From positions 248,001 to 312,000 of the forward strand of contig CANNEK010000004.1 in the NCBI GenBank assembly GCA_947503625.1: DNA of 64,000 nt, in the 5' to 3' direction. This stretch comes from an uncultured Kordiimonas sp. (GTDB lineage Bacteria; Pseudomonadota; Alphaproteobacteria; Sphingomonadales; Kordiimonadaceae). The first letter of the stretch is position 1. Every line of letters begins with the position of its first letter. A program made the position numbers and the translations under genes. Below, in pieces: positions 1 to 64,000 of the stretch. The notes below the pieces were generated by a model. The model ran no database searches and was not told the DNA's origin. It saw nothing but the letters and a program-made list of their open reading frames with translations.

Positions 1-62
1 TGTGGTAACCGCTGACGCGGAAGGGGAAGGCCCGTCACCGGCAATGTGGTTGGGGTTTCGCT

Positions 63-155
63 TTAAACCGAAAATAAAAACAACAGGAAACTTGATATAG
101 CCACGAGATTAAAGGCGACAAGAACGGGAGAGGAGGTCTGGCTTTCGTATCTCAT
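63..155 (-). CDS. 30-aa membrane microprotein A
   Basis: A 30-codon reading frame from ATG (153-155) to TAA (63-65), too short for standard gene calling. The product has a short polar N-terminus (MRYESQTSSP) followed by a single hydrophobic helix ending AFNLVAISSFLLFLFSV. A purine-rich AAGGA lies about 9 bases upstream of the ATG. The main support is a second frame at 325-417 of exactly the same length whose protein matches at about two thirds of positions, with largely conservative differences, while the DNA between the two copies does not match. That pattern is what selection on a protein leaves. Function unknown; it could be a small envelope subunit or a toxin-like peptide, but no antisense RNA partner was identified. 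Confidence 0.6.
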   Translation of the reverse strand: MRYESQTSSPVLVAFNLVAISSFLLFLFSV

Positions 156-324
156 AATCTGTTTCCTTATTGCTTGGTTTTCCTTGTTCAGGGCATTCGA
201 CCGCCACTTCGGCAGCCAACCCGCTGTCTGGACCATTGTATTGAGCTGGTTTTAAAGAACCGTTCAAAGGTAATTAAAATTGAATCTATTTCCCTGAATT
301 GAACAGAATGGCTGGTCCACAGCG

Positions 325-417
325 TTATACTGAAAACATAAATAGCAGGAAGCTCGATACTGCAAACAGGTTGAAGGCAATCAGGATCGGGGAGGGGGTG
401 TCGCTGTCGTGTCTCAT
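325..417 (-). CDS. 30-aa membrane microprotein B (paralogue of A)
   Basis: ATG at 415-417, TAA at 325-327, 30 residues. Starts MRHDSDTPSP and ends AFNLFAVSSFLLFMFSV, so it repeats the polar-head plus single-helix plan of the frame at 63-155. Substitutions between the two are conservative (Y/H, E/D, V/I, L/M) and neither frame is interrupted. The ribosome-binding site is weaker here (GAGAG about 8 bases upstream). Both copies lie on the minus strand about 170 bases apart, suggesting a tandem duplication. Function unknown. Confidence 0.6.
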   Translation of the reverse strand: MRHDSDTPSPILIAFNLFAVSSFLLFMFSV

Positions 418-738
418 GGCAAGTCTCTCGGGGTTCGCTCTTTTGGGTTTCTTGTTGCTTTGTCCTCTTTAGACGCAGCGATGTGGTGTTTGGTTCTTGT
501 TAATCTCGTGTTCATCAATAAAAACCATATAGGCACGGCTTGCTCACGTTTTGAGCCCGGCAAATTCACAACTGTGTGTTCGGTTTTGTGAAACACCGTG
601 CCGCCGCCATAAATTTGCCATTTCGATACGGGAAAGAACGCAGCGAGTATTGTATAGGGCCCTGAAAGTGGATTTCATATGGGCAGACAGGGGTGGTTTC
701 CTGTATGGTGGAAGCCATGATCAGTGAGGGATAAGGGA
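418..738. other. Intergenic region, 321 bp
   Basis: Lies between microprotein B (minus strand) and the endonuclease/exonuclease/phosphatase gene (plus strand), so it should hold two divergent promoters. Two overlapping 60-codon open frames on opposite strands cover about 409-596; neither has a convincing ribosome-binding site or a recognisable product. No RNA gene or repeat was recognised. Confidence 0.5.
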
Positions 739-1746
739 ATGGTTTACTTCAAAAAGCCTTTTCTTGAGTTGGCCGCAATTGTGCCGTTGCTTTTTTCCGT
801 TGTGACGCCTGTGGGCGCGCAAGAGAGCGATACTGCCGTGGAAGGCGCTAATGCGCCGGTTCTGCGGCTGCTATCATACAACATCAACGGCCTGCCGTCG
901 ACGTTGACCAAAGGTAAACTGCCACTATTTGAACGTATTGCCGAAATCCTGCGTGAACGCCGAGCATCAGGTACACAGCCGCAAGTGGTGGTGCTGCAGG
1001 AAGCGTTTGACAAGCGCACAGCGCTGATCGCAGAGACAACCGGCTACCAGTATGTGTATAAAGGCCCGGGCCGGCGCGACACTTCGCGCAAAGGCAAGGC
1101 GCACTGGGTGCAGGGCACCCGCAAAGGCTATGCCCAAAGACCGGACCCGCAAAAAATTGCCGGGAGCGGACTTTATATCCTGTCCGACTATCCGATTTTT
1201 GATGCCCGTTACAAAGCGTTCGATAGCGATGCATGCGCCGGGTTTGATTGCCTGTCCAATAAAGCCATTCAATTTGCCCGTATCCAGACGCCATTTAGCG
1301 AAACACCGATTGATATTGTCAATTCCCACTTCAATTCCCGCAGTTCTGCCAAAGCGCCGGGCAAGATTGTTTTAAAGGCGCACAGGAAACAAACTGACCT
1401 GCTGGCGAAGTATCTGGATCAGTTCAGTAAAGGTTATCCTGTTATTATCGCGGGTGATTTCAATACCAAACAGGACAAGCGGTATCAGTATTTCCGGCAA
1501 AACATTAACCTGATAGATGCAGGCGAAGCCTGTCTTTCAGAAAGGCAAACCTGCGATATCCGTGAAGGGACACGCGAAGAAGAGTTGCTTTATCGCACAA
1601 ACGACAAACAGTTCTTTGCCAACAGTCAGTCGATGCGGTTAGAACCCATATGGGCAGGACGCAACTTTGACGAGGAATTGAATGGCAAACCGCTTTCAGA
1701 CCATCTCGGATACGAAATTCACTACAGGATATTGCTGAGTGACTAG
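739..1746 (+). CDS. Secreted endonuclease/exonuclease/phosphatase-fold hydrolase
   Basis: About 335 aa with an N-terminal signal peptide ending near VGAQ. The fold is the DNase I / sphingomyelinase (EEP) superfamily: SYNING near residue 46 (metal-binding Asn), a QE pair near 88 (metal-binding Glu), GDFNTK near 239 (catalytic Asp/Asn) and SDHLGYE near 320 (catalytic His). This arrangement fits secreted phosphodiesterases such as neutral sphingomyelinases or extracellular nucleases; the substrate cannot be told from motifs. ATG 739 is preferred to GTG 724 because it gives a cleaner signal peptide and has GAGGG about 8 bases upstream. The 3' end overlaps the next gene by 8 bases, implying translational coupling. 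Confidence 0.8.
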   Translation: MVYFKKPFLELAAIVPLLFSVVTPVGAQESDTAVEGANAPVLRLLSYNINGLPSTLTKGKLPLFERIAEILRERRASGTQPQVVVLQEAFDKRTALIAETTGYQYVYKGPGRRDTSRKGKAHWVQGTRKGYAQRPDPQKIAGSGLYILSDYPIFDARYKAFDSDACAGFDCLSNKAIQFARIQTPFSETPIDIVNSHFNSRSSAKAPGKIVLKAHRKQTDLLAKYLDQFSKGYPVIIAGDFNTKQDKRYQYFRQNINLIDAGEACLSERQTCDIREGTREEELLYRTNDKQFFANSQSMRLEPIWAGRNFDEELNGKPLSDHLGYEIHYRILLSD

Positions 1747-2578
1747 AAAACTCGCTACCGGAGCCGGGCTCCTGACGGTACTGGTGGGCGTACTGTCACT
1801 GCCGGCAATTGCAAACGATGTCGACGCCAGTTTTGGTGGCCGGCCGATTTATATTGAAGCCGACGAGTTCGACGATGAACGGAAAGCCGATAGCTGGGCC
1901 GGGCAAATCGGTTTTGGTCTCTCAATGGCTCCTCGATTTGTTGGCGCTGACGAGCATGTTGCGAGTTTGGGTTTTGATCTCAAGGTTAGCTACAAAGACA
2001 CCATTTTCCTTGAAAACAACCGGATCGGCGCTGTCCTTTACCGCAACAGATTTGTACGTGCCGGTGCGATTGCCCGTTGGAACCTTGGCCGGATTGACAC
2101 CGGCTCCCTCAGCCTGCTGGAGACAATCCCCGAAGTTGATGATGCCTTTGAACTTGGCGGGTTTGCGGCAGCATCCTTCTACAAGCTATTTTTGACCACA
2201 GAGGTCTATTTCGGTGTCGGGGATGAGTTGAAGGGCACCAGCGTAGAGGTGGAGGCGGGTTATACCTTCGAACCCAATTCGCAATGGCGCATAACTCCCA
2301 TTCTGGGGGCAATCTGGTCCTCGGGGCGCTATCTGGACACCTTCTACGGTGTGCAGGAAGGAAACCCGGACTTTGCAGCCTACCGGCCATCCGGCGGTCT
2401 TGCCGAGACCTATGTGGAGATCGCGACAGAACGCAGGCTGGGCAAGAACTGGCTGTTCAAGGGCAGCTTCAGGTTTTCGGAGTTGCTGAACGGCGCGGCT
2501 GATAGCCCGATTGTGCAATCAGATGCAGGGTCCAGGGACCAGTTGCAGGCTTTTGTTGGAATTGTTTGGTTATTCTAG
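1739..2578 (+). CDS. MipA/OmpV-family outer-membrane protein
   Basis: 279 aa with a signal peptide (cleavage near AIAN) and alternating-hydrophobicity beta strands ending in a C-terminal VWLF, as expected for an outer-membrane barrel. GGRPIY at the mature N-terminus and the FVGADEH and YRNRFV segments resemble MipA/OmpV proteins, which scaffold murein enzymes (MipA) or act as porin-like proteins (OmpV). It starts at GTG inside the previous gene and its stop abuts the next ATG, so it is the middle gene of a three-gene operon. A link to peptidoglycan would suit the downstream D-Ala-D-Ala dipeptidase, but that is inference. Confidence 0.75.
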   Translation: MTRKLATGAGLLTVLVGVLSLPAIANDVDASFGGRPIYIEADEFDDERKADSWAGQIGFGLSMAPRFVGADEHVASLGFDLKVSYKDTIFLENNRIGAVLYRNRFVRAGAIARWNLGRIDTGSLSLLETIPEVDDAFELGGFAAASFYKLFLTTEVYFGVGDELKGTSVEVEAGYTFEPNSQWRITPILGAIWSSGRYLDTFYGVQEGNPDFAAYRPSGGLAETYVEIATERRLGKNWLFKGSFRFSELLNGAADSPIVQSDAGSRDQLQAFVGIVWLF

Positions 2579-3280
2579 ATGACAAAGATGATGATCAATG
2601 TGACGTGTGCAGCGCTGCTGCTGGGTTTGGCTTTCACCGTCACGGCAGAGCAGGACAGTGGGATGCATGAGGGATTTGTTGATGTTTCGGTTGCTATACC
2701 GGGCATTGTGGCGCATGCGCGATATGCGGGCCCCGATAACTTCATGGGCACACCGGTCACAGGATATGATGCCGGTAAAGTGATCGTTTCGAAACCGGTT
2801 GCCGAAGCACTGGCGCGGGTGCAGGCCGAGTTGGTCAATAAAGGGATGTCACTGAAGTTGTTCGATGGTTATCGCCCGCAACGCGCCGTGGACCATTTTA
2901 TGCGCTGGATTGCCGATCCCGATGATACGAAAAACAAAGCGGCATACTATCCGGACGTGAATAAGGCTGATCTGGTGGAGCTTGGTTATATTGCCGAGAA
3001 ATCAGGCCATAGCCGGGGAGGCTCTGTAGATTTGACTATCGTGCGACGAGGCGCCGACGGAAGCTGGACAGAGATGGATATGGGAAGCCCGTGGGACTTG
3101 TTTGACGAGAAGTCGCATGCGGCGTCAACGTCTGTCAGCGAAACAGCGCAGGCAAACCGTAAAATGTTTGCTGACCTGATGATTAAAAACGGGTTCAAAC
3201 CCTATACGGAAGAGTGGTGGCATTTCACGCTGGACCCGGAACCATACCCTCGTACTTATTTCAACTTTTCCATTAAATGA
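2579..3280 (+). CDS. ddpX: D-alanyl-D-alanine dipeptidase (VanX/DdpX family)
   Basis: 233 aa with a signal peptide ending near TAEQ, so periplasmic. VanX-family metal and catalytic residues are present: DGYRP near 96-100 (Arg99), SGHSRGGSVDL near 142-152 (zinc His144 and Asp151) and EWWHF at 212-216 (Glu212 base, zinc His215). The enzyme hydrolyses D-Ala-D-Ala. In species without vancomycin-resistance operons, homologues are thought to recycle peptidoglycan dipeptide as a nutrient, and no vanHA genes are nearby. The ATG directly follows the upstream stop codon. Confidence 0.88.
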   Translation: MTKMMINVTCAALLLGLAFTVTAEQDSGMHEGFVDVSVAIPGIVAHARYAGPDNFMGTPVTGYDAGKVIVSKPVAEALARVQAELVNKGMSLKLFDGYRPQRAVDHFMRWIADPDDTKNKAAYYPDVNKADLVELGYIAEKSGHSRGGSVDLTIVRRGADGSWTEMDMGSPWDLFDEKSHAASTSVSETAQANRKMFADLMIKNGFKPYTEEWWHFTLDPEPYPRTYFNFSIK

Positions 3281-3334
3281 ATGAGTTAAGTTATAAAATT
3301 AAATAAAGACATTAAGAATTTATGTTCATTTTAT

Positions 3335-4213
3335 ATGGCTTTACTGTTTGCAGGTACAGTGGCTTTGACCCTGTCCACCCCATTGCTGGCTGAGCAAGCA
3401 ATGGGAACGCCCGACGCCGTAAAGCGTGGTTATGTGGACAGCCGGTTTGGCCAAATACACTACCGGATTTCAGCATCCGACGCGCCGAGCGACAATAAAC
3501 CAGCGCTGATCGCCTTGCATCTCTCACCGAATTCCAGCCAGGTATTTTCCAGCTTTTTGCCGATTATGGCAGAAGACCGTACGGTCATTGCACCGGACTA
3601 TCCGGGCTACGGGATGTCAGACCCTATTCAGGGGGAGCAACGCATCTACGACTATGCGAAGGCAATGCTTGATGTGCTTGATGCATTGGAGCTTTCACAG
3701 CCCGTGGACCTGCTTGGCTACCATACAGGAACCGCCGTAGCGCTTGAAATGGCGCGCCAGCAGCCGGATAGGATCAGGCGCATGGTTCTTGTCGCTGTGC
3801 CGGTTTTGACCGAGGAAGAACGTGCTGCAGGCGCGGCCCTGCCGATGATTTCCTTTGATGAGGGTGGTGAATTTGTACGTTCGGAATGGCAGCGGTCCTG
3901 GAAATGGAAAGGCCCGGGTCAGAGTAAACGGTCGGTTCTGGCGACATTTGCTGAAAAAATGCGCCCCGGCGTGCGCGAGCGAGGCGCAAAAGCGGTTCTG
4001 GCCTATGATCTTGCGCCTGTTTTGGTCCAGGCTAGACACCCTATTTTGATCGTGCGCGTAAAAGACGACCTTTGGGAGCCGAGCAAACGTGCGCATGAGC
4101 TGCGCCCTGATGCAGAATACACAGAGTTGCCGAATTATGGGCACGGGCTGTTTCACGCTGCCCCCGGGGTGATGGTAGAGATCTCCCGTCAGTTTCTGGA
4201 CGCAGGCTCCTGA
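3335..4213 (+). CDS. Secreted alpha/beta hydrolase with atypical nucleophile elbow
   Basis: 292 aa with an N-terminal signal peptide (cleavage near LAEQ). The alpha/beta-hydrolase core is clear: LHLSPNSS (oxyanion loop, about 61-68), DYPGYGMSD (88-96), a late acidic loop VKDDLWEPS and a terminal HGLFH supplying the catalytic His. The nucleophile elbow at 128-132 reads G-Y-H-T-G, so His130 sits where Ser, Asp or Cys is expected. The enzyme may belong to a subfamily with altered chemistry or may not be a hydrolase. The start has no strong ribosome-binding site; it follows the dipeptidase by 54 bp and may be co-transcribed. Confidence 0.75.
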   Translation: MALLFAGTVALTLSTPLLAEQAMGTPDAVKRGYVDSRFGQIHYRISASDAPSDNKPALIALHLSPNSSQVFSSFLPIMAEDRTVIAPDYPGYGMSDPIQGEQRIYDYAKAMLDVLDALELSQPVDLLGYHTGTAVALEMARQQPDRIRRMVLVAVPVLTEEERAAGAALPMISFDEGGEFVRSEWQRSWKWKGPGQSKRSVLATFAEKMRPGVRERGAKAVLAYDLAPVLVQARHPILIVRVKDDLWEPSKRAHELRPDAEYTELPNYGHGLFHAAPGVMVEISRQFLDAGS

Positions 4214-4217
4214 AAAT

Positions 4218-5579
4218 TTACACCGTCAGCAATAGATATTTGGTCTCCCAGGGCGACAGAACAGATGAGTAGCTGTCATATTCCATTTCCTTGGCGTCGA
4301 GGTAAGTGTCAACAAACCCTTCGCCCAGCACCTCTTTCAAAGGGTCACTTTTTCGCATGATCTTTATGGCGTCAAGAAAGTGGCGCGGCAGGGCGCGGCT
4401 GGTGACGTCGTAGGCTGAACCGCGGAATTCTGCTGAAGGCTTCAGCCCCTCTTTCATGCCAAGATAGCCGCACGCCAGTGAAACAGCGATAGCGTAATAG
4501 GGGTTTACATCGGACCCTGCAACACGGTTTTCTATGCGCCGACTTTCATTCGTGCCGCTTGGTACCCGCAAACCAACGGATCGGTTTTCCCTGCTCCAGT
4601 GTGTGTTTGTAGGCGCTGAAAGGCCCATGGAAAACCTTCTGTAACTGTTCACAAACGGTGCAATCAGGGGCATGGATTCTTTCAGGTATTTCTGAAGCCC
4701 GGCAATATGCGACAGAAACAGGGGCGAATTTTCGCCGTCTTCAGTCGCGAAAATGTTTTTGCCGGTGTGCGTATCCTCCACAGACTGGTGGATATGCATC
4801 GCGCTACCAAAACTATCTGGGTAGGGGCTGGACATAAAAGTTGCAAACATCCCGTGCCGGATCGCCACTTGCCGCAGAATGCGTTTGAACAGAAAGGACT
4901 GGTCAGCAACATTCAACGCAGGACCGTGAAAGACATTAAACTCGAACTGAGCCGGGCCGGCTTCGTGAATAAGGGTGTCGACATTAATACGCTGTGCTGC
5001 GCAGGCGTCGTAAACATCGTCGAAATAGGGCTCAAATTCATCGAGGCTGTCGATTGAATAGGGCGACGACCCGACATCGCGGCGTCCGGAAGCACCAATC
5101 GGCGGCAAAGGAGCCGCTTCCACTTCTTCCTGACGCTGGATCAGGTAGAATTCAAACTCTGGTGCAACAATCGGGTTCCAGCCCTCATTTTCATAGAGTT
5201 TGAGGATGCGCTTCAGCACCTGCCGTGGTGAAAACTCCACCGCAGAGCCGTCTTCAAGCTCCGCATCGCAGATAACGGTTGCGGTTGGTTCCCGTTGCCA
5301 GGGCGTCATGCAAACTGTATCAAGATCAGGGATCAGGATTACATCCCGCTCGGTTTCACTGAGATGATCGTTGAGCGCAAAATCGCCTGTGATTGTCATG
5401 CCAAATACGGTTTCAGGCATGCGTAAACCACGGTTTTGAAGGCCTTCAATAAACTTTATCCGGGGCATGGATTTGCCACGTGCAATGCCGGCATTGTCGG
5501 CAATCATGCATTCGATATCATCGATCTTTTCGGTTTTTAACCAGCGGTCCAGTTCTTCGATGCGGGCTGCATCAACCAT
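4218..5579 (-). CDS. Glutamine-synthetase family protein, PuuA-like
   Basis: 453 aa, the usual length for gamma-glutamylpolyamine synthetases. Class-I glutamine synthetase motifs include FEFYLI (metal Glu), EAGPAQFEF, GSAMHIHQS (glutamate-binding loop) and ENRVAGSDVNPY. PuuA-type enzymes join glutamate to putrescine or another amine with ATP, the first step of the Puu pathway. Immediately upstream on the same strand lies puuD, and a second homologue and puuB lie divergently, supporting a catabolic amine role over nitrogen assimilation. ATG is preceded by GAGGTG. Which amine it takes is unknown. Confidence 0.85.
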   Translation of the reverse strand: MVDAARIEELDRWLKTEKIDDIECMIADNAGIARGKSMPRIKFIEGLQNRGLRMPETVFGMTITGDFALNDHLSETERDVILIPDLDTVCMTPWQREPTATVICDAELEDGSAVEFSPRQVLKRILKLYENEGWNPIVAPEFEFYLIQRQEEVEAAPLPPIGASGRRDVGSSPYSIDSLDEFEPYFDDVYDACAAQRINVDTLIHEAGPAQFEFNVFHGPALNVADQSFLFKRILRQVAIRHGMFATFMSSPYPDSFGSAMHIHQSVEDTHTGKNIFATEDGENSPLFLSHIAGLQKYLKESMPLIAPFVNSYRRFSMGLSAPTNTHWSRENRSVGLRVPSGTNESRRIENRVAGSDVNPYYAIAVSLACGYLGMKEGLKPSAEFRGSAYDVTSRALPRHFLDAIKIMRKSDPLKEVLGEGFVDTYLDAKEMEYDSYSSVLSPWETKYLLLTV

Positions 5580-5630
5580 AAAGCACCTCTTCGGAGACCA
5601 TTGCTGGTAACCGTCCTTTTTGTGATAGGG

Positions 5631-6389
5631 CTATATACCATGAGCTCTGGCTGATTGGTAGCGCCGCGCCGCGTCGCCAAAGGCCGTGAATATCTTGTCA
5701 GACTGAGGGTTTTCCCACGATCGCCATTCCGGATGCCACTGTACCGCGAGCGCAAAACCGGGGGCATCCAAAACAGACACAGCTTCTATGGTGGTGTCAT
5801 CGGCTTCCGCTTCAACACGCAAGCCCGGAGCAAGTGTGGCAATACCCTGGCCATGCACGGAGTTCACCATAAATTCGAACTCGCCGACGATCTGGTGTAA
5901 AAGGCCGCCTTCAGCCAGAGAAATCGAGTGGGCAGGGCCGTATTGCACGTTAATCGGGTCGTCGGTGTTCTCGCGATGATCAAAGCGGCCATCCACTTCC
6001 TGAAGTCTGGGGTGCAATGTGCCACCAAGGGCTACATTCAGTTCCTGAAATCCCCGACAAATACCAAACAGCGGCAATCCGGCCTCAAGAACAGCAGGAA
6101 TTAGCGCCAGTGACAGCGCGTCGCGTGCCGGGTCTTCGTGCTCGCCTTCAGGTGCGGAAGGTTCGCCGTAGCGCTGGCGTTCAATATTGCTATAGCCACC
6201 TGTGAATAGCAGCCCGTCAAGCCTGTCGATATAGTCGGCCGGCCTGATTGCTCCGGAAAGGGCAGGGATCAGAAGCGGTGCGCAGTTAGCTGACCGGACC
6301 AGTGCTTGCAGATATTTGTCACCGGTTTGATGATAGACATGCAAACCTTGCTGGCTGGTTTCACAGATAACGCCGACGACAGGTCTCAT
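5631..6389 (-). CDS. puuD: Gamma-glutamyl-GABA hydrolase (class I amidotransferase)
   Basis: 252 aa peptidase C26 / class I glutamine-amidotransferase domain. The nucleophile is Cys111 in FGICRGFQELN, and the His-Glu of the triad is in QWHPEW near 217-222; FTGGYSN near 63 forms the oxyanion side. PuuD releases gamma-aminobutyrate (or another omega-amino acid) from its gamma-glutamyl conjugate. The gene overlaps the upstream membrane-protein gene by 4 bp and precedes the glutamine-synthetase homologue by about 50 bp, forming one minus-strand operon. Confidence 0.88.
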   Translation of the reverse strand: MRPVVGVICETSQQGLHVYHQTGDKYLQALVRSANCAPLLIPALSGAIRPADYIDRLDGLLFTGGYSNIERQRYGEPSAPEGEHEDPARDALSLALIPAVLEAGLPLFGICRGFQELNVALGGTLHPRLQEVDGRFDHRENTDDPINVQYGPAHSISLAEGGLLHQIVGEFEFMVNSVHGQGIATLAPGLRVEAEADDTTIEAVSVLDAPGFALAVQWHPEWRSWENPQSDKIFTAFGDAARRYQSARAHGI

Positions 6390-7261
6390 CGGCTTTCTCC
6401 TATCGGTTCGGTTTCTCTGGCTTCGGTTTCTCTGGCTTCGGCCTCTTCATGCCATTGCAGAAGGTTCAGCTCGATGAAAAAGAAAGCTGCAATCCAGATA
6501 AACGCATCCCAGAAATCCATGAAGTTGCCGTAAATGCCCCAAATCACCGCCGCGCCAACCAGTATCAAATACAGGGCCGCTTTGAGCCATGCGTTGATGC
6601 GGTACAGGCGGTCGGTTAAAGCGCCGCGAAGCTGCAGGAAAACGTCGACCCACAGAACCAGCACCACCATCAACCAGGTACCGGCATTGATCACTTCGGT
6701 GTAGCCCAACAGGATTGCATCGCTGTATACTTTTGCCCCGGAAAGGATACTGTCGGCCAGTTGCACGCGGTAGGGCCCTGTGCCGACCAGCCCACAGGTT
6801 TCGCTTGTCAGTGCCGCGAATACATCGATTTCTACCATGTAGGATAGCTGGGTACCGACAGCTTGACAGGCGTCGGTAATGTTCACGGGTGTAAACGAAA
6901 ACACGAACATCAGTTTTTCCCAGTATCCCAGAAATGCCAGTACGATAAAAAAGTAACAGGTGGCCGCGATGCTGTTTATCGCCCAGCGAAGTGTTCCCTT
7001 ATGGTTTTCATCTTCAATGACCCAGGTTTCCAGCTCCAGCATCAGAAGCAAAACGAGCCATGAAACAGAGTCGATCGCCTGGGGAAAGGCATCGCTGAAC
7101 TCGGCCCAGCTCACGCCGTTACGAAACCGATGAACAGACGAGTTATAGTCCTCGACGATAAAGTGAATGACGTTATACAGGATGATCAGATAGATGCCGT
7201 ATTTGATCAGCTGATACAGCGTGCTGGTCTTGATTCCAAAATAGGAGCCGGAAAGCGTCAT
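6386..7261 (-). CDS. Uncharacterised polytopic membrane protein
   Basis: 291 aa, not recognised as a named family. Hydrophobic segments near residues 18-38, 65-82, 95-115, 195-215, 225-245 and 255-275 suggest about six membrane helices, with a loop of roughly 60 residues between helices 3 and 4 that carries two cysteines. The C-terminus is charged and carries a duplicated A-R-E-T-E motif. Being first in a three-gene operon with puuD and a puuA-like gene, and overlapping puuD by 4 bp, it may sense or move amines, but nothing in the sequence shows this. Confidence 0.7.
   Translation of the reverse strand: MTLSGSYFGIKTSTLYQLIKYGIYLIILYNVIHFIVEDYNSSVHRFRNGVSWAEFSDAFPQAIDSVSWLVLLLMLELETWVIEDENHKGTLRWAINSIAATCYFFIVLAFLGYWEKLMFVFSFTPVNITDACQAVGTQLSYMVEIDVFAALTSETCGLVGTGPYRVQLADSILSGAKVYSDAILLGYTEVINAGTWLMVVLVLWVDVFLQLRGALTDRLYRINAWLKAALYLILVGAAVIWGIYGNFMDFWDAFIWIAAFFFIELNLLQWHEEAEARETEARETEPIGESR
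6407..6445 (-). repeat. 15-bp coding tandem repeat
   Basis: Two perfect copies of TTCGGTTTCTCTGGC (plus strand, 6407-6421 and 6422-6436) followed by a partial third copy. On the minus strand it encodes the repeated A-R-E-T-E at the C-terminus of the membrane protein. The repeat length is a multiple of three, so copy-number change would keep the frame. Confidence 0.85.
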
Positions 7262-7474
7262 AGTTCCAGGTCTTCCACCTTTTTTCCGACGTGACAGCGT
7301 TCAGCGCAGGAAAACTGTAACATTTAAACCAAGGTGACCATAAAACCCGAGCGTGTTCAAGGGGGTAATCGAGCAATCGTCGCTTGACAATCTCACCTAA
7401 CCGGTAAGAGTCGGTATAAGCTAATACATCATTGTTTGATTGACACAATGCACCCTCAATCGGGATAAAGCCAT

Positions 7475-8824
7475 ATGAGCGAGGCGTTCAGGTCTGAAGT
7501 GGAAGAATTTATGCGGGTCAATCCGGAAACGGAAAAGCTTGACGTAATTCTCGCTGATATGAACGGAATTTTCCGGGGCAAGCAACTGCCAGCCAAGTCT
7601 CTGGACAAGCTGGCTGATGGTAATTTCTACATGCCGATCACGACACCTTTCCTGACGACCAATGGCGCCAATGCCGAGAAAATACTCGATGACTTTGGCA
7701 GTGACCCTGATCGCCGCTGTTATCCGGTCGCCGGGTCTTTAAAGCCGGTCCCGTGGGCATCGCGACCAACAGCTCAAATTCAGGTGGACATGGTTGACAA
7801 GGACGATGCGCCGATCTTCGCCAGCCCACGCACTGTTTTGTCGCGTGTGCTTTCTGAGCTTCGGGAACTCGGCCTAACGCCCGTTGTTGCCATTGAGTAC
7901 GAGTTTTTCCTGTTTAAAGCGGGTAGCGAAACGCCGGAAGTGGTCGACCCGATGAATGGCATGCCGCGTGGCGCGGACGCCAATTGTTACAATCTTGATG
8001 TCTATGCCGACTTCGAACCTTTGATGACCGAAATCGAGCAGGCTGCGATGGCTCAGGGTCTCGATGTAACAGGGCTGATCAGCGAGTATGGCAATGGCCA
8101 GTTTGAAGCCAACCTCGGACATGTCGCGGATGCGATGAAAGCGTGTGACGATGCATTGCTTCTGAAGCGTGTTGTTCGCGGCGTTGCCCACAAACACGAC
8201 CTGCTGGCGAGTTTCATGGCCAAACCCATGCCGGACGAGGTAGGGAGTGGATTGCATGCCCATGTTAGCCTGCTGAACAACGATGGCTTGAATGTTTTTG
8301 CGCAGGATGACGGAGAAAAGACTCTCCGGGATGCGCTGGGAGGCCTTCTGGAAACCATGCCGGCTGCGACCGCCTTCTTTGCACCAAACGCAAACAGTTA
8401 TCGTCGCTTTGATGAGGAATGGTTTGCACCCGTTGTTCGAAACTGGGGTGAAAACAATCGGCGGCTGTCATTGCGCCTGCCAATGGCGGACGCCGCGAAC
8501 CGGCGCTTTGAGCACAGGGTCAGCGGCGCAGATGCTTCACCTCATCTTGTCGTCGCGGCGGTGCTTGCGGGTGTTTGTCACGGCCTCAAAAACGAACTGG
8601 ACCCTGGTAAGCCGCTTGGTGAGTTCGATCTGGTGGACTTTGACGAAGTCTTGCCTCCCCGCTGGAAAATGGCACTGGAAGTGCTAAAGAAGGATACCGT
8701 TCTCGGGCGTTATCTGGGCGAGGAATTTGTCGATCTGTATTTGCGGGTTCGTGAGTCCGAAGAGGAAGAATTCCACTGCAAATATTATGCGGCTGACCAC
8801 ACGCAGTATTTAAGAATTCTATAA
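7475..8824 (+). CDS. Second glutamine-synthetase family protein, PuuA-like
   Basis: 449 aa, class-I glutamine synthetase fold: LADMNGIFRGK near the N-terminus, EYEFFLF (metal Glu), GSGLHAHVS (glutamate loop) and EHRVSGADASPH near the C-terminus. It is clearly a different paralogue from the product of 4218-5579, so the two may handle different amines. It is transcribed divergently from the membrane-protein/puuD operon and is 23 bp upstream of the PuuB-like oxidase, the normal partner in gamma-glutamylamine oxidation. The ribosome-binding site before the ATG is weak. Confidence 0.85.
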   Translation: MSEAFRSEVEEFMRVNPETEKLDVILADMNGIFRGKQLPAKSLDKLADGNFYMPITTPFLTTNGANAEKILDDFGSDPDRRCYPVAGSLKPVPWASRPTAQIQVDMVDKDDAPIFASPRTVLSRVLSELRELGLTPVVAIEYEFFLFKAGSETPEVVDPMNGMPRGADANCYNLDVYADFEPLMTEIEQAAMAQGLDVTGLISEYGNGQFEANLGHVADAMKACDDALLLKRVVRGVAHKHDLLASFMAKPMPDEVGSGLHAHVSLLNNDGLNVFAQDDGEKTLRDALGGLLETMPAATAFFAPNANSYRRFDEEWFAPVVRNWGENNRRLSLRLPMADAANRRFEHRVSGADASPHLVVAAVLAGVCHGLKNELDPGKPLGEFDLVDFDEVLPPRWKMALEVLKKDTVLGRYLGEEFVDLYLRVRESEEEEFHCKYYAADHTQYLRIL

Positions 8825-8847
8825 TGAAATTAATATTTTAATAGTTT

Positions 8848-10161
8848 ATGCGCATCAGAGACTCCATACACACAGACCGTCTTCCGCCGTCCTATTATGC
8901 GGCGAGTGGCAATTACCCCGAGGGGTTCGACCGCCTCGAAGGAAATATGCATGCTGAAGTGTGTGTGATTGGAGGGGGGTATTCAGGTGTCGCGACCGCG
9001 CTTGCCCTGGCCGAAAAAGGGGTGGATGTGGCCTTGGTGGAACAAAACCAGATTGGCTGGGGCGCTTCAGGTCGAAATGGCGGGCAGGTACTGGGCGGCT
9101 TTGGGCCGGAACTCGCAGAATTTGACGAGTATGAAAAAACCTATGGTGCTTCCGCCCATGCGATGTGGGACGAGGGTGCGCGCTGCGTTGATCTGGTCCG
9201 TCAAAATGTAGAGCGATACGGGATCGACTGCGATCTGACGTGGGGCTATTTCGACGCCGCCATGAATGACCGCGAAATGCATGACCTTGCAGAGGCAAAA
9301 CAGTCACTTGAACGTAAGGGATTTCGCCACCCGCTAAGGCTGGTTGACCGATCCGGTATAAAATCAGTTATTGGCTCCGAGCGTTTTATCGGCGGGCTGG
9401 TCAATGAAGGCTGGGGGCACTGTCATCCGCTTAACCTTGTTAGAGGTGAAGCGAAGGCGGCAGAAAAGCTCGGTGTAAAAATATACGAAGATGCCAGGGT
9501 ATCCAGGCTGGACTATGCCGAAAACCATATCGTCGTAGATATGGATTGGTGCCGGGTAACAGCAGACAAGGTTGTCCTCGCCTGCAACGCCTATCTTGGC
9601 AACCTTGTTCCCCGACTGGCAAACAGGATGCTGCCCGTTGGTAGTTATATCATCGCTACCGAGCCACTCGGTGATGACCTTGCCAATGAAATCCTGCCGG
9701 GCAATCACGCTGTTTGCGATCAGCGATGGGCTTTGGATTATTTCCGGATGTCTGCTGATAAACGTATGCTGTTTGGCGGTGTAGCAACCTACACGGGGCG
9801 CCATCCCCGAGACGTGATCAAGAAGATGCGCCCGAAGATGCTGAAGGTGTTTCCGCAATTGGCGGACGTAAAGGTCGACTACCACTGGGGTGGGTATTTG
9901 AGTGTTGGCCTCAACCGGATACCGCAGGTTGGCAGGCTTGATCATCGGACCTATTATGCGCAAGCATACGCAGGACACGGCGTGGCAGCGTCTCACGGTG
10001 CGGGCAGGATGATAGCGGATGCCATCGAAGGCAATGACGAGCGACTGTCAATGATAGAAGCGGTAAAACACTATCCTTTCCCGGGCGGGAGTTTGTTGCG
10101 TAAACCGATCCTCGCGGCGGGCATGGCGTTTGAGCGTGTGAAGGATATGGTGCGCCTGTAG
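8848..10161 (+). CDS. puuB: FAD-dependent gamma-glutamylamine oxidase (PuuB-like)
   Basis: 437 aa DAO-family flavoprotein. The N-terminal Rossmann motif is CVIGGGYSGVATALALA near residues 39-55, followed by GWGASGRNGGQV near 70-81, which is typical of PuuB/OrdL proteins, and a C-terminal AGHGVAASHGAGR that closes the FAD site. PuuB oxidises gamma-glutamylputrescine to the aldehyde, releasing ammonia and H2O2. Together with puuA-like and puuD genes nearby it makes most of a Puu pathway; an aldehyde dehydrogenase (PuuC) is absent from this window. Confidence 0.85.
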   Translation: MRIRDSIHTDRLPPSYYAASGNYPEGFDRLEGNMHAEVCVIGGGYSGVATALALAEKGVDVALVEQNQIGWGASGRNGGQVLGGFGPELAEFDEYEKTYGASAHAMWDEGARCVDLVRQNVERYGIDCDLTWGYFDAAMNDREMHDLAEAKQSLERKGFRHPLRLVDRSGIKSVIGSERFIGGLVNEGWGHCHPLNLVRGEAKAAEKLGVKIYEDARVSRLDYAENHIVVDMDWCRVTADKVVLACNAYLGNLVPRLANRMLPVGSYIIATEPLGDDLANEILPGNHAVCDQRWALDYFRMSADKRMLFGGVATYTGRHPRDVIKKMRPKMLKVFPQLADVKVDYHWGGYLSVGLNRIPQVGRLDHRTYYAQAYAGHGVAASHGAGRMIADAIEGNDERLSMIEAVKHYPFPGGSLLRKPILAAGMAFERVKDMVRL

Positions 10162-10185
10162 GTGTTTTCCTGTTAAGGAAGGGTC

Positions 10186-11805
10186 ATGAACCAATCATCC
10201 GGAAATCGCCCGAACCCTCGTGGTGGGCCGCCTCGGCAATTCACAACCAAAGACGCACGCTCCTTTATCCGGCGCGGCTTTGATGCCCTTAACAACCGCG
10301 ATCTGAAAGAGGCGGGTGCCTGCTGTCAACTGGTGCTGAAATACATGCCCAAGATGGTGGAAGCGCATTTTCTGGTTGGCCTTGTTGGCATAGAAGGGCG
10401 CGATTGGGGAACCGCAACCCGTGCCTTCAAGAACGTTGTGTCATTGCAGGAAACTCATGTTGCCGGCTGGGCACAGCTCGCACGGGCTTTTGTAACATCA
10501 GGGCAATATGCGAACGCCGAAACAGCTTTGGCGCGAGCAGCGGCGCTTGACTGCAAAGACCCCTTGGTTTTTGACGTGATCGGTACGGTCTATAGCCTTC
10601 TGGGGGACCAGCCCGAGGCGCTTGAATGGTATGACAAAGCGGCGAATGCCTCCAGTTCAGACGTCTTTGAGCTAAGCCGTGCCAAGGCATTAACATTTCT
10701 GGGGCGTTTTGATGAAGCTGAAAACGCTCTCGACAAGGTACTGATCGAAAAACCAGAAGCAGCTCAAGCACACTGGATGAAATCCCGTATCAGAAAGGCA
10801 GCATCGGACGATCATATCGGAGTGATGGAGGGTATTCTCAAGACGATTCCGCCGATCAGTGCCCCGGCAAGTTTTCTTAACTATGCCATTGGCAAGGAAT
10901 GGGAAGACCTGCAGGAATGGGACCGGGCCTTTGATGCTTATACAAAAGGGGCCACCTCAAGGCGCGCGGAGGTGGAATTTGACGAGCAAGCGGAAGAGGC
11001 GATGTTTGCAGCGCTTGCGGACACCTTCGATGCAGACTGGTTCGCGGCTGCAAAGGGCGGGAACCCGGACGCTTCACCCATATTCATAGTTGGTCAGCCC
11101 CGTACGGGCACCACATTGATTGAGCGCATCATGACAGCGCATTCGGATGTCTCATCGGCGGGTGAATTGCAACAATTCGCCATGTCGATCAAACGACTGT
11201 CCGGTGTGGTATCGCCAAAGCCCATGACAGCCGATATCGTTCGGAAAGCTGGCAGTATTGACCTGAATGAACTCGGCAGCATGTATTTGCATGCGACGCG
11301 GACCCTGCAGGGAGGCACGGCCCGTTTTGTAGACAAGATGCCGGTAAATTATCTTTATGTGCCGATTATTGCCGCAGCGTTACCCAACGCGAAGATTGTT
11401 CACGTAACACGCGATCCGATGGATAGCTGTTTTTCCAGTTTCAAACAGTTGTTTGCCGAAGCCTATTACCATTCCTATGACCTTGAAGAAATGGCGCGAC
11501 ATCATGTCCGGTACCGAGGATTGATGGCTCGCTGGAAAAGTGTTTTGGGCGACCGTTTGTTCGAAATAAATTACGAGAAAACAGTTGAAGATACAGAGAT
11601 AAGCGCTAGAAAATTAATGGAATATCTGGATTTGGAATGGCAAAGTGAATGCTTGGAGTTTCATCGGCAGGACACCAGCGTGACAACGGCAAGCGCAGCT
11701 CAGGTTCGAGAGAGAGCCCACACCCGGTCTGTCGGGTTATGGCGCCGCTTTGAGGACCAACTTGAACCAGCGCGCAGAATATTGGCAGGAGCAAATATTA
11801 TTTGA
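10186..11805 (+). CDS. TPR-sulfotransferase fusion protein
   Basis: 539 aa. Residues about 25-290 form tetratricopeptide-like helical repeats; residues about 300-530 are a sulfotransferase domain with the 5'-phosphosulfate loop in GQPRTGTTLIE and the 3'-phosphate-binding segment in VHVTRDPMDSCFSSF. It should transfer sulfate from PAPS to a protein or glycan acceptor held by the TPR part. No signal peptide, so probably cytoplasmic. A good ribosome-binding site (AAGGAAGG) precedes ATG 10186. It lies 24 bp after puuB and upstream of a TonB-dependent receptor; such TPR-sulfotransferase genes often neighbour TonB receptors. Acceptor unknown. Confidence 0.85.
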   Translation: MNQSSGNRPNPRGGPPRQFTTKDARSFIRRGFDALNNRDLKEAGACCQLVLKYMPKMVEAHFLVGLVGIEGRDWGTATRAFKNVVSLQETHVAGWAQLARAFVTSGQYANAETALARAAALDCKDPLVFDVIGTVYSLLGDQPEALEWYDKAANASSSDVFELSRAKALTFLGRFDEAENALDKVLIEKPEAAQAHWMKSRIRKAASDDHIGVMEGILKTIPPISAPASFLNYAIGKEWEDLQEWDRAFDAYTKGATSRRAEVEFDEQAEEAMFAALADTFDADWFAAAKGGNPDASPIFIVGQPRTGTTLIERIMTAHSDVSSAGELQQFAMSIKRLSGVVSPKPMTADIVRKAGSIDLNELGSMYLHATRTLQGGTARFVDKMPVNYLYVPIIAAALPNAKIVHVTRDPMDSCFSSFKQLFAEAYYHSYDLEEMARHHVRYRGLMARWKSVLGDRLFEINYEKTVEDTEISARKLMEYLDLEWQSECLEFHRQDTSVTTASAAQVRERAHTRSVGLWRRFEDQLEPARRILAGANII

Positions 11806-11941
11806 TGCCAAGGCCAGTCTTTTGTGATGTAATCAAGGCGGGAATGAAGGAAAAGACACCCAAAAAAGTGGGGTCGATCGATAGACGCAGTCTTGGGTTT
11901 TGTATCAGTTGCCGATAGCTGCGTTCGAACTGGAGGAAGTC

Positions 11942-14281
11942 ATGGCTGCTCTTATTGAAAATGCATGCCCGTCGGCGTGCATGCGCAAGAAGCCCGTTTT
12001 TAACAATACCCTGAAAACCACTGTCTCGCTGTTGGCCCTCACGGCCATTTCCATGCCTGTTGCGGCACAAAATGAAGATCGTGTCATCGAAGAAGTGATC
12101 GTAACGGCACAGAAGCGCCAGCAATCGGTGCGGGATGTGCCCATTGCTATATCGGCATTTGACGCGGCATTTACCAAGCAGGTTAATCTGGATGATGTAA
12201 AAGACTTGATCAGATTTGCGCCGGGCGTCGCAGGGGACAGCAAAGACAGCTTTATTGATCTGGTGAACATCCGTGGCATCCTGACCAATGACTTTGGTGT
12301 GGGCGGCGATCCTTCGGTCGGTTTTTTCAAAAACGGTCTGTATCAGGGCCGTAACGGTACTGTCGTGTCTTCCTTGTTTGACATGGAGCGAGCGGAAGTA
12401 TTGAGGGGTCCTCAGGGTTTTCTGTTTGGTCGCAATGCCATAGGCGGCGCCATAAGCGTATTCACGGCAAAGCCTGATTTTGAAAAAGTAAGTGGTTATG
12501 CGGAAGCCGGTGTTGGCGAACGAGGAATTCTGGAGTTTGAAGCCTCGCTGAATGTGCCACTCAACAACAATTTTGCCCTTCGGTTGGCTGGATATCACAG
12601 CGAAGAAAACGGATATGTCGATAATTTTGCCCGGCAAGATGACGACCGGCTGATCGCGCACGATAAATCAGCGTTCAGAGGCACGCTTGCTTATGACAGT
12701 GATCGTTTCAATGGTTGGATTCTGGTGGAATATGAAGACCGCGACCAGTCAGGCACCGTGTACCGGGCCATTGAGGATGATGAGATATTCCCGTTCATTG
12801 AAGAGAATGTTGAAGGCGTGCAGCTGCGCGGCAACAACCGCGATATCGACAGCGACAACGGTCTTGGTAATTTTGACAATGGCGAAATCCTGACAATTAA
12901 CGCCGAGCTGAATTTTGATCTGGGCTTTGCGACCTTGACGTCGCTGACCGGTTTTAAAGATCACGAGTATGAGTATGCGGAAGATTTTGACGGGCTGCCT
13001 GTCGTTATCAACGACTATAATCAGGATCAGGACGGTTATTATTTCGAGCAGGAATTGCGCCTGGTCGGAGAAACGGACGGACCTCTGAACTGGTACGCTG
13101 GTGTGTCCTATTACAAAGAGGACATAGACGCGCTTTTCTCGCAGCGGATCGGTGAAGAGGTTATCTGCAGCGCCTATTATTATTATACCTGTTCCGAACT
13201 GTTTGCCTACTATGGGTATGCCGAGTTTACGCCGAGCGGTAACGAAATTACCGAAAGCAACAGGGTGCGCGGCGACTATGAAGGCTGGGGTGCGTATCTG
13301 GATCTGAATTACACCGTGAATGACAGGCTCGAGCTGGGCGTCGGCTTGCGATATACCAAAGATACCAAAGACTTCAGGATCAACATCCTGCCAGTTACCA
13401 GCGAGCTGGGTCCCCGGTATATTTTCGGTGTGATAACGGACGGATTTGTTGACGGCAGCGCCAGTTGGGATGACATCACCCCGCGCTTCGTCGCTCGCTA
13501 TCACGCTTCTGATGAGTGGACCGTCTATGCCAGTGTAACCAAGGGATACAAAGCGGGTGGTTTTGGCAGTTTTGCCGTTGTTCCGGGACCTGATGGCATT
13601 GACGACGACTCTGTGGTCTTGCCGGGTGCAACACCAAACCAGTTTGATCCCGAAACTGTCTGGTCCTATGAGGTTGGCGCGAAAGCAGACCTTTTAAACA
13701 GCCGCTTGCGTGTTGATCTGGCCAGTTACTACTATGAATATACGGACCTTCAGTTGAATTTCTTCGACAATGGCAGCCGGGTCGGCAATGTCGGCTCGGT
13801 CGAGGCATTTGGTTTTGAAGGCACGATCCAGGCGATTGTCTCCGACAGTATCGACCTGTATCTGGCGGGGTCCTACAATGATAACGAAATCAGCGGGGCC
13901 GAGCAGATAGCCGAAGATAGTGATGGCAACCGGTTGGGAAATATCCCCAAATGGACGCTTTCAGGTGTGGCAAGTTATCATACACCGCTTGGTGATGCTG
14001 GTGAATTGACGGCTTCAGTTGATTTCGCAGCCCAATCAGGGACATTCGGCGGTATTGAAAATATCGACGCTGCGCGCAATGACGGCTGGATAGATGTTTC
14101 TGCACGGCTTGCCTATGAAAATGACGCCGGCTGGCGCGTCGTGGCGTATGTCGAGAACCTGTTTGATGCCGTTTATTTTGATGGTACCAATGAAGGTGGT
14201 GACCTCCAGCCGCACCATGCATTTGGTGTGAGCAGGCCCCGCACAGTCGGTGCACGCTTCACGTATCGCTTCGGCGAGTAG
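11942..14281 (+). CDS. TonB-dependent outer-membrane receptor
   Basis: About 779 aa. ATG 11942 is chosen because GGAGGA lies 6-10 bases upstream; an in-frame ATG at 11900 lacks such a site. A long N-terminal extension leads to a signal peptide ending SMPVAAQ, then the TonB box EEVIVTAQKR, the plug domain (about 65-170, including RGPQGFLFGRNAIGG) and a 22-strand barrel ending ARFTYRFGE. It resembles sphingomonad-type receptors that import carbohydrates, aromatics or amino compounds rather than the classic siderophore receptors, but the ligand cannot be read. Neighbouring amine-catabolism genes hint at an amine or amino acid derivative. Confidence 0.85.
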   Translation: MAALIENACPSACMRKKPVFNNTLKTTVSLLALTAISMPVAAQNEDRVIEEVIVTAQKRQQSVRDVPIAISAFDAAFTKQVNLDDVKDLIRFAPGVAGDSKDSFIDLVNIRGILTNDFGVGGDPSVGFFKNGLYQGRNGTVVSSLFDMERAEVLRGPQGFLFGRNAIGGAISVFTAKPDFEKVSGYAEAGVGERGILEFEASLNVPLNNNFALRLAGYHSEENGYVDNFARQDDDRLIAHDKSAFRGTLAYDSDRFNGWILVEYEDRDQSGTVYRAIEDDEIFPFIEENVEGVQLRGNNRDIDSDNGLGNFDNGEILTINAELNFDLGFATLTSLTGFKDHEYEYAEDFDGLPVVINDYNQDQDGYYFEQELRLVGETDGPLNWYAGVSYYKEDIDALFSQRIGEEVICSAYYYYTCSELFAYYGYAEFTPSGNEITESNRVRGDYEGWGAYLDLNYTVNDRLELGVGLRYTKDTKDFRINILPVTSELGPRYIFGVITDGFVDGSASWDDITPRFVARYHASDEWTVYASVTKGYKAGGFGSFAVVPGPDGIDDDSVVLPGATPNQFDPETVWSYEVGAKADLLNSRLRVDLASYYYEYTDLQLNFFDNGSRVGNVGSVEAFGFEGTIQAIVSDSIDLYLAGSYNDNEISGAEQIAEDSDGNRLGNIPKWTLSGVASYHTPLGDAGELTASVDFAAQSGTFGGIENIDAARNDGWIDVSARLAYENDAGWRVVAYVENLFDAVYFDGTNEGGDLQPHHAFGVSRPRTVGARFTYRFGE

Positions 14282-14290
14282 TTATCAGGG

Positions 14291-14311
14291 CCCGCCATGT
14301 GTTGTGGCGGG
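14291..14311 (+). terminator. Hairpin after TonB receptor
   Basis: CCCGCCA / 7-base loop / TGGCGGG, a perfect 7-bp stem just after the receptor stop, followed by a moderately T-rich stretch. It overlaps the long upstream start of the aminotransferase frame, which favours the downstream start at 14348. Confidence 0.55.
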
Positions 14312-14347
14312 TCATTTCAGTTCTTTCTGGTTAAAAAGAGGTGTGCC

Positions 14348-15673
14348 ATGGCACATGATATGGGACGTATTAACGATGACATGGCTGCCTACTGGATGCC
14401 ATTCACGCCAAACAAGGCATTCAAGGCCAATCCGCGTTTGTTGGCAAGCGCAGATGGCCTCTACTATACGTCAACAGATGGGCGGCAGGTATTTGATGGC
14501 TCGTCGGGCCTGTGGTGCTGTGCTTTGGGGCACAATCAACCCAAGATCGTTGAAGCAATCCGTGAACAGGCCGGCAAGCTGGATTATGCGACGTCTTTTG
14601 GTTATGCGCATCCTGCTGCATTCGAGTTAGCCAATACGCTGGCTGCGCGCATGCCCGGGGACCTCAACCATATTTTTTATACCAACAGTGGCTCCGAGTC
14701 CGTTGAAACGGCGCTCAAGATGGCCCTTGGCTACCACCGGCTGCGTGGCGAAGGGCATCGCACGCGCCTGATCGGCCGCGAAGGTGGCTATCACGGCGTT
14801 GGGTTTGGCGGTATCAGCGTTGGTGGCATGGTCAATAATCGCAAATTTTTCGGTGCCATGCTGCCGGGTGTTGATCATCTGCCACTGCCATACGATAGCA
14901 AGATGATCCGCTCTAACGGGCAGCCGGAAACCGGTGCAGATTACGCAGACGCCCTTGAAAGCATACTTGCGCTTCATGACCCCAGCACCATTGCGGCCGT
15001 GATTGTTGAGCCTGCAGCCGGGTCAGCCGGCGTTTATGTACCACCCAAGGGCTATCTCGAACGTTTGCGGGAAATAACGTCCAGGCATGGCATTTTGCTG
15101 ATCTTTGATGAGGTTATCACCGGGTTTGGGCGACTGGGGTTTGCCACTGCTGCAGAACGATTTGGCATTGAACCTGATATCATCACTACGGCCAAGGCGC
15201 TCAATAACGGTACAGTGCCTATGGGTGCAGTGGCAGTTCACAAGAAAATCTACGACACCTTCATGGATAATGGCGGTGAGGGTGTGGAATTTTTCCATGG
15301 CTATACCTATTCAGCACATCCGCTTGCGGTGGCTGCAGCACAGGCGACACAGTCCCTCTATGACGAACTTGATGTCTATCAGAACGTTCGGGCACTTGAA
15401 GGGTATTTTGCCGATGCCATGCACGCGCTGGCCGAAGCGGACGTGATTGCAGACGTTCGAAACATTGGTTTTATGGCTGCGCTGACGTTCAGGCAGATTG
15501 ATAGCAAGCCAATGAGCCGGTCTTCCCAGATATTTGCTCGTGCGTTTGAAAACGGACTGAAAGTGCGCTTGTCCGGGGACAATATTGCTATTGCGCCGCC
15601 ACTGGTATGCGAAAAGTCCGATATCGACCTGGTTGTAGATCGCATGCAAAAGACCATATCTGACGTTGGATAG
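14348..15673 (+). CDS. Omega-amino acid--pyruvate aminotransferase (class III)
   Basis: About 441 aa, PLP-dependent class III aminotransferase. YWMPFTPNKAFKANPRL at the N-terminus is characteristic of beta-alanine/omega-amino acid:pyruvate transaminases. Catalytic features include YTNSGSESVE (PLP phosphate), FDEVITGFGR (Asp to pyridine N) and TTAKALNNG (Schiff-base Lys). Start 14348 is chosen because AAGAGGTG lies 5-12 bases upstream and the longer frame runs through a terminator-like hairpin. In this context it could transaminate omega-amino acids released by PuuD, such as GABA or beta-alanine. Confidence 0.87.
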   Translation: MAHDMGRINDDMAAYWMPFTPNKAFKANPRLLASADGLYYTSTDGRQVFDGSSGLWCCALGHNQPKIVEAIREQAGKLDYATSFGYAHPAAFELANTLAARMPGDLNHIFYTNSGSESVETALKMALGYHRLRGEGHRTRLIGREGGYHGVGFGGISVGGMVNNRKFFGAMLPGVDHLPLPYDSKMIRSNGQPETGADYADALESILALHDPSTIAAVIVEPAAGSAGVYVPPKGYLERLREITSRHGILLIFDEVITGFGRLGFATAAERFGIEPDIITTAKALNNGTVPMGAVAVHKKIYDTFMDNGGEGVEFFHGYTYSAHPLAVAAAQATQSLYDELDVYQNVRALEGYFADAMHALAEADVIADVRNIGFMAALTFRQIDSKPMSRSSQIFARAFENGLKVRLSGDNIAIAPPLVCEKSDIDLVVDRMQKTISDVG

Positions 15674-15702
15674 CAGACCAGACAGGGATCATCGCCCGGA
15701 CC

Positions 15703-15954
15703 ATGAATAAGACAGCAAAAAAAATCATGCCCGCCAGTCGGGTGGGGCGGTTTGTTGTCGGCATCCTGTTGATTATTGGCGGAATCCTGGGTTTCCTGCC
15801 TGTGCTTGGTTTCTGGATGGTTCCTTTGGGATTGATCATACTGTCTGTGGATTCTCCTTTCATTCGCCGGCGTCGTCGTGTTGTTGAAGTGAAACTCGGG
15901 CGCTGGTGGGCTGAACGGAAAGCCAGAAAACAAGCCCGACGCAAAAAGGAATAA
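15703..15954 (+). CDS. Small two-helix membrane protein, PGPGW-like
   Basis: 83 aa: a basic N-terminus, two hydrophobic helices near 17-32 and 36-49 joined by a short loop LPVLGFW, and a strongly basic C-terminal tail rich in Arg and Lys. The layout resembles the PGPGW family of small membrane proteins, although the signature loop is not conserved, so this is only a likeness. It sits between the aminotransferase and the threonine-dehydratase-like gene, 5 bp from the latter. Confidence 0.65.
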   Translation: MNKTAKKIMPASRVGRFVVGILLIIGGILGFLPVLGFWMVPLGLIILSVDSPFIRRRRRVVEVKLGRWWAERKARKQARRKKE

Positions 15955-15959
15955 GATGT

Positions 15960-16940
15960 ATGAGCCTGGCAATATCAATTGATGACGTTCGGTCTGCCGC
16001 CAAACAGATTGCCGGTACAGCTGTGCGCACACCGCTCATCGAGAACATCAAGCTTAATGAAATTGCCGATGGGCGCGTGTTCGTGAAGACGGAAAACCTT
16101 CAGCATACAGGCTCTTTCAAGTTTCGCGGCGCTTACAATCGTCTGTCTCGCCTTAATGATGCCGAAAAGGCGAAGGGCGTTCTGGCTTTCTCCAGTGGTA
16201 ACCATGCCCAGGGTGTGGCCCGAGCAGCCGCGCTGTTAGGGATTGATGCGACAATCGTGATGCCGGAAGACGCACCAGCGCTGAAGCTTGAGGCCACCCG
16301 AGGTTACGGCGCGAAGGTGGTGTTGTATGACCGTTATACGCAGGACCGGGAAGAGGTTGCGCGATCGGTTGCGGGAGACAGCGGTGTTATTGTCGTGCCG
16401 CCTTACAATGATCCGCTCATTATGGCCGGGCAGGGCACATCGGCGCTGGAAGTGGTGGAAGACCTGAAAAAAATGGGCTTGAAAGCTGATCAGGCTCTGA
16501 TCAATTGCGGGGGCGGTGGATTGGCGTCAGGTTCCTTCACGGTGTACGGCGAGGAGTTCCCCGATATGAAGGGATATGTGGTTGAACCCGAGGAATTTGA
16601 TGATGTTAAACGGTCTTTGGAGTGTGGCGCGATTCAGACCGTAGATTTTGATGCCCGGTCTATTTGCGACAGTTTGCTAACGCCAAGCGCAGGGACGCTT
16701 ACTTTTCCTGTGTTGGAAGACAACCACGTTGAAGGCCTGAGTGTAAGCGATGATGAAGCGCGTCAGGCGGTTTCGTTTGCTGCCAGGCACTTGAAACTGG
16801 TCGGGGAGCCGGGAGGCGTTGTATCACTGGCAGCGGTGCTGGCCGGGAAAGTCGTCACCAGAAACAAAGTGACGGTATGTATAATTTCAGGCGGAAATAT
16901 TGATCCAGCGATGCTGGAAGAATGCCTGGAGCGCTACTAG
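15960..16940 (+). CDS. Threonine dehydratase / serine racemase-like PLP enzyme
   Basis: 326 aa fold-type II PLP enzyme. SFKFRGA near residues 50-56 carries the PLP lysine, SSGNHAQGVA near 79-88 holds the substrate loop, and INCGGGGLASG near 180 binds the PLP phosphate. There is no C-terminal ACT regulatory domain, so it resembles catabolic TdcB, serine racemase or threo-3-hydroxyaspartate ammonia-lyase rather than biosynthetic IlvA. It probably deaminates serine, threonine or a hydroxy amino acid to a keto acid. It follows the small membrane protein by 5 bp with a purine-rich AAGGAATAAG upstream. Confidence 0.85.
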   Translation: MSLAISIDDVRSAAKQIAGTAVRTPLIENIKLNEIADGRVFVKTENLQHTGSFKFRGAYNRLSRLNDAEKAKGVLAFSSGNHAQGVARAAALLGIDATIVMPEDAPALKLEATRGYGAKVVLYDRYTQDREEVARSVAGDSGVIVVPPYNDPLIMAGQGTSALEVVEDLKKMGLKADQALINCGGGGLASGSFTVYGEEFPDMKGYVVEPEEFDDVKRSLECGAIQTVDFDARSICDSLLTPSAGTLTFPVLEDNHVEGLSVSDDEARQAVSFAARHLKLVGEPGGVVSLAAVLAGKVVTRNKVTVCIISGGNIDPAMLEECLERY

Positions 16941-17063
16941 ACGGTTAAATCGATCAAAAACAACATCGAAAAGCACGATTTCACTCTTGGACTCGGGAAA
17001 ACCATGAGCTATAGAATGATCAAATCGTGAGGCTAGGGCTTCAACAGTAGAAGGGCAAAGACT

Positions 17064-17180
17064 ATGGCAATGGACACTGAAGAGCAAAAAGTAACCTATG
17101 ATGGTTTTCTTCGATATACGGTACGGTCTGTGATCGCTATCGTGGTGGTGTTGGGGCTGATGGCTATATTTATAGCCTAG
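17064..17180 (+). CDS. aa3-type cytochrome c oxidase subunit IV (38 aa)
   Basis: A 38-codon frame from ATG 17064 to TAG 17178-17180. The N-terminus MAMDTEEQKVTYDGFLRYT is followed by one transmembrane helix rich in Val, Ile and Leu ending MAIFIA. The T-Y-x-G-F-L motif directly before the single helix is the hallmark of the small subunit IV of alphaproteobacterial aa3 oxidases. AAGGG lies upstream of the ATG and a strong terminator follows. The gene is separated from any other oxidase genes, which is usual for this subunit. Confidence 0.75.
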   Translation: MAMDTEEQKVTYDGFLRYTVRSVIAIVVVLGLMAIFIA

Positions 17181-17206
17181 ACTTCATGTGAAAAGGTTAC
17201 AAAAAC

Positions 17207-17231
17207 GGCGCCCATCGGGCGCCTTTTTTTT
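17207..17231. terminator. Bidirectional rho-independent terminator
   Basis: GGCGCCC / ATC / GGGCGCC followed by eight T on the plus strand; the minus-strand reading ends with GTTTTTG. It lies between the oxidase subunit IV gene (plus) and hspQ (minus), which converge on it, so it probably serves both. Confidence 0.9.
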
Positions 17232-17251
17232 GCATATTACCAATGCAGCCG

Positions 17252-17596
17252 CTAGTGACGCGGAATCGCTTTCAACTGGTAACAACCATCTTTTAAATCT
17301 CCAAACAGTTCAGGGACGTCCGGATGATTAATCGGTTCGTCTGTCGCATCAGCAAGCAGGTTTTGCTGCGAAACATACGCTTCATAACTGCTTTCGTCAT
17401 TCTCGGCGAACAAATGGTAGAACGGCTGGTCCTTCTCGGGACGGATCTCAGCGGGTATGCTCTCCCACCATTCGTCAGAGTTTGCGAATTCAGGGTCAAC
17501 ATCAAAAATCACACCGCGAAACGGAAAATAGCGGTGCCGAACGACCTGTCCAATATTGAAGATTGGCAGTTTTGATACCGTTTGATTGTGATTCAT
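17252..17596 (-). CDS. hspQ: Heat-shock protein HspQ
   Basis: 114 aa. The HspQ/YccV signature is plain: FRGVIFDVDPEF, EWWESIP, RPEKDQPFYHL and YEAYVSQQNLL. HspQ binds hemimethylated DNA in E. coli and stimulates the Lon protease, affecting degradation of DnaA. No heat-shock promoter was identified with confidence upstream. The gene stands alone, convergent with the cytochrome oxidase subunit IV gene. Confidence 0.9.
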   Translation of the reverse strand: MNHNQTVSKLPIFNIGQVVRHRYFPFRGVIFDVDPEFANSDEWWESIPAEIRPEKDQPFYHLFAENDESSYEAYVSQQNLLADATDEPINHPDVPELFGDLKDGCYQLKAIPRH

Positions 17597-17740
17597 CTAG
17601 TAAACTCCTTAACACCGGCTGAGATAAGCTTCCATGACAGTTTTGTCAATTGCTACTCTCGACAACGTGTTCGGGCCTTTGTGGTTCGAATATCACCGTA
17701 TACAGCGGCGATATTGTGGCATTGATTTCGCGAGGTAAAA

Positions 17741-17822
17741 CGGTTGCTTATTGGCCGGGTTTGTTCCCCTTGTTTGGGTGTCCGGCATTGCAGCCGTCGT
17801 AAAACCGTCATGAATAAGCAAT
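17741..17822. repeat. Imperfect long-range inverted repeat in the hspQ upstream region
   Basis: GGTTGCTTATT at about 17742-17752 is matched by AATAAGCAATC at about 17813-17823 (10 of 11 pairs) around a loop of about 60 bases. It lies in a 274-bp gap that is otherwise empty between hspQ and the small frame at 17871. It may be an RNA fold or an operator pair; there is no other support. Confidence 0.3.
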
Positions 17823-17870
17823 CAAATTGACGATTTTTGCTGATACGACGTAAAGGCAAATTGAAGAAAA

Positions 17871-18083
17871 ATGGAAAAAACAATAATGACCGATTCGATT
17901 AACCATGAAGGCCTTGCGCGGCTTGTTCATTTGGAGCTGGACCGTTTAGGGTTATCTGACCCTGCAGAAGCCAAAAAAGTACTGCAGGGAAAAGTTGGAG
18001 TTTACGACTGTGACGGTGCAGCGATTTCTGCGGGTATCAACCGATATTATGCCTGCAAGCAGGAAACACCGATGCAACACTAG
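17871..18083 (+). CDS. Hypothetical 70-aa protein
   Basis: 70 aa, hydrophilic, no signal peptide or membrane segment. The core has an amphipathic helix (residues about 12-38) followed by a GVYDCDGAAISAGINRYYACK segment with two cysteines. No family recognised. ATG 17871 follows GAAGAAAA; an in-frame ATG at 17886 is an alternative start. It converges with the DUF4170 gene. Confidence 0.5.
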   Translation: MEKTIMTDSINHEGLARLVHLELDRLGLSDPAEAKKVLQGKVGVYDCDGAAISAGINRYYACKQETPMQH

Positions 18084-18123
18084 GGTGCCTCGGCGTTAGC
18101 GCAGGGTGGCGCGCAGCCAAGCT

Positions 18124-18345
18124 TCAGCTTTCGGGCTCGAGCAGCTTGTGCAGGTGCACAACAACGTATTTTGTCATGGCGTCATCGACGTTGGCCTGGC
18201 TAACACTGCGCCACGCGTTCTCAGCTTCAGTGTAACTGCCATATATTCCGACGATATCAACTTTGGACAGGTCTCTGAATTCAAGTGATTGCGGGTCCTG
18301 GACTTGTCCACCAAATACAAGATGCAGAAGTTGCTTGTCGGCCAT
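18124..18345 (-). CDS. DUF4170 domain protein
   Basis: 73 aa, full length for the small alphaproteobacterial DUF4170 family: QLLHLVFGG at the start, FRDLSKVDIVGIYGSY in the middle and KYVVVHLHKLLEPE at the end. Function is unknown in the family. The gene is divergent from the ACT-domain regulator at 18484, with 138 bp between them. Confidence 0.82.
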   Translation of the reverse strand: MADKQLLHLVFGGQVQDPQSLEFRDLSKVDIVGIYGSYTEAENAWRSVSQANVDDAMTKYVVVHLHKLLEPES

Positions 18346-18483
18346 GGCATTGTTCCTTATTTAATAATGATACGTCGCCTGCCACCATCGTACATCTCTA
18401 TGGGGCATCGGGCGGCGCCTGTGTATCAAATTCGGCGCAAAAGGCCACCTTTTTCTCGCGCCAGCTTTAGGAATTTGCAGTTT

Positions 18484-19017
18484 ATGGCTGAAACAGAGAA
18501 TTTTTTGATTTCCATTGTGGGGCGCGACAGAGTGGGCGTGATCTCAGATGTAACGGGCTATCTTTTTGATATTGGGGCAAATTTGGCTGACAGTTCCTAT
18601 GCCGTTTTAGGCGAGGGTTTCGAATTTTCTGCGGTGGCGACATTTCCACCGGCTTTTGACCCGGGAGAGGGACAAGCGGGCCTGGCGGCACTGGACAGTC
18701 TCAACGGCGCCAGAATCACTATCGAACCTTTCGACTTTGAACCAACACGTGGAGAGACTGCACGGATCACTCATACCGTCGAGATAACCGGTGGTGATCG
18801 GCCCGGACTTGTTGCGCGCATTAGTGAAGTGCTTGGAGATTATGACGCCAACATCGTGCGGATGAGTAGCAAGCGGGCGGTTTCCGCTGACGGCGTTGCA
18901 CATTATCGCACACGCTTTGCGATTTATGTCGCTGAAGATCGTGAAGAAATGATGTCGTCGGCTTTGTTTAATACTGCCGGTAGCATGCGGCTGGATCTAA
19001 TTGTCGAGCCTGTTTGA
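18484..19017 (+). CDS. GcvR-like two-ACT-domain regulator
   Basis: 177 aa when started at ATG 18484; an in-frame extension to 18289 would run through the promoter and start of the divergent DUF4170 gene and is not used. Two ACT domains are visible, ISIVGRDRVGVISDVTGYL near the N-terminus and VEITGGDRPGLVARISEVL near residue 98. The layout matches GcvR, which restrains the glycine-cleavage activator by protein contact in enterobacteria; here the partner is unknown. It probably binds an amino acid. Confidence 0.78.
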   Translation: MAETENFLISIVGRDRVGVISDVTGYLFDIGANLADSSYAVLGEGFEFSAVATFPPAFDPGEGQAGLAALDSLNGARITIEPFDFEPTRGETARITHTVEITGGDRPGLVARISEVLGDYDANIVRMSSKRAVSADGVAHYRTRFAIYVAEDREEMMSSALFNTAGSMRLDLIVEPV

Positions 19018-19036
19018 CCGGCTGCATCAATACAGG

Positions 19037-19058
19037 AAAAAGGGCGCGAATGCGCCCT
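19037..19058 (-). terminator. Terminator of the MlaC-like gene
   Basis: AGGGCGC / GAAT / GCGCCCT (19041-19058); the minus-strand reading runs into TTTTT. It lies between the convergent GcvR-like gene and the MlaC-like gene. Confidence 0.75.
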
Positions 19059-19088
19059 TAAACCTTCAACCGCCAGCTATTTGGGAAT

Positions 19089-19703
19089 CTATTCCGCTGT
19101 TTCTGGCGTTTGTTCCTTAAGCCAGACAATGAGGCCATCAACCCCGACGTCTTTAACCTTGGCTGAAAAGACATCACGGTTCGTGATCATCAGGTTAATG
19201 CCCTCAAACTCAAGATTGACTATCTGAAAAACGCCATTCTTTTTACGAATGCGCCAGTCAGCAAGGATTGGTTGACCTTCATCTCGTTGTACTTCAGTAC
19301 GAACAAAAACATGGCCGTTACGCCCGGAAGCGGGTTTTGTGCCGACAACTTCCAGCTCGCGAAAGCCTATCTGTGTCATGCGTTTGTCAAATTCAGCGAT
19401 AATATAGTCGCTCATTGCTTCCATATAAGTCGTGCGTTGCCGCGCGTCCGCCGTTCGAAAATGTCGTCCCAGCATACCACGGGCCAATAGGTTTATATCG
19501 GTGGCCTGTTCGAAGATTGCGCGGAACGCCTGATAACGTTCCGCTTCCGTGAGCTTGGTATCGCTCCAAACGGCGATTGTTTCTGCTGCCAGTGTTTCAA
19601 CAAACTCAATCGCCCCTCGAGTGTCATCAACAGCAGAATCCTGTGCGCCTGCGGGCATGGCAACAAATAGCCAAAGCGCAAAATAGGATGCTAGTTTTTT
19701 CAT
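19089..19703 (-). CDS. mlaC: MlaC/Ttg2D-like phospholipid-binding periplasmic protein
   Basis: 204 aa with a signal peptide ending AGAQ. Matches the Tol-tolerance Ttg2/MlaC family: FRAIFEQATDINLLARGMLGRHF, then ADWRIRKKNGVFQIVNLEFEG and GVDGLIVWL near the end. MlaC shuttles phospholipid between outer- and inner-membrane Mla complexes. No mlaDEF genes are adjacent, so it may serve as a stand-alone lipid carrier or partner a distant system. It could also be one of the family members linked to hopanoid transport (HpnM). Confidence 0.8.
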   Translation of the reverse strand: MKKLASYFALWLFVAMPAGAQDSAVDDTRGAIEFVETLAAETIAVWSDTKLTEAERYQAFRAIFEQATDINLLARGMLGRHFRTADARQRTTYMEAMSDYIIAEFDKRMTQIGFRELEVVGTKPASGRNGHVFVRTEVQRDEGQPILADWRIRKKNGVFQIVNLEFEGINLMITNRDVFSAKVKDVGVDGLIVWLKEQTPETAE

Positions 19704-19747
19704 TAGTTGTCCTCGCGGGTTTATTTATGAAACGCAGCTTATTCTTG

Positions 19748-20179
19748 TTATTCGGCAGCTTCAACAGTGGCTTCGCGCAGGTAGGCCATCAGGTCCTTCC
19801 GGTCCTGTTCTTTTCTCAGGCCAGCGAACGCCATTTTGTTGCCGGGCAGGAATGTGCGTGGCTGAGCCAGCCATTCATCCAGGTTTTTCTCGGTCCATTC
19901 GAAACCCGCTTCCTGTAGCGCTTTCGAATATTTAAAACCGTCCTTCGAACCTGCCTGGCGACCAAACAGGCTGTCCAGATTAGGACCGATGCGCGGGCGA
20001 GCTGTTGCAGTCAGGTTGTGGCAAGCCTTACAACGGTTAAATAGACGTTTGCCCTTCACGGCGTCTCCAGCAGCAGAAATGGTCGTATCTGCTGCGTCTG
20101 CAGAGGCCATGACGCTCAGGGTTGCTGTAGGTACAACGGCGATGGCCATAAATACGGCTGTTTTCGCTAAAAACTTCAT
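19748..20179 (-). CDS. Soluble class I cytochrome c
   Basis: 143 aa from ATG 20179, chosen because GGAG lies 7 bases upstream; an in-frame TTG four codons earlier is less likely. Signal peptide to about residue 30, then the heme motif CKACH and the axial Met in NKMAFAG about 60 residues later. The spacing and the RIGPNLDSLFGR segment resemble cytochrome c2/c550 proteins that carry electrons between the bc1 complex and oxidase. It lies 44 bp upstream of the MlaC-like gene on the same strand. Confidence 0.87.
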   Translation of the reverse strand: MKFLAKTAVFMAIAVVPTATLSVMASADAADTTISAAGDAVKGKRLFNRCKACHNLTATARPRIGPNLDSLFGRQAGSKDGFKYSKALQEAGFEWTEKNLDEWLAQPRTFLPGNKMAFAGLRKEQDRKDLMAYLREATVEAAE

Positions 20180-20315
20180 TGGTAACTCCAATTAACTCTC
20201 AATTATTAACCGTGATTACGGTGTTCAATCTGGGCTTCTTAAGCTGAACCCGAAGTGAACATATTTGACGGCTCTGAAAAGGTCGACCTTACAAACCGTC
20301 GCAGGCTAAAATGTG

Positions 20316-20337
20316 AGTGGCCCACAGTTGCAGGCCA
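20316..20337 (-). terminator. Possible terminator of the symporter gene
   Basis: GTGGCC / about 10-base loop / GGCCAC hairpin just past the stop of the symporter gene on the minus strand, followed within a few bases by TTTT. A weak but well-placed candidate. Confidence 0.45.
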
Positions 20338-20351
20338 CCCGATCTCATATC

Positions 20352-21917
20352 TTACTTTGGTCCCTCATAAGGCTTGATGGCGCCAGATTTCAACCGGGCA
20401 AAATAATCATCAAGCATTGCACGAACTTCTTTCCTCAAGAGGAACAACCCAAGAATATTCGGGAAGCCAATTGCCAGCAGCAACGCGTCTGCCATATCCA
20501 TTACCGGCGCCAACGACATTGCCGAGCCGGTGATTAAGACCATCAAATATGACACTTTGAAGGCAAGGTCCGCATTGGCGTTATTGCCGAAAAGCCACAA
20601 GAAAGAGCGCTGGCCATAGTAGAACCATGTGATGGACGTAGAGAAGGCAAACATGACAACGGCGACCGTCAGAATATACGGGAACCAGTCAATGACTGTG
20701 GCGAAAGCCCGTGATGTCAGCGCGATGCCGGCAAGGGTGCCAGATGCGCTTGGATCAACGGACCCTGTCAGGATAATGACCAACGCTGTGATGGTGCAGA
20801 TAACCACTGTGTCGATAAAGGGTTCGAGCAGTGCGACAAGGCCTTCAGAGACAGGTTCTTTGGTTTTTGCGGCAGAGTGCGCGATGGAGGCAGAACCAAG
20901 GCCGGCCTCATTTGAGAACGTTGCTCGGCGCAAACCCTGAATAAGCACACCGATGATGCCACCGGCAACACCTTCACCGGTGAAAGCACCAGCGAAAATC
21001 TGGCCGAACGCTGCAGGGATGTCACCAAGATGACCAAAAATCACAACAAGCGATGCGGTTACATAAGTGATTGCCATGATGGGCACGAGGAATTCTGTTA
21101 CATGCGTGATCTGGCGAATGCCGCCGATAATGACAAGGCCGACAGCAGCCGCAAATACGATACCAAATATCCAGGGGCGACCATACAACAAGCTGTTTTC
21201 TCCGCCCGTCAAAGCGGCAATCTCGTTGGTAAACTGGATGGATGACTGATTAACCTGGAACATCGCGCCGGCACCGTACGCGCCGCCAATAATGAACACA
21301 GCTGCAATAACAGCCAGGATTTTACCCAGTGCGGGGTAGCCTTGTCCGGCAAGCCCCTTTGTGAGGTAATACATCGGGCCACCTGAAACCACGCCGTGCT
21401 CGTCGATTTCCCGGTATTTTACACCAAGCGTACATTCGACAAACTTAGATGTCATGCCAAACAGCCCGGCCAGGATCATCCAGAACGTCGCACCAGGGCC
21501 GCCAACCGATATAGCAATGGCAACGCCTGCAATATTCCCAAGGCCAACGGTACCGGAAACGGCGGCTGTCAGGGCCTGAAAGTGTGTCACCTCGCCGGGA
21601 TCTGTTGGGTCGTCATACGTTCCTCTCACAATCCGGATCGATTGCGCAAAGCCCCGAACATTAGGAAAGCCCATATAGAAGCTGAAGAAAATACCACCGC
21701 CCAGAAGCCACAATACGATAAACGGAATAGGGGGCAGTGCTGAAATTATGTCCTGTAATGTGAAGAAAATGATACCTGAGACAAATGCGCTAATCGGTCC
21801 CATAAAGCTGTTCACTGCTTCGACGAATGTGCCGCCATCATCCTGCGCGAATGCTGTTGGCGCTAATGAAAGGCTCACTGCGCCGATAAGCGCAAAAATT
21901 GCCATAAGGCGTTTCAT
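20352..21917 (-). CDS. Sodium:alanine symporter (AGCS family)
   Basis: 521 aa from ATG 21917, which has GGGGGAG 7 bases upstream; the longer frame to 22031 adds an unrelated polar extension. A cleavable-looking leader ending TAFAQ precedes about ten membrane helices. AGCS signatures are present: AAVSGTVGLGNIAGVA, GGPGATFWM and FSNEAGLGSASIAHSAA. The family imports alanine or glycine with Na+. It forms a single-gene unit. Confidence 0.88.
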   Translation of the reverse strand: MKRLMAIFALIGAVSLSLAPTAFAQDDGGTFVEAVNSFMGPISAFVSGIIFFTLQDIISALPPIPFIVLWLLGGGIFFSFYMGFPNVRGFAQSIRIVRGTYDDPTDPGEVTHFQALTAAVSGTVGLGNIAGVAIAISVGGPGATFWMILAGLFGMTSKFVECTLGVKYREIDEHGVVSGGPMYYLTKGLAGQGYPALGKILAVIAAVFIIGGAYGAGAMFQVNQSSIQFTNEIAALTGGENSLLYGRPWIFGIVFAAAVGLVIIGGIRQITHVTEFLVPIMAITYVTASLVVIFGHLGDIPAAFGQIFAGAFTGEGVAGGIIGVLIQGLRRATFSNEAGLGSASIAHSAAKTKEPVSEGLVALLEPFIDTVVICTITALVIILTGSVDPSASGTLAGIALTSRAFATVIDWFPYILTVAVVMFAFSTSITWFYYGQRSFLWLFGNNANADLAFKVSYLMVLITGSAMSLAPVMDMADALLLAIGFPNILGLFLLRKEVRAMLDDYFARLKSGAIKPYEGPK

Positions 21918-22172
21918 ATAAACTCCCCCTTTAATCGGATAGTGGTTGGCGACCGAAACCCCTGCCGCCATGTTTTGATGCTGCTTTAAGTTCAGCTTGC
22001 CGTTTTTTCGTGTCGCGCATGCTAGCCGCATTAGTCTTTTGGCTCAACGGAAACATCGCTCAAGTCAAAAAACGGTGAAGTGGGTTGGGTTCGACGTGAT
22101 CAAGACGCGGTCCATATGTATTGGAATGCTGGTCTGCATAAACGCTTCAGCACCTAAAAGTTTAAAGAGCTT

Positions 22173-22188
22173 TTAACGGGCAGTTAAC
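22173..22188. promoter_or_regulatory. CtrA-type box upstream of DUF2336 gene
   Basis: TTAA-N7-TTAAC, an exact match to the full CtrA consensus, about 85 bp before the GTG start of the DUF2336 gene. CtrA controls motility and cell-cycle genes in many alphaproteobacteria. No other exact match was noticed in the intergenic regions I inspected. Confidence 0.6.
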
Positions 22189-22269
22189 TTGTTTGCCTTA
22201 GCTTTATCTAAAGGCTTTGGGCTTGGCTCTGAAGCAGACATGTAACCTGTTACTTATGGGATATCCGCC

Positions 22270-23397
22270 GTGGCTGACGATACAACCCTTTCCAGCGCCG
22301 ATGTGGCAAAACTTCTGCAAGACCCGAACAGTGAAAACCGTGCAGCGGCAGCTGAAAAAGTAGCTTCAACTTTTTCCGGCAGCAGCTTGTCGGAAAACGA
22401 ACGGGCTATAGCCGAAGATATTTTCAGAGCAATGTTGAAGGATGCCGCAGTTCGAGTGCGTGAAGCCCTTTCCGATAGTTTGAAAGATAACCCTTCGGTT
22501 CCTCATGATGTAGCGGCGGCGCTTGCCAAGGATGTCGAAACCGTTGCGATGCCGATGATCGAGAGTTCATCAGTCCTGACCGATGAAGATCTCGTTGAGA
22601 TTGTAAGCACGCGAAGTGCAGAAGTTCAGAAAGCTGTAGCTGGCCGTTCAGATGTTTCCGAGCGGGTAGCAGATGCGCTGGTGGACAGTGACAATGAAGA
22701 CGTTGTCGCGACGCTGGTTGGTAATTCAGGGGCCCGGATGCATGAAGGTACCTTCGACCGGGTGCTGGACCGGTTCGGGGACAGCGAAAAAGTCAATTCA
22801 CCGCTCGCGCATCGTAGTGATTTGCCGGTTGGTGTTTCTGAACGTCTGGTAACCATGGTTTCCGAGCAGTTGCGCGACCATATCATGACACATCATGAAA
22901 TTTCGCCGACAACTGCAAGCGATCTCTTGCTCGAGAGCCGCGAGAAGGCAACAGTTTCTCTTGTCGAAGGAGGAAGTCAGCGCACGGTACAACAATTGGT
23001 GGACCAGCTTTCGGACAATGGCCGTCTGACACCGACTTTGATGCTACGGGCGCTGTGTATGGGCGATGCCACATTCTTTGAAGTCGCTCTTGCCAAAAAA
23101 GCGAATATTCCGGTCATCAACGCATACAAGCTTGTGCATGATGGCGGGGATCTGGGCCTGAAGCGCTTGTTCGAGGCTACAGACATGCCGCCGCAGTTCC
23201 TCAATATGGCGCGCGCTGCACTGGACGTGTCTTCGGAGATGATAGAAACAGGTGGCGATGACCGTGAAACATACAAGAAATTGATGATTGAACGGGTCCT
23301 GACGCAGGTTGAAGACGAAGTGGACACGGAAAACCTTGACTATCTGATCGGTAAACTGGGGGCCACAACTGCTCAAACGGGCGCGGCCGTCGCCTGA
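22270..23397 (+). CDS. DUF2336 domain protein
   Basis: 375 aa, all helical, cytoplasmic. A run of HEAT-like repeats of about 35 residues (for example VREALSDSLKDNPSVP, then VQKAVAGRSDVSERVADAL) is characteristic of the DUF2336 family found in alphaproteobacteria, often in genomes with CtrA and flagellar genes. Molecular role unknown; a helical-repeat scaffold for protein binding is the usual inference. Start is GTG 22270 with GGGATA upstream. A CtrA-type box at 22173-22188 suggests cell-cycle or motility control. Confidence 0.8.
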   Translation: MADDTTLSSADVAKLLQDPNSENRAAAAEKVASTFSGSSLSENERAIAEDIFRAMLKDAAVRVREALSDSLKDNPSVPHDVAAALAKDVETVAMPMIESSSVLTDEDLVEIVSTRSAEVQKAVAGRSDVSERVADALVDSDNEDVVATLVGNSGARMHEGTFDRVLDRFGDSEKVNSPLAHRSDLPVGVSERLVTMVSEQLRDHIMTHHEISPTTASDLLLESREKATVSLVEGGSQRTVQQLVDQLSDNGRLTPTLMLRALCMGDATFFEVALAKKANIPVINAYKLVHDGGDLGLKRLFEATDMPPQFLNMARAALDVSSEMIETGGDDRETYKKLMIERVLTQVEDEVDTENLDYLIGKLGATTAQTGAAVA

Positions 23398-23418
23398 CTG
23401 TGATACAATTCTTGTGGG

Positions 23419-23447
23419 AAGCCCGGTTTGTGCCGGGCTTTTTTTTA
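23419..23447 (+). terminator. Rho-independent terminator of DUF2336 gene
   Basis: AAGCCCGG / 6-base loop / CCGGGCTT followed by a run of T, directly after the stop of the DUF2336 gene. Confidence 0.92.
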
Positions 23448-23450
23448 TTG

Positions 23451-24809
23451 CTAGCGGTCAGAAGGTAGCCACAAGGCAATCTCTGGCCAGATCAGGACAG
23501 CAAGCAGGCCGAGAAGCTGCAACACCACGAAGGGGATGATGCCGCGGTAGATATCCTTCAGGGCAACCATGCTGCCTGCTGCACCCTTCATATAGAACAG
23601 GGCAAAGCCGAATGGCGGGGTGAGGAAACTGGTTTGCAGGTTTACGGCCATCAGAATGGCAAACCACATTGTCGTCTGCGACGGGTCTGCAAGATGGCCT
23701 CCAAAATCCAGGCTCGCAATAATGGGTGCGAAAACGGGGAGTATGATCAGGGTAATTTCGATCCAGTCGAAAAAGAACCCCAGCAAAAACACCGCGATCA
23801 TCAGGATCAGTAGAACAGTCCATGGGCTGGTACCGGTAGACTGAATGATATGAAGAATTTGGTCGTGGCCACCCAACAGGGCAAAGACATACGAAAAGGC
23901 GGTTGCGCCGACAAAAAGACCGAACAGCATGGTGGTTGTCAGAGTAGAACGTTCGACGACATCCCGAAGTACAGTGAATCTGAGTTCCCCGCGCAGGCGA
24001 GCAAGCAGAAGTGCGCCGAACGCACCAACACCGCTCGCTTCTGTTGGGGTTGCGAAGCCTCCAAAGATAGAACCCAAAACAGCAACGATCAGTAAAACAG
24101 GCGGCAGGAAACTGCGAGCAACCATAGACACGGTGATTTGCGTGTCTTCGCCTTCAATTGCCAGAGCAGGGGCGAGCGAAGGGTTAAGGCTCGTACGAGT
24201 GAAAATGTACAACAGGTAAAAGCTCGCGAGCATCAGGCTCGGAACAACGGCGGCCAGAAACAGTCCTCCCGCCGAAGTACCAAGCAGATCAGCCATCACC
24301 ACCAGCATGATTGAAGGTGGCAGCAGAATGCCGAGCGTTCCGGACGCAGCAATTGTCCCCGTCGCGAGCGGGCGGTTATATCCGCGTTCCAGCATAATGG
24401 GCAGGGCCATCAGGGTCATCATAACCACACTTGCGCCGATGATGCCGGTTGTGGCCGCAAGGATAACACCGAGCACGGTGACCGAAAGAGCAAGGCCGCC
24501 CGGTATGCGGCGTGTCATAATCTGAAGCGTGTTCAGCAAGTCTCGTGCGATGCCACTTTTTTCTAGCATGGTCCCCATGAAGATGAACATGGGAATGGCA
24601 ACAAGGATTTGCTTGTTTACGACGCCGCCGAAAATACGGCTGACCACAAGGAAGAAACTATTCGGGTTTTCAATGCCCAGCATCACGGCAAAGGACCAGA
24701 AACCAAGCCCGACCCCGCCCAGGATAAAGGCGATTGGAAAACCACTGAACAGCAGAGGCACCAGCGCTGCGAACATCAGGAACGGCAGAAAAGTGACCAG
24801 CGTTTCCAT
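23451..24809 (-). CDS. dctM: TRAP transporter large membrane subunit DctM
   Basis: 452 aa with about twelve hydrophobic segments. DctM signatures include PMFIFMGTMLEKSGIA near 75-90, ASGTLGILLPPSIMLVVM near 155-172, GFFFDWIEITLIILPVF and a C-terminal LTPPFGFALFYMKG. It is the ion-coupled translocation subunit of a tripartite periplasmic transporter. It starts on the last base of the dctQ stop, and dctP precedes, giving the order dctP-dctQ-dctM. Confidence 0.92.
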   Translation of the reverse strand: METLVTFLPFLMFAALVPLLFSGFPIAFILGGVGLGFWSFAVMLGIENPNSFFLVVSRIFGGVVNKQILVAIPMFIFMGTMLEKSGIARDLLNTLQIMTRRIPGGLALSVTVLGVILAATTGIIGASVVMMTLMALPIMLERGYNRPLATGTIAASGTLGILLPPSIMLVVMADLLGTSAGGLFLAAVVPSLMLASFYLLYIFTRTSLNPSLAPALAIEGEDTQITVSMVARSFLPPVLLIVAVLGSIFGGFATPTEASGVGAFGALLLARLRGELRFTVLRDVVERSTLTTTMLFGLFVGATAFSYVFALLGGHDQILHIIQSTGTSPWTVLLILMIAVFLLGFFFDWIEITLIILPVFAPIIASLDFGGHLADPSQTTMWFAILMAVNLQTSFLTPPFGFALFYMKGAAGSMVALKDIYRGIIPFVVLQLLGLLAVLIWPEIALWLPSDR

Positions 24810-25378
24810 CAGCTGGCCTCCCGGCCGGAGGAGGTGGCATCAGCAAAACACGTTTTGGCTTTTTGGTCTTCATTGCCAAACAGGAAGGCAACAGAATCGA
24901 TCATCCGGGCGATAGCTGCTGCACCAAGTGTTGCAAAACCTATCGGGATAACTGATTTGATGATCCACCGGTTGGGCAGTCCCGTGGCCGAGGGAGATGC
25001 CTCATTGTATTCAAGGCTATAACCGACATAATCAAAGCCAAACCAGATCACTGCGGCCGTGTAAGGCAGCAGAAAGACACAGCAACCGAAGAGTTCCACC
25101 CAGGCTTTCGTGCGTGCCGAAAAGCGTTCGCTTGCCAGCTCGATGCGCACATGGGCATCGCGGTTATATGCCCAGCCCAGCGCCAGCAGGAACAAGGCAC
25201 CGTGCAGATGCCACTCCATCTCCTGCAATTTGGTCGAGCCGATGACAAACCAGTGCCGCAGCGTGACATCCGTCATGATTACCAGGATAAGGACAACCAT
25301 CAGCCACGCCGATAACTGGCCAAGTATATTGGCAAAGCGCTTCATCTTTACCGACAGATTGAGCAGTTTGTCCATCAT
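24809..25378 (-). CDS. dctQ: TRAP transporter small membrane subunit DctQ
   Basis: 189 aa, four membrane helices, with LQEMEWHLHGALFLLALGWAY near residues 47-67 typical of DctQ. It overlaps dctP by 4 bp and dctM by 1 bp. DctQ pairs with DctM to form the transporter core. The C-terminal tail after the last helix is charged and cytoplasmic. Confidence 0.9.
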   Translation of the reverse strand: MMDKLLNLSVKMKRFANILGQLSAWLMVVLILVIMTDVTLRHWFVIGSTKLQEMEWHLHGALFLLALGWAYNRDAHVRIELASERFSARTKAWVELFGCCVFLLPYTAAVIWFGFDYVGYSLEYNEASPSATGLPNRWIIKSVIPIGFATLGAAAIARMIDSVAFLFGNEDQKAKTCFADATSSGREAS

Positions 25379-26442
25379 TCGGGTTTCAGATAGCCGCGCT
25401 CTGCCCAGCCACGGTATTTGGCGCGAAAAGCGGACAAAGAGGCCCAGACGCGGGCAAATTTCGGGTCTTCTTCCTGCAGGTCGAGGGCCACTTCATCCCA
25501 TGCCGTTTCGAGAGCAGACAGAATCTCTGGCGACCATGTATGAATTTGCACACCTTTTTCTTCCAGCCGCGCCATGGCGTCTGCCTGGAGTGCTTCACCT
25601 TCAGAAACGCCGTATCGTACGTTGGCAGAGCATGTTGTTTCCACCATGTGCTTCTGGTTTTCACTCAGGCTGTTCCAGGCATCCAGGTTGATCATCAGTT
25701 CGAAGAAGGTCGATTGCTGATGCCAGCCCGGCAGATAATAATGTTTGGCAACTTCATAAAAACCCATGCGCTCGTCAACAGCAGGCATGGCGTATTCCGT
25801 TGCGTCAATCGTGCCCAGCTCCAAAGCCTGATAGATTTCCCCACCAGCGATTAGCTGGGGAGCGGCACCAATTTTCTCCATGACTTTACCGCCAAGGCCG
25901 AAAAAACGAATTTTCAGGCCACGGAAGTCTTCAATGCTATTGATTTCCTTCTTGAACCAGCCAGAAGCTTCTGGCGGTGTGAGTCCGCAGATAACGCTGT
26001 GGATATTGTGTTCGTGATAGATTTCATCAAACAGTTCCTTGCCGCCCGCAAAATCAAACCAGGCGAGATACTCGGGCGCAGAAGGACCAAAGGGTACCGA
26101 GGCAAAAAGCTGTAGAGATGGTTCTTTACCCGCCCAGTAACCCGGGGTGGACCAGCCGGCTTCCAGAGCACCATAGCTAACAGCGTCGAATGTCTCGAAG
26201 GGCGGTGCGAGAACACCGGGTTCGTGGAACTTGAGATGGATGGTGCCATTGGATATGGCCTCAAGTTCTGTCGATATTCTTTTACCAAGAGTGCCAATCT
26301 GCAGCAGCGTGGACGGGTAAGTGCTGGTCATGCGCCAGATTACGGGTTCATCTGTTTGCGGACTATCAGACCCCGCGTGCTGATCAGTTGGCGCGCTGCA
26401 ACCGGCCAAGGCTGCCATTGCGGCCAGAGTTAAAAGTCTCAT
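25375..26442 (-). CDS. dctP: TRAP solute-binding lipoprotein DctP (TakP-like)
   Basis: 355 aa with a lipobox LAGC (Cys at about residue 15), so probably a lipid-anchored binding protein rather than a freely soluble one. GLGGKVMEKIGAAPQ and GGEIYQALELGTIDATE match the TakP branch of DctP proteins, which bind 2-oxo acids and other monocarboxylates; the conserved Arg of IRFFG should hold the carboxylate. The ligand is therefore likely an organic acid. First gene of the dctPQM operon. Confidence 0.88.
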   Translation of the reverse strand: MRLLTLAAMAALAGCSAPTDQHAGSDSPQTDEPVIWRMTSTYPSTLLQIGTLGKRISTELEAISNGTIHLKFHEPGVLAPPFETFDAVSYGALEAGWSTPGYWAGKEPSLQLFASVPFGPSAPEYLAWFDFAGGKELFDEIYHEHNIHSVICGLTPPEASGWFKKEINSIEDFRGLKIRFFGLGGKVMEKIGAAPQLIAGGEIYQALELGTIDATEYAMPAVDERMGFYEVAKHYYLPGWHQQSTFFELMINLDAWNSLSENQKHMVETTCSANVRYGVSEGEALQADAMARLEEKGVQIHTWSPEILSALETAWDEVALDLQEEDPKFARVWASLSAFRAKYRGWAERGYLKPE

Positions 26443-26468
26443 GCCAATTGTTCCCCGCTATCAATCGG

Positions 26469-29264
26469 TTACCCGAATTTCTTAAGAGATTGCCCCAACA
26501 GAATATAGAGCTTGCCCATATCTGAAGAAATTAGTGTCACTGAAAGCGCGCTGCCTTTGTCCCCTATCATGGCACGCTCCATCAAACCTTCGAAATCACG
26601 ACAGTAGCGCGCCACAGTTTCGCGGAACTCGCTGTCCAGTTTAAATTTGTCTGCAATAGCTTTGCGTGTTGCCCGGTCGCCGATTTTGAGTGTGCGGCGC
26701 ATGAACACTGATTTGTCTCCCTGAAGATACTCTTCCCATATGGTATCTGGCAGATCCTGCGACAGGGCCTTGTTTATATCGATAGAAACGGATTGCAGGC
26801 TTTCCATCAGAAGGGCAGAGGTGCGCGCAAAATCGTTCTTCGTCGCAGCAATAATGCGCTTTTCGACCTCTGCCGTTTTCTCAATGAACTGCTCTGCCTG
26901 CTGGGCAATTTTGTCAGATTCGGTGCCAAGCCGCATCGCGAGCAATGCGCTTTCTTTCTCTGCGCTTTCTGCGCTGTCCTGATAGTCGGACAACACACGA
27001 TTCAGCGTTGCCTGCATCTGTTCCTGAAGGTATGTGATGCGCTCGCTAGCTTTATCGCTGATCTCGGTCATACTGGCGGTTAGTTCTTCACCAGTGTTTT
27101 CCACTGATTTGCGCATGTCTGTCTGCGCGCGCTCTGTCTGGTCCATCAACGCCTGACTGGACGCATCCAGTCTGGCTGCGGCGTCAGTGGAACTCTCGGC
27201 AAACTGAGCGATCTGCGCGTCCATGCGTTCTGTTGAACGATCAAGGCTTTGGATCACTTCGCCCGCTTCTTCGATGATGCGTTCGCGCTCTCCGGCGAAA
27301 GCTTCAGCAGCGCGCCCCAGTTTTTGGCTGGTTTCATATAACTGTTCGTCCAGAACGGCTGCATTTTTGCTCAGTTCGCCGCTCTTTTCCTGAACTGTCT
27401 CTGAGGCTTGGTTTGCCTTGTCTTCGAGTTCAACGACTGCGCCTCTCAATGTGTCGGTTTTTTCGCTCAGGTAGCTTTCTGCCTCACCGGCTTTGTCCTG
27501 AAGGGCATTTGTCTGGGAGGTGAACCTTTCTGCGGCTTCGATAACCTTGCTGGCAGCCTCGCCTGATGCGGCATTCAAGGCATCGCGCTGGCGGGTCAGG
27601 TCTTCTTCAAGCCGCGAGAGCTTCATGCGTGTATCGCTCAAAAGTTCAGACAAAACCTCACTCTGTTCACTCATCTTGCCTTGTACACTTTCAATTTCGT
27701 CTTTCGTCTGGCGCGATTGTTCGGCAAGGTTATGTGCACGTGTTTCCACCTTGTCTGCCGTTGCCGAGAGAGTGCTGCCTGCTTCTTCACCAGCTCTAGC
27801 AAGTTCGGCCATCTGATCTTCCACACCTGCGCGCAATTGCCGGATATGCTGCAAAGTTCGCTCTGCTGTTGCCTCAGCTTCTGCCGTTGCCGCCGAGTTT
27901 TGTTGGTCGATCGTGCTCAGGGTTGTGTCCAGGGCCCGTTTGGCGCGTTCAAGACCGTCTTCAAGCACGAGGTCTACTTGCTTGGCATGTTCCAGAACCT
28001 GTTTGCCTGTCTCTTCTGTTGTCGTCAGCATCTGCGCGTTAACACGTTCGCTGGTTTCAAGAGCGGACGTGCTGTGTGCCTCCAGCGACTGACCTGCCTG
28101 TTCCAGCATTTCCTTGGCCTGAGTAACGGTCTCGATAACCTGGGCGGACATGGATTGCGCGCGCTCTGAGAAGACTTTTGACACATCATTGGTGCTATCA
28201 AGGGCTTCTGTGGCCGCGGTGCGTACCTCACCGACATGGGTGCGCAGGCTTTCTTCAATTTTGGCAGATTCCGCCGCTGCCAGTTCCGCCAGCTCTTTGA
28301 GAACGGTTCCCTGTGTTGTCATATGCTCAGACAGTTCCGCGGAACGACCTTCCAGACCTTCAACGTCATGGCGGAATTTTGCCATGCCGCCCAGCACCTT
28401 GTCGGTAACAGCTTGCAGCCTCAACTCCACATCGACAGCGATGTCCTGAACCTCGTTCACACGGCTGCTGACATGGTCACCAGCTTTATCAAGCCGTGTT
28501 TCAAAGTCCTCGGTTGCCTTGCCGAATGCCTCAAGACTGCTATTCACCCGCTCGCGTGCATGGTCGGCGGTTGCTGCGGCTGTTGTGCCGGCACCTTCGA
28601 CTTTGGCACTCATGTCATTCATGTTGCGTTCCAGCGATGTGACGCGTGTTTCGACCTCTTGGGTCAATTCCATAATAGCGGTACGCTCACGCTCGAGAAG
28701 TTCTCGTATGCTTGCCGTGCGTGCTTCGGTGTCGGCGGTTGCAGAGAACAGATCACTGATCTGGGACTGAAATCTGTTTTCCAGATTTTCAAGCCGGTCA
28801 GAGGCCAAATCAGCAACTGCATCAATATTGGTGATTTCCTTGATCAATGTCTTGTTTAGCTGGGCAAGGCGTTGTTCTGCAACCTCAACGGGCGCGACAG
28901 CCCTGTTCAGGTTTTGCGAGATGGCCAGCCGTCTTTCCAGCAAGGGGTCGGTTCTCTGGAAGGCGAGGGCGACCAACCAGAAAATAGCAACAGGCGTACT
29001 GTAGCCAGCAACAAGGCTCGCGATATCTATGGGGCCGAAAGGCTGCGCGCTGATTGGCGCGACCGCAAACAAATAGTAAACAGCCAGTCCCGTCCATGCG
29101 ATGGACAGGGCTCCTGCGAGAAAAACCGGCATAAGCCGTCGGCGGTTGCGAGCCTGTTTGTTCGCAATGGCCTTATCTTGCTCGCTAGCAGTTGCTTCAC
29201 TGCTGTTCGCTGCTTTTTCATCTATCGATTTCATGTCTGGAAAATCCAGGTCAACTCTTGACAT
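26469..29264 (-). CDS. 931-aa membrane-anchored coiled-coil protein
   Basis: A polar N-terminus (1-43), two membrane helices near 44-72 and 80-106, a very long Ala/Glu/Ser/Thr-rich helical coiled-coil region from about 110 to 820, and a compact C-terminal domain (about 830-931) containing FMRRTLKIGDRATRKAIADK and RYCRDFEGLMERAM. The rod should extend for tens of nanometres on one side of the inner membrane, probably the cytoplasm because both termini fall on the same side. It resembles large alphaproteobacterial coiled-coil proteins of unknown function; cell-shape, polarity or chemoreceptor-like scaffolding are possible. No HAMP or methyl-accepting signature was seen. Confidence 0.75.
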   Translation of the reverse strand: MSRVDLDFPDMKSIDEKAANSSEATASEQDKAIANKQARNRRRLMPVFLAGALSIAWTGLAVYYLFAVAPISAQPFGPIDIASLVAGYSTPVAIFWLVALAFQRTDPLLERRLAISQNLNRAVAPVEVAEQRLAQLNKTLIKEITNIDAVADLASDRLENLENRFQSQISDLFSATADTEARTASIRELLERERTAIMELTQEVETRVTSLERNMNDMSAKVEGAGTTAAATADHARERVNSSLEAFGKATEDFETRLDKAGDHVSSRVNEVQDIAVDVELRLQAVTDKVLGGMAKFRHDVEGLEGRSAELSEHMTTQGTVLKELAELAAAESAKIEESLRTHVGEVRTAATEALDSTNDVSKVFSERAQSMSAQVIETVTQAKEMLEQAGQSLEAHSTSALETSERVNAQMLTTTEETGKQVLEHAKQVDLVLEDGLERAKRALDTTLSTIDQQNSAATAEAEATAERTLQHIRQLRAGVEDQMAELARAGEEAGSTLSATADKVETRAHNLAEQSRQTKDEIESVQGKMSEQSEVLSELLSDTRMKLSRLEEDLTRQRDALNAASGEAASKVIEAAERFTSQTNALQDKAGEAESYLSEKTDTLRGAVVELEDKANQASETVQEKSGELSKNAAVLDEQLYETSQKLGRAAEAFAGERERIIEEAGEVIQSLDRSTERMDAQIAQFAESSTDAAARLDASSQALMDQTERAQTDMRKSVENTGEELTASMTEISDKASERITYLQEQMQATLNRVLSDYQDSAESAEKESALLAMRLGTESDKIAQQAEQFIEKTAEVEKRIIAATKNDFARTSALLMESLQSVSIDINKALSQDLPDTIWEEYLQGDKSVFMRRTLKIGDRATRKAIADKFKLDSEFRETVARYCRDFEGLMERAMIGDKGSALSVTLISSDMGKLYILLGQSLKKFG

Positions 29265-29452
29265 TTCAGCCGCCCCTCAGCCCCGATCGTCTTACTTTAA
29301 CAGTTTCATTTTCATGTCAAAGCGTCAACTATTGCGTCGATTTGCGGTCAACTTCTTCTCTTAATGCGCAAGAGTTATGGCAAAAACATGGATTTCCTCT
29401 ATTATAGAGCAGGTTTTATCGCCATGCAGCCATGATCAAAGGGACAGGATCA

Positions 29453-29722
29453 ATGACTGAAACAATTGAACAAACACGCACCAGCCAGGGGCGGTCATCC
29501 GCGTTAAGTGCCGCTCAACGCCGCTATCTCGAACGTGGCCTGTCGGAGCCGGGTGGCAAGCTGCCTCTGTTTGACAAAAATGGGCAGCGGATCAAAGACC
29601 AGACCATTAAGGCCTGTATAAAAAACGGCTGGGCTGAACATTGGTACCGCAACCCGATCAAGCCAGACTGGCTGGTCTGTAAACTGACCAGATCAGGTCG
29701 CTCTGCATTGAAGGCGAAATAG
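29453..29722 (+). CDS. Hypothetical 89-aa protein
   Basis: 89 aa from ATG 29453, preferred to 29432 because AGGA lies about 7 bases upstream. LSAAQRRYLERGLSEPGGKLPLFD at residues 22-45 and a helical C-terminus resemble a winged-helix-like small domain, but no family can be named. It is followed 2 bp later by the HPt gene, so it may belong to the phosphorelay operon. Confidence 0.6.
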   Translation: MTETIEQTRTSQGRSSALSAAQRRYLERGLSEPGGKLPLFDKNGQRIKDQTIKACIKNGWAEHWYRNPIKPDWLVCKLTRSGRSALKAK

Positions 29723-29724
29723 AC

Positions 29725-30081
29725 GTGGCTGAATCTTCCTGGGACGAAACTGTTCTGCTTGATGAAAAACACCTGCGCGAGTTTACGGGCGGTGACACGG
29801 GTTTCCAGCGTCAGGTGCTTGGTATCTTTCTCGAAAATGCTCCTTTGTATCTTGAAACCCTGTGCCGTGACGGCAATGACAACTGGCGATCAGATGCGCA
29901 TAAACTGAAAGGAGCAGCGCGCAGTATAGGTGCGTGGCGACTGGCACGGGAAGCGGAACGCGCCGAACAGCTTGGATATCCTGCCGATAATGACCCGAAG
30001 CGGATAAGAATCGCTAAAGAACTCCAGGTAAGGCTGGAGCAAACAATCAGATACATAAACGAAGATACTGAATTCGCATAA
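29725..30081 (+). CDS. HPt phosphotransfer protein 1
   Basis: 118 aa, single histidine phosphotransfer domain. The phospho-accepting His59 is in the motif AHKLKGAARSIG, with the classic H-x-L-K-G pattern. HPt domains relay phosphate between receiver domains. GTG start 2 bp after the preceding gene. The receiver protein at 30175 and a second HPt at 30719 lie downstream, making a compact phosphorelay set with no histidine kinase in the window. Confidence 0.82.
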   Translation: MAESSWDETVLLDEKHLREFTGGDTGFQRQVLGIFLENAPLYLETLCRDGNDNWRSDAHKLKGAARSIGAWRLAREAERAEQLGYPADNDPKRIRIAKELQVRLEQTIRYINEDTEFA

Positions 30082-30174
30082 GAACCCATAATATATAATA
30101 AATTTGACCATTAACCTGTTAGGCCGTTAAGATTTGACTGGGGGTCAACCAGAGGGTTGGCATAAGGTTCGTCT

Positions 30175-30726
30175 ATGAGTGATTATGATTTTGACAGAGT
30201 GAATGTATTGCTGGCTGAGGACAGCCCGTTTATCCGCTCGCTGCTTGTCAACTCACTAAAGGTGCTGGGTGTTGGTAATGTATTTGCGGTTGAACATGGT
30301 GGCGATGCCATCCATTTCCTGCAACGTGTGAAAAACGAGCCAATGCGAGTTGGTGTTCAGCAGATTGATATCATTATTTCAAACTGGGACATGCACCCCA
30401 TCGACGGGATGATGTTTTTGCGATGGGTCCGCCGGCACAAGGATAGCCCTGACAGGTTTGTTCCTTTCATGCTTATCACCAGTTACACCGAACCGGAGCG
30501 CATTGTTCAGGCACGGGAAATGGGTGTGACAGACATGTTGGCAAAGCCGTTCACCATCAAGCATATCGGTGAAAAGCTTATATCGATTATCGAACGTCCA
30601 AGACAGTTTGTGCATAACGCTGATTTCTTCGGGCCTGACCGACGGCGCCAGAAACTGGGGCCTCCGGGTGAGGAACGCCGTGTCCTTACAGACAAGAGCG
30701 AAGGCGTGGAGATTATCCGTGGATAA
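30175..30726 (+). CDS. Stand-alone receiver protein with displaced phospho-Asp
   Basis: 183 aa: a CheY-like receiver domain (about 8-142) plus a basic C-terminal tail containing FFGPDRRRQ. The acidic pair is Glu15-Asp16, the switch Thr/Ser is near 102-103 and the conserved Lys is Lys124 in AKPF. At the phosphoacceptor site the sequence reads S-N-W-D-M-H-P, where CheY has S-D-W-N-M-P; so Asn70 occupies the Asp57 position and an Asp follows two residues later. It may be a pseudo-receiver, or phosphorylated on the shifted Asp72. It overlaps the next gene by 8 bp. Confidence 0.82.
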   Translation: MSDYDFDRVNVLLAEDSPFIRSLLVNSLKVLGVGNVFAVEHGGDAIHFLQRVKNEPMRVGVQQIDIIISNWDMHPIDGMMFLRWVRRHKDSPDRFVPFMLITSYTEPERIVQAREMGVTDMLAKPFTIKHIGEKLISIIERPRQFVHNADFFGPDRRRQKLGPPGEERRVLTDKSEGVEIIRG

Positions 30727-31222
30727 GAAAAAGGTCATCGTTCGCTTTTACCGGTTTCAGAACCGCCTAAAGGAAAAAACCGCAGGACTTGCCCCGGGTA
30801 AGACATCTATTTCATCTGATGCGCTTGAAGCAGCGGAAAAAGCGCTCAACAAGATGTCGGAAGACTATCCAGACTGGGTTTCCGGTTTGATTGTAAAGCT
30901 GCAGGAACAACATGGCCGCTGTGTCGACACACCAGAAAAACGTCATGAATTTTTCGAGGAAATCAATCATATCGCTCACGATATGAAGGGGCAGGGGGGA
31001 ACATTTGGCTACCCTTTGATAACCCAGTTTTCTGACAGCCTTTATGGCTTTACCGTCAAGCGGCCCGGCGAAATCTCGGATAATCAGGTAGAGCTTGTGA
31101 AATCGCATGTAGATAGCATGCGCGCAGTGATTCGCGGTCGCGTTTCAGGCGATGGCGGCGAGATTGGTGAAAAACTGTCGCAAAGTCTCGAAGAAGCGAT
31201 TGAAAAATATGACGATAACTAA
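30719..31222 (+). CDS. HPt-like phosphotransfer protein 2
   Basis: About 168 aa from GTG 30719, which has GGAG about 8 bases upstream and overlaps the receiver gene stop. The longer frame back to 30569 runs inside the receiver gene and is not used. HIAHDMKGQGGTFGYPLI near residues 84-101 fits the HPt motif H-x-x-K-G-x-G, with His87 as candidate phospho-site. It is likely the partner of the upstream receiver. The basic N-terminus (VDKKKVIVRFYRFQNRLK) is unusual. Confidence 0.72.
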   Translation: MDKKKVIVRFYRFQNRLKEKTAGLAPGKTSISSDALEAAEKALNKMSEDYPDWVSGLIVKLQEQHGRCVDTPEKRHEFFEEINHIAHDMKGQGGTFGYPLITQFSDSLYGFTVKRPGEISDNQVELVKSHVDSMRAVIRGRVSGDGGEIGEKLSQSLEEAIEKYDDN

Positions 31223-31251
31223 CGATCAGTGCCAGAGTAACACTGATCGTT
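31221..31251. terminator. Perfect 11-bp stem between HPt2 and alkaline phosphatase
   Basis: AACGATCAGTG / 9-base loop / CACTGATCGTT overlapping the stop of the HPt gene. The following T-richness (GTTATTTTAT) is modest. It separates convergent genes and likely terminates both. Confidence 0.6.
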
Positions 31252-31262
31252 AGCCTGTTATT

Positions 31263-32813
31263 TTATCGTTTTCCGGCTCTTTTCCGCAGGTTCAAAGCAT
31301 GGTCTATGATGTGGAAAACCACATTTTGCTCCATTGTTCCGGTAGCCAGATGCGACCAAGGCCCAATAGCAAATAAAGCAACGTCTTCGCCGCCATGGGT
31401 TTCACTTCTGGTTGGAACCAGAGCCTGCTGCATATGGTCAATAGCTTGTGCTTCTTCTTGTGTCAGTGCAGGCCTTTCGCCTTCAACAGCGCCGTGCCCG
31501 TTGTGATACCCGAGGGTTGTGTATGGTTTGCCATCCCGAGCGAGCAGAGGTTCGTTGCTTTCCAGTTCGATAGGCGTTACCAAACCGAAAATCGGATTGC
31601 CGCGCCTTGGATAGCCAGCAATTGTGAATACATGGCTGTGGTCGGCGGTTACGAGGATCAGGGTCTCGGACAAATCGACCATTGATGCGGCTTTTTCCAC
31701 AGCTTTCGACAGGGCAACAGCGTCATGCAGTGCTCGCTGCGCATTGCCGGCATGGTGACCATGATCAACACGGCCACCTTCTACCATTAGATAAAACCCG
31801 TCATCGTCTTTTGAAAGCATGTTGATCGCGGTCTCTGTCATCTCGGACAGGGACGGCTGAACTTTCTCCATAGACGGTCGTTCGATGCGGTCGAGCTCAA
31901 AGTCCATATGGCTGTGATCAAACAGTCCGAGCAGTCTGCTGGTGCTATCCAGGTCAACCGCGGCAAGGGCTTCGCCGTCGGCGACATAGACTGCACCGTC
32001 TCTGGACGCCAACCATTCCTGCGTTAAATCACGCCCGTCCGAGCGCCAGCCTTTCTCTGTACCCGAGGGCAGGAAGTTACTGCGGCCTCCACCAAGAGCA
32101 ACCTCGAGGCCGTTACCTCCGAGATCGTCAAGGATTTGGGAAGCGATATCCCTGCAGCCTTCAGAGTTTTCAGGCAGCGCGGAATCACTTTCCCAGTTTC
32201 GTGCAGGGGAGACTGCATAGACCGCAGCAGGCGTAGCATGGGTAAGGCGTGCCGTTGATACAACGCCTGTGCTCATGCCGATGTTCTCAGCATAGGCGGC
32301 AATCGGTGTTAATGTGTTTGCGGTTATGTTTTCGCACGAGCGCTGCTGTTGCAGGGGCCCCGTATTGATAACGCCAACGCGTGTCTTTATGCCGGTATTC
32401 AGTGCAGTTGCGGTTCCTGCACTGTCCGGGACCTGAGCATCCACATTGTATGTTTTGACCAGTGCAGTGTGTGGAAACTTTTCGAAACTGAGGTAGTTTT
32501 CTTCGCCCGGCTCGCCTTTTAACTGCCCATCAAGGATACGCGCAGCTGTGAGTGTTGAAACACCCATACCGTCACCCACAAACAAAATAACGTTCTTTGC
32601 CTGCCGCGTGTTGGGTGTGTTGGCAAGCCGCGCCGCGATGGCGGCTTCGCCGTCAGCAAGCCAGCTCTGGTTTGTGCCAAGCATTTCTGGCGTTAAGCTT
32701 GGAACCGGATTTTCATCGTCCATTGATATCGCGGTGGTCCATGCAATCGCAGACACTATAGCGGTGCCGCAAACTGATCTCATGAAACGAGTTCCCGGAC
32801 GAAATTTCTTCAT
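31263..32813 (-). CDS. phoA: Alkaline phosphatase (PhoA family)
   Basis: 516 aa with an N-terminal signal-like segment. PhoA residues are present: ILFVGDGMGVS near 75-85 (metal Asp), VPDSAGTATA near 127-136 (nucleophile Ser130 region), VEGGRVDHGHHAGN (metal ligands), TADHSHVF and a late GYHNGHGAVEGER. It removes phosphate from exported organic phosphates in the periplasm. No pho box was sought with confidence. The gene stands alone. Confidence 0.9.
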   Translation of the reverse strand: MKKFRPGTRFMRSVCGTAIVSAIAWTTAISMDDENPVPSLTPEMLGTNQSWLADGEAAIAARLANTPNTRQAKNVILFVGDGMGVSTLTAARILDGQLKGEPGEENYLSFEKFPHTALVKTYNVDAQVPDSAGTATALNTGIKTRVGVINTGPLQQQRSCENITANTLTPIAAYAENIGMSTGVVSTARLTHATPAAVYAVSPARNWESDSALPENSEGCRDIASQILDDLGGNGLEVALGGGRSNFLPSGTEKGWRSDGRDLTQEWLASRDGAVYVADGEALAAVDLDSTSRLLGLFDHSHMDFELDRIERPSMEKVQPSLSEMTETAINMLSKDDDGFYLMVEGGRVDHGHHAGNAQRALHDAVALSKAVEKAASMVDLSETLILVTADHSHVFTIAGYPRRGNPIFGLVTPIELESNEPLLARDGKPYTTLGYHNGHGAVEGERPALTQEEAQAIDHMQQALVPTRSETHGGEDVALFAIGPWSHLATGTMEQNVVFHIIDHALNLRKRAGKR

Positions 32814-33132
32814 TGTTTAATCCCTGTTCGAATTCCAATGCCTCAGGCCTAGCAAGGAATGTGTGTTGTTAAAAGGAGTTTGTCATTCATGCAACCGGCA
32901 GGGCCAGCTGTAGTGTCGAAAACACATGGCGATTATAGCGAATTCGATGACATTTGTGTGAAGGGCATACGACCGGAGTTTATGGGTTTATCAGCATGTC
33001 GCAGGCCCGGCTCCGTTGGTCGACTTGGCTTTGAACCAGACGCTGCAGCTCCCATCTTTATCAAAGCAACCAGCGATAAATGACTGGTTGTCATACGACA
33101 TGGCGACACGAACGATAGCGAGGAGAAACACA
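32814..33132. other. Intergenic region, 319 bp, with small hairpin
   Basis: Divergent promoter region between phoA (minus) and the TonB-C gene (plus). Contains AACCAG / 10-base loop / CTGGTT at 33068-33089, about 45 bp before the downstream start. A longer open frame upstream (33016-33132) in frame with the TonB-C gene has no ribosome-binding site and is not counted. No other structure seen. Confidence 0.4.
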
Positions 33133-33663
33133 ATGAGTTTCGTTCAAACCGACAACAACATTACAGGCAATTTTTCCAAGAAAACCACTCAAAGGACCGC
33201 TGCTGTATTTGCGGCTGCGGCGATGTTCGCTTTTGCAGGCACAGCGCAGGCAGACGAAGATACCGGTCTGCAATCCTGGATTGACGGCGCAGATCGTGCC
33301 GTTGATGACGTGATGGTTTATCCGTCTTTTGCTGCCAAGAGGGGCAATTCGGGTAGATCCATTTTCGCGGTAACTATCAATCGAAACGGCGATGTTATTG
33401 ACAGTGAACTTGTCGAAACTGACGGCAGCCATAGTCTGAGGTCTGCGGCACAGCGTGTGGTAAAGCGCGCGGACTTTCCTGCTCTGCCAGCTTCTTATGT
33501 CGGCAGAGAACTGAAGTTCAGTCTGCGCCTTAATTACGCCATAGCCGGGTCGGCAATGGAGGCCAGAGCCTTAAAGCGTGGCACGAAGGTAAGCGGCGAA
33601 CAGGTAGCATACGGTAAACCCTATGCCAGCCGGGTTACCATTCTTTCTGACACAGCAGATTAA
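33133..33663 (+). CDS. Periplasmic TonB C-terminal-domain protein
   Basis: 176 aa from ATG 33133, which has AGGAG 9 bases upstream. Signal peptide ends near GTAQAD. The rest is a TonB C-terminal domain: YPSFAAKRGNSGRSIFAVTINRNGDVID then RVVKRADFPALP. There is no transmembrane anchor or proline-rich span, so it cannot work as an ordinary energy-coupling TonB; it is a free periplasmic version of the receptor-touching domain. Function unknown. Confidence 0.75.
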   Translation: MSFVQTDNNITGNFSKKTTQRTAAVFAAAAMFAFAGTAQADEDTGLQSWIDGADRAVDDVMVYPSFAAKRGNSGRSIFAVTINRNGDVIDSELVETDGSHSLRSAAQRVVKRADFPALPASYVGRELKFSLRLNYAIAGSAMEARALKRGTKVSGEQVAYGKPYASRVTILSDTAD

Positions 33664-33680
33664 TCCTGTTGATGAATGTA

Positions 33681-33707
33681 GGGGGAGGGCGCTTTGGCGC
33701 CCCCTTA
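33681..33707. terminator. Terminator between TonB-C gene and VWA gene
   Basis: A GGGCGC / TTTG / GCGCCC core hairpin within a G- and C-run, followed by TTATT on the plus strand. It separates convergent genes. Confidence 0.7.
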
Positions 33708-33713
33708 TTGGCT

Positions 33714-34892
33714 TTAGCGACGCAGTTCACGCATGGCGCCATCAATACCTGATAGCGTAAGCGGGAACATTTTGTCGTGCACAAGAGATTTCATAATCTG
33801 GATAGACTGGCTATAGCGCCAGTGTTCTTCAGGGATGGGGTTAAGCCACACAGCGCGATTATAGATATTGCTTACGCGGTTCATCCAGACTTCACCTGCT
33901 TCCTCGTTCCAGTGTTCAACAGAGCCGCCGGGATAGGTGATTTCATAGGGACTCATGGACGCATCACCAATGAAGATAACCTTATAGTCGTGAGGGTAGG
34001 TGTGCAGCACATCCATTGTTGAGATATGGTCATTGTGCCGACGGCTATTGTCTTTCCATACGCGCTCATAAAGACAGTTGTGAAAGTAAAAGAATTCAAG
34101 GTGTTTGAATTCGCTGCGCGCGGCTGAAAACAGTTCCTCGCAGATTTTGATATGAGGGTCCATTGAGCCACCCACGTCAAAAAACAATAGAAGCTTTACG
34201 GCATTGTGGCGCTCGGGCACCATCTTGATATCCAGATAGCCGTTGTGGGCTGTGGCATGGATGGTACCATCCAGGTCCAGTTCTGTTGCTTCACCCTCAC
34301 GCGCAAACTGGCGCAGTTTTCTAAGTGCGACCTTTATATTGCGGGTACCCAGTTCCACACTGTCGTCTAGGTTTTTATATTCCCGCTTGTCCCAAACCTT
34401 GACGGCACGCCCGTGACGACCCTTGTCCTGGCCGATGCGAACGCCTTCAGGGTTATAGCCATAGGCACCAAACGGGCTTTTACCAGCTGTGCCGATCCAT
34501 TTGTTGCCGCCCTGATGGCGTTTTTCCTGTTCTTCCAGACGCTTTTTGAGCGTCTCCATAATCTCGTCCCAACTGCCGAGGGACTTGATTTCATCCATTT
34601 CTTCCTGGCTGAGATAGAGTTCGGCAAGTTTTTCGAGCCATTCTTCGGGTATTTCCACGGTTTCATCGTCTGTAATGAATTCAACACCCTCAAAGACCTT
34701 GCCAAAGACCCGGTCAAACTTGTCCAGGTTGGCTTCATCTTTCACGAAAGTAGACCGGGAAAGGTAATAGAAGTCATTGATGCTGAAATCAGCACAACCA
34801 GCTTCCATTGCCTCCATCAAGGTCAGATATTCCTTGATGCTAACGGGCAGACCGTTTTCCTTGAGGGCGTAAAAGAAGTTGGTGAACATCAA
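33714..34892 (-). CDS. CoxE-like VWA-domain protein
   Basis: 392 aa. The C-terminal half (about 230-392) is a von Willebrand A domain with a MIDAS motif in LFFDVGGSMD, where the second residue set is D-x-G-x-S as in CoxE proteins. The N-terminus is helical and charged. It is paired with a MoxR ATPase gene directly upstream (31 bp), the standard MoxR-VWA arrangement used as a chaperone to mature or insert cofactors in partner proteins. The client is unknown. Confidence 0.85.
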   Translation of the reverse strand: MMFTNFFYALKENGLPVSIKEYLTLMEAMEAGCADFSINDFYYLSRSTFVKDEANLDKFDRVFGKVFEGVEFITDDETVEIPEEWLEKLAELYLSQEEMDEIKSLGSWDEIMETLKKRLEEQEKRHQGGNKWIGTAGKSPFGAYGYNPEGVRIGQDKGRHGRAVKVWDKREYKNLDDSVELGTRNIKVALRKLRQFAREGEATELDLDGTIHATAHNGYLDIKMVPERHNAVKLLLFFDVGGSMDPHIKICEELFSAARSEFKHLEFFYFHNCLYERVWKDNSRRHNDHISTMDVLHTYPHDYKVIFIGDASMSPYEITYPGGSVEHWNEEAGEVWMNRVSNIYNRAVWLNPIPEEHWRYSQSIQIMKSLVHDKMFPLTLSGIDGAMRELRR

Positions 34893-34923
34893 ACAATCTC
34901 GGCGCTGGTAAATACGCTTGGCA

Positions 34924-35769
34924 CTATACCGATTTCCGGCGGTTCATGAAGGCAAGGCGTTCAAACAGATGGACGTCCAGTTCGTTTTTAAGAAGGGCTC
35001 CGTGTAACGGCGGTATTAGGCTTGAAGGGTCCTTGGATTTCAGGACTTCCTCAGGAAGTTCTTCCGACATCAGTAGCTTAAGCCAATCAAGAAGTTCGCT
35101 GGTAGACGGTTTCTTCTTTAAACCCGGCACTTCGCGGATTTCAAAAAAGATATTCAATGCGTCCCTGACGAGCTTTTTCGAAATGTCCGGATAGTGAACG
35201 TCGATGATTTCCTTCATCGTTTCTTCATCGGGGAATTTAATGAAATGAAAGAAACAGCGCCGCAGGAATGCATCGGGTAGCTCTTTTTCATTGTTTGATG
35301 TGATAATAACGATCGGGCGGTTGACCGCTTTTACCGTTTCGCCCGTTTCGTATACATGAAATTCCATCCGGTCCAGTTCCAGAAGCAGATCATTCGGGAA
35401 CTCGATGTCCGCCTTGTCGATCTCGTCGATCAAAAGAACCGGGGTGTTATCACTTGTGAACGCTTCCCAGAGTTTGCCTTTTTTGATGTAGTTGCGAATA
35501 TCTTTAACTTTTTCATCGCCAAGCTGGCTGTCCCTCAGTCTTGATACCGCGTCATATTCATAGAGGCCCTGCTGTGCCTTCGTTGTTGACTTGATGTGCC
35601 ATTCAATCAGTTCGCTACCAAAGGCTTCAGCCACCTCGTGGGCGAGAACAGTTTTACCTGTGCCCGGCTCGCCTTTGATGAGAAGCGGGCGCCTTAACGT
35701 CGCCGCTGCGTTAACGGCAACTTTCAGATCATCGGTTGCTACATAGTTTTCAGTGCCTGCAAATTGCAT
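34924..35769 (-). CDS. MoxR-family AAA+ ATPase
   Basis: 281 aa. Walker A GEPGTGKT near 36-43, Walker B VLLIDEIDKAD near 111-121, sensor 1 in IVIITSNNE and an arginine finger in LPDAFLRRCFF. It probably works with the adjacent VWA protein to remodel a protein or install a cofactor. The pair is conserved in alphaproteobacteria. Intergenic DNA upstream (35770-35990, 221 bp) has no other gene. Confidence 0.9.
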   Translation of the reverse strand: MQFAGTENYVATDDLKVAVNAAATLRRPLLIKGEPGTGKTVLAHEVAEAFGSELIEWHIKSTTKAQQGLYEYDAVSRLRDSQLGDEKVKDIRNYIKKGKLWEAFTSDNTPVLLIDEIDKADIEFPNDLLLELDRMEFHVYETGETVKAVNRPIVIITSNNEKELPDAFLRRCFFHFIKFPDEETMKEIIDVHYPDISKKLVRDALNIFFEIREVPGLKKKPSTSELLDWLKLLMSEELPEEVLKSKDPSSLIPPLHGALLKNELDVHLFERLAFMNRRKSV

Positions 35770-35860
35770 GAGACGAATACTCCACCGTCTAGATTCGTGT
35801 ATGTCTAAAGCTAGAGCTAGCGCATTGCGCAGCGGTTTCCAATGATTGAAGGGAATATTT

Positions 35861-35874
35861 TAGAGCCAGCTCTA
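35861..35874. promoter_or_regulatory. Inverted repeat upstream of the MoxR gene
   Basis: TAGAGC-CA-GCTCTA, a perfect 14-bp palindrome between the MoxR ATPase gene and flaG. It could be an operator for the minus-strand MoxR-VWA pair; it also lies downstream of flaG. Confidence 0.35.
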
Positions 35875-35990
35875 TAAATGCCAATTTGCCAAGCACAAAT
35901 GCCCCGCTTTGGTGTGCTTTTCAGCAAACAAAGCAAGAGTGCAGGGTGCAGTCATGCACCGTAAAACCAAGGCCGCAAGCTTCTGGCGGT

Positions 35991-36401
35991 CTAGATTTTG
36001 TCGTCCAACAAAAGTCCTTCCAAGCCCCTGTAATACGACAGAAACTTCAGGATGTTTTCAGGTGGGAATTGCCTAACTACCTCACCAGATTCATCGTCGA
36101 CACTATAATATACAAACCGACCGGTCTCATCATCCTTGTCGATGCGAAGCCGCGTGTTTTGGATCAGTTCTTCCTCAGGGATGAACTCTTCCAGAACCTC
36201 TGCTGCCTGCTCAAACGGATCTTGAGCCGAATTGGGGACTTGCCCCTCAAAACCAGTTGCCACAGGGGCGCTGGTGTCGTTTGTTGGCGTAGTTGCCTTG
36301 GTCGCTCCGCGTTCAACGCTGTCTGACCCTGGACTACGCGAGGAAGGTGTTTTCAGGTTAACAACCTGAGTACCATCTCCACTGCTACCAATCTCAGTCA
36401 T
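35991..36401 (-). CDS. flaG: FlaG-family flagellar protein
   Basis: 136 aa. A polar, Ser/Thr/Pro-rich N-terminal half and a C-terminal FlaG domain, LRIDKDDETGRFVYYSVDD then RQFPPENILKFLSYYRG. FlaG proteins influence flagellar filament length or assembly in polar-flagellated bacteria. It lies downstream of the first flagellin on the same strand. The stop is near 35991. Confidence 0.82.
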   Translation of the reverse strand: MTEIGSSGDGTQVVNLKTPSSRSPGSDSVERGATKATTPTNDTSAPVATGFEGQVPNSAQDPFEQAAEVLEEFIPEEELIQNTRLRIDKDDETGRFVYYSVDDESGEVVRQFPPENILKFLSYYRGLEGLLLDDKI

Positions 36402-36412
36402 CGTTCCACTCC

Positions 36413-36428
36413 GAACGAAAAATCGTTC
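36413..36428. promoter_or_regulatory. Inverted repeat upstream of flaG
   Basis: GAACGA-AAAA-TCGTTC, a perfect 6-bp inverted repeat about 11 bp before the flaG start. At that spot it could act as an operator or as an RNA hairpin near the ribosome-binding site. Confidence 0.35.
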
Positions 36429-36517
36429 AATACTGCCACGTGGCTGGAAGTTTCAATTTCCAGGGCTTAAGCCCTTTAGCCAGCGGCAACCATCACATTA
36501 CTTCCAATAGTTGCGGT

Positions 36518-36545
36518 CTGAGTGAACCCGGAAGGGCTCACTCAG
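36518..36545 (-). terminator. Hairpin downstream of flagellin 1
   Basis: CTGAGTGA / TCACTCAG, 8-bp stem, about 9-36 bases past the flagellin stop on the minus strand. No clear T-run follows, so it may be a transcript-stabilising or partial terminator hairpin that allows read-through into flaG. Confidence 0.5.
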
Positions 36546-36553
36546 AACTGTTT

Positions 36554-37381
36554 TTATCGGAAGAGCCCGAGAACTGTCGATGGTGCCTGATTGGCAATCG
36601 ACAGTGCCTGTAAGCCAAGCTGCTGTCTCACCTGCAAGGCCTGCAAGTTTGCAGATTCACTCGCGAGGTCAGCATCAACCAGGTTACCAATACCAACTTC
36701 AAGTGCATCGGAGAGCTGGTTCACAAAAGTTCTTTGCAAATCCAGACGTGACGCACCAGAACCCAGTTCTGATAGTGACGTATTGACGTTCGAAATAGAC
36801 GATTCGATGTTGGCCACAGCTGTAGACGCCGCTGCAGCCGTAGCGATGCCTTGTGAAGATGTGATCGTCACGTTATCGCCGCCAAGCGACAAGTCCTGAG
36901 CACCCACTGTAATAGTGTTACTGCCTGTGTCGTTGGTGATTGCAACGATAGCATCTCCGCCGCTTTCCACAACATTGGTACCGTTGAACTCAGCGTTCGA
37001 TACGATCGAAGTGATCTGATCGCGCAGCTGGCCAAAGTCATTGTTGAGGGAATTACGGCTTGCCGTGTCGAGGCCGGCATCTTTGGCGGCAACCGCTTTT
37101 TCCTTCAACTCAATGAGCAGATCAGAAACAGCTTCACCCGCCGCAATCGCGACATCGATGGTGGACTGAGAACGATCAAGCGAAGACTTAACCGCGTTCA
37201 GGCCTGCAACGTCACCCCGGAGGGTTTGTGCAATAGCGAAAGTAGCCGCATCGTCTTTTGCCGATGCAACTTTCAAGCCGGTATTAATACGGTTTTGTAC
37301 CGTACCCAACTCGTTAGTGGTCTTATTAAGGTTTTGCAGGGCTGCAAACGCACCTGCATTGGTGTTTACCGAAAAAGCCAT
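36554..37381 (-). CDS. Flagellin 1
   Basis: 275 aa. D0/D1 flagellin termini are intact: MAFSVNTNAGAFAALQNLN at the start and QQLGLQALSIANQ near the end. The central variable D2/D3 domains are absent, giving the compact filament protein typical of Caulobacter-like alphaproteobacteria. It is nearly identical to flagellin 3 (38790-39617) but clearly different from flagellins 2 and 4. A sigma-54 -24/-12 element lies about 70 bp upstream. Ser/Thr-rich mid-portion offers sites for O-glycosylation by the island downstream. Confidence 0.93.
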   Translation of the reverse strand: MAFSVNTNAGAFAALQNLNKTTNELGTVQNRINTGLKVASAKDDAATFAIAQTLRGDVAGLNAVKSSLDRSQSTIDVAIAAGEAVSDLLIELKEKAVAAKDAGLDTASRNSLNNDFGQLRDQITSIVSNAEFNGTNVVESGGDAIVAITNDTGSNTITVGAQDLSLGGDNVTITSSQGIATAAAASTAVANIESSISNVNTSLSELGSGASRLDLQRTFVNQLSDALEVGIGNLVDADLASESANLQALQVRQQLGLQALSIANQAPSTVLGLFR

Positions 37382-37451
37382 TTTGCTTCTCCTTTTTGGA
37401 GTTTATATCGAGCTTTTTGCTCGTAGGGACTTTTTGTCCCGAAAGCATAAT

Positions 37452-37467
37452 TGCAATATCGATGCCA
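37452..37467 (-). promoter_or_regulatory. Sigma-54 promoter of flagellin 1
   Basis: Minus strand TGGCATCGATATTGCA: GG and GC spaced by exactly 10 bases. Predicted start of transcription is about 60 bp before the flagellin ATG. Confidence 0.7.
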
Positions 37468-37471
37468 TTTT

Positions 37472-37486
37472 CGGCAAAAATTGCCG
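37472..37486. promoter_or_regulatory. ftr-like FlbD site upstream of flagellin 1
   Basis: CGGCAAAAATTGCCG, a palindrome matching the Caulobacter ftr pattern CGGC-N2-AAA-N2-GC-N-G, only 5 bp upstream of the -24 element. In Caulobacter such sites bind FlbD. A site so close to the promoter may repress rather than activate. Confidence 0.5.
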
Positions 37487-37553
37487 ATCCGATAACTATA
37501 TGTAATTTATAAGTTAATTGAAGAATCGAGGAAAGGGGGTCGTTGTTCTTCCA

Positions 37554-37570
37554 TAGGTAACTTTTACCTA
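37554..37570. promoter_or_regulatory. 17-bp palindrome between flagellins 1 and 2
   Basis: TAGGTAA-CTT-TTACCTA, a perfect inverted repeat about 90 bp upstream of the flagellin 1 promoter. Operator-like; no known binding protein can be assigned. Confidence 0.4.
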
Positions 37571-37616
37571 CCGGGCAGAAACGTCCCAGTAAATATCGAT
37601 ATGATCGGCAGAATTT

Positions 37617-37642
37617 GCCTGGTGGGCCGAAGCCCACCGGGC
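37617..37642 (-). terminator. Strong hairpin downstream of flagellin 2
   Basis: An 11-bp GC-rich stem (GCCTGGTGGGC paired with GCCCACCGGGC, one wobble) with a TTCG tetraloop in minus-strand RNA, 8 bases past the flagellin 2 stop. Downstream bases are AAATT rather than T-run, so termination strength is uncertain. Confidence 0.6.
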
Positions 37643-37649
37643 AGCTTTA

Positions 37650-38477
37650 CTATTGGAATAGCCCTGTCACTGCCTGCGGTGCCTGGTTTGCAATAGACAA
37701 GGCCTGAAGGCCAAGCTGTTGTTTCACCTGAAGCGCCTGCAGATTTGCCGACTCTTTCGCAAGGTCAGCATCTACAAGGTTACCAATGCCCACTTCGATG
37801 GCGTCACGAAGACGCGCTACAAACTGGGCCTGCAATTCAAGACGGTTCGCACCCGAACCAAGGCGAGACAGCGACGTGTTCACATTGGCGATAGACGATT
37901 CAATGTTTGTCACTGCCGTAGACGCGGCTGCAGCCGTACCAATGGATTGTGCTGAGGTAATGGTAACATTGCCGCCACCTAATGACAGATCCTGGCCCGC
38001 AATTGTGATCGTGTTGGAGCCATCATCATTGGTGATTGCAACGATCGAGTCACCGTTGTTTTCCACGACATTGGTGCCATTAAACTCTGCATTCTGCACA
38101 ATTGAGGTGATTTGGTTCCGCAACTGTGCAAAGTCATTGTTCAAGGCAGTCCGGCTTGCTGTATCAAGGCCACCGTCTTTCGCGGCGACAGCCTTTTCCT
38201 TCATTTCGATCAGAAGGTCCGACACAGCTTCACCCGCGGCAATCGCAACATCAATCGAAGACAGGGCGCGATCTATCGAACTGGTCGCGGCACGAATACC
38301 GGACACATCTGCCCTCAAGGTTTGCGCAATCGCGAAGATCGCGCTGTTGTCTTTCGATGAAGCCACTGATAGCCCCGTGTTAATTGCAGTTTGTACTTTT
38401 TCCAGCGATGCAGATGTACGGTTCAAGTTTTGTAGTGCGTCCAGTGCTGCAGCGTTTGTGTTAACTGAAAAAGCCAT
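37650..38477 (-). CDS. Flagellin 2
   Basis: 275 aa, intact D0/D1 termini (MAFSVNTNAAALDALQNLN; LQALQVKQQLGLQALSIAN). Differs from flagellins 1 and 3 in the first helix (ASLEKVQTAINTGLSVASS) and in the middle, for instance RLELQAQFVARLRDAIEVG. Such divergence suggests a distinct position along the filament. Perfect sigma-54 element 59-73 bp upstream. The C-terminus ends VTGLFQ. Confidence 0.93.
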   Translation of the reverse strand: MAFSVNTNAAALDALQNLNRTSASLEKVQTAINTGLSVASSKDNSAIFAIAQTLRADVSGIRAATSSIDRALSSIDVAIAAGEAVSDLLIEMKEKAVAAKDGGLDTASRTALNNDFAQLRNQITSIVQNAEFNGTNVVENNGDSIVAITNDDGSNTITIAGQDLSLGGGNVTITSAQSIGTAAAASTAVTNIESSIANVNTSLSRLGSGANRLELQAQFVARLRDAIEVGIGNLVDADLAKESANLQALQVKQQLGLQALSIANQAPQAVTGLFQ

Positions 38478-38535
38478 GTGTCGTCTCCTTTTGAGAATAA
38501 AATTTTGAGCCTTTCTGCTCTTAATCGCTTACTCC

Positions 38536-38550
38536 GCAAAGAACGTGCCA
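38536..38550 (-). promoter_or_regulatory. Sigma-54 promoter of flagellin 2
   Basis: Minus strand TGGCACGTTCTTTGC: full TGGCAC, 5-base gap, TTGC, with GG-N10-GC spacing. About 60 bp upstream of the ATG. Confidence 0.8.
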
Positions 38551-38726
38551 TCGTAACTCATTGAAAAACATAAAGAAAAAATGCACAGATGGGTGCGGGG
38601 CAAGAATTGAACCCTGTTGGTGGGTAATTAGTGCCAGCAAGGGAGGAATCTGCCGCCTGGTGTTGGCGTACTTGAAAGCAGGGAGAAGAGAGGGGGTTTT
38701 AGACAGGACAGGGCTGGCTTTAGCAT

Positions 38727-38750
38727 AAAAAAAGGGCCCCGAAGGGCCCT
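38727..38750 (-). terminator. Terminator of flagellin 3
   Basis: AGGGCCC / TTCG / GGGCCCT on the minus strand followed by a T-run (complement of 38727-38732). Confidence 0.92.
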
Positions 38751-38789
38751 TAGAGGTGTGTTCCTTAAGGAACTACTTACCGAAACTGT

Positions 38790-39617
38790 TTAACCGAAGA
38801 GTGACAGCACCGTCGATGGCGCCTGGTTGGCGATAGAAAGTGCCTGAAGACCAAGCTGCTGTTTCACCTGCAAAGACTGCAAGTCTGCGCTTGCTTGTGC
38901 AAGGTCGGCGTCAACCAGGTTACCGATACCGACTTCGATGGCATCTGACAGTTGACTGACAAATGTACCCTGAAGTGTTAGCCGGTTTGCGCCGGAACCC
39001 AGTTCAGACAGTGATGTGTTCACGTTTGCAATCGAAGATTCGATATTGTCAACCGCAGCGGATGCCGTTGCCGCTGTGCCGATGGACTGAGCTGCTGTAA
39101 TTGAGATATTATCGCCACCCAGCGAAAGATCCTGAGCTGCAATGGTAATAGTGTTGCTGCCGGTATCGTTTGTGATAGCAACAATTGCATCGCCGCCGCT
39201 TTCAACGGCGTTGGTGCCATTGAATTCAGCGTTTGATACAATTGATGTGATCTGGTCACGCAACTGGGAGAAGTCATTGTTCAAAGATGTGCGGCTGGCA
39301 GTGTCCAGTCCGGCATCTTTCGCAGCAACAGCTTTTTCTTTAAGTTCAATCAAAAGATCTGACACTGCTTCGCCGGCGGCGATCGCAACATCAATGGTTG
39401 ACTGCGAACGGTCGAGTGAAGATTTCACCGCATTCAGGCCAGCAACATCGCCCCGTAGTGTTTGAGCAATAGCGAATGTAGCCGCATCGTCTTTTGCTGA
39501 CGCAACTTTCAACCCGGTGTTAATCTGGGTCTGGATTGTATTGAGATCGGCTGTAGTTTTATTGAGGTTTTGCAGGGCAGCGAACGCACCTGCATTGGTG
39601 TTTACTGAAAACGCCAT
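38790..39617 (-). CDS. Flagellin 3
   Basis: 275 aa, nearly identical to flagellin 1 along most of its length (MAFSVNTNAGAFAALQNLNK at the start, VLSLFG at the end), suggesting a recent duplication or gene conversion. Small differences cluster at TADLNTIQTQ near residue 22, in SIGTAATASAAVDN and near the C-terminus (DLAQASADLQSLQ). Sigma-54 element about 75-90 bp upstream with a cluster of ftr-like sites further upstream. Confidence 0.93.
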   Translation of the reverse strand: MAFSVNTNAGAFAALQNLNKTTADLNTIQTQINTGLKVASAKDDAATFAIAQTLRGDVAGLNAVKSSLDRSQSTIDVAIAAGEAVSDLLIELKEKAVAAKDAGLDTASRTSLNNDFSQLRDQITSIVSNAEFNGTNAVESGGDAIVAITNDTGSNTITIAAQDLSLGGDNISITAAQSIGTAATASAAVDNIESSIANVNTSLSELGSGANRLTLQGTFVSQLSDAIEVGIGNLVDADLAQASADLQSLQVKQQLGLQALSIANQAPSTVLSLFG

Positions 39618-39691
39618 TATGTATCTCCATTCTGAGAATTGTCATTGAGCCTTTTGCTCATGGATGCCTTTTGCTTCCAAAGACACAACAG

Positions 39692-39706
39692 GCAGAAGCC
39701 GTGCCA
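39692..39706 (-). promoter_or_regulatory. Sigma-54 promoter of flagellin 3
   Basis: Minus strand TGGCACGGCTTCTGC with GG-N10-GC spacing, about 75 bp upstream of the flagellin 3 ATG. Confidence 0.75.
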
Positions 39707-39803
39707 AAATTGCCGGGCAAGCTCGAAAAAAATTACAAGTGTATGTTATATATAGTAAAAATATGATTTAACTTCGCGGGTTGACTGGACTATCGGGAGT
39801 TTT

Positions 39804-39885
39804 TTGCCGGGCCTGATACGCAATATTTGCCGAACGAGTGCTATCATCGGGCGGCAAAAATTGCCGCAGGCTGAATTTTTTGCCT
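39804..39885. promoter_or_regulatory. Cluster of ftr-like (FlbD) enhancer sites
   Basis: Four TTGCC-type cores at 39804-39809, 39827-39832, 39861-39866 and 39880-39885. The third is a perfect palindrome, GCGGCAA-AAA-TTGCCGC, matching the ftr pattern; the others match in part. They lie 100-190 bp upstream of the flagellin 3 sigma-54 promoter, the right place for an enhancer bound by an FlbD-type activator. Confidence 0.5.
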
Positions 39886-40049
39886 AGCAGGACGGGCTTT
39901 GACCAACCTGGCGTGTGCATATCGGATATCTGGCGACGCGGCTGGGTCCGGAATTGGAGACTGATAAGGTGTTGTGGCGGCGGTTGGTGCGCCGCACCTG
40001 CGGCCGGAATGCAGCTACACTGTATAGTTTTAAGGGGGGTGGGTCTTAA

Positions 40050-40472
40050 TTAAAGAGTGGCGTTAATGGGGCGAGGTGCCTGTGCGCCCGGCGCTTCTGC
40101 GGTCTGAGCATCTGCCTGCAGTTTAGCCTGATCTGCGAGACCTTCCATGATCGTCTTGTTGATGTTGATCAGGCTGTCAATGCTGTCTGCGCCGCGCATT
40201 ACCAATGAAGAGTGTTTTGATACCCAGATCGAAAGGGAGATAATGCCGGCCCTCAACCCATCGGGAAGCTGGTTGCCTTTGGTGCCGCAATCACTTGAAA
40301 ATACGGACCACATGCGCCGGTTCCAGTCCAGTGCCGCAATCGTTTCTGCATCAGTTATGTTCCGATCCTTAACTTCGATGAGCGCGTTGGTCACCTGTGC
40401 AAACAGGCGATACTCAACCTGGCTGGGGGTTTCGGCTGATGTCTGGGCTTTTTGATATGCTTGATAAGACAT
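40050..40472 (-). CDS. flaF: Flagellar biosynthesis regulator FlaF
   Basis: 140 aa. Matches FlaF: MSYQAYQKAQ, LDWNRRMWSVFSSDC, LPDGLRAGIISLSIWVSKHS. In Caulobacter FlaF promotes flagellin synthesis and export and opposes FlbT. The C-terminal ~25 residues are Ala/Gln-rich and absent from shorter homologues. It lies 22 bp downstream of flbT. Confidence 0.9.
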   Translation of the reverse strand: MSYQAYQKAQTSAETPSQVEYRLFAQVTNALIEVKDRNITDAETIAALDWNRRMWSVFSSDCGTKGNQLPDGLRAGIISLSIWVSKHSSLVMRGADSIDSLININKTIMEGLADQAKLQADAQTAEAPGAQAPRPINATL

Positions 40473-40494
40473 TAAAATTCCCGGTTATTCTCTA

Positions 40495-40890
40495 CTAACT
40501 TGCGTCTCCAATGCGGCTCGTTTCAAAGTCGATAAGCTTTTTGCAGGTCATCAGCGCTTTGTAATAGTTTTTACCCATCACATCCCGGCTGATTTGCACA
40601 CAGTGACCAATAGCCTCGGCGCTGCTGATAGCGTTCATGAACTCTGTCATGCGCAAAACAAATTCTTCGTAATAATCGTCTGTTTTGCCCTGATCCATAT
40701 ACATCAGCATAATCGGAAAATAGATCCGCTTGGCTGGTGAGTTCACATCTTCTTCCTGCAAAATGTCCTTTTCTCTTAAGATCGATGCCTTATTGTGAAC
40801 GATCAATGTCGTCCGCCGATCCACATTTGCAATAACCGCGCCATTTATAACCAAACGCTCATCTGGCTTTAAAGAAAGCTTCAGCGCCAT
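40495..40890 (-). CDS. flbT: Flagellin mRNA regulator FlbT
   Basis: 131 aa. The FlbT family signature is clear: LKLSLKPDERLVINGAVI at the N-terminus, ILREKDIL and LMYMD. FlbT binds the 5' leader of flagellin mRNA and blocks its translation until the hook is complete. No sigma-54 site was found upstream. Forms flbT-flaF, downstream of nothing else on this strand. Confidence 0.92.
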   Translation of the reverse strand: MALKLSLKPDERLVINGAVIANVDRRTTLIVHNKASILREKDILQEEDVNSPAKRIYFPIMLMYMDQGKTDDYYEEFVLRMTEFMNAISSAEAIGHCVQISRDVMGKNYYKALMTCKKLIDFETSRIGDAS

Positions 40891-41036
40891 AGTGTCCTCC
40901 CCGAAGGTTCAGGTTTGGTATTTACTGCCACAGCCTGAACAAAGTTGCCGTGTTCCGGGTATGCCGGAAAACACCTAAAATTCAATTAATGCTTATACCA
41001 TAAGTAGTTTTGCGGCCAAAGCACCAGAAATTTTCT

Positions 41037-41052
41037 TGGCACCAGCTTTGCA
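41037..41052 (+). promoter_or_regulatory. Sigma-54 promoter of TPR glycosyltransferase
   Basis: TGGCACCAGCTTTGCA, a full match to the sigma-54 consensus with GG-N10-GC spacing. About 100 bp before GTG 41152. Places the first glycosylation genes under the flagellar regulon. Confidence 0.8.
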
Positions 41053-41151
41053 ATGCACAAACATGGTTAAACAGATACTATTGTGAAATGTCGAACACCG
41101 ACATATGAGGCTGGTGAAGTCAGATGCCTTGTCCCGGTTGTGGAGAATGAA

Positions 41152-42888
41152 GTGAACGTGGCCAAGAGAAAACCCAAAGCGAAGCATACGCCCGTCATCA
41201 GAACCAAGAAAGAGAAGCTTGGCCTGGCAAACACAAATCTGTCGATCAAGGAAATCAGGAGATCACTGAAACTTGGTCAGGAGTTCGCCGAAAATAAAAA
41301 CTGGCCCGAAGCTGTGAAGTATCTGCTGATTGCGTGGGAAGCGATGCCAGATGACATCAATATCCTGACAGTGCTGGCCCATGCGCTGGCGCAGCTTGGT
41401 GTGCGCGAAAAAGCAATAGAAGTTCTTCAGGTTACACTGGAACGTCACGAGCCGACGCCGCAGATATGTTCGGTGATGCTTCAGATGGCGCTTGAGATGA
41501 ACTTCAACGATATTGCACTTAAACTGAGTAACTTGCTGCTTTCAATGGAACCGGATTTCTATCCTCATTATGTTAACCACATCACGGTGCTGTATAAGCT
41601 GGAGCGGTTCGATGAGGCGATTGAAGTGGCCCAGGCTTCTCTTCCAAGCTTTCCTGATTGCGCGGACCTTTGGAACGTGCTGGCGACAGCTGTACGCTTT
41701 CGGGATGGAAGAGAGGCATCTGTCGTGTTTTATGAGGAAGCTCTGCGTCTGGCTCCCAACGATTACAAAGTGCTTGGAAACCTTGCAGCGGTTACCCCTG
41801 ATGTTGAAAAGGCTGGCAGTTATTACAAACGCGCCTTGGAGGCCAATCCCGATAACCCGGAGCCGCATTTGGGGTATGCGTTTAACCTTATGCGCCGCGG
41901 CGTCCTTGACGAGGCCTGGAAGCACTACAACGAGCGTTTTCACCCAAGGCGGGCTCAGTCTCAGATCATACACTATACCCATAAGCTGCCTGAATGGGAC
42001 GGTAGTGACCTGAGCGGCAAGACACTGTTTGTTACTGCCGAGCAGGGCATTGGTGATGAGCTGATGTTCGGCAACTTTCTTCCATTTCTATATGAAAGGG
42101 CCGAGCAGCTTATCATTGGCTGCGACCCGAGACTGGTCTCCATTTACGAACGTCGTTTCCCGAACGCCATCGTCGATGTTTACACTGACAGGTTTCGGGA
42201 AGGGTACCGTTATCGCTTGTTCCTGAAAATTCAGCGTATGATTGAAGCAGGAGACCTGCATGTGGATTTTGCCGTTCCCGTTGCCAGTTCTTTCATGCAT
42301 GAGTGGCAAAAGCCCGAGGATATCAAGCCGCACCAGGATGGCTTTATTAATGCAGACCCAGATCGGGCCAATGACTTTGCAGACCGCATAAACAATGACG
42401 GCAAACCTGTGGTGGGGTTTGCCTGGTCTTCCGGCATTACCACAGGCATTCGGCAGGGCGTCTATCTGGAAATTGATCAGTTGGGGCCAATTATGCAGTT
42501 TGGCGACCGGGTCCACTTTGTGAATTTGATGTACTCTGATGTGAGAGAAGATCTGGCTAAAATCAAGGATATGTATGGTGTTGAGATACAGTCTTTTGAT
42601 GATGTGAATATGAAACAGGATATTGAAGCCAATCTCGCGATTATCGACAACTGCGACCTGGTGGTGTCTTCTTGTTCGGCGCCCGGTATTTTTAGCCTGT
42701 CGAAAGGCTGCCCAACTTTGCTGATGGCACGTGACCTGCCCTGGTGGTGTTTTGGTTCACGCGGTCCCTTGTTGTTTGCCAAAGATGCGGAGCTAATGAC
42801 GCATGAAAACGGCATGGAATGGTCGACTGTTTTGGAGCGGACCGTCGCAGCCATGAGTGAAAAACTGAAATTGACGGACAAGAACTGA
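41152..42888 (+). CDS. TPR glycosyltransferase, FlmG-like flagellin transferase
   Basis: About 578 aa from GTG 41152, which has GGAG 6 bases upstream; the frame stays open to 41083 and a second GTG at 41158 is possible. Residues about 30-270 (in 601-aa numbering) are TPR repeats, the rest a GT-B-like transferase domain (TLFVTAEQGIGDELMFGNFLP, then VVSSCSAPGIFSLSKGCPTLL). Caulobacter FlmG, a TPR protein, transfers pseudaminic acid to flagellin in the cytoplasm, and this gene sits between flagellins and sugar genes, so the same job is inferred. A sigma-54 promoter precedes it. The stop overlaps the next ATG by 1 bp. Confidence 0.75.
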   Translation: MNVAKRKPKAKHTPVIRTKKEKLGLANTNLSIKEIRRSLKLGQEFAENKNWPEAVKYLLIAWEAMPDDINILTVLAHALAQLGVREKAIEVLQVTLERHEPTPQICSVMLQMALEMNFNDIALKLSNLLLSMEPDFYPHYVNHITVLYKLERFDEAIEVAQASLPSFPDCADLWNVLATAVRFRDGREASVVFYEEALRLAPNDYKVLGNLAAVTPDVEKAGSYYKRALEANPDNPEPHLGYAFNLMRRGVLDEAWKHYNERFHPRRAQSQIIHYTHKLPEWDGSDLSGKTLFVTAEQGIGDELMFGNFLPFLYERAEQLIIGCDPRLVSIYERRFPNAIVDVYTDRFREGYRYRLFLKIQRMIEAGDLHVDFAVPVASSFMHEWQKPEDIKPHQDGFINADPDRANDFADRINNDGKPVVGFAWSSGITTGIRQGVYLEIDQLGPIMQFGDRVHFVNLMYSDVREDLAKIKDMYGVEIQSFDDVNMKQDIEANLAIIDNCDLVVSSCSAPGIFSLSKGCPTLLMARDLPWWCFGSRGPLLFAKDAELMTHENGMEWSTVLERTVAAMSEKLKLTDKN

Positions 42889-43766
42889 TGGACCAGACCA
42901 TGCCACTGTTTATTGCAGAAGCATCCAGCAATCATGCGAGAGACCTGGATCGTTGTCTACGGTTTGTCGATGTATCTGCAGATATCGGCTGCGGTGCGGT
43001 CAAGTTTCAGCTGTTCCGGATTGACGAGCTTTTCGCGCCTGAAGTTTTACAAACAAGTGGCGAACACCGACGCAGAAAAGACTGGGAGCTACCGCTGGAG
43101 TTTGTTCCCGAGATTGCGAAACGCTGCCGCGAGAGGAATATGCTGTTCAGCTGCACCCCGTTTTACCTTGATGCTGTTGAAGAACTCAGACCGTATGTCG
43201 ATTTCTACAAAATCGCATCTTACGAGTTATTGTGGCTTGATCTGGTGCGTTCGTGTGCCGCAACTGGTGTTTCCACTATCCTGTCTACGGGCATGGCAGA
43301 CTTGGCGGAGATTGACGAAGCCGTGCAGGCTTTTTCAACGGCGGGCGGGAAAGATTTAACCCTGCTGCATTGTGTATCGGGTTATCCTGCGCCGCCAGCC
43401 GAATGCAATTTGGCGGCTATCGAAACGATCAGGGCAGCGACAGGGCTTCCCGTGGGCTGGTCAGATCATTCGCGCACGCCTGGTGTGATACAGCGGGCAA
43501 TCCACCGTTTTAGCGCGCAGGTTGTCGAGTTTCATCTGGACCTGGACGAGCAAGGCGCTGAATATGAAACCGGGCATTGCTGGTTGCCCGCTGAAATCGA
43601 GCCAGTGATCCGTAGTGTTCGCGAAAGCCTGTTGGTGGATGGTGACGGTGAAAAAAAAGCGACAAAAGCCGAGATACATGACAGGGGCTGGCGCGCCGAT
43701 CCGGCGGATGGTTTGCGCCCCCTGATAAAGACACGCGAAGAATGGCGGCAAAGTCACGGCATTTGA
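42888..43766 (+). CDS. NeuB/SpsE-family nonulosonate synthase lacking SAF domain
   Basis: 292 aa TIM-barrel synthase of the NeuB/PseI/SpsE family: FIAEASSNHARDLDRCLRF at the start, VKFQLFRIDELF, KIASYELLWLDLV, ILSTGM, HCVSGYPAP and GWSDHSRTPGV. These enzymes condense phosphoenolpyruvate with a 6-carbon sugar to make nonulosonic acid. Usual members are about 340-350 aa because of a C-terminal antifreeze-like SAF domain; here the chain ends soon after the barrel. The canonical substrate-loop H-F-T-L-D is replaced by F-H-L-D-L-D. It may act on a changed substrate, or need the SAF domain from another protein. Confidence 0.8.
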   Translation: MDQTMPLFIAEASSNHARDLDRCLRFVDVSADIGCGAVKFQLFRIDELFAPEVLQTSGEHRRRKDWELPLEFVPEIAKRCRERNMLFSCTPFYLDAVEELRPYVDFYKIASYELLWLDLVRSCAATGVSTILSTGMADLAEIDEAVQAFSTAGGKDLTLLHCVSGYPAPPAECNLAAIETIRAATGLPVGWSDHSRTPGVIQRAIHRFSAQVVEFHLDLDEQGAEYETGHCWLPAEIEPVIRSVRESLLVDGDGEKKATKAEIHDRGWRADPADGLRPLIKTREEWRQSHGI

Positions 43767-43782
43767 CAAACCACCGGGTAAC

Positions 43783-45561
43783 TTAGCACTCCGCCTCGTC
43801 AATAATTCTGGCGATCCTTTCGACGCCTTTGCCATCAATCAACTGGCCTGCTTTTGCACCCATTTTCTTTATGATCGATCGCGACGTGAATGTTGCCTTC
43901 AATTTTTTAGCAATTGTATTTTCATCAAGCGATTGATGACTGCCGAGGCAAACACCACCACCTGCCGTTTCAAAGGCGGAAGCGGCGATGCTGTCGTCTT
44001 CGCTATGGGTCACGAAAAGGCTGGGTTTGCCCATTGTCGCCGCTTCAAAAACCGTCACACCGTATGCAGTTAGAAGCGCATCGGTGCCGGCAATTAAATG
44101 TCCAATATTCTCAACCGGGTCGATGATGCGAGCATCGGGCAGCGTGTTGGCGGCTAATTTTCGCAATTCTCGGGAGTGGGAAAAACCGGGCCCGATCAGG
44201 ATATCTATATCTATATTTGCATTGGTGTTCGCCAGGACCTGGACAAAGTGACCGGTTAAATTGAAAGGGTCGCTACCTCCCATAGTGACCAGCAGTCGCA
44301 GTTTTCCGCTTTGCTGTTGAGAGCGCGCGGTTAACGGACCGGTCACTTTTGTCGGGGGAACGATGATCCAGTCCCAGCCTATATGTGCGCTTGTGCCTTC
44401 AGGCCACGAGAGACTAAGTGCCTGAGGTGTGGGTGGGAGGAACGAAAGCTCACATGCCAGTCGCCTGTCGCTTCCGTCATCAATTGAGGCAAACACAACG
44501 GGATGTTTGCCTTTGATGGATTCTATTTCCTGCAAGGTGAGAAAATTTCGCACATCCAAAACGACAGCATGAATCTGGTTGGTTGTGATAGTATTTTCTA
44601 TTGTTTGAACTTCACGGCCTTTATCCAGGTTGAGGGCCAGGAAACCCATATTGCGGGCAGCTGTACAGCCGATTTCGCCCCGGCATGCTATTATGATGCC
44701 GTGAGAGAACTGGGTGCGGCACCTGTCTGCAAGGGCAAGGGTGCGACTGAGGTGCCCCATGCCGGCACCACCACCGGCCTCGGTGATGAAGAGGACAGTT
44801 TTTGTTTCTTCAACAGCGCTTTTTTGCCGGATATGGGCGTTTAGCTCGAGTAGCTCCGGAGTGGACTTGAGCAAGTGAACAAGCTTTTTCAGATTGATCT
44901 CACCAGCGTCCGCACCCAGTTCTTCGTGAATCCGCTGCATGAATGTCAGGTCATCGGGAGTGTCGACCGACGTTCGCGCTCCTTCAATCAAATGCTCGGG
45001 ATCAATTTCAAATTTCACGGTTTTACCGAGGCCAGGATGGCGACCGAGTACGCCGGTTACATGTTCCCGAGCAAACGGATCGTCACCATACAGCTCGGTC
45101 AGTTGTTCGAATAAATTGCCACTGACAACCTCGAACCCGCTGTGAATGGACGCCACTCCACCGTTGTCGATGCGGTCAGCGCCCTCGCGGTTCAGGCATG
45201 CAATCATCTGGTCAATTGTCTCGGGGTCAACCAGGGGAGCGTCGCCGGTGATGCGAACCAGATAGTCGGGCCCGGTTTTTTGATAGGCCATTTCGAAACG
45301 TTTCAGCACATTATTGAGAGGCCCGCGTACACAGGTGATATCTTCGCTTTGTGCAAAAACCTCCAAAGGGTTATCGCTATCTTGATCTGAAGTTGCGATA
45401 ATAATTTCAGATATATACTGGCTTTTTCTTAAGCGATGAATGAGATGAAATAAAAGTGGTTTACCGACCAAATCGACTAACACTTTGCCCGGAAACCGGG
45501 TCGAACTCATACGGGCTTGAATGACGGCAACTGTTTTCAAAAAAATACCTGTTTGGAACAC
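43783..45561 (-). CDS. SpsF-SpsG fusion: cytidylyltransferase plus PseG-like hydrolase
   Basis: 592 aa. Residues about 8-240 form an SpsF-type nucleotidyltransferase (VIQARMSSTRFPGKVL, then RITGDAPLVDPETID). Residues about 255-592 resemble SpsG/PseG: EAGGGAGMGHLSRTLALADRC, MGGSDPFN, and VFEAATMGKPSLFV. In Bacillus spsF and spsG are separate genes for spore-coat legionaminic acid. PseG removes UDP from the 2,4-diamino sugar and the cytidylyltransferase activates the final nonulosonate, so both ends of the pathway are joined here. Opposite strand to its neighbours. The GTG start is uncertain; TTG 45540 is an alternative with an AGG just upstream. Confidence 0.8.
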   Translation of the reverse strand: MFQTGIFLKTVAVIQARMSSTRFPGKVLVDLVGKPLLFHLIHRLRKSQYISEIIIATSDQDSDNPLEVFAQSEDITCVRGPLNNVLKRFEMAYQKTGPDYLVRITGDAPLVDPETIDQMIACLNREGADRIDNGGVASIHSGFEVVSGNLFEQLTELYGDDPFAREHVTGVLGRHPGLGKTVKFEIDPEHLIEGARTSVDTPDDLTFMQRIHEELGADAGEINLKKLVHLLKSTPELLELNAHIRQKSAVEETKTVLFITEAGGGAGMGHLSRTLALADRCRTQFSHGIIIACRGEIGCTAARNMGFLALNLDKGREVQTIENTITTNQIHAVVLDVRNFLTLQEIESIKGKHPVVFASIDDGSDRRLACELSFLPPTPQALSLSWPEGTSAHIGWDWIIVPPTKVTGPLTARSQQQSGKLRLLVTMGGSDPFNLTGHFVQVLANTNANIDIDILIGPGFSHSRELRKLAANTLPDARIIDPVENIGHLIAGTDALLTAYGVTVFEAATMGKPSLFVTHSEDDSIAASAFETAGGGVCLGSHQSLDENTIAKKLKATFTSRSIIKKMGAKAGQLIDGKGVERIARIIDEAEC

Positions 45562-45653
45562 TTCTTGCTATGGTTAACATGCTCGCACGGCATGATGTGC
45601 AGCGTAACTCGCGAGCAGGATATTGGAAGTAAATTTTTATCTGAAGGAACGGT
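45562..45653. other. Divergent promoter gap in glycosylation island
   Basis: 92 bp between the SpsF-SpsG gene (minus) and the first ATP-grasp gene (plus). No exact sigma-54 or ftr site was found. Confidence 0.45.
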
Positions 45654-46757
45654 GTGTCTGAGGGTGCTGATAAATGGATGATTGTTATGGGGTGTGGGAA
45701 ATCACAGGTCCCTTTCATTCGGGCTGCTTCCGGTGCGGGTTTCAGGGTATTGGGTGTTGATCGGGACTTGGAAGCGCCAGGCAGGGAAGAAACCGATAGA
45801 TTTTCTGCTGTCAGTACTTTTGATGCCGAGGCGGTTCTTGCGGCCATTGAAGGACTGAACATTGTCGGCATAATTGCCTATTCCGCTTTTGTTGAATGCC
45901 AGAAGGCTGCTGCCATTGTCCGGGAAAGATATCACCTTGTCGGTCCAAAACCGGATGCGTTGAAGTATTTGTTAAACAAGCCGGACTGGCAGCGAAAACT
46001 GGATGCAGCTGGCGTCAACACACCGAAGAACCTTCCTTTGAGTGATTGCTCTGTAATCGCCAAGCCTCTGCGTGACGGCTATGGCAGCGCGGGCATAAGG
46101 CGCTTTGAAAGCATGGATGCCGCGAAGGCGGAGCTCGGCGATGCGTTCTCGAATTTTCATCTGGAGCCATTTCTTGATGGCGAGCTTTTTAACGTCGGAG
46201 GCGTCATCATTGATGGTCAGCCACATATCCTGTCAGTATGCCGGAAGAAGACCCTGCCAAACCTTGTGACATCAGGGTTCTGTTCCCTGAATACCATGGA
46301 CCCCGCTTGCTCGGGGTTGAAGCATGCCGCGGTTCAGGCAATCACGGCCTTTGGTTTCACCGACACGCCGTTCAGTGTTGATGTTATTCGTTCAAAAGAC
46401 GGCGATGCTGTAATCGATGTCGGTTGTCTTCTGGATGCTCGTGTGGATCGATTGCTGGCAGCGGCAGAAGTGCCCGTATACGACTATATTGTTGCCGCAA
46501 CATTCGCGGAAAAGGCCGCACAAACCACAAGCCTTGATGCTGGCTGGGCACTGGATTTCGCTTTTGCCGACCGAGAGGGATGTGTGTCCCATCTTACCGC
46601 AAGCCGTGGTGAAGTTGAGCTGGAGCGTCCGCTCGGCAGCCATGTACACCAGCCAACATCAATAGCGGACTGTTTGGGATACTGCATTTTCAGGTATGAA
46701 AACGGCGAGGAAACGTCCGTCAGCTGGACCATACAGATAGAGGACGAGGCGGCGTGA
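45654..46757 (+). CDS. ATP-grasp ligase 1
   Basis: 367 aa ATP-grasp fold: an N-terminal Rossmann-like part (WMIVMGCGKSQVPFIRAA), a central ATP-binding region with VIAKPLRDGYGSAGIRRF near 141-158 and HLEPFLDGELFNVGG, and a metal-binding DAVIDVGCLLDAR near the C-terminus. Such enzymes activate a carboxylate as acyl-phosphate and join it to an amine or thiol. The acceptor here is unknown; an amino group on a flagellin sugar is a reasoned guess. GTG start preceded by GAAGGAA, stop overlapping the next GTG by 4 bp. Confidence 0.75.
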   Translation: MSEGADKWMIVMGCGKSQVPFIRAASGAGFRVLGVDRDLEAPGREETDRFSAVSTFDAEAVLAAIEGLNIVGIIAYSAFVECQKAAAIVRERYHLVGPKPDALKYLLNKPDWQRKLDAAGVNTPKNLPLSDCSVIAKPLRDGYGSAGIRRFESMDAAKAELGDAFSNFHLEPFLDGELFNVGGVIIDGQPHILSVCRKKTLPNLVTSGFCSLNTMDPACSGLKHAAVQAITAFGFTDTPFSVDVIRSKDGDAVIDVGCLLDARVDRLLAAAEVPVYDYIVAATFAEKAAQTTSLDAGWALDFAFADREGCVSHLTASRGEVELERPLGSHVHQPTSIADCLGYCIFRYENGEETSVSWTIQIEDEAA

Positions 46758-47983
46758 AGAAAAGTGTTTTGATGATTGGCGGTGGTATTCAGCAAGTTGA
46801 CTCCGCGCAGCTTGTCAAAGATGCCGGGTACCGCTTGATTGTGGCAGACCGGTCGCCAAACAGCCCGTGCTTTGATGTCGCTGACGAGACGCTTATTGTC
46901 GATGGTCAGGATATTGAAAGCATCACAGCCTATGTGATGCGAGAACGGAAGCGACAGAATATAACGGGGATTTTTTCTTTCGTTAACCTGACGACCACTG
47001 CGGCCTTTGTGGCACATGCCTGCGGTTTGCCGGGTATTCACCCGACAGCAGCGGTCGCAGCACAAAACAAAGCGCTGATGAAGCGTAATTTCTCTGAAAA
47101 CGGTGTCGCCACCCCGGCCTTTTATGAGGTGCGCTCAATCAGCGAAGCACAACAAGCCTTTGCTGCTTTGGGCGGGCACGCCATGGTCAAGGCAACAAAC
47201 CTGTTTGGCGGGCAGGGCATTCGGGAAGTTCATGATGAGCGTGAGCTTCAGAATGTGATGACAGAAATGCAGGGCTATTCAGGGTATCAGGGTGTTCTGA
47301 TTGAAGAGATTGTCCGCGGTCGGTTTGTTGACCTGAACGGTATTTTTGCAGATGGAAAGTTCCACCGGGCTGGTCATATTGTGAGCGAATTTCTAACGGA
47401 ATACCCGGAAGGCAATCCGATAAGCCCTATAGAGCATATCATTCGCTGCCCCGGGGACGTGTCGACATCTGACCTTGACGCTCTTTATGATTTGTTCGAG
47501 CGGGCACATCGCGGTCTTGGAACAGACTTTGGCCCTGTAGGAGCGGACGCGATTTTGACGGAAAGAGGCCCAATGCTTATTGAGATTGGTCCCCGGCTGC
47601 ATTCAGCAACCTGTTCTTGTTATATGGTGCCCAGCGTGATGGGAGTGAATGCTATTGCTGCGGGAGTGCGTGTTATGGCGGGTGATGATATCAGGCATTC
47701 AGAATTGGAGATGAGCCAGCACGGCGCTGCAATGACAAGGCTTGTGCTTTGGCCCCCAGGCAACCTCTCAGCTGTTGATGGTGTTGATGAGGCCCGCGCG
47801 CTTGACGGTGTGCTGAAACTGTATCTTCACAAAGGTGCGGGCAGCACCATTCCCGAATACAGTAATTCCACCCAGATACCGCTTGCAGTTATCGCGCATG
47901 GCGCAACCCCTGAAGCGGCTGAAGCCGTTATTGAACAAGCGACCATGCTCGTGCGGCCGAGTTATTCAGAGGCGCAAACATGA
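46754..47983 (+). CDS. ATP-grasp ligase 2
   Basis: 409 aa. N-terminal SVLMIGGGIQQVDSAQLVKDAGY, ATP-grasp core with HAMVKATNLFGGQGIREV near 142-160 and LIEEIVRGRFVDLNGIF, ending in the metal site LIEIGPRLHSATCS. The C-terminal ~100 residues (VLKLYLHKGAGSTIPEYSN) look like the lid seen in carbamoyl-phosphate-synthase-type ligases. Distinct in sequence from ligase 1 and ligase 3. Starts at GTG inside the previous gene and overlaps the methyltransferase ATG by 4 bp, so all three are translated together. Confidence 0.75.
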   Translation: MKKSVLMIGGGIQQVDSAQLVKDAGYRLIVADRSPNSPCFDVADETLIVDGQDIESITAYVMRERKRQNITGIFSFVNLTTTAAFVAHACGLPGIHPTAAVAAQNKALMKRNFSENGVATPAFYEVRSISEAQQAFAALGGHAMVKATNLFGGQGIREVHDERELQNVMTEMQGYSGYQGVLIEEIVRGRFVDLNGIFADGKFHRAGHIVSEFLTEYPEGNPISPIEHIIRCPGDVSTSDLDALYDLFERAHRGLGTDFGPVGADAILTERGPMLIEIGPRLHSATCSCYMVPSVMGVNAIAAGVRVMAGDDIRHSELEMSQHGAAMTRLVLWPPGNLSAVDGVDEARALDGVLKLYLHKGAGSTIPEYSNSTQIPLAVIAHGATPEAAEAVIEQATMLVRPSYSEAQT

Positions 47984-48918
47984 GCGAAAGCCGGAACCAT
48001 AGAGAATGGACGGACCCAACTGGCGTTACCCATGCCGGCGACTTCGTGCTGAACAAAGATAACATCGACCTGATCAATTGCTCTCATTGCGGATTCAAGC
48101 ACATCGTGCCACTTCCTGATCCGGAGACGCTTCGCAAGTTTTACGAGGCAGAATTCTACCAGAGTAATCGCCCGCACTATATTGAAGCCTCGAAAGAGGA
48201 TGTGGAATGGCGTCAATCAGAGTTTGCGGACCGTCTGATGATTGCTGAGGACCTGACGGAAAAAGCGTCGGGCAGGGTGCTTGATATCGGCTGCGGACCT
48301 GGTGATTTTCTTTTGGCTGCACAGTCCCGTGGCTGGGAAGTTTTGGGTGTTGAGCCATCACCTATGGCCGCGGAATACGCGGCAAACAGGGGCGTGGAAG
48401 TAGAGAATGATTTTTTCTCGGCTGACCTTGCGTGCAAGTTGGGTACCTTCGATATGGTGCACATGAGCGAGGTATTGGAACATATTCCTAATCCGCTTGA
48501 GTTACTTGGCCTTGTTCACCACCTGCTGAAGCCGGGTGGTGTTTTATGCGTATCCGTACCTAACGATTTTAACCCGCTCCAGGTATCTTATCAGGAAATC
48601 TCGAAGAAGGATGCCTGGTGGGTGGTGCCGGATCATCATCTTAATTACTTCGATTTCGAAACGCTGGAGCAGGCAATGCAAAGTGCTGATCTGAAGCCGG
48701 TCCACAGAACGACGAATTTCCCAATGGAGATGTTTTTGCTGATGGGTGATGACTATATTGGCAATCGCGACATCGGCCGTCCACTTCACAATAAGCGCAA
48801 AGCGTTTGATTTAAATTTGACGGGTGAATACTTGAAAGTGCGATCCACTTTTTACAACAGTTTAGCCAACAGCGGGCTGGGGCGGCTGGCCGTTGTATTT
48901 GCGCAAAAACAGGATTAG
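47980..48918 (+). CDS. SAM-dependent methyltransferase
   Basis: 312 aa. Class I methyltransferase domain with VLDIGCGPGDFLLAA near 94-108, EVLGVEPSPM and HMSEVLEHIPNP, preceded by a small CSHCGFKHIVPLP motif that fits a partial zinc-binding head. C-terminal part contains DHHLNYFDFETLE. In this operon it likely methylates a sugar or its acyl substituent. ATG overlaps the ATP-grasp stop (ATGA). Confidence 0.8.
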   Translation: MSESRNHREWTDPTGVTHAGDFVLNKDNIDLINCSHCGFKHIVPLPDPETLRKFYEAEFYQSNRPHYIEASKEDVEWRQSEFADRLMIAEDLTEKASGRVLDIGCGPGDFLLAAQSRGWEVLGVEPSPMAAEYAANRGVEVENDFFSADLACKLGTFDMVHMSEVLEHIPNPLELLGLVHHLLKPGGVLCVSVPNDFNPLQVSYQEISKKDAWWVVPDHHLNYFDFETLEQAMQSADLKPVHRTTNFPMEMFLLMGDDYIGNRDIGRPLHNKRKAFDLNLTGEYLKVRSTFYNSLANSGLGRLAVVFAQKQD

Positions 48919-48926
48919 CCCCATTC

Positions 48927-48941
48927 TGGCACGGTTGCTGC
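48927..48941 (+). promoter_or_regulatory. Sigma-54 promoter of split transketolase
   Basis: TGGCACGGTTGCTGC with GG-N10-GC spacing and a perfect TGGCACG -24 box. About 70 bp upstream of the transketolase N-subunit ATG. Confidence 0.7.
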
Positions 48942-49011
48942 TTATTATGAGCCAGATAAACAACAGGAATCCCTTGAAATATCAACGGAATTTCCGACTG
49001 GAGATGATGTC

Positions 49012-49824
49012 ATGACCGAAAACCTGGAACAAATTGCCGGTTCGATCAGAAAGGTAGCGCTGGAAGCCGTTTATAATGGCCGGTCAGGCCACCCGGGCGG
49101 AAGCCTCTCGATAGCTGATATGCTGGCTGTTCTCTATTTTGATGAAATGAACGTGAAACCCGATGATCCGGACTGGAAGCAGCGGGACCGCTTTGTCCTT
49201 TCGAAAGGACATGCGTGCCCGGCTCTTTATGCCGCTTTAGCACTGAAGGGCTACATGCCGGTTGAAGAAGCTAAAACCCTCCGTAAAATCGACAGCCGCA
49301 TGGAAGGGCATCCGGATGCAGCAATTCCGGGCGTTGATGCCCCTTCAGGTTCATTGGGGATGGGCTTGAGCCAAGGTCTGGGAATGGCGATGGGGGCGCG
49401 TATTCAAGGGTTGGACTTCCGCACTTATGTCATTCTTGGTGATGGTGACATGCAGGAAGGCAACACATGGGAAGCCATTATGGCTGCCGGTCATCACAAA
49501 ATGGACAGCCTTGTTGCGCTCTATGATAGCAACAAGTTGCAAGGAGACGCGCCGGTCGAGACCCAGATGAATATGGGAAATGTAGTCGACAAGGTCTCGA
49601 CGTTTGGTTGGCACACGATTTCAATTGACGGTCATGACGTTGACGCACTCAAGGCTGCGCTTGCGGAAGCCCGGGCGACAAAAGGCAGACCAACATTTAT
49701 TCAGGCGGATACGGTCAAGGGCAAAGGCGTGTCCTTCATGGAAGATGTATTATACTGGCATGGCAGCGTAACGATGTCAGACGCAGAAATTGGCGATGCG
49801 CTGAAGGAGCTTGAGCATGTTTGA
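49012..49824 (+). CDS. Split transketolase, N-terminal (TPP) subunit
   Basis: 270 aa, matching the TPP-binding half of transketolase: SGHPGGSLSIADML near 27-40, SKGHACPALYAAL, the GSLG loop and the thiamine motif ILGDGDMQEGNTWEA near 141-155. Full-length housekeeping transketolases are about 650 aa, so this is the short split form. Split pairs occur in archaea and in special sugar pathways. It should transfer a 2-carbon unit together with the next gene product. Sigma-54 element upstream. Confidence 0.85.
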   Translation: MTENLEQIAGSIRKVALEAVYNGRSGHPGGSLSIADMLAVLYFDEMNVKPDDPDWKQRDRFVLSKGHACPALYAALALKGYMPVEEAKTLRKIDSRMEGHPDAAIPGVDAPSGSLGMGLSQGLGMAMGARIQGLDFRTYVILGDGDMQEGNTWEAIMAAGHHKMDSLVALYDSNKLQGDAPVETQMNMGNVVDKVSTFGWHTISIDGHDVDALKAALAEARATKGRPTFIQADTVKGKGVSFMEDVLYWHGSVTMSDAEIGDALKELEHV

Positions 49825-50782
49825 TGGTCAAACAATAGAATTCTGGTCCGAGGGCGAGCAGGTCTCGGTACGTGACGCTTTTGGGCGTATTCTCGTGGCA
49901 CAAGCAGCGGTCCGCAAGGACTGGATGCTTCTGGATGCTGATGTTGCAGGTGGTACCGGAGCAAAGCCCTTGGTGCAGGCTCACCCTGATCGGGTCGTGC
50001 AATTCGGTATTGCAGAACAAAATATGATGGCTGCCGCCGGTGGTATGGCAGATACGGGCATTATTCCTGTGGTTTCAACCTTTGCCGCTTTTGGTTGCAT
50101 GCGCGCGCACGAGCAGTTCAGAACCGCGATCGCATATCCGGGGCGTAACGTGAAGCTTTGCTGTTCACATCACGGGATTGATGTGGGGCCGGACGGTGCC
50201 ACGGCGCAAATGTTTGAAGATCTGGCGACAATGAGGGCTATTCCCGGTGTCACCGTGATCAGCCCGGCTGACGCCAACGAGTTCATGTTGGCGTTCAAAG
50301 CCATACTGGACCATGATGGCCCGGTTTATATGCGTATAGGCCGTAGTGCCACCCCGGTGGTTTATTCCGGTAATCATGATTTCAGGATTGGCAAGGCACA
50401 CCGTCTTCGCGAAGGAAAAGACGTATCGATCATTGCAACCGGTGTGATGGTGGCGCGCGCTCTGGAGGCAGCTGATACACTTGCAAAAGAAGGTATTTCT
50501 GCGCGCGTAGTGAACATGGCAACAATCAAGCCGATTGATGCTGCGGAGGTTATTGCCTGCGCAACAGAAACTGGCGGTATCGTGACTGCAGAAGACCATA
50601 ATGTTTATGGTGGTCTCGGGAGTGCCGTCGCTGAGTGTACTGCTCAAAACGTACCTGCGAAAATGAAGTTTGTTAGCATTCAGGATCGGTTTGGTAAAAG
50701 CGGTGAGCATGACGAACTGCCAGCTTTATTCGGCATTGCTGCAGATGATGTAGCGGCTGCATGCCGCTACCTTGTTGGCTGA
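49817..50782 (+). CDS. Split transketolase, C-terminal (Pyr) subunit
   Basis: About 321 aa from ATG 49817 (AAGGAG 7 bases upstream; a TTG at 49811 is possible). Pyrimidine-binding and C-terminal transketolase domains: VQFGIAEQNMMAAAGG near 59-75 supplies the conserved Glu that activates thiamine, then AFGCMRAHEQFR and MRIGRSATPVV. It overlaps the N-subunit gene by 8 bp. Its substrate in this operon is unknown; a branched or chain-extended sugar is a possibility. Confidence 0.85.
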   Translation: MFDGQTIEFWSEGEQVSVRDAFGRILVAQAAVRKDWMLLDADVAGGTGAKPLVQAHPDRVVQFGIAEQNMMAAAGGMADTGIIPVVSTFAAFGCMRAHEQFRTAIAYPGRNVKLCCSHHGIDVGPDGATAQMFEDLATMRAIPGVTVISPADANEFMLAFKAILDHDGPVYMRIGRSATPVVYSGNHDFRIGKAHRLREGKDVSIIATGVMVARALEAADTLAKEGISARVVNMATIKPIDAAEVIACATETGGIVTAEDHNVYGGLGSAVAECTAQNVPAKMKFVSIQDRFGKSGEHDELPALFGIAADDVAAACRYLVG

Positions 50783-50793
50783 AGAGTGCGATT

Positions 50794-51525
50794 ATGAGTG
50801 ATAAAACCGTATTGGTAACGGGTGCCAGCCGTGGCATAGGTTCAGCGATTGCGAAGCGCTTCATCAATGATGGTTGCCGTGTTGCTGTAGGGTTTCACAA
50901 TAATCAGTCGCTTGCTGATGATGTGTGCGAAGGCCATTCAAATGCTGTTCCTGTGCAAATAGATGTAGGCGATCGGGCTTCTGTCAAAAGAGCATTGGCA
51001 CGCATTCACGAGAAGTTGGGCTCTGTCGATATTTTGGTAAACAACGCCGGTATTGCTCAGGAAAAACCTTTTTTTACCATCACAGATGAAGACTGGGACG
51101 GCATGTTGTGCACCAACCTGCAGTCAAATTTCATTCTGTCGCAGGAAACCCTGCCGCACATGATCGATGAAGGCTGGGGCCGGATCATCAACATATCGTC
51201 AATTGGCGGGCAGTGGGGTGGCCTCAATCAGGTCCATTATGCTGCTGCCAAAGCAGGCCAGATCAACTTCACACGCTCCCTTGCCAAACTGTTTTCTGGC
51301 GATGGAGTGACCAGCAATGCAATCGCCATAGGCCTCGCTGCAACCGATATGTCAGCGGCAGAGCTTGATCGGGACGACGGCAAACAAAAGGTTGCAGGTA
51401 TTCCTTCAGGCAGGCTGGCAAGTGTTGAAGAAATTGCAGATACTGCGGCGTACCTGGCTTCGGACGGTGCGGGATACGTTACCGGCCAGACCATCAATAT
51501 GAATGGTGGTATGTATTTTGTCTGA
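50794..51525 (+). CDS. SDR-family oxidoreductase (FabG-like)
   Basis: 243 aa from ATG 50794 (GAAGAG upstream); a longer frame to 50761 lies inside the transketolase gene. Classical short-chain dehydrogenase: TGASRGIGSAIA near 8-19, NNAGIAQ, catalytic Ser in ISSIGGQWGG and YAAAKAG. GMYFV is the C-terminus. It probably reduces a keto group made by the split transketolase. It ends inside the third ATP-grasp gene. Confidence 0.85.
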   Translation: MSDKTVLVTGASRGIGSAIAKRFINDGCRVAVGFHNNQSLADDVCEGHSNAVPVQIDVGDRASVKRALARIHEKLGSVDILVNNAGIAQEKPFFTITDEDWDGMLCTNLQSNFILSQETLPHMIDEGWGRIINISSIGGQWGGLNQVHYAAAKAGQINFTRSLAKLFSGDGVTSNAIAIGLAATDMSAAELDRDDGKQKVAGIPSGRLASVEEIADTAAYLASDGAGYVTGQTINMNGGMYFV

Positions 51526-52738
51526 GCGGTTACTGGTCTTGGGCGGCAGCCGGCAGGCAGTTGGCGGTCTTGAGGAACTGCGCCGGGACGGATACGAGCT
51601 TGTTGTTTGTGACATAGACCCGGAGGCTCCGGGGTTTGGGCTCGCCGACCACGCCATCATCGGGAGTGTTTATCATATTGAAGACTGCCTGCCTGCAGTA
51701 GAACGTTTTCATTCCAAAAAGCCAATTGATGGTGTTATGTGCCTTGCCTGTGATGTGCCGCATGTTGTAGCGCGCATTGCTGACAAGCTTGGCCTGCCCG
51801 GACTGCTAATTGAAGTCGCTGACCGGGCAGTTGACAAAATTGCGATGAAAGAAAAATTCGCTCGGGACAAGGTACCTGTACCATTTTTCAGGCAGGTGGA
51901 ATCTGTTGATGAGATACGGGAACTCCTGCAGGCACGGGATACTGAATTTGTCGTTAAACCCGTTGATAGCAGAGGCTCAAAAGGTGTTTCCAGGTTGGCT
52001 GCGTCAGGCGATGCCGACTGGGCATTTTCCTATGCAAAAGAAAACTCGCCCACCGAACGCGTGATGGTAGAGGCTTATCTGTCCGGCCCTCAAATCAGCA
52101 GTGAGACAGTTGTCATTGAGGGCGAAGCGATCACGCCTGCGCTATCAGATCGCAGCTATGAGTATCTGGAAAAATATTATCCTTTTATTGTTGAAAATGG
52201 CGGTGACATGCCTTCGGCGCTTCCTGCCGAGATTCTCGAAAAAATACGCTCACTGATAGAAAATGCAGCCAAAAGTCTCGGAGTTAAGAACGGTGTAGTC
52301 AAAGGCGATATCGTTGTATCGGACGGTGAACCATACGTAATTGAGCTTGCCGCTCGGCTGTCTGGCGGATATTTCTGCACACACCAGATTCCGTTATCAA
52401 CCGGTGTAAAGCTTGTTTCAGCGTGTGCACAGATTGCGCTCGGGAAGCAATTGAAGGCCCGTGACTGGTATCCATGTTTTGAGAAGCCGGTATCCACTCG
52501 CTGGAAACTGGTGGAACCGGGGAGAGTGGTGTTTGTTCCGGATGAAAATGACATACTGACATCATCTGGCGTGCGTTATTTTGAACATTGGTTAACGGTC
52601 GGCGATCAGATTGATGATGCGCAAAACGCCGCGGCATCGGTGGCTATGGTTCAGGCGACAGGCGATACCCGGCAGCAATCAATAGAGAACGCCGAAAATG
52701 CGCTCAACAGGTTTAGCCCGGAAATTCGGCCTGTATAG
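51518..52738 (+). CDS. ATP-grasp ligase 3
   Basis: About 406 aa. Rossmann-like start (ERLLVLGGSRQAVGGLEEL), ATP-grasp core with FVVKPVDSRGSKGVSRLA near 145-162 and VMVEAYLSGPQISSE, and metal site YVIELAARLSGGYF. Resembles carbamoyl-phosphate-synthase/PurK-type ligases. Start could be TTG 51518, GTG 51506 or ATG 51503; all overlap the SDR stop, so it is translationally coupled. It is the third ATP-grasp of the island and the three are not close copies. Confidence 0.75.
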   Translation: MSERLLVLGGSRQAVGGLEELRRDGYELVVCDIDPEAPGFGLADHAIIGSVYHIEDCLPAVERFHSKKPIDGVMCLACDVPHVVARIADKLGLPGLLIEVADRAVDKIAMKEKFARDKVPVPFFRQVESVDEIRELLQARDTEFVVKPVDSRGSKGVSRLAASGDADWAFSYAKENSPTERVMVEAYLSGPQISSETVVIEGEAITPALSDRSYEYLEKYYPFIVENGGDMPSALPAEILEKIRSLIENAAKSLGVKNGVVKGDIVVSDGEPYVIELAARLSGGYFCTHQIPLSTGVKLVSACAQIALGKQLKARDWYPCFEKPVSTRWKLVEPGRVVFVPDENDILTSSGVRYFEHWLTVGDQIDDAQNAAASVAMVQATGDTRQQSIENAENALNRFSPEIRPV

Positions 52739-52806
52739 ACGGGCCTATTGATTCGGTTCGCTCAATTCACTGTGGAAATATTCAAGCTCGACGTTATGGT
52801 GTCTTC

Positions 52807-54819
52807 ATGTCCAAGGCACTGATCTATACAGCGTTTCACCTTAATCTGGCTTTTTCTTCCATTGAAGAAGACCAGAGAAAAACTGTTGTTGAAAAATGCT
52901 ATTGGCCGTTGTTGCGCCTGGCTCAAGAGGGGTTTCCAGTTGGAATTGAAGCGACCAGCTACACCCTGCAAGAAATCAAACGCTGTGACCCCGAGTGGAT
53001 ATCTGTGTTTCGCCGTCTCCTCGCAGAAGGAAACGCCGAGCTGATTGGCAGCGGCTATACACAGATGATCGCTCCGCTTGTGCCCTTCGGCGTAACCGAA
53101 GCCAATCTCAGGCTCGGACTGCAGGACTATGAGGACATCACAGGTGTCAGGCCTCGTATTGCCATGGTGAATGAACAGGCCTACTCACCTGGCCTCGTAC
53201 CACTTTATCTGGATGCAGGTTTCGACGCGATCATAATGGACTGGTCGGAACCATCCAGTCACAACAGGTCGTGGTCCAAAAAATACGCAGGTCGGCCGCA
53301 ACTTGTGTTGGGCTCTGAGGGCCTTGAGATCCCTGTTGTTTGGTCTGATGCGCTTTCGTTTCAAAAGTTCCAGCGATATGCCCATGCCGAGATTGAAGCA
53401 GATGAGTATTTCGAATTTCTGGGATTTCAGCTTGAGAACGAACCTGTGGCTTTTCCGCTTTATACCAGTGATGCCGAGGTGTTCGATTACCGGCCTGGCA
53501 GATTTGCCGGCGAAGCTGTGAAAACCGGGGCGGTTAAGGAATATGAACGGATTGCTCTTTTACTTAGGGCGCTAAAGGGTAGTGACGCAGTTGAGCTTGG
53601 CACACCAAGTGACGCTCTGGCGCGGTTGGACCGTAGTGGCTCGGCGATCAGGCTTGAAACAGCTCAGGCGCCAGTTCCAGTGAAGAAGCAGAGAAAATAC
53701 AATGTGTTGCGCTGGGGCGCGACCGGTCGAAACGATCTGGCAGTCAACACGGCATGTCATCGAATACTCGAAGGCTTTGAAAAGCACGGCCCGCCGACCG
53801 AAGTACAATGGAGACGCGTATGCGAATTGTGGGCGAGTGATTTTCGGACTCATATTACAGAAAACCGCTGGCAGGCATTTTTGAATGCTGAAGAATGGAC
53901 TGCTGCGCACTATCAAGGGCCGCTGACCGAAGATACACAGCGGGCTGATGGCAGGGATTCCGGTATTTCTGTTTCCCGGCAAGGGCGTTTTCTGGTTCTG
54001 GAGACCAGTGGCCAGCACATCGTACTGAATTGTCGTCGCGGATTGAGTATTCAGTCGTTCGGGCCTGGAGGATATGATCCCGGGCGCGGTGCGGCGCCAG
54101 CCTCTAACGGGCTTGTCGGAACTCTGGCCCATGGTTTTTTTGAAGACATAGCGTTTGGTGCTGATTTCTATAGCGGCCACTTTGTTTTCGAGCCCTCGGA
54201 ACGGCATAAAATTACTGATTTGCTTCAGGTTGAACCCGAGGTTTTCTGGCGGCCAGACCAAGGTGCCCTGGACGTAGTTGCTAAAATGGAAATTGATGGG
54301 CATCCCGTCACCAAAACTGTGCGATTTTTTAAGGACCAAAAGAAGATAACCATCTGGTATAATGGAGAACTGTTGACAAACGGAGCAGGCACATTCCGAT
54401 GTGCATATCTCACCTTAAATCCATACGCATTCGATGCTCGATCACTTTACTTTAAAGGCCGGAATGGTGGCAGGTCACATGAAACGCATCAGCTTTGGGA
54501 CGCCGGAATTATTGAAGTCGATCATGGTGCTGCCGTATCCAGGTTGGTATCCGCAACGACTGGTCTTGGCCTGACTGACGGTATTCTGGAATTGGGAGAC
54601 AGCAGAAGTTTTCTGCGCCTCAAAATGGATCGTACCGATGCCGCCGGACTTGGCCTTGTGAAATCAACCCCTGTTGGGGAAAGCTATTTTGTGCGCGCTG
54701 CTATCACACTTCGTGAATCGGACGAAACAAGCAGAACACAAACAGCGAATACTCACGCCGAGCTCCCGGCTCCCGCGATCCGCTACTCCATTGAGTTTGG
54801 GACACACGATGGCAGCTGA
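52807..54819 (+). CDS. GH57-like polysaccharide-active protein
   Basis: 670 aa. The N-terminal ~300 residues follow the glycoside hydrolase family 57 barrel: FHLNLAFSSIEEDQR near residue 11 in place of the usual HxP motif, FPVGIEATSYTL, then VNEQAYSPGLVPLYLDAGFD near 119-138, whose Glu is the candidate nucleophile, and IIMDWSEP. The C-terminal part is beta-rich (jelly-roll like). Family members are amylases, branching enzymes or mannosidases. Role in the island is unclear; trimming a glycan or acting as a transferase are possibilities. No signal peptide. Confidence 0.65.
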   Translation: MSKALIYTAFHLNLAFSSIEEDQRKTVVEKCYWPLLRLAQEGFPVGIEATSYTLQEIKRCDPEWISVFRRLLAEGNAELIGSGYTQMIAPLVPFGVTEANLRLGLQDYEDITGVRPRIAMVNEQAYSPGLVPLYLDAGFDAIIMDWSEPSSHNRSWSKKYAGRPQLVLGSEGLEIPVVWSDALSFQKFQRYAHAEIEADEYFEFLGFQLENEPVAFPLYTSDAEVFDYRPGRFAGEAVKTGAVKEYERIALLLRALKGSDAVELGTPSDALARLDRSGSAIRLETAQAPVPVKKQRKYNVLRWGATGRNDLAVNTACHRILEGFEKHGPPTEVQWRRVCELWASDFRTHITENRWQAFLNAEEWTAAHYQGPLTEDTQRADGRDSGISVSRQGRFLVLETSGQHIVLNCRRGLSIQSFGPGGYDPGRGAAPASNGLVGTLAHGFFEDIAFGADFYSGHFVFEPSERHKITDLLQVEPEVFWRPDQGALDVVAKMEIDGHPVTKTVRFFKDQKKITIWYNGELLTNGAGTFRCAYLTLNPYAFDARSLYFKGRNGGRSHETHQLWDAGIIEVDHGAAVSRLVSATTGLGLTDGILELGDSRSFLRLKMDRTDAAGLGLVKSTPVGESYFVRAAITLRESDETSRTQTANTHAELPAPAIRYSIEFGTHDGS

Positions 54820-54900
54820 AGGCAAAAGAAAGTCTTTGTCCTCAATGTGTTGAGTGCTAGGTTGTGTCTGATAGTTGTGTGAGGGCAAGGAGCATACGGA

Positions 54901-55938
54901 ATGGCACTGGGCAGCTTTGACGGGTCTTCAGTGGACCTTGAAGGAAAATCCATTCTCATAACTGGTGGCACCGGTTCGTTTGGCAAACAGATGCTACAGC
55001 AATTGCTGAAGCACCATAACCCCAAGCGGGTCAGTATCTTTGCCCGTGGTGAATACAATCATTTTCTGGTTCAAGGTTCCCTTTCCGACGAGGAGCGGAA
55101 AAAGGTGCGTTTCTTTATTGGGGATGTGCGAGACCAGGACCGGACAGTTATGGCGATGCGCGGCATCGATATCGTCATTCATGCTGCGGCGCAAAAACAG
55201 GTGCCGCTGGCGGAATATAATCCGTTCGAATGTATACGCACAAATGTGATCGGCGCTGAAAATGTTGTGCAGGCTGCAATTCGCGCTGGCGTGAAGAAGG
55301 TTATTGCGCTTTCAACAGACAAGGCGGTTAATCCGATCAATCTTTATGGTGCCAGCAAGCTGGCGTCGGACAAGATATTTGTGGCTGCAAACGCACTTGC
55401 TGCTGGAACCGGCACACGGTTTTCGGTTGTAAGGTATGGCAATGTTTTGGGGTCACGGGGCAGTGTTATTCCGTTTTTCCGGAAACTTCTGAAGGACGGC
55501 GCTACGGAACTGCCGGTGACAGATGAACGGATGACAAGGTTCTGGATCACGCTCGAACAGGCCGTTGCTTTTACAATCACTTGCATTGACACCATGCGTG
55601 GTGGTGAAATTTTCGTACCGAAGATCCCCTCCATGCGCATCACAGACCTCGTCACAGCACTTGCGCCGGACATCAAAACAAAGATCGTCGGCATTCGCCC
55701 CGGTGAGAAATTGCACGAGTTGATGATCACAGAACATAATGCCCCGACAACTCTGGATGTGGGTGATCGCTATATCATTGAGCCAGAATGGAATTTTTGG
55801 TCGCGCCCGGCGCATCTTGAAGACGGCCATCCGCTGGTGAGTGAAAATTTCGAATATACCAGCGATAAGAATGACCAGTGGATGACGGTTGAAGATTTAC
55901 GCACAACTCTGAAGTCAATACCCGAGGATGGGGAGTAG
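54901..55938 (+). CDS. pseB: PseB-like UDP-GlcNAc 4,6-dehydratase (inverting)
   Basis: 345 aa NDP-sugar SDR. ILITGGTGSFGKQML near 18-32 (NAD site), AAAQKQVPLAEYNP, catalytic STDKAVNPINLYGASKLASDK with Y-x3-K, and a late GIRPGEKLHE match PseB/FlaA1. It makes the 4-keto-6-deoxy-AltNAc nucleotide that starts pseudaminic acid synthesis. AAGGAG lies before the ATG. PseC follows 5 bp later. In Caulobacter the counterpart is FlmA. Confidence 0.9.
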   Translation: MALGSFDGSSVDLEGKSILITGGTGSFGKQMLQQLLKHHNPKRVSIFARGEYNHFLVQGSLSDEERKKVRFFIGDVRDQDRTVMAMRGIDIVIHAAAQKQVPLAEYNPFECIRTNVIGAENVVQAAIRAGVKKVIALSTDKAVNPINLYGASKLASDKIFVAANALAAGTGTRFSVVRYGNVLGSRGSVIPFFRKLLKDGATELPVTDERMTRFWITLEQAVAFTITCIDTMRGGEIFVPKIPSMRITDLVTALAPDIKTKIVGIRPGEKLHELMITEHNAPTTLDVGDRYIIEPEWNFWSRPAHLEDGHPLVSENFEYTSDKNDQWMTVEDLRTTLKSIPEDGE

Positions 55939-55943
55939 TTTGC

Positions 55944-57137
55944 TTGGCTGATGATTTCCTGCCTTACGGTCGGCATTCAATTGATCAGGCCGATATAGAT
56001 GCGGTTGTTGAGGTCCTGCAAAATGGACCTTTAACCTGCGGTCCGAAAGTCGATGCATTCGAGAGAGCCTTTGCCGAAAAGATAGGTGCCAAAGAAGCTG
56101 TCGTTTGCGCCAATGGCACAGCGGCGCTGCACCTTGCGTTAATGGCCGCGGGATTGGGTGAGGGGGACGTTGCGGTTGTTCCCTCCATCACTTTTCTGGC
56201 AACGGCCAACGCCGTCCGGATGACAGGCGCAGAGGTATGCTTTGCCGACGTTGATCCGGAAACAGGTCTAATGACTGCCAGGCATTTGAAGGACGCGGTC
56301 ACACGGTCCAGCATCAAGCCCAAGGCTGTTTTACCCGTACATATGAATGGCCAGTCAGAGAACATGCAGGAAATTAAAGCGCTGGCTGAAGCCATGGATA
56401 TGGTTGTGGTCGCAGACTGTTGCCATGCGCTTGGTGCCAATTACATGAGTGAGGGCAAACCTGGTGATGGCCAGTGTGAAGATTTCGGGACCTTTTCGTT
56501 GCACCCGGTAAAATCAATTGCCATGGGTGAAGGCGGTGTCGTTACCACAAACAGGTCCGACAAGGCCCGTTTGATGCGGCAGCTGCGTGGACATGCAATG
56601 GAAAAAAGCCCGGGAAACTGGGCAAACCCGGAAGCAGGTACAGCAGAAGACGGTGAGGTTAACCCCTGGTATTATGAAATGCCGTTTCTTGCGTATAATT
56701 ACCGGGCAACCGATATCCAGTGTGCGCTAGGCTTGAGCCAGCTGAAAAAACTTGATGATTTCATCTTGAACAGGCGAAGAGTTGCAGATCTTTATGACAA
56801 GCATTTGGAGCGCCTTTCCAACAGGGTTCATGCCGTTCGGCGGTCGAGCGACTGTCAGTCTGCCTGGCATCTGTATCCTGTGCTGATCGAATTCAGTACT
56901 ACAAAAAAAGACAGAGCCGCATTAATGCGCGCGTTAATGGATGAGGGTATTGGAACGCAGGTGCATTATGTGCCTGTTTCGGCTCAACCCTACTATGTTG
57001 AGCGTTATGGGCGGCAGGAACTGCCGGGCGTGAACAAATACTATGAACAGGTTCTGAGCTTGCCAATTTTTCCAGCTATGGAGGAGGCTGACGTTGAGCG
57101 CGTTGTTGATACCTTGGCGCGTGCTCTAGCTGACTAG
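55944..57137 (+). CDS. pseC: PseC-like UDP-4-keto-sugar aminotransferase (DegT/DnrJ/EryC1)
   Basis: 397 aa. TTG start with GGGGAG 7 bases upstream, directly behind pseB. DegT/DnrJ motifs: CANGTAALHLAL near 49-60, the catalytic Lys in FSLHPVKSIAMGEGG near 183-197, and YNYRATDIQCALG. It aminates C4 of the PseB product using glutamate. The 4-amino sugar so made normally goes to PseH for acetylation, and no pseH-like gene is in the island. Counterpart of Caulobacter FlmB. Confidence 0.88.
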   Translation: MADDFLPYGRHSIDQADIDAVVEVLQNGPLTCGPKVDAFERAFAEKIGAKEAVVCANGTAALHLALMAAGLGEGDVAVVPSITFLATANAVRMTGAEVCFADVDPETGLMTARHLKDAVTRSSIKPKAVLPVHMNGQSENMQEIKALAEAMDMVVVADCCHALGANYMSEGKPGDGQCEDFGTFSLHPVKSIAMGEGGVVTTNRSDKARLMRQLRGHAMEKSPGNWANPEAGTAEDGEVNPWYYEMPFLAYNYRATDIQCALGLSQLKKLDDFILNRRRVADLYDKHLERLSNRVHAVRRSSDCQSAWHLYPVLIEFSTTKKDRAALMRALMDEGIGTQVHYVPVSAQPYYVERYGRQELPGVNKYYEQVLSLPIFPAMEEADVERVVDTLARALAD

Positions 57138-57201
57138 GCCGACGCCCTCTGGGCGGAAAAGTTGATTATCCAAAATATCCATACGAATTGCACCATGACA
57201 A

Positions 57202-57245
57202 AGAAAAAACCCTTGTCCCCGGACCAAACGGCGCGAGGACAAGGG
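57202..57245 (-). terminator. Terminator of flagellin 4
   Basis: CCCTTGTCC / 18-base loop / GGACAAGGG followed on the minus strand by TTTTTTCTTT, about 40 bases after the flagellin stop. Confidence 0.92.
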
Positions 57246-57281
57246 CTGAAATTGTCATAAGTTTTTGTTTGCTAGCCCAGA

Positions 57282-58112
57282 TTAACCCTGGAAGAGCGAA
57301 AGGATAGACTGCGGCGACTGGTTCGCAATCGATAGCGCCTGGATACCCAGCTGTTGCTTCACCTGCAACGCCTGAAGGTTCGCACTTTCTTTCGCCAAAT
57401 CTGCATCGACAAGGTTACCAATACCAATCTCGATCACATCTGAAAGCTGGCTCGTGAAATTCCGGCTTTGCTCAAGAGCTGTTGAGCCCGAGCCCAATTT
57501 GGTAAGCGCGGAATTCAGGTTGTTGATCGCGTTCGATATGTCCGTTACGGCAGCAGAAGCAGAGTTCTGCGTTGAAATGGTCTGATTTGTCGTGATCGGA
57601 ATATTTGCACTGCTCAACGTCAGTGTCTGGTGGGCAACTGTAAGCGTTTGTGTTGCATCTGCGTTGGTAATTGCAACAATAGCGTCTGTGCCACCGTCAA
57701 TCAGGTTGGTGCCGTTAAATTCTGCATTTTGTACCACGGAAGTAATCTGGTCTCTGAGGGACGTGAAGTCCTGAGACAGGGCTGTCCGGCTGGTTGTGTC
57801 AAGGCCCTGGTCAGCAGCGGCAACCGCCTTTTCCTTCATTTCCAACAATAGGTCAGATACAGCGCTTGCAGCGGCGAGTGCTACATCGACTGTTGAAATA
57901 CCGCGGTCCAGGGATTGCCCGACAGCCGACAGTCCACGCAAGTCACTACGCAACTTTTGAGCGATTGAGAAAACTGCAGCATTGTCTTTGGCCGATGAAA
58001 TTCTAAGGCCGGTGTTAATTCTTGTTTGAGTATCACCCAGGTCGTCACTGGTCTGATTCAAGTTACGCAGAGCGCTTAGTGCGCTGGCGTTTACGTTAAT
58101 TGAAAAGGCCAT
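57282..58112 (-). CDS. Flagellin 4
   Basis: 276 aa, intact flagellin termini: MAFSINVNASALSALRNLNQ and KQQLGIQALSIANQSPQ. It is the most divergent of the four, with TSDDLGDTQTRINTGLRIS in the first helix and QTLTVAHQTLTL in the middle. Located at the far end of the sugar island from the other three flagellins. Perfectly spaced sigma-54 element about 62-76 bp upstream. Confidence 0.92.
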   Translation of the reverse strand: MAFSINVNASALSALRNLNQTSDDLGDTQTRINTGLRISSAKDNAAVFSIAQKLRSDLRGLSAVGQSLDRGISTVDVALAAASAVSDLLLEMKEKAVAAADQGLDTTSRTALSQDFTSLRDQITSVVQNAEFNGTNLIDGGTDAIVAITNADATQTLTVAHQTLTLSSANIPITTNQTISTQNSASAAVTDISNAINNLNSALTKLGSGSTALEQSRNFTSQLSDVIEIGIGNLVDADLAKESANLQALQVKQQLGIQALSIANQSPQSILSLFQG

Positions 58113-58173
58113 TTAACCTCTCCTGCTTATGACATTTCTATTTATACCGGTTGCCCGGATTGCCACTATAAAT

Positions 58174-58188
58174 GCACAGGACGTGCCA
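58174..58188 (-). promoter_or_regulatory. Sigma-54 promoter of flagellin 4
   Basis: Minus strand TGGCACGTCCTGTGC: perfect TGGCACG and GG-N10-GC spacing. Confidence 0.75.
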
Positions 58189-58381
58189 ACTTTTTTTTCT
58201 CATTAAGTACATGAAATTAAACAATAAAAAATAAAAAATGGAAAAATTGGTGAGTTAAGGGCAAAAAATTCAGTTACTAAAGAAAAGAAAAAACAAGGAA
58301 ATAGTGCAACATCTGCCGGGCTACAGGTTGACCCTCTGGATGAACGACACCTGAGATTACAGCCGTTCAACCGATTTCGTA

Positions 58382-58714
58382 CTATTTGTTAGAGATTGCG
58401 GCGTTTTTTTTGCGCGAAGGTTTAGGCTTTTTGGAAGACTTATCAGAGCCCGCAGAAGTTGTACCCGAAGAAAGTGAGGCTAGGCCTGTTGAGGCGGGGG
58501 AAAACACATTTGCCCGTAGATTCGAGTTTGTCGTATTTTGTTGTGGCCCGCTGCTGTCGCTTTTGCTCTGGACAGTGATTGTCCGTGACAACTCTGCGGC
58601 GAACTCTTTGGCCGCTGTGTTGGCAGGTGTTGCTGCCAGTCTGGCCAATGCCAATGAATTCCCGGTTGATGATCCTGCGGTGCCGGGTGGTATTGGCGGC
58701 GGAACCAGACTCAC
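58382..58714 (-). CDS. Hypothetical Ser/Pro-rich flagellar-operon protein
   Basis: 110 aa from GTG 58714. Low-complexity: VPPPIPPGTAGSSTG at the start, Ser/Thr/Asn-rich middle and a Lys-rich end (KKPKPSRKKN). No folded domain or signal peptide seen. It begins 1 bp after the FlgN-like stop, so it is the last gene of the flgI operon, and may be disordered. It might be a flagellar export substrate or chaperone partner. Confidence 0.55.
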   Translation of the reverse strand: MSLVPPPIPPGTAGSSTGNSLALARLAATPANTAAKEFAAELSRTITVQSKSDSSGPQQNTTNSNLRANVFSPASTGLASLSSGTTSAGSDKSSKKPKPSRKKNAAISNK

Positions 58715-58715
58715 G

Positions 58716-59201
58716 TTAAATCACCTGATTTAAACTTAGCGACATGGGTCGCGCTGATCGCGACATCTGGTAGGCTGCGTTTCTGCCATAGGCAGTCACC
58801 GGTTGATTCTGTTTGGCAACTTCCTCGCCAACACTTTTAATTAGGCCTTCCGCAACAGACTTCAGGCGCAGCACGATACGCGCATGGTCCCTCAGGATTT
58901 CTCGCAGTTTTTCAGTGATAAATTTTATGTATTTTCTCTCGCCGGAGTCCTTGTTACCAAGCAGATGTTCATTCACCTGTAATTGGTTCATCGTGTTCTT
59001 GTATTCGGCCATTAGTTTACTTTTTTGGCCATGAAGCTGTTGCGCTTCGCTTGCGCGCCTCGCTTTTAATAAGGATGTTTCTCTTGCGATCACGTCACAA
59101 AGCGACTTGGTCAGTTTTACCAGTTTTGCGCCTGGGCCGGTTAGTTTTTCGGCGTAAGGCTTCAGCTCATCAGGGGGGATAAACTCTAGCGCTGACATCA
59201 T
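58716..59201 (-). CDS. FlgN-like flagellar export chaperone
   Basis: 161 aa, nearly all helical, with long amphipathic helices near 25-75 and 95-140. Position after the cheL rod protein in the flgI operon, plus the helical plan, fit FlgN-family chaperones for hook-associated proteins, such as Caulobacter FlbY. Sequence motifs are weak, so the name is a context-based call. Overlaps the upstream gene by 4 bp. Confidence 0.55.
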   Translation of the reverse strand: MMSALEFIPPDELKPYAEKLTGPGAKLVKLTKSLCDVIARETSLLKARRASEAQQLHGQKSKLMAEYKNTMNQLQVNEHLLGNKDSGERKYIKFITEKLREILRDHARIVLRLKSVAEGLIKSVGEEVAKQNQPVTAYGRNAAYQMSRSARPMSLSLNQVI

Positions 59202-59530
59202 GCCTCCTGAAGTTTCAATATCTCACGGTAAACCGTGTCAGCAATTCCTACACCACCTTGTTTGGCAATTGATTTACCCATTTCTTCAACCATCATGCCG
59301 CGATAAACCTTTTCGGCATGTCCGCCGCCCATGAAGCTGTCTGTCGGGATGGTTTCGAACATGGGTGCCAGCATCTGAGAAAGGAACACAGCTTCAAATT
59401 GCTCTGCTGTTTCACGCGCCAGAGCTTTGTTTACTCCACCGGTTTGGTTTGCTTTGATCCCAGACTGCATTGCCCTTAACTGGGCTTCTACAACTTGGTC
59501 CTGTGCTGCGTTGACAGTTACCGTTTGCAT
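59198..59530 (-). CDS. Rod-binding protein (FlgJ N-domain / CheL)
   Basis: 110 aa. Matches the rod-assembly domain of FlgJ: AEQFEAVFLSQMLAPMFETIP, then FMGGGHAEKVYRGMMVEEMGKSIAKQGGVGIAD. It lacks the muramidase domain that many FlgJ proteins carry, as in alphaproteobacterial CheL. It should bind the rod as it passes through the periplasm. Overlaps flgI by 1 bp. Confidence 0.85.
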   Translation of the reverse strand: MQTVTVNAAQDQVVEAQLRAMQSGIKANQTGGVNKALARETAEQFEAVFLSQMLAPMFETIPTDSFMGGGHAEKVYRGMMVEEMGKSIAKQGGVGIADTVYREILKLQEA

Positions 59531-60657
59531 TACATCACCTTTATTTCAGCTTGCATTGCACCGGAGGCTTTCACGGCTTGCAGGATGGAAATCATGTCAC
59601 GAGGGCCAATACCCAAGGCATTTAGGCCGTCTACCAGATCCTGAAGGGTTACTGCAGGCTCGAGAACCGTCAGACGCTGGTCGCTACCATCGTCTATCTC
59701 AATGCCAGTCCTGTTAACCACCTGTGTCTGCCCGCCTTGAGCGAATGCGCCAGGCTGTGACACTTGTGGCTCTTCTGTGATGCTGATCGTCAGGTTTCCT
59801 TGCGCAATGGCAACAGAGTTGATGCGAACATCAGCACCGATGACGATGATACCTGTACGTTCGTCAATGATAACCCGGGCACGCTGGTCGGGTGTAACAG
59901 AAAGCTGTTCAATATCTGTCAGGATATCGACCATGGGCAGTGGATGGCCGACCGGGCGCAAAAGTTGAATTGTTGATGGATCCAGCGTGCGCGCCATTGC
60001 CATTTTCAGATTTTCGTTGATCACAGCAGTGATCCGGCGCGCTGTTGTCAGGTCAGGGTTGTGAAGAGACAGTTTGATCGCGTTAAGATCTGATAACTCG
60101 AACGGCAGTTCTCTCTCAACGATGCCACCGTTGGCGATGCGTCCGTTGGTTGGCACACCTTGCGTTATACCTGCACCGTCGCCCTGGGCGCTGAAGCCAG
60201 CGACAGCAACCGCGCCTTGCGCAACGGCGTAAACTTCACCGTCGGCTCCAAGAAGCGGTGTTGCTATCAATGTTCCGCCCAATAAATCCTCGGCATCCCC
60301 CATCGAAGAAACTGATACGTCGATGCGTGTACCCTGACGGGAGAAGGATGGCAGGTTGGCTGTGACCATGACGGCCGCAATGTTTTCCGGCCGCATGATG
60401 GTTTCTTTGGCGTTAACGCCAAGGCGTTCAAGCATCGCGGTCAGGCTTTGTTGCGTATAAGGTACGTTCAAAAATGTGTCGCCTGTACCGTTCAGGCCGA
60501 CAACGAGGCCATAACCTATCAGTTGGTTTTCCCTAATACCTTCAATTGAAACGATATCTTTGATACGGGAGGGAACTGCTTGAGCAGTGGTTTCGGCCAC
60601 CATTACACATGAGACAGCTAGCATGACCAATCGGAATGTTTTTCCCAGTGATAGCAT
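59530..60657 (-). CDS. flgI: Flagellar P-ring protein FlgI
   Basis: 375 aa with a signal peptide (cleavage near AQAV). FlgI signatures include RIKDIVSIEGIRENQLIGYGLVVGLNGTGD and GPRDMISILQAVKASGA. It forms the peptidoglycan ring round the rod. Followed on the same strand by cheL, an flgN-like gene and a small gene. Divergent from fliX with a sigma-54-like element between. Confidence 0.93.
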   Translation of the reverse strand: MLSLGKTFRLVMLAVSCVMVAETTAQAVPSRIKDIVSIEGIRENQLIGYGLVVGLNGTGDTFLNVPYTQQSLTAMLERLGVNAKETIMRPENIAAVMVTANLPSFSRQGTRIDVSVSSMGDAEDLLGGTLIATPLLGADGEVYAVAQGAVAVAGFSAQGDGAGITQGVPTNGRIANGGIVERELPFELSDLNAIKLSLHNPDLTTARRITAVINENLKMAMARTLDPSTIQLLRPVGHPLPMVDILTDIEQLSVTPDQRARVIIDERTGIIVIGADVRINSVAIAQGNLTISITEEPQVSQPGAFAQGGQTQVVNRTGIEIDDGSDQRLTVLEPAVTLQDLVDGLNALGIGPRDMISILQAVKASGAMQAEIKVM

Positions 60658-60717
60658 TTGCAGTTTCCTTGTGCTTGGCGTTGTTGCGCGTTACGCGTCG
60701 TATTCAATGTCTAATAA

Positions 60718-60732
60718 GCGAAAAGCATGCCA
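60718..60732 (-). promoter_or_regulatory. Candidate sigma-54 promoter of flgI
   Basis: Minus strand TGGCATGCTTTTCGC with GG-N10-GC spacing; the -12 part (TCGC) is less perfect than at the flagellins. About 60-75 bp upstream of flgI. Confidence 0.5.
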
Positions 60733-60872
60733 AGCACACAAAACAGTTAACTGTTTGTTATTAATGATGAAAAAAAAGGCCTGATAAGGAGTGAAAGAAT
60801 ATGCAGGGAATTATTTTCCGTGCTGAAGCTGCAAGGCTTGCTCTCTTATCCGCTTGGGCATAGATTGACGCT

Positions 60873-61307
60873 ATGAAGATAACAGGATCCGGTCAAATTC
60901 AGTCAAAGACGGTTAAAAAATCGTCCAAAAAAGAGCCTGCTGACGCGGCTTCTTTTGCTAGCAAGCTGGGCGGCTCCGACAGTACGGATGCACCGCAAAA
61001 TGTAGGCGGTGCGGCGCCACTCGCGCCTGTTGATGCCCTTTTGTCGCTTCAGGAAGTGCCGGATGCCACGGAAGGGCGTTCGAAGGGGTTGATGCGTGCC
61101 GGAGAGATGCTGGATCTACTTGAAGAAGTACGGCGCGGTATTTTGCTTGGCGCCATTTCCGGGCCCAGACTTCGCGTCCTGGCAGACCTCGCCCGAGACC
61201 AACGCCAAAATGGGGATGCATCACTTCAAAGTGATCCCAAATTACGAGAAATCCTGACCGATATTGAACTTCGTGCCGAGGTGGAACTTGCGAAGCTTGG
61301 TCTTTAG
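60873..61307 (+). CDS. fliX: Flagellar assembly regulator FliX
   Basis: 144 aa. Lies divergently upstream of flgI, as in Caulobacter. The C-terminal half (LLEEVRRGILLGAISGPRLRVLADLARDQ, then LREILTDIELRAEVELAKLGL) fits FliX, which links class II basal-body assembly to FlbD activity and hence to sigma-54 genes such as the flagellins in this window. The N-terminal third is polar and probably disordered. Confidence 0.85.
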   Translation: MKITGSGQIQSKTVKKSSKKEPADAASFASKLGGSDSTDAPQNVGGAAPLAPVDALLSLQEVPDATEGRSKGLMRAGEMLDLLEEVRRGILLGAISGPRLRVLADLARDQRQNGDASLQSDPKLREILTDIELRAEVELAKLGL

Positions 61308-61465
61308 TTTCAATACGTTACGGATGGCATCCTCGGTGGCGGCTTCTCGCGGTTTTACGCCCCAATAATTCAACTTGTTTCACGCTTCAGAAACCACTAT
61401 AAAGCGCCCAGCCTTTTCGGGGGGACCGAGATGGCGTCTGTTTGAGCGTTTGTTAAGGAGTGAGT

Positions 61466-61897
61466 ATGTCCGATACAAATTCGGGGGTGAAATTGCCCAA
61501 AGGCTACATGCCATCGCAAGACGAAGAGTTCATGAATGCTAAGCAGCTTGAATATTTTCGTCGCAAGCTTCATGCGTGGAAAGATGACATTCTTAAAGAG
61601 TCCGCCGAGACGCTGCAAAATCTTCAGGAAGATAATTTACGGGAACCCGATATCGCTGATCGTGCGTCTTCAGAAACCGATTGGTCTGTTGAATTGAGGA
61701 CCAGAGATCGTCAGCGTAAACTGGTTTCGAAAATTGATTCGGCCCTCCGGCGTATTGAAGAGGGTGAATACGGTTATTGTGAAGTGACCGGGGAACCAAT
61801 CAGCCTTCGCCGTCTCGACGCCCGCCCGATTGCCACCATGACAATTGAGGCACAGGAAGCCCATGAGCGAGCAGAAAAAGTTCATCGTGACGACTAG
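61466..61897 (+). CDS. dksA: RNA polymerase-binding factor DksA
   Basis: About 143 aa from ATG 61466 (AAGGAG 6 bases upstream; GTG 61460 is possible). Coiled-coil of the first ~90 residues, then the globular region YCEVTGEPISLRRLDARPIAT. Classical DksA has four zinc cysteines; only Cys105 remains here, the others being replaced by Thr, Thr and Ala, which is usual for alphaproteobacterial DksA. It acts with ppGpp in transcription control. Downstream terminator at 61931-61952. Confidence 0.9.
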   Translation: MSDTNSGVKLPKGYMPSQDEEFMNAKQLEYFRRKLHAWKDDILKESAETLQNLQEDNLREPDIADRASSETDWSVELRTRDRQRKLVSKIDSALRRIEEGEYGYCEVTGEPISLRRLDARPIATMTIEAQEAHERAEKVHRDD

Positions 61898-61930
61898 GAT
61901 AGACTTGGATACATGAACAGAAACGAAATA

Positions 61931-61952
61931 GGGGGCCTTGGCTCCCTTTTTT
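61931..61952 (+). terminator. Terminator of dksA
   Basis: GGGGGCC / TT / GGCTCCC (one G-T pair) followed by six T. Confidence 0.85.
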
Positions 61953-61978
61953 ATTGTGTAGGAGTTTTCCGAGCGGGC

Positions 61979-62015
61979 AAAAAAAAGGCCGGCCCCATTT
62001 TTTGGGTCGCCGGCC
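61979..62015 (-). terminator. Terminator of flgH operon
   Basis: GGCCGG...CCGGCC stem with inner CCC/GGG pairs around an A/T-rich loop, and a long T-run on the minus strand (complement of 61979-61986). It ends the flgG-flgA-flgH unit. Confidence 0.9.
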
Positions 62016-62097
62016 ACTGCAAACATACCGCTGCAGAATTCAAGTTGGCTTTATTTCGGTAAGTAAGTTTCCTTAAGTAAGCACCTCCTGATTTAGT

Positions 62098-62895
62098 TTA
62101 GAACGGGAACACGATGTCATACAGCTGGGTCCCATAACGAGGCTGTTGGACATCGGTAATTTGCCCTTTACCACCGTAGGAAATTCTAGCCTCGGCGATT
62201 TGGGTGTGGGCTATTGTGTTCGTGGAAGAAATGTCTTCCGGTCTCACAATTCCTGCGAGCAGGAGCTCGCGTTTTTCAAAATTGACACGTACTTCCTGAC
62301 GGCCCTGAATAACCATGTTGCCGTTTGGCAATACGTCGGTAACGATTGCGGCGACTGTCATATTGATAGCCTCGCTACGGTTTACCGTACCGGTGCCATT
62401 GTAGGACGTTGTGGAGTCGGCGTCGACCAGTGAGCCCGCTGAGAAGGCATCTGCGCTGGCTTGATTTGCGCCAGTGCCATCGGCACCTGGTGTTCGACCA
62501 AATAGAGCACGCGGAATGGCAGCCTCAAGGCCCAGGAAATTGGTCAGTCCAGCATTCTCGGCAGTAGTTCTGGCACGCGTTGTTGTATTGCCAATCTGGG
62601 CATTGTCGGAGATGGCGATGTTGACGGTAACTATATCGCCTACACGCGCAGCACGCTGGTCCTTGAAGAAAGCGCGTGCGCCCGTGCGCCACAGTGAGTT
62701 GGCTTGATGGCGGGACGGTGTCATATCAGGCATCGGCAAGCTGATTGACCGTTGGGTCAACGGCGCTTTGATGTCCTTGATAGGTGTCATCTCCGGTGCC
62801 TTTCCAATATTGCCTACCCGATCAATGCTTCCGCAAGCAGCGAGACTGAGCAGCGCCGTACCGGCGAACATGGACTTTACGATTCTACTGTGCAT
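62098..62895 (-). CDS. flgH: Flagellar L-ring lipoprotein FlgH
   Basis: 265 aa from ATG 62895 (AGGAGA 6 bases upstream; the frame stays open to 62922). Lipobox LAAC near residue 20, then FKDQRAARVGDIVTVNIAI and a C-terminal GGKGQITDVQQPRYGTQLYDI, typical of FlgH. It forms the outer-membrane ring. Last gene of the flgG-flgA-flgH set. Confidence 0.92.
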   Translation of the reverse strand: MHSRIVKSMFAGTALLSLAACGSIDRVGNIGKAPEMTPIKDIKAPLTQRSISLPMPDMTPSRHQANSLWRTGARAFFKDQRAARVGDIVTVNIAISDNAQIGNTTTRARTTAENAGLTNFLGLEAAIPRALFGRTPGADGTGANQASADAFSAGSLVDADSTTSYNGTGTVNRSEAINMTVAAIVTDVLPNGNMVIQGRQEVRVNFEKRELLLAGIVRPEDISSTNTIAHTQIAEARISYGGKGQITDVQQPRYGTQLYDIVFPF

Positions 62896-62945
62896 GGCAA
62901 TTCTCCTGGTGTGTTCAGTCATTGTTCAAGTACCGAATTCATGGC

Positions 62946-63920
62946 TTAGCGAGAACCGAGTGTAAGCGTAGGGCCTGAGACGACTTCCACCTGACCTGCT
63001 CGGACAATTTTAGCGTCAATAGTTTGGCGTGATTTCGCGTTGACGACGCGTATTGTGTCACCGATGCCACCATTTTCGAGTGCCCGGCCACTAGTGCTTA
63101 GAACCATAGCGCCGGCACGGACCATCATTGTTACTGCATCTCCCTTGGCTACTGCCACTGGGGCAACTATATCGCTTGTTGAGAGAGGCTTGTCGGTTCG
63201 CGCTGGGCGACGCACAGTCATGCCTACCAGTTGATGGCTGCTGAGAATCGCCCGGCCATTCAAACGGTTTGCCGGATATTTGATCCAGGAAAGGTCTGAT
63301 TGCATGATAATCTCGCCTGGCAATACGCTACGGCTGAAGACGGGGATCTCGCGGACCTCCTCGACCATGCCGCTGAGGCTGAGCTTCGTTGGGATATCTC
63401 CGCCAGACGGGACGCTGAGGACTGCAGAAAACCTGTCCTTGCGCTCCGACAAACTGAAGCTTTCCACTTCAAGATCGCTTAGATCAACATCGACGGGAAC
63501 AACCAGACCAGTGCTGCGACCAAACAGGCGTATCTGGCTTTCTTCATTGGCCCCTTCTTGAATTGCCTGATCCAGAAGCATTTCGGTGACATCGCTTCCG
63601 GGGATTGTCCGGGAATACCGGACAAGACTAACCCGCTTCATATAATCGGGTTTTTCCCAATCAATGTCGTGTTTACTGGCGATACGTTGCAGGTCGTTAC
63701 CTGATATTGTTTTGGATTTGCCTGGAGCAGGGGCTTCCAGAACAATAATTCCGGCCTTGTCCCCAACGTCTTCAAACAGATCGCCAAGGGAAACAGTCCG
63801 GCCGTTCACACCGATATTCTGTTTCAGGTCAGCAGCATAACAGCCGCCAGCCAGGAGCGATGACAACAACAGCGAACTGGTGAGCGTTGCCCTTATGAAA
63901 TTCGTGTGTATGCGTCTCAT
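62946..63920 (-). CDS. flgA: P-ring assembly chaperone FlgA
   Basis: 324 aa with a signal peptide (cleavage near CYAAD). The C-terminal FlgA/SAF region holds SRSVLPGEIIMQSDLSW and GMTVRRPARTDKPLSTSDI, then GDTIRVVNAKSRQTIDAKIVRAG. FlgA helps FlgI assemble in the periplasm. The N-terminal ~120 residues are longer than in enterobacterial FlgA. It follows flgG by 13 bp. Confidence 0.9.
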   Translation of the reverse strand: MRRIHTNFIRATLTSSLLLSSLLAGGCYAADLKQNIGVNGRTVSLGDLFEDVGDKAGIIVLEAPAPGKSKTISGNDLQRIASKHDIDWEKPDYMKRVSLVRYSRTIPGSDVTEMLLDQAIQEGANEESQIRLFGRSTGLVVPVDVDLSDLEVESFSLSERKDRFSAVLSVPSGGDIPTKLSLSGMVEEVREIPVFSRSVLPGEIIMQSDLSWIKYPANRLNGRAILSSHQLVGMTVRRPARTDKPLSTSDIVAPVAVAKGDAVTMMVRAGAMVLSTSGRALENGGIGDTIRVVNAKSRQTIDAKIVRAGQVEVVSGPTLTLGSR

Positions 63921-63933
63921 TGGTCAGTCCTCA

Positions 63934-64000
63934 CTAGCGCAGGTTATTTGCTGCTTGCAGCATTTCATCAGCTGTCTGGATGACTTTTGAATTCAGTTCA
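63934..64000 (-). CDS. flgG: Distal rod protein FlgG (C-terminal end only)
   Basis: Only the last 21 codons are in the window, ending TAG at 63934-63936. The residues ELNSKVIQTADEMLQAANNL are the conserved C-terminal helix of FlgG/FlgE-type rod proteins. The rest of the gene lies beyond the window end. Confidence 0.85.
   Translation of the reverse strand, partial: ELNSKVIQTADEMLQAANNLR

Follow-up and report, generated by a model that had tools for sequence, protein, structure and literature searches.

The window analysed here, a stretch of 64,000 nucleotides from an uncultured Kordiimonas sp., carries an island of sugar genes with flagellin genes on either side. To the left, three flagellin genes lie on the minus strand at 36554..37381 (PF00669 match at C4:284971-285369, with an open frame and a Met start), 37650..38477 and 38790..39617 (both open frames with a flagellin profile match), followed on the same strand by flaF (40050..40472; PF07309, 111 bits) and flbT (40495..40890; PF07378, 149.5 bits). 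To the right lies another minus-strand flagellin gene, likewise an open frame with a flagellin profile match (57282..58112). An earlier, sequence-only reading of this DNA had grouped 13 genes between the flagellin genes. All 13 are open reading frames at the coordinates given here, and the families named for them were matched in searches with Pfam and TIGRFAM profiles.

The island begins with a putative FlmG-like TPR flagellin glycosyltransferase gene (41152..42888, plus strand; TPR match). The frame opens at 41083, yet the start at 41152 is plausible because the alignment with several homologues begins near residue 19-21. The protein has an N-terminal TPR region and is encoded close to flagellin genes, while its C-terminal half, where FlmG transferases have a GT-B-like domain, has no Pfam match at E 0.001; it is called FlmG-like on the basis of layout and size (601 frame residues vs 596 in Caulobacter). 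Then come a short, SfmA-type NeuB (42888..43766, plus; PF03102, 185 bits) and, on the minus strand, an SpsF-SpsG fusion of a cytidylyltransferase and a PseG-like UDP-sugar hydrolase (43783..45561; PF02348, CTP_transf_3, 117 bits). The remaining genes are all on the plus strand: a divergent ATP-grasp protein 1 (45654..46757), ATP-grasp ligase 2 with an LAL_C2 domain (46754..47983; PF18603, 54.4 bits), a SAM methyltransferase (47980..48918; PF13489, 114 bits), the N-terminal chain (49012..49824; Transketolase_N) and C-terminal chain (49811..50782; Transket_pyr/Transketolase_C) of a split transketolase, an SfmC-type SDR oxidoreductase (50761..51525; PF13561, 189.7 bits), an SfmE-type ATP-grasp ligase 3 (51503..52738; PF18603, PF02655), a GH57-like enzyme (52807..54819; PF03065, 65.6 bits), PseB (54901..55938) and PseC (55944..57137). 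The closest solved structures to the two transketolase chains are those of split transketolase, 6yak (273 bits) and 6yaj (262.5 bits), respectively.

The island has promoter-type sites like those of the flagellins. TGGCAC-N5-TTGC, the sigma-54-type -24/-12 consensus, occurs exactly upstream of flmG-neuB (41037..41051, plus), and with one mismatch upstream of ATP-grasp gene 1 (45554..45568, plus) and of the transketolase genes (48927..48941, plus). Sites of this type precede all four flagellin genes of the window as well as these three island units. A sigma-70 promoter scan returned 15 sites against 14.6 in shuffles, no excess, and a terminator scan showed a mild excess of 25 against 17.4; neither was used.

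The pathway is canonical up to PseC and divergent after it. PseB (TIGR03589, 493.7 bits; cut-off 407.75) and PseC (TIGR03588, 449.3 bits; cut-off 423.5) pass their curated cut-offs, and the later enzymes fall below theirs: the SpsG half as PseG (TIGR03590) reaches 101.9 of 153.55 bits, NeuB as PseI 149.7 of 340.25, and SpsF as PseF 25.6 of 205.7. By profile cut-offs, PseI, PseG and PseF orthologues of the canonical PseBCHGIF pathway are thus absent from the cluster. PseH, too, had been read as missing, and no TIGR03585 match over the cut-off exists in the island or elsewhere in the genome; the best, at 36.6 of 93.1 bits, is a GNAT ORF next to ORFs read as putative gatA/gatB. However, this cut-off is a weak test, passed by none of 47 genomes, 20 controls among them; it was therefore dropped as a yes-or-no test, and proximity was used instead. 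A weak PseH match lies 15 kb or less from pseB or neuB in 9/20 controls and in none of 27 short-NeuB genomes (Fisher p 1.2e-4).

The synthase of the island is a NeuB of 292 residues without a match to the SAF domain in a Pfam search. The Glu, Lys and His that align with PseI are retained, and the short tail WRADPxDGLRP stands where SAF would be. It represents a separate subfamily: the 80 relatives retained are 56-67% identical, ordinary NeuB at most 39%. Within its class, 9 of 289 genomes carry it, counting that of the window; the other eight copies show 59-62% identity and the next protein at most 39%. Relatives also occur in distant bacteria. A second strong NeuB-family protein is present in 15 of 37 short-NeuB genomes. 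In the other 22, which include the five Shewanella isolates examined, the short NeuB is the sole NeuB-family match above 100 bits and therefore, in all likelihood, the synthase itself; the core is thus able to work without PseI.

Two further families accompany this synthase throughout. The GH57-like family (E 1e-10 or better) and that of ATP-grasp ligase 3 (E 1e-50 or better) were each detected in 37/37 short-NeuB genomes and 0/20 controls; 16 and 11 of the 37, respectively, had supplied profile rows, which leaves 21 and 26 independent genomes. Co-occurrence of the ATP-grasp trio with pseBC had been suggested as a check. Of the three genes only the third is conserved; the first and second come out as best match in no more than 3 and 7 of the 80 loci. 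Nor are all three equally clear as ligases. Ligase 3 matches 4dim (71.3 bits) and the L-amino acid ligase 3vot (52.5 bits) in the PDB, and ligase 2 is the second match of the ligase-3 profile (188.5 bits). Protein 1 is marginal (PF02655, 23.0 bits vs a cut-off of 23.2; PRK02186, E 2.3e-6), found nothing better than E 0.23 in the PDB, and gave a single-sequence structure prediction with a pLDDT of only 36.6. The set is therefore best described as two clear ligases and one probable. The GH57-like protein, earlier mentioned only in passing, proved to be a constant partner. Its predicted fold matches GH57 and GH38 enzymes, and its E123 and D222, invariant in 23 sequences, align in a weak match (E 0.004) with E123 and D214 of 1k1w, presumably the Glu nucleophile and Asp acid/base of GH57.

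ATP-grasp ligase, carboligase and SDR also follow the short NeuB into distant bacteria. The ThDP carboligase beside the SDR comes from one of three families, namely split transketolase, acetolactate-synthase-like or DXS-like; such a carboligase was its neighbour in 40 of 42 cases. AGGTG is a subfamily signature of the transketolase C-terminal chain, present in 38 of 38 compared. An unusual flagellar sugar was the earlier interpretation of the locus, and canonical PseB and PseC followed by non-canonical enzymes with these companions agree with it in part; the set is, however, not unique to this island.

An already known relative is sfmABCDE of Shewanella oneidensis, described in 2013. The likeness was judged through the S. 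marisflavi locus L095, which encodes a short NeuB of 290 residues, an IlvB-like protein of 579, an SDR of 273 or 252, a methyltransferase of 407 to 394 and an ATP-grasp ligase of 412, and through the published sizes of SfmA to SfmE (290, 581, 255, 395 and 412 residues; PMC3765264); gene order and sizes agree. Common to both systems are the short NeuB and its ThDP, SDR, methyltransferase and ATP-grasp partners, all of which S. oneidensis needs to modify its flagellin. The island has a split transketolase where SfmB is ilvB-like, of the acetolactate-synthase type, and an FlmG-like protein where the presumed transferase of the sfm system is Maf (PMC3765264). It also has two ATP-grasp genes beyond the sfm set, and GH57 and SpsF-SpsG are recognised here as part of the set, while neither appears in the available text of the 2013 account (PMC3765264); by analogy with L095, both genes would be expected to follow sfmE in S. 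oneidensis. The 2013 text reports PseB and PseC homologues but no clear PseH, PseG, PseI or PseF, and a flagellin glycan composed of a 274-Da mono-N-acetyl nonulosonic acid and a nitrogen-free group, C9H16O7 to C11H20O7, with O-methyl (PMC3765264). Such a sugar appears close to what had been guessed for the island.

The gene content favours acylation by an ATP-grasp ligase, from which we infer the following chemistry. The island would make and attach a variant pseudaminic-type nonulosonic acid in which the amine of the PseC product is acylated by the ligase and not by PseH, a reading to which we give a probability of roughly 0.48. PseB and PseC would yield UDP-4-amino-4,6-dideoxy-AltNAc as usual. 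The putative carboligase, here the split transketolase, may add two carbons to an aldehyde that bears an acid group; the ketone so formed would be reduced by the SDR and O-methylated by the methyltransferase. The core ATP-grasp ligase, in its putative role, would form an amide between this acid and the 4-amino group, taking the place of PseH. The divergent SpsG half would then strip UDP, NeuB without the SAF lid would add PEP, and the SpsF half would activate the sugar with CMP for transfer to flagellin by the FlmG-like protein. The GH57-like enzyme could contribute a further constant step, perhaps as a retaining transglycosylase or hydrolase on the side group. In this proposal the later enzymes are special because the acylated substrate is bulky.

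Two Shewanella results fit this pathway imperfectly. If SfmB to SfmD merely make an acid attached by SfmE, their mutants should look alike, and the phenotypes differ: by gel mobility, deletion of sfmB, sfmC or sfmD abolishes modification as sfmA deletion does, and the sfmC mutant retained a filament, whereas loss of the ligase gene sfmE is slightly milder and the cells are still motile, according to the available text (PMC3765264). Secondly, the outer group is easily shed in the mass spectrometer source (PMC3765264), which is not typical of an amide. The formula of the side group was considered as proof of a linear acid and dropped: an isomeric aldose shares it, so it does not choose between amide and glycoside, and by our own arithmetic a glycosidically bound O-methyl octose fits it just as well.

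Alternatively, carboligase, SDR and methyltransferases may build a long-chain sugar, such as this methylated octose, linked glycosidically; the GH57-like protein would then act as a retaining transglycosylase, and the ATP-grasp ligase would do something smaller. The lability and formula above would suit it, as would the constancy of the GH57-like protein, its two conserved catalytic positions and its GH57/GH38-type predicted fold. We nevertheless hold it unlikely, for it accounts neither for an equally constant ATP-grasp ligase nor for the unacetylated amine on the 274-Da core, and the families recognised in the neighbourhoods include no obvious maker of an activated octose. It is quite improbable that the sugar is ordinary pseudaminic acid from an unrecognised acetyltransferase, with the island genes as optional decorations. 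The search for pseH in the whole genome gave no recognisable gene, but the genome does have a canonical PseI (452 bits; cut-off 340) on contig C2, together with PseG-like, HAD and ATP-grasp genes, and Caulobacter tolerates losing its PseH candidates in the available account (PMC7591256). However, the only PseB match of the genome is the island copy, no PseF over the cut-off was found in it, and the 22 genomes with a sole NeuB-family match speak against a general need for PseI. The same 22 genomes led us to drop as highly improbable the idea that the short NeuB, lacking SAF, joins PEP to a small aldehyde to give the acid of the side chain, even though by our own chemistry such a product, reduced and methylated, would be a 2-methoxy-3-deoxy acid. 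The unmodified mobility of flagellin after sfmA loss in S. oneidensis also speaks against it (PMC3765264).

The 2013 work left the S. oneidensis flagellin sugar unsolved. The core set, including a GH57-like enzyme without an assigned role, is found again in distantly related bacteria, and suggests SpsF-SpsG, GH57-like and ATP-grasp proteins as the missing players; it also supplies a testable order of steps. With ATP-grasp acylation as the preferred reading, it is possible, although somewhat doubtful, that a second, hitherto unrecognised route to flagellar nonulosonic acids is widespread. In it PseH would be replaced by a modular acid line (any of the three ThDP carboligases, an SDR and exchangeable methyltransferases) plus an amide ligase of the ATP-grasp type, a lid-less NeuB would take the bulky product, and a GH57-family enzyme would carry out a constant step of a kind that is not known from sialic-acid metabolism; exchange of carboligases and methyltransferases would let genomes tune the sugar on their flagella. 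If true, a modular acyl-chain assembly line would be added to bacterial sialic-acid chemistry, and several odd flagellar glycans may be variations of one scheme.

The 450-Da flagellar glycan of Treponema denticola is reportedly a nonulosonic acid bearing 2-methoxy-4,5,6-trihydroxyhexanoyl, a chain of the type expected from ketol transfer, reduction and O-methylation. Campylobacter jejuni, which unlike the island is said to possess an ordinary PseH, also decorates flagellin with an acylated pseudaminic acid. Its Pse5(2,3-di-O-methylglyceroyl)7Ac sets a precedent, with a methylated hydroxy acid forming the N-acyl group; the group is on C5 and needs Cj1295, which the authors suggest strips an acetyl group (available text of PMC3068675). 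The type B flagellin locus of Clostridioides difficile encodes an ATP-grasp protein, CDR20291_0245, described as belonging to a carboxylate-amine ligase family, but its products are described as sulfonated peptidylamido-glycans, and a nonulosonic acid pathway is not part of the account as available (PMC5207246). The Caulobacter flm system employs FlmH, FlmD and FlmC, with no carboligase, ATP-grasp or GH57 protein in the available account, and its NeuB is of full length and requires the SAF arginine R322, whereas the island NeuB lacks SAF; it resembles the island in PseB, PseC and probably the FlmG-type TPR transferase, likewise in an alphaproteobacterium (PMC7591256).

The window (G000:C4:248001-312000, in a source genome of 4.07 Mb) carries between its flagellin genes, in this order, genes for an FlmG-like protein, a NeuB-family synthase of 292 residues without an SAF domain (short NeuB), SpsF-SpsG, ATP-grasp 1, ATP-grasp 2, a methyltransferase, the N and C chains of a split transketolase, an SDR, ATP-grasp 3, a GH57-like protein, PseB and PseC. 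All the parts named in the sequence-only reading were found, with the correction that SpsF-SpsG lies on the minus strand. Proteins resembling the short NeuB, the flagellins and the FlmG-like protein come from Kordiimonas species, which makes a Kordiimonas-like alphaproteobacterium the probable source. The island (window 41152-57137) is real, a flagellin nonulosonic acid cluster without PseH that represents a new variant of the Sfm type. Among the titles and abstract openings listed from the open-licence literature, and in passages of PMC12342839, PMC5207246, PMC6321876 and PMC13317340, nothing on this set of genes was found, and the statement extends to that coverage. The constant partnership of a GH57-like protein with an ATP-grasp ligase, and the exchangeable carboligase, are a stronger result than the chemistry first guessed for the island.

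Judged by its sequence relationships, the short NeuB forms a subfamily of its own. At E 1e-30, NeuB matches occur in 48 of 289 genomes of the class, and nine of the 48, the window genome included, have the short form; the eight others are 59–62% identical to the window's, and the best remaining NeuB matches reach 39%. A scan of named genomes gave 236 relatives at tblastn E 1e-3. The best 80 of the 236, all 56–67% identical, are labelled Alpha- and Gammaproteobacteria, Desulfuromonadales, Syntrophomonas, Nitrospirae, Chlorobiaceae and others, labels that may be wrong since the relatives are mostly metagenome bins. The alignment of the short NeuB with solved NeuB, PseI and SpsE structures covers their TIM barrel, and the Glu, Lys and His aligned with the same genome's PseI are kept. 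A short conserved tail stands in the position of the PseI SAF domain. NeuB of Caulobacter requires its SAF arginine R322 for function (PMC7591256). The short form is the sole NeuB-family match above 100 bits in 22 of 37 short-NeuB genomes (matches of 19–50 bits ignored), a count that may overlook a second NeuB in some of them, as completeness is stated for few and some are bins. The other 15, which include the window genome, have another such match.

Profile A3 of the GH57-like family (E 1e-10) and profile A4 of the ATP-grasp-3 family (E 1e-50) each have matches in 37/37 short-NeuB genomes versus 0/20 same-class genomes with ordinary NeuB only. Rows of A3 came from 16 of the 37 and rows of A4 from 11, genomes that are bound to match; the remaining, independent genomes give 21/21 and 26/26. 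Test and control sets are unlike in taxonomy, and a comparison within the class gives 9/9 versus 0/20 for both families. The GH57 match shares the contig of the short NeuB in all 37 genomes and the ATP-grasp match in 36, at about 50 kb in G314; in the exception, G116, it lies in two pieces on other contigs. Residues E123 and D222 of the GH57-like protein, invariant in 23 sequences, correspond in the alignment (E 0.004) to E123 and D214, the nucleophile and acid/base of Thermococcus litoralis 4-alpha-glucanotransferase 1k1w. The structure model is good (pLDDT 86.6), and among the 50 matches listed the solved structures are GH57 and GH38 enzymes, with modest query-normalised TM-scores of 0.32–0.62. 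The protein is probably an active glycoside-processing enzyme.

The ATP-grasp trio, taken in the sequence-only reading as a set to be sought with pseBC, is conserved in part. ATP-grasp 3 is found throughout. ATP-grasp 1 and 2 fall outside the conserved core: of 80 loci, 3 have the first and 7 the second as best match. ATP-grasp enzymes usually have an E-x-N-x-R metal site; at that position the extra ligases (window 45654-46757 and 46754-47983) read VIDVGCLLDAR and IEIGPRLHS. Of the 80 named loci, 47 span at least 20 kb, and in these the neighbourhood includes a ThDP (thiamine-diphosphate) enzyme in 43, SpsF-SpsG in 42, a methyltransferase in 42, an SDR in 39, an ATP-grasp gene in 37, GH57 in 33, FlmG or Maf in 33, PseB or PseC in 29 and flagellin, FlaF or FlbT in 17. 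The window's SpsF-SpsG (43783-45561, opposite strand) is 32–37% (once 42%) identical to its counterparts in most other alphaproteobacterial loci and just 25–30% identical to those in Kordiimonas-like loci, which suggests a replacement.

The carboligase was surveyed in 88 loci (80 named and 8 further, at least two genomes occurring twice). A transketolase pair is present in 37, an acetolactate-synthase-like enzyme in 11, both in 1 and, under the criteria applied, neither in 30, many of these being short contigs and four holding a lone N-chain match. Of nine loci first labelled other, eight are DXS-like by Pfam and the ninth, L075, has a divergent split transketolase. Both DXS-like proteins tested (L064:7741-9543 and L098:12891-14672), which lie inside flagellar sugar clusters, pass the curated NCBIfam dxs cut-off for the housekeeping enzyme, so that automatic annotation probably miscalls such proteins. 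A ThDP enzyme lies within 1.5 kb of the SDR in 40 of 42 cases (SDR genes flanked on either side by at least 2.5 kb); the exceptions are L089 and L092, in the latter of which it is slightly beyond the limit. Since all three ThDP families produce alpha-hydroxy ketones, the simple reading from enzyme chemistry is that the adjacent SDR would reduce the carboligase's ketone. In the transketolase chains the cofactor motifs are preserved. All 38 C-chains compared (at least 38% identical) have AGGTG in place of the Ser-Thr pair seen in the aligned ordinary enzymes. A serine at that position binds the donor phosphate, and therefore the donor may be other than the usual sugar phosphate.

The whole window genome, like the island, gave no PseH match over the cut-off. 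That cut-off is passed by 0/47 genomes, controls included, and proximity was therefore compared instead. Weak PseH matches (E 1e-5) lie no more than 15 kb from pseB or neuB in 0/27 short-NeuB genomes versus 9/20 controls (p 1.2e-4), or 0/26 versus 9/17 among genomes with PseB; such a neighbour is absent from 11/20 controls too, so the comparison distinguishes groups, not single genomes. PseB itself (E 1e-60) is present in 26/27 and 17/20. In Shewanella electrodiphila the PseB match (G301:C2:464980-465783) has an in-frame TAA and begins at profile position 59, and C1 holds another PseB-like match with a lower score. The window genome's further, partial set (L017:8890-12618; G000:C2, about 130.9–134.6 kb) encodes a canonical PseI (452 bits), a PseG-like protein, a HAD protein and an ATP-grasp protein. 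No PseB, PseC, PseH or PseF was recognised in this set, and it may thus share the island's PseB/PseC and SpsF.

An exact copy of TGGCAC-N5-TTGC, the sigma-54 consensus, occurs upstream of flmG in the window. ATP-grasp 1, the transketolase pair and all four flagellin genes are likewise preceded by sites that deviate from it in one position at most. By themselves the counts are a modest excess over shuffles: 2 exact sites against 0.39 expected (reached by 7/100 shuffles) and 13 with at most one mismatch against 7.4 (3/100). Seven of the 13 fall at these upstream positions in the correct orientation, against about 0.1 expected by simple arithmetic, the positions having been picked after the sites were seen. 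An exact site also stands just upstream of flmG-type genes in 4/12 related loci (L057, L059, L066 and L093), that of L059 just within the stop-to-stop frame, ahead of the aligned part. The island is probably co-regulated with flagellin.

Shewanella marisflavi has a short NeuB gene together with acetolactate-synthase-like, SDR, methyltransferase and ATP-grasp genes, which match in size sfmABCDE, the flagellin modification operon of S. oneidensis; GH57-like and SpsF-SpsG genes come after this set. According to the 2013 report, S. oneidensis flagellin bears a nonulosonic acid of 274 Da with a single N-acetyl group, to which a side group free of nitrogen is attached, C9H16O7, C10H18O7 or C11H20O7; flagellin is unmodified by gel mobility in sfmA-D mutants, the sfmE mutant being slightly less affected; and SfmD is proposed as a methyltransferase (PMC3765264). 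No full pathway proposal by its authors was found in the parts covered. By our own arithmetic, the side-group formula is that of an O-methylated deoxy-octonic acid in acyl form. A hexuronic acid would yield such an acid by acetyl transfer, reduction and methylation. A methylated octose residue has a formula identical to that acyl group. The sequence-only reading had the PseB/PseC amine acylated, instead of by PseH, by an ATP-grasp ligase with an acid made by transketolase, SDR and methyltransferase; an acid built and then ligated is plausible, and the Shewanella mass spectrometry anticipates part of the guess. An ATP-grasp protein is also described in C. difficile flagellin modification (PMC5207246). 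Related islands hold genes for a sulfotransferase (L104:8146-8988), an FkbM-type methyltransferase (L053:9731-10861) and a pyruvyl transferase (L058:12652-13956), as if the side group were varied between strains.
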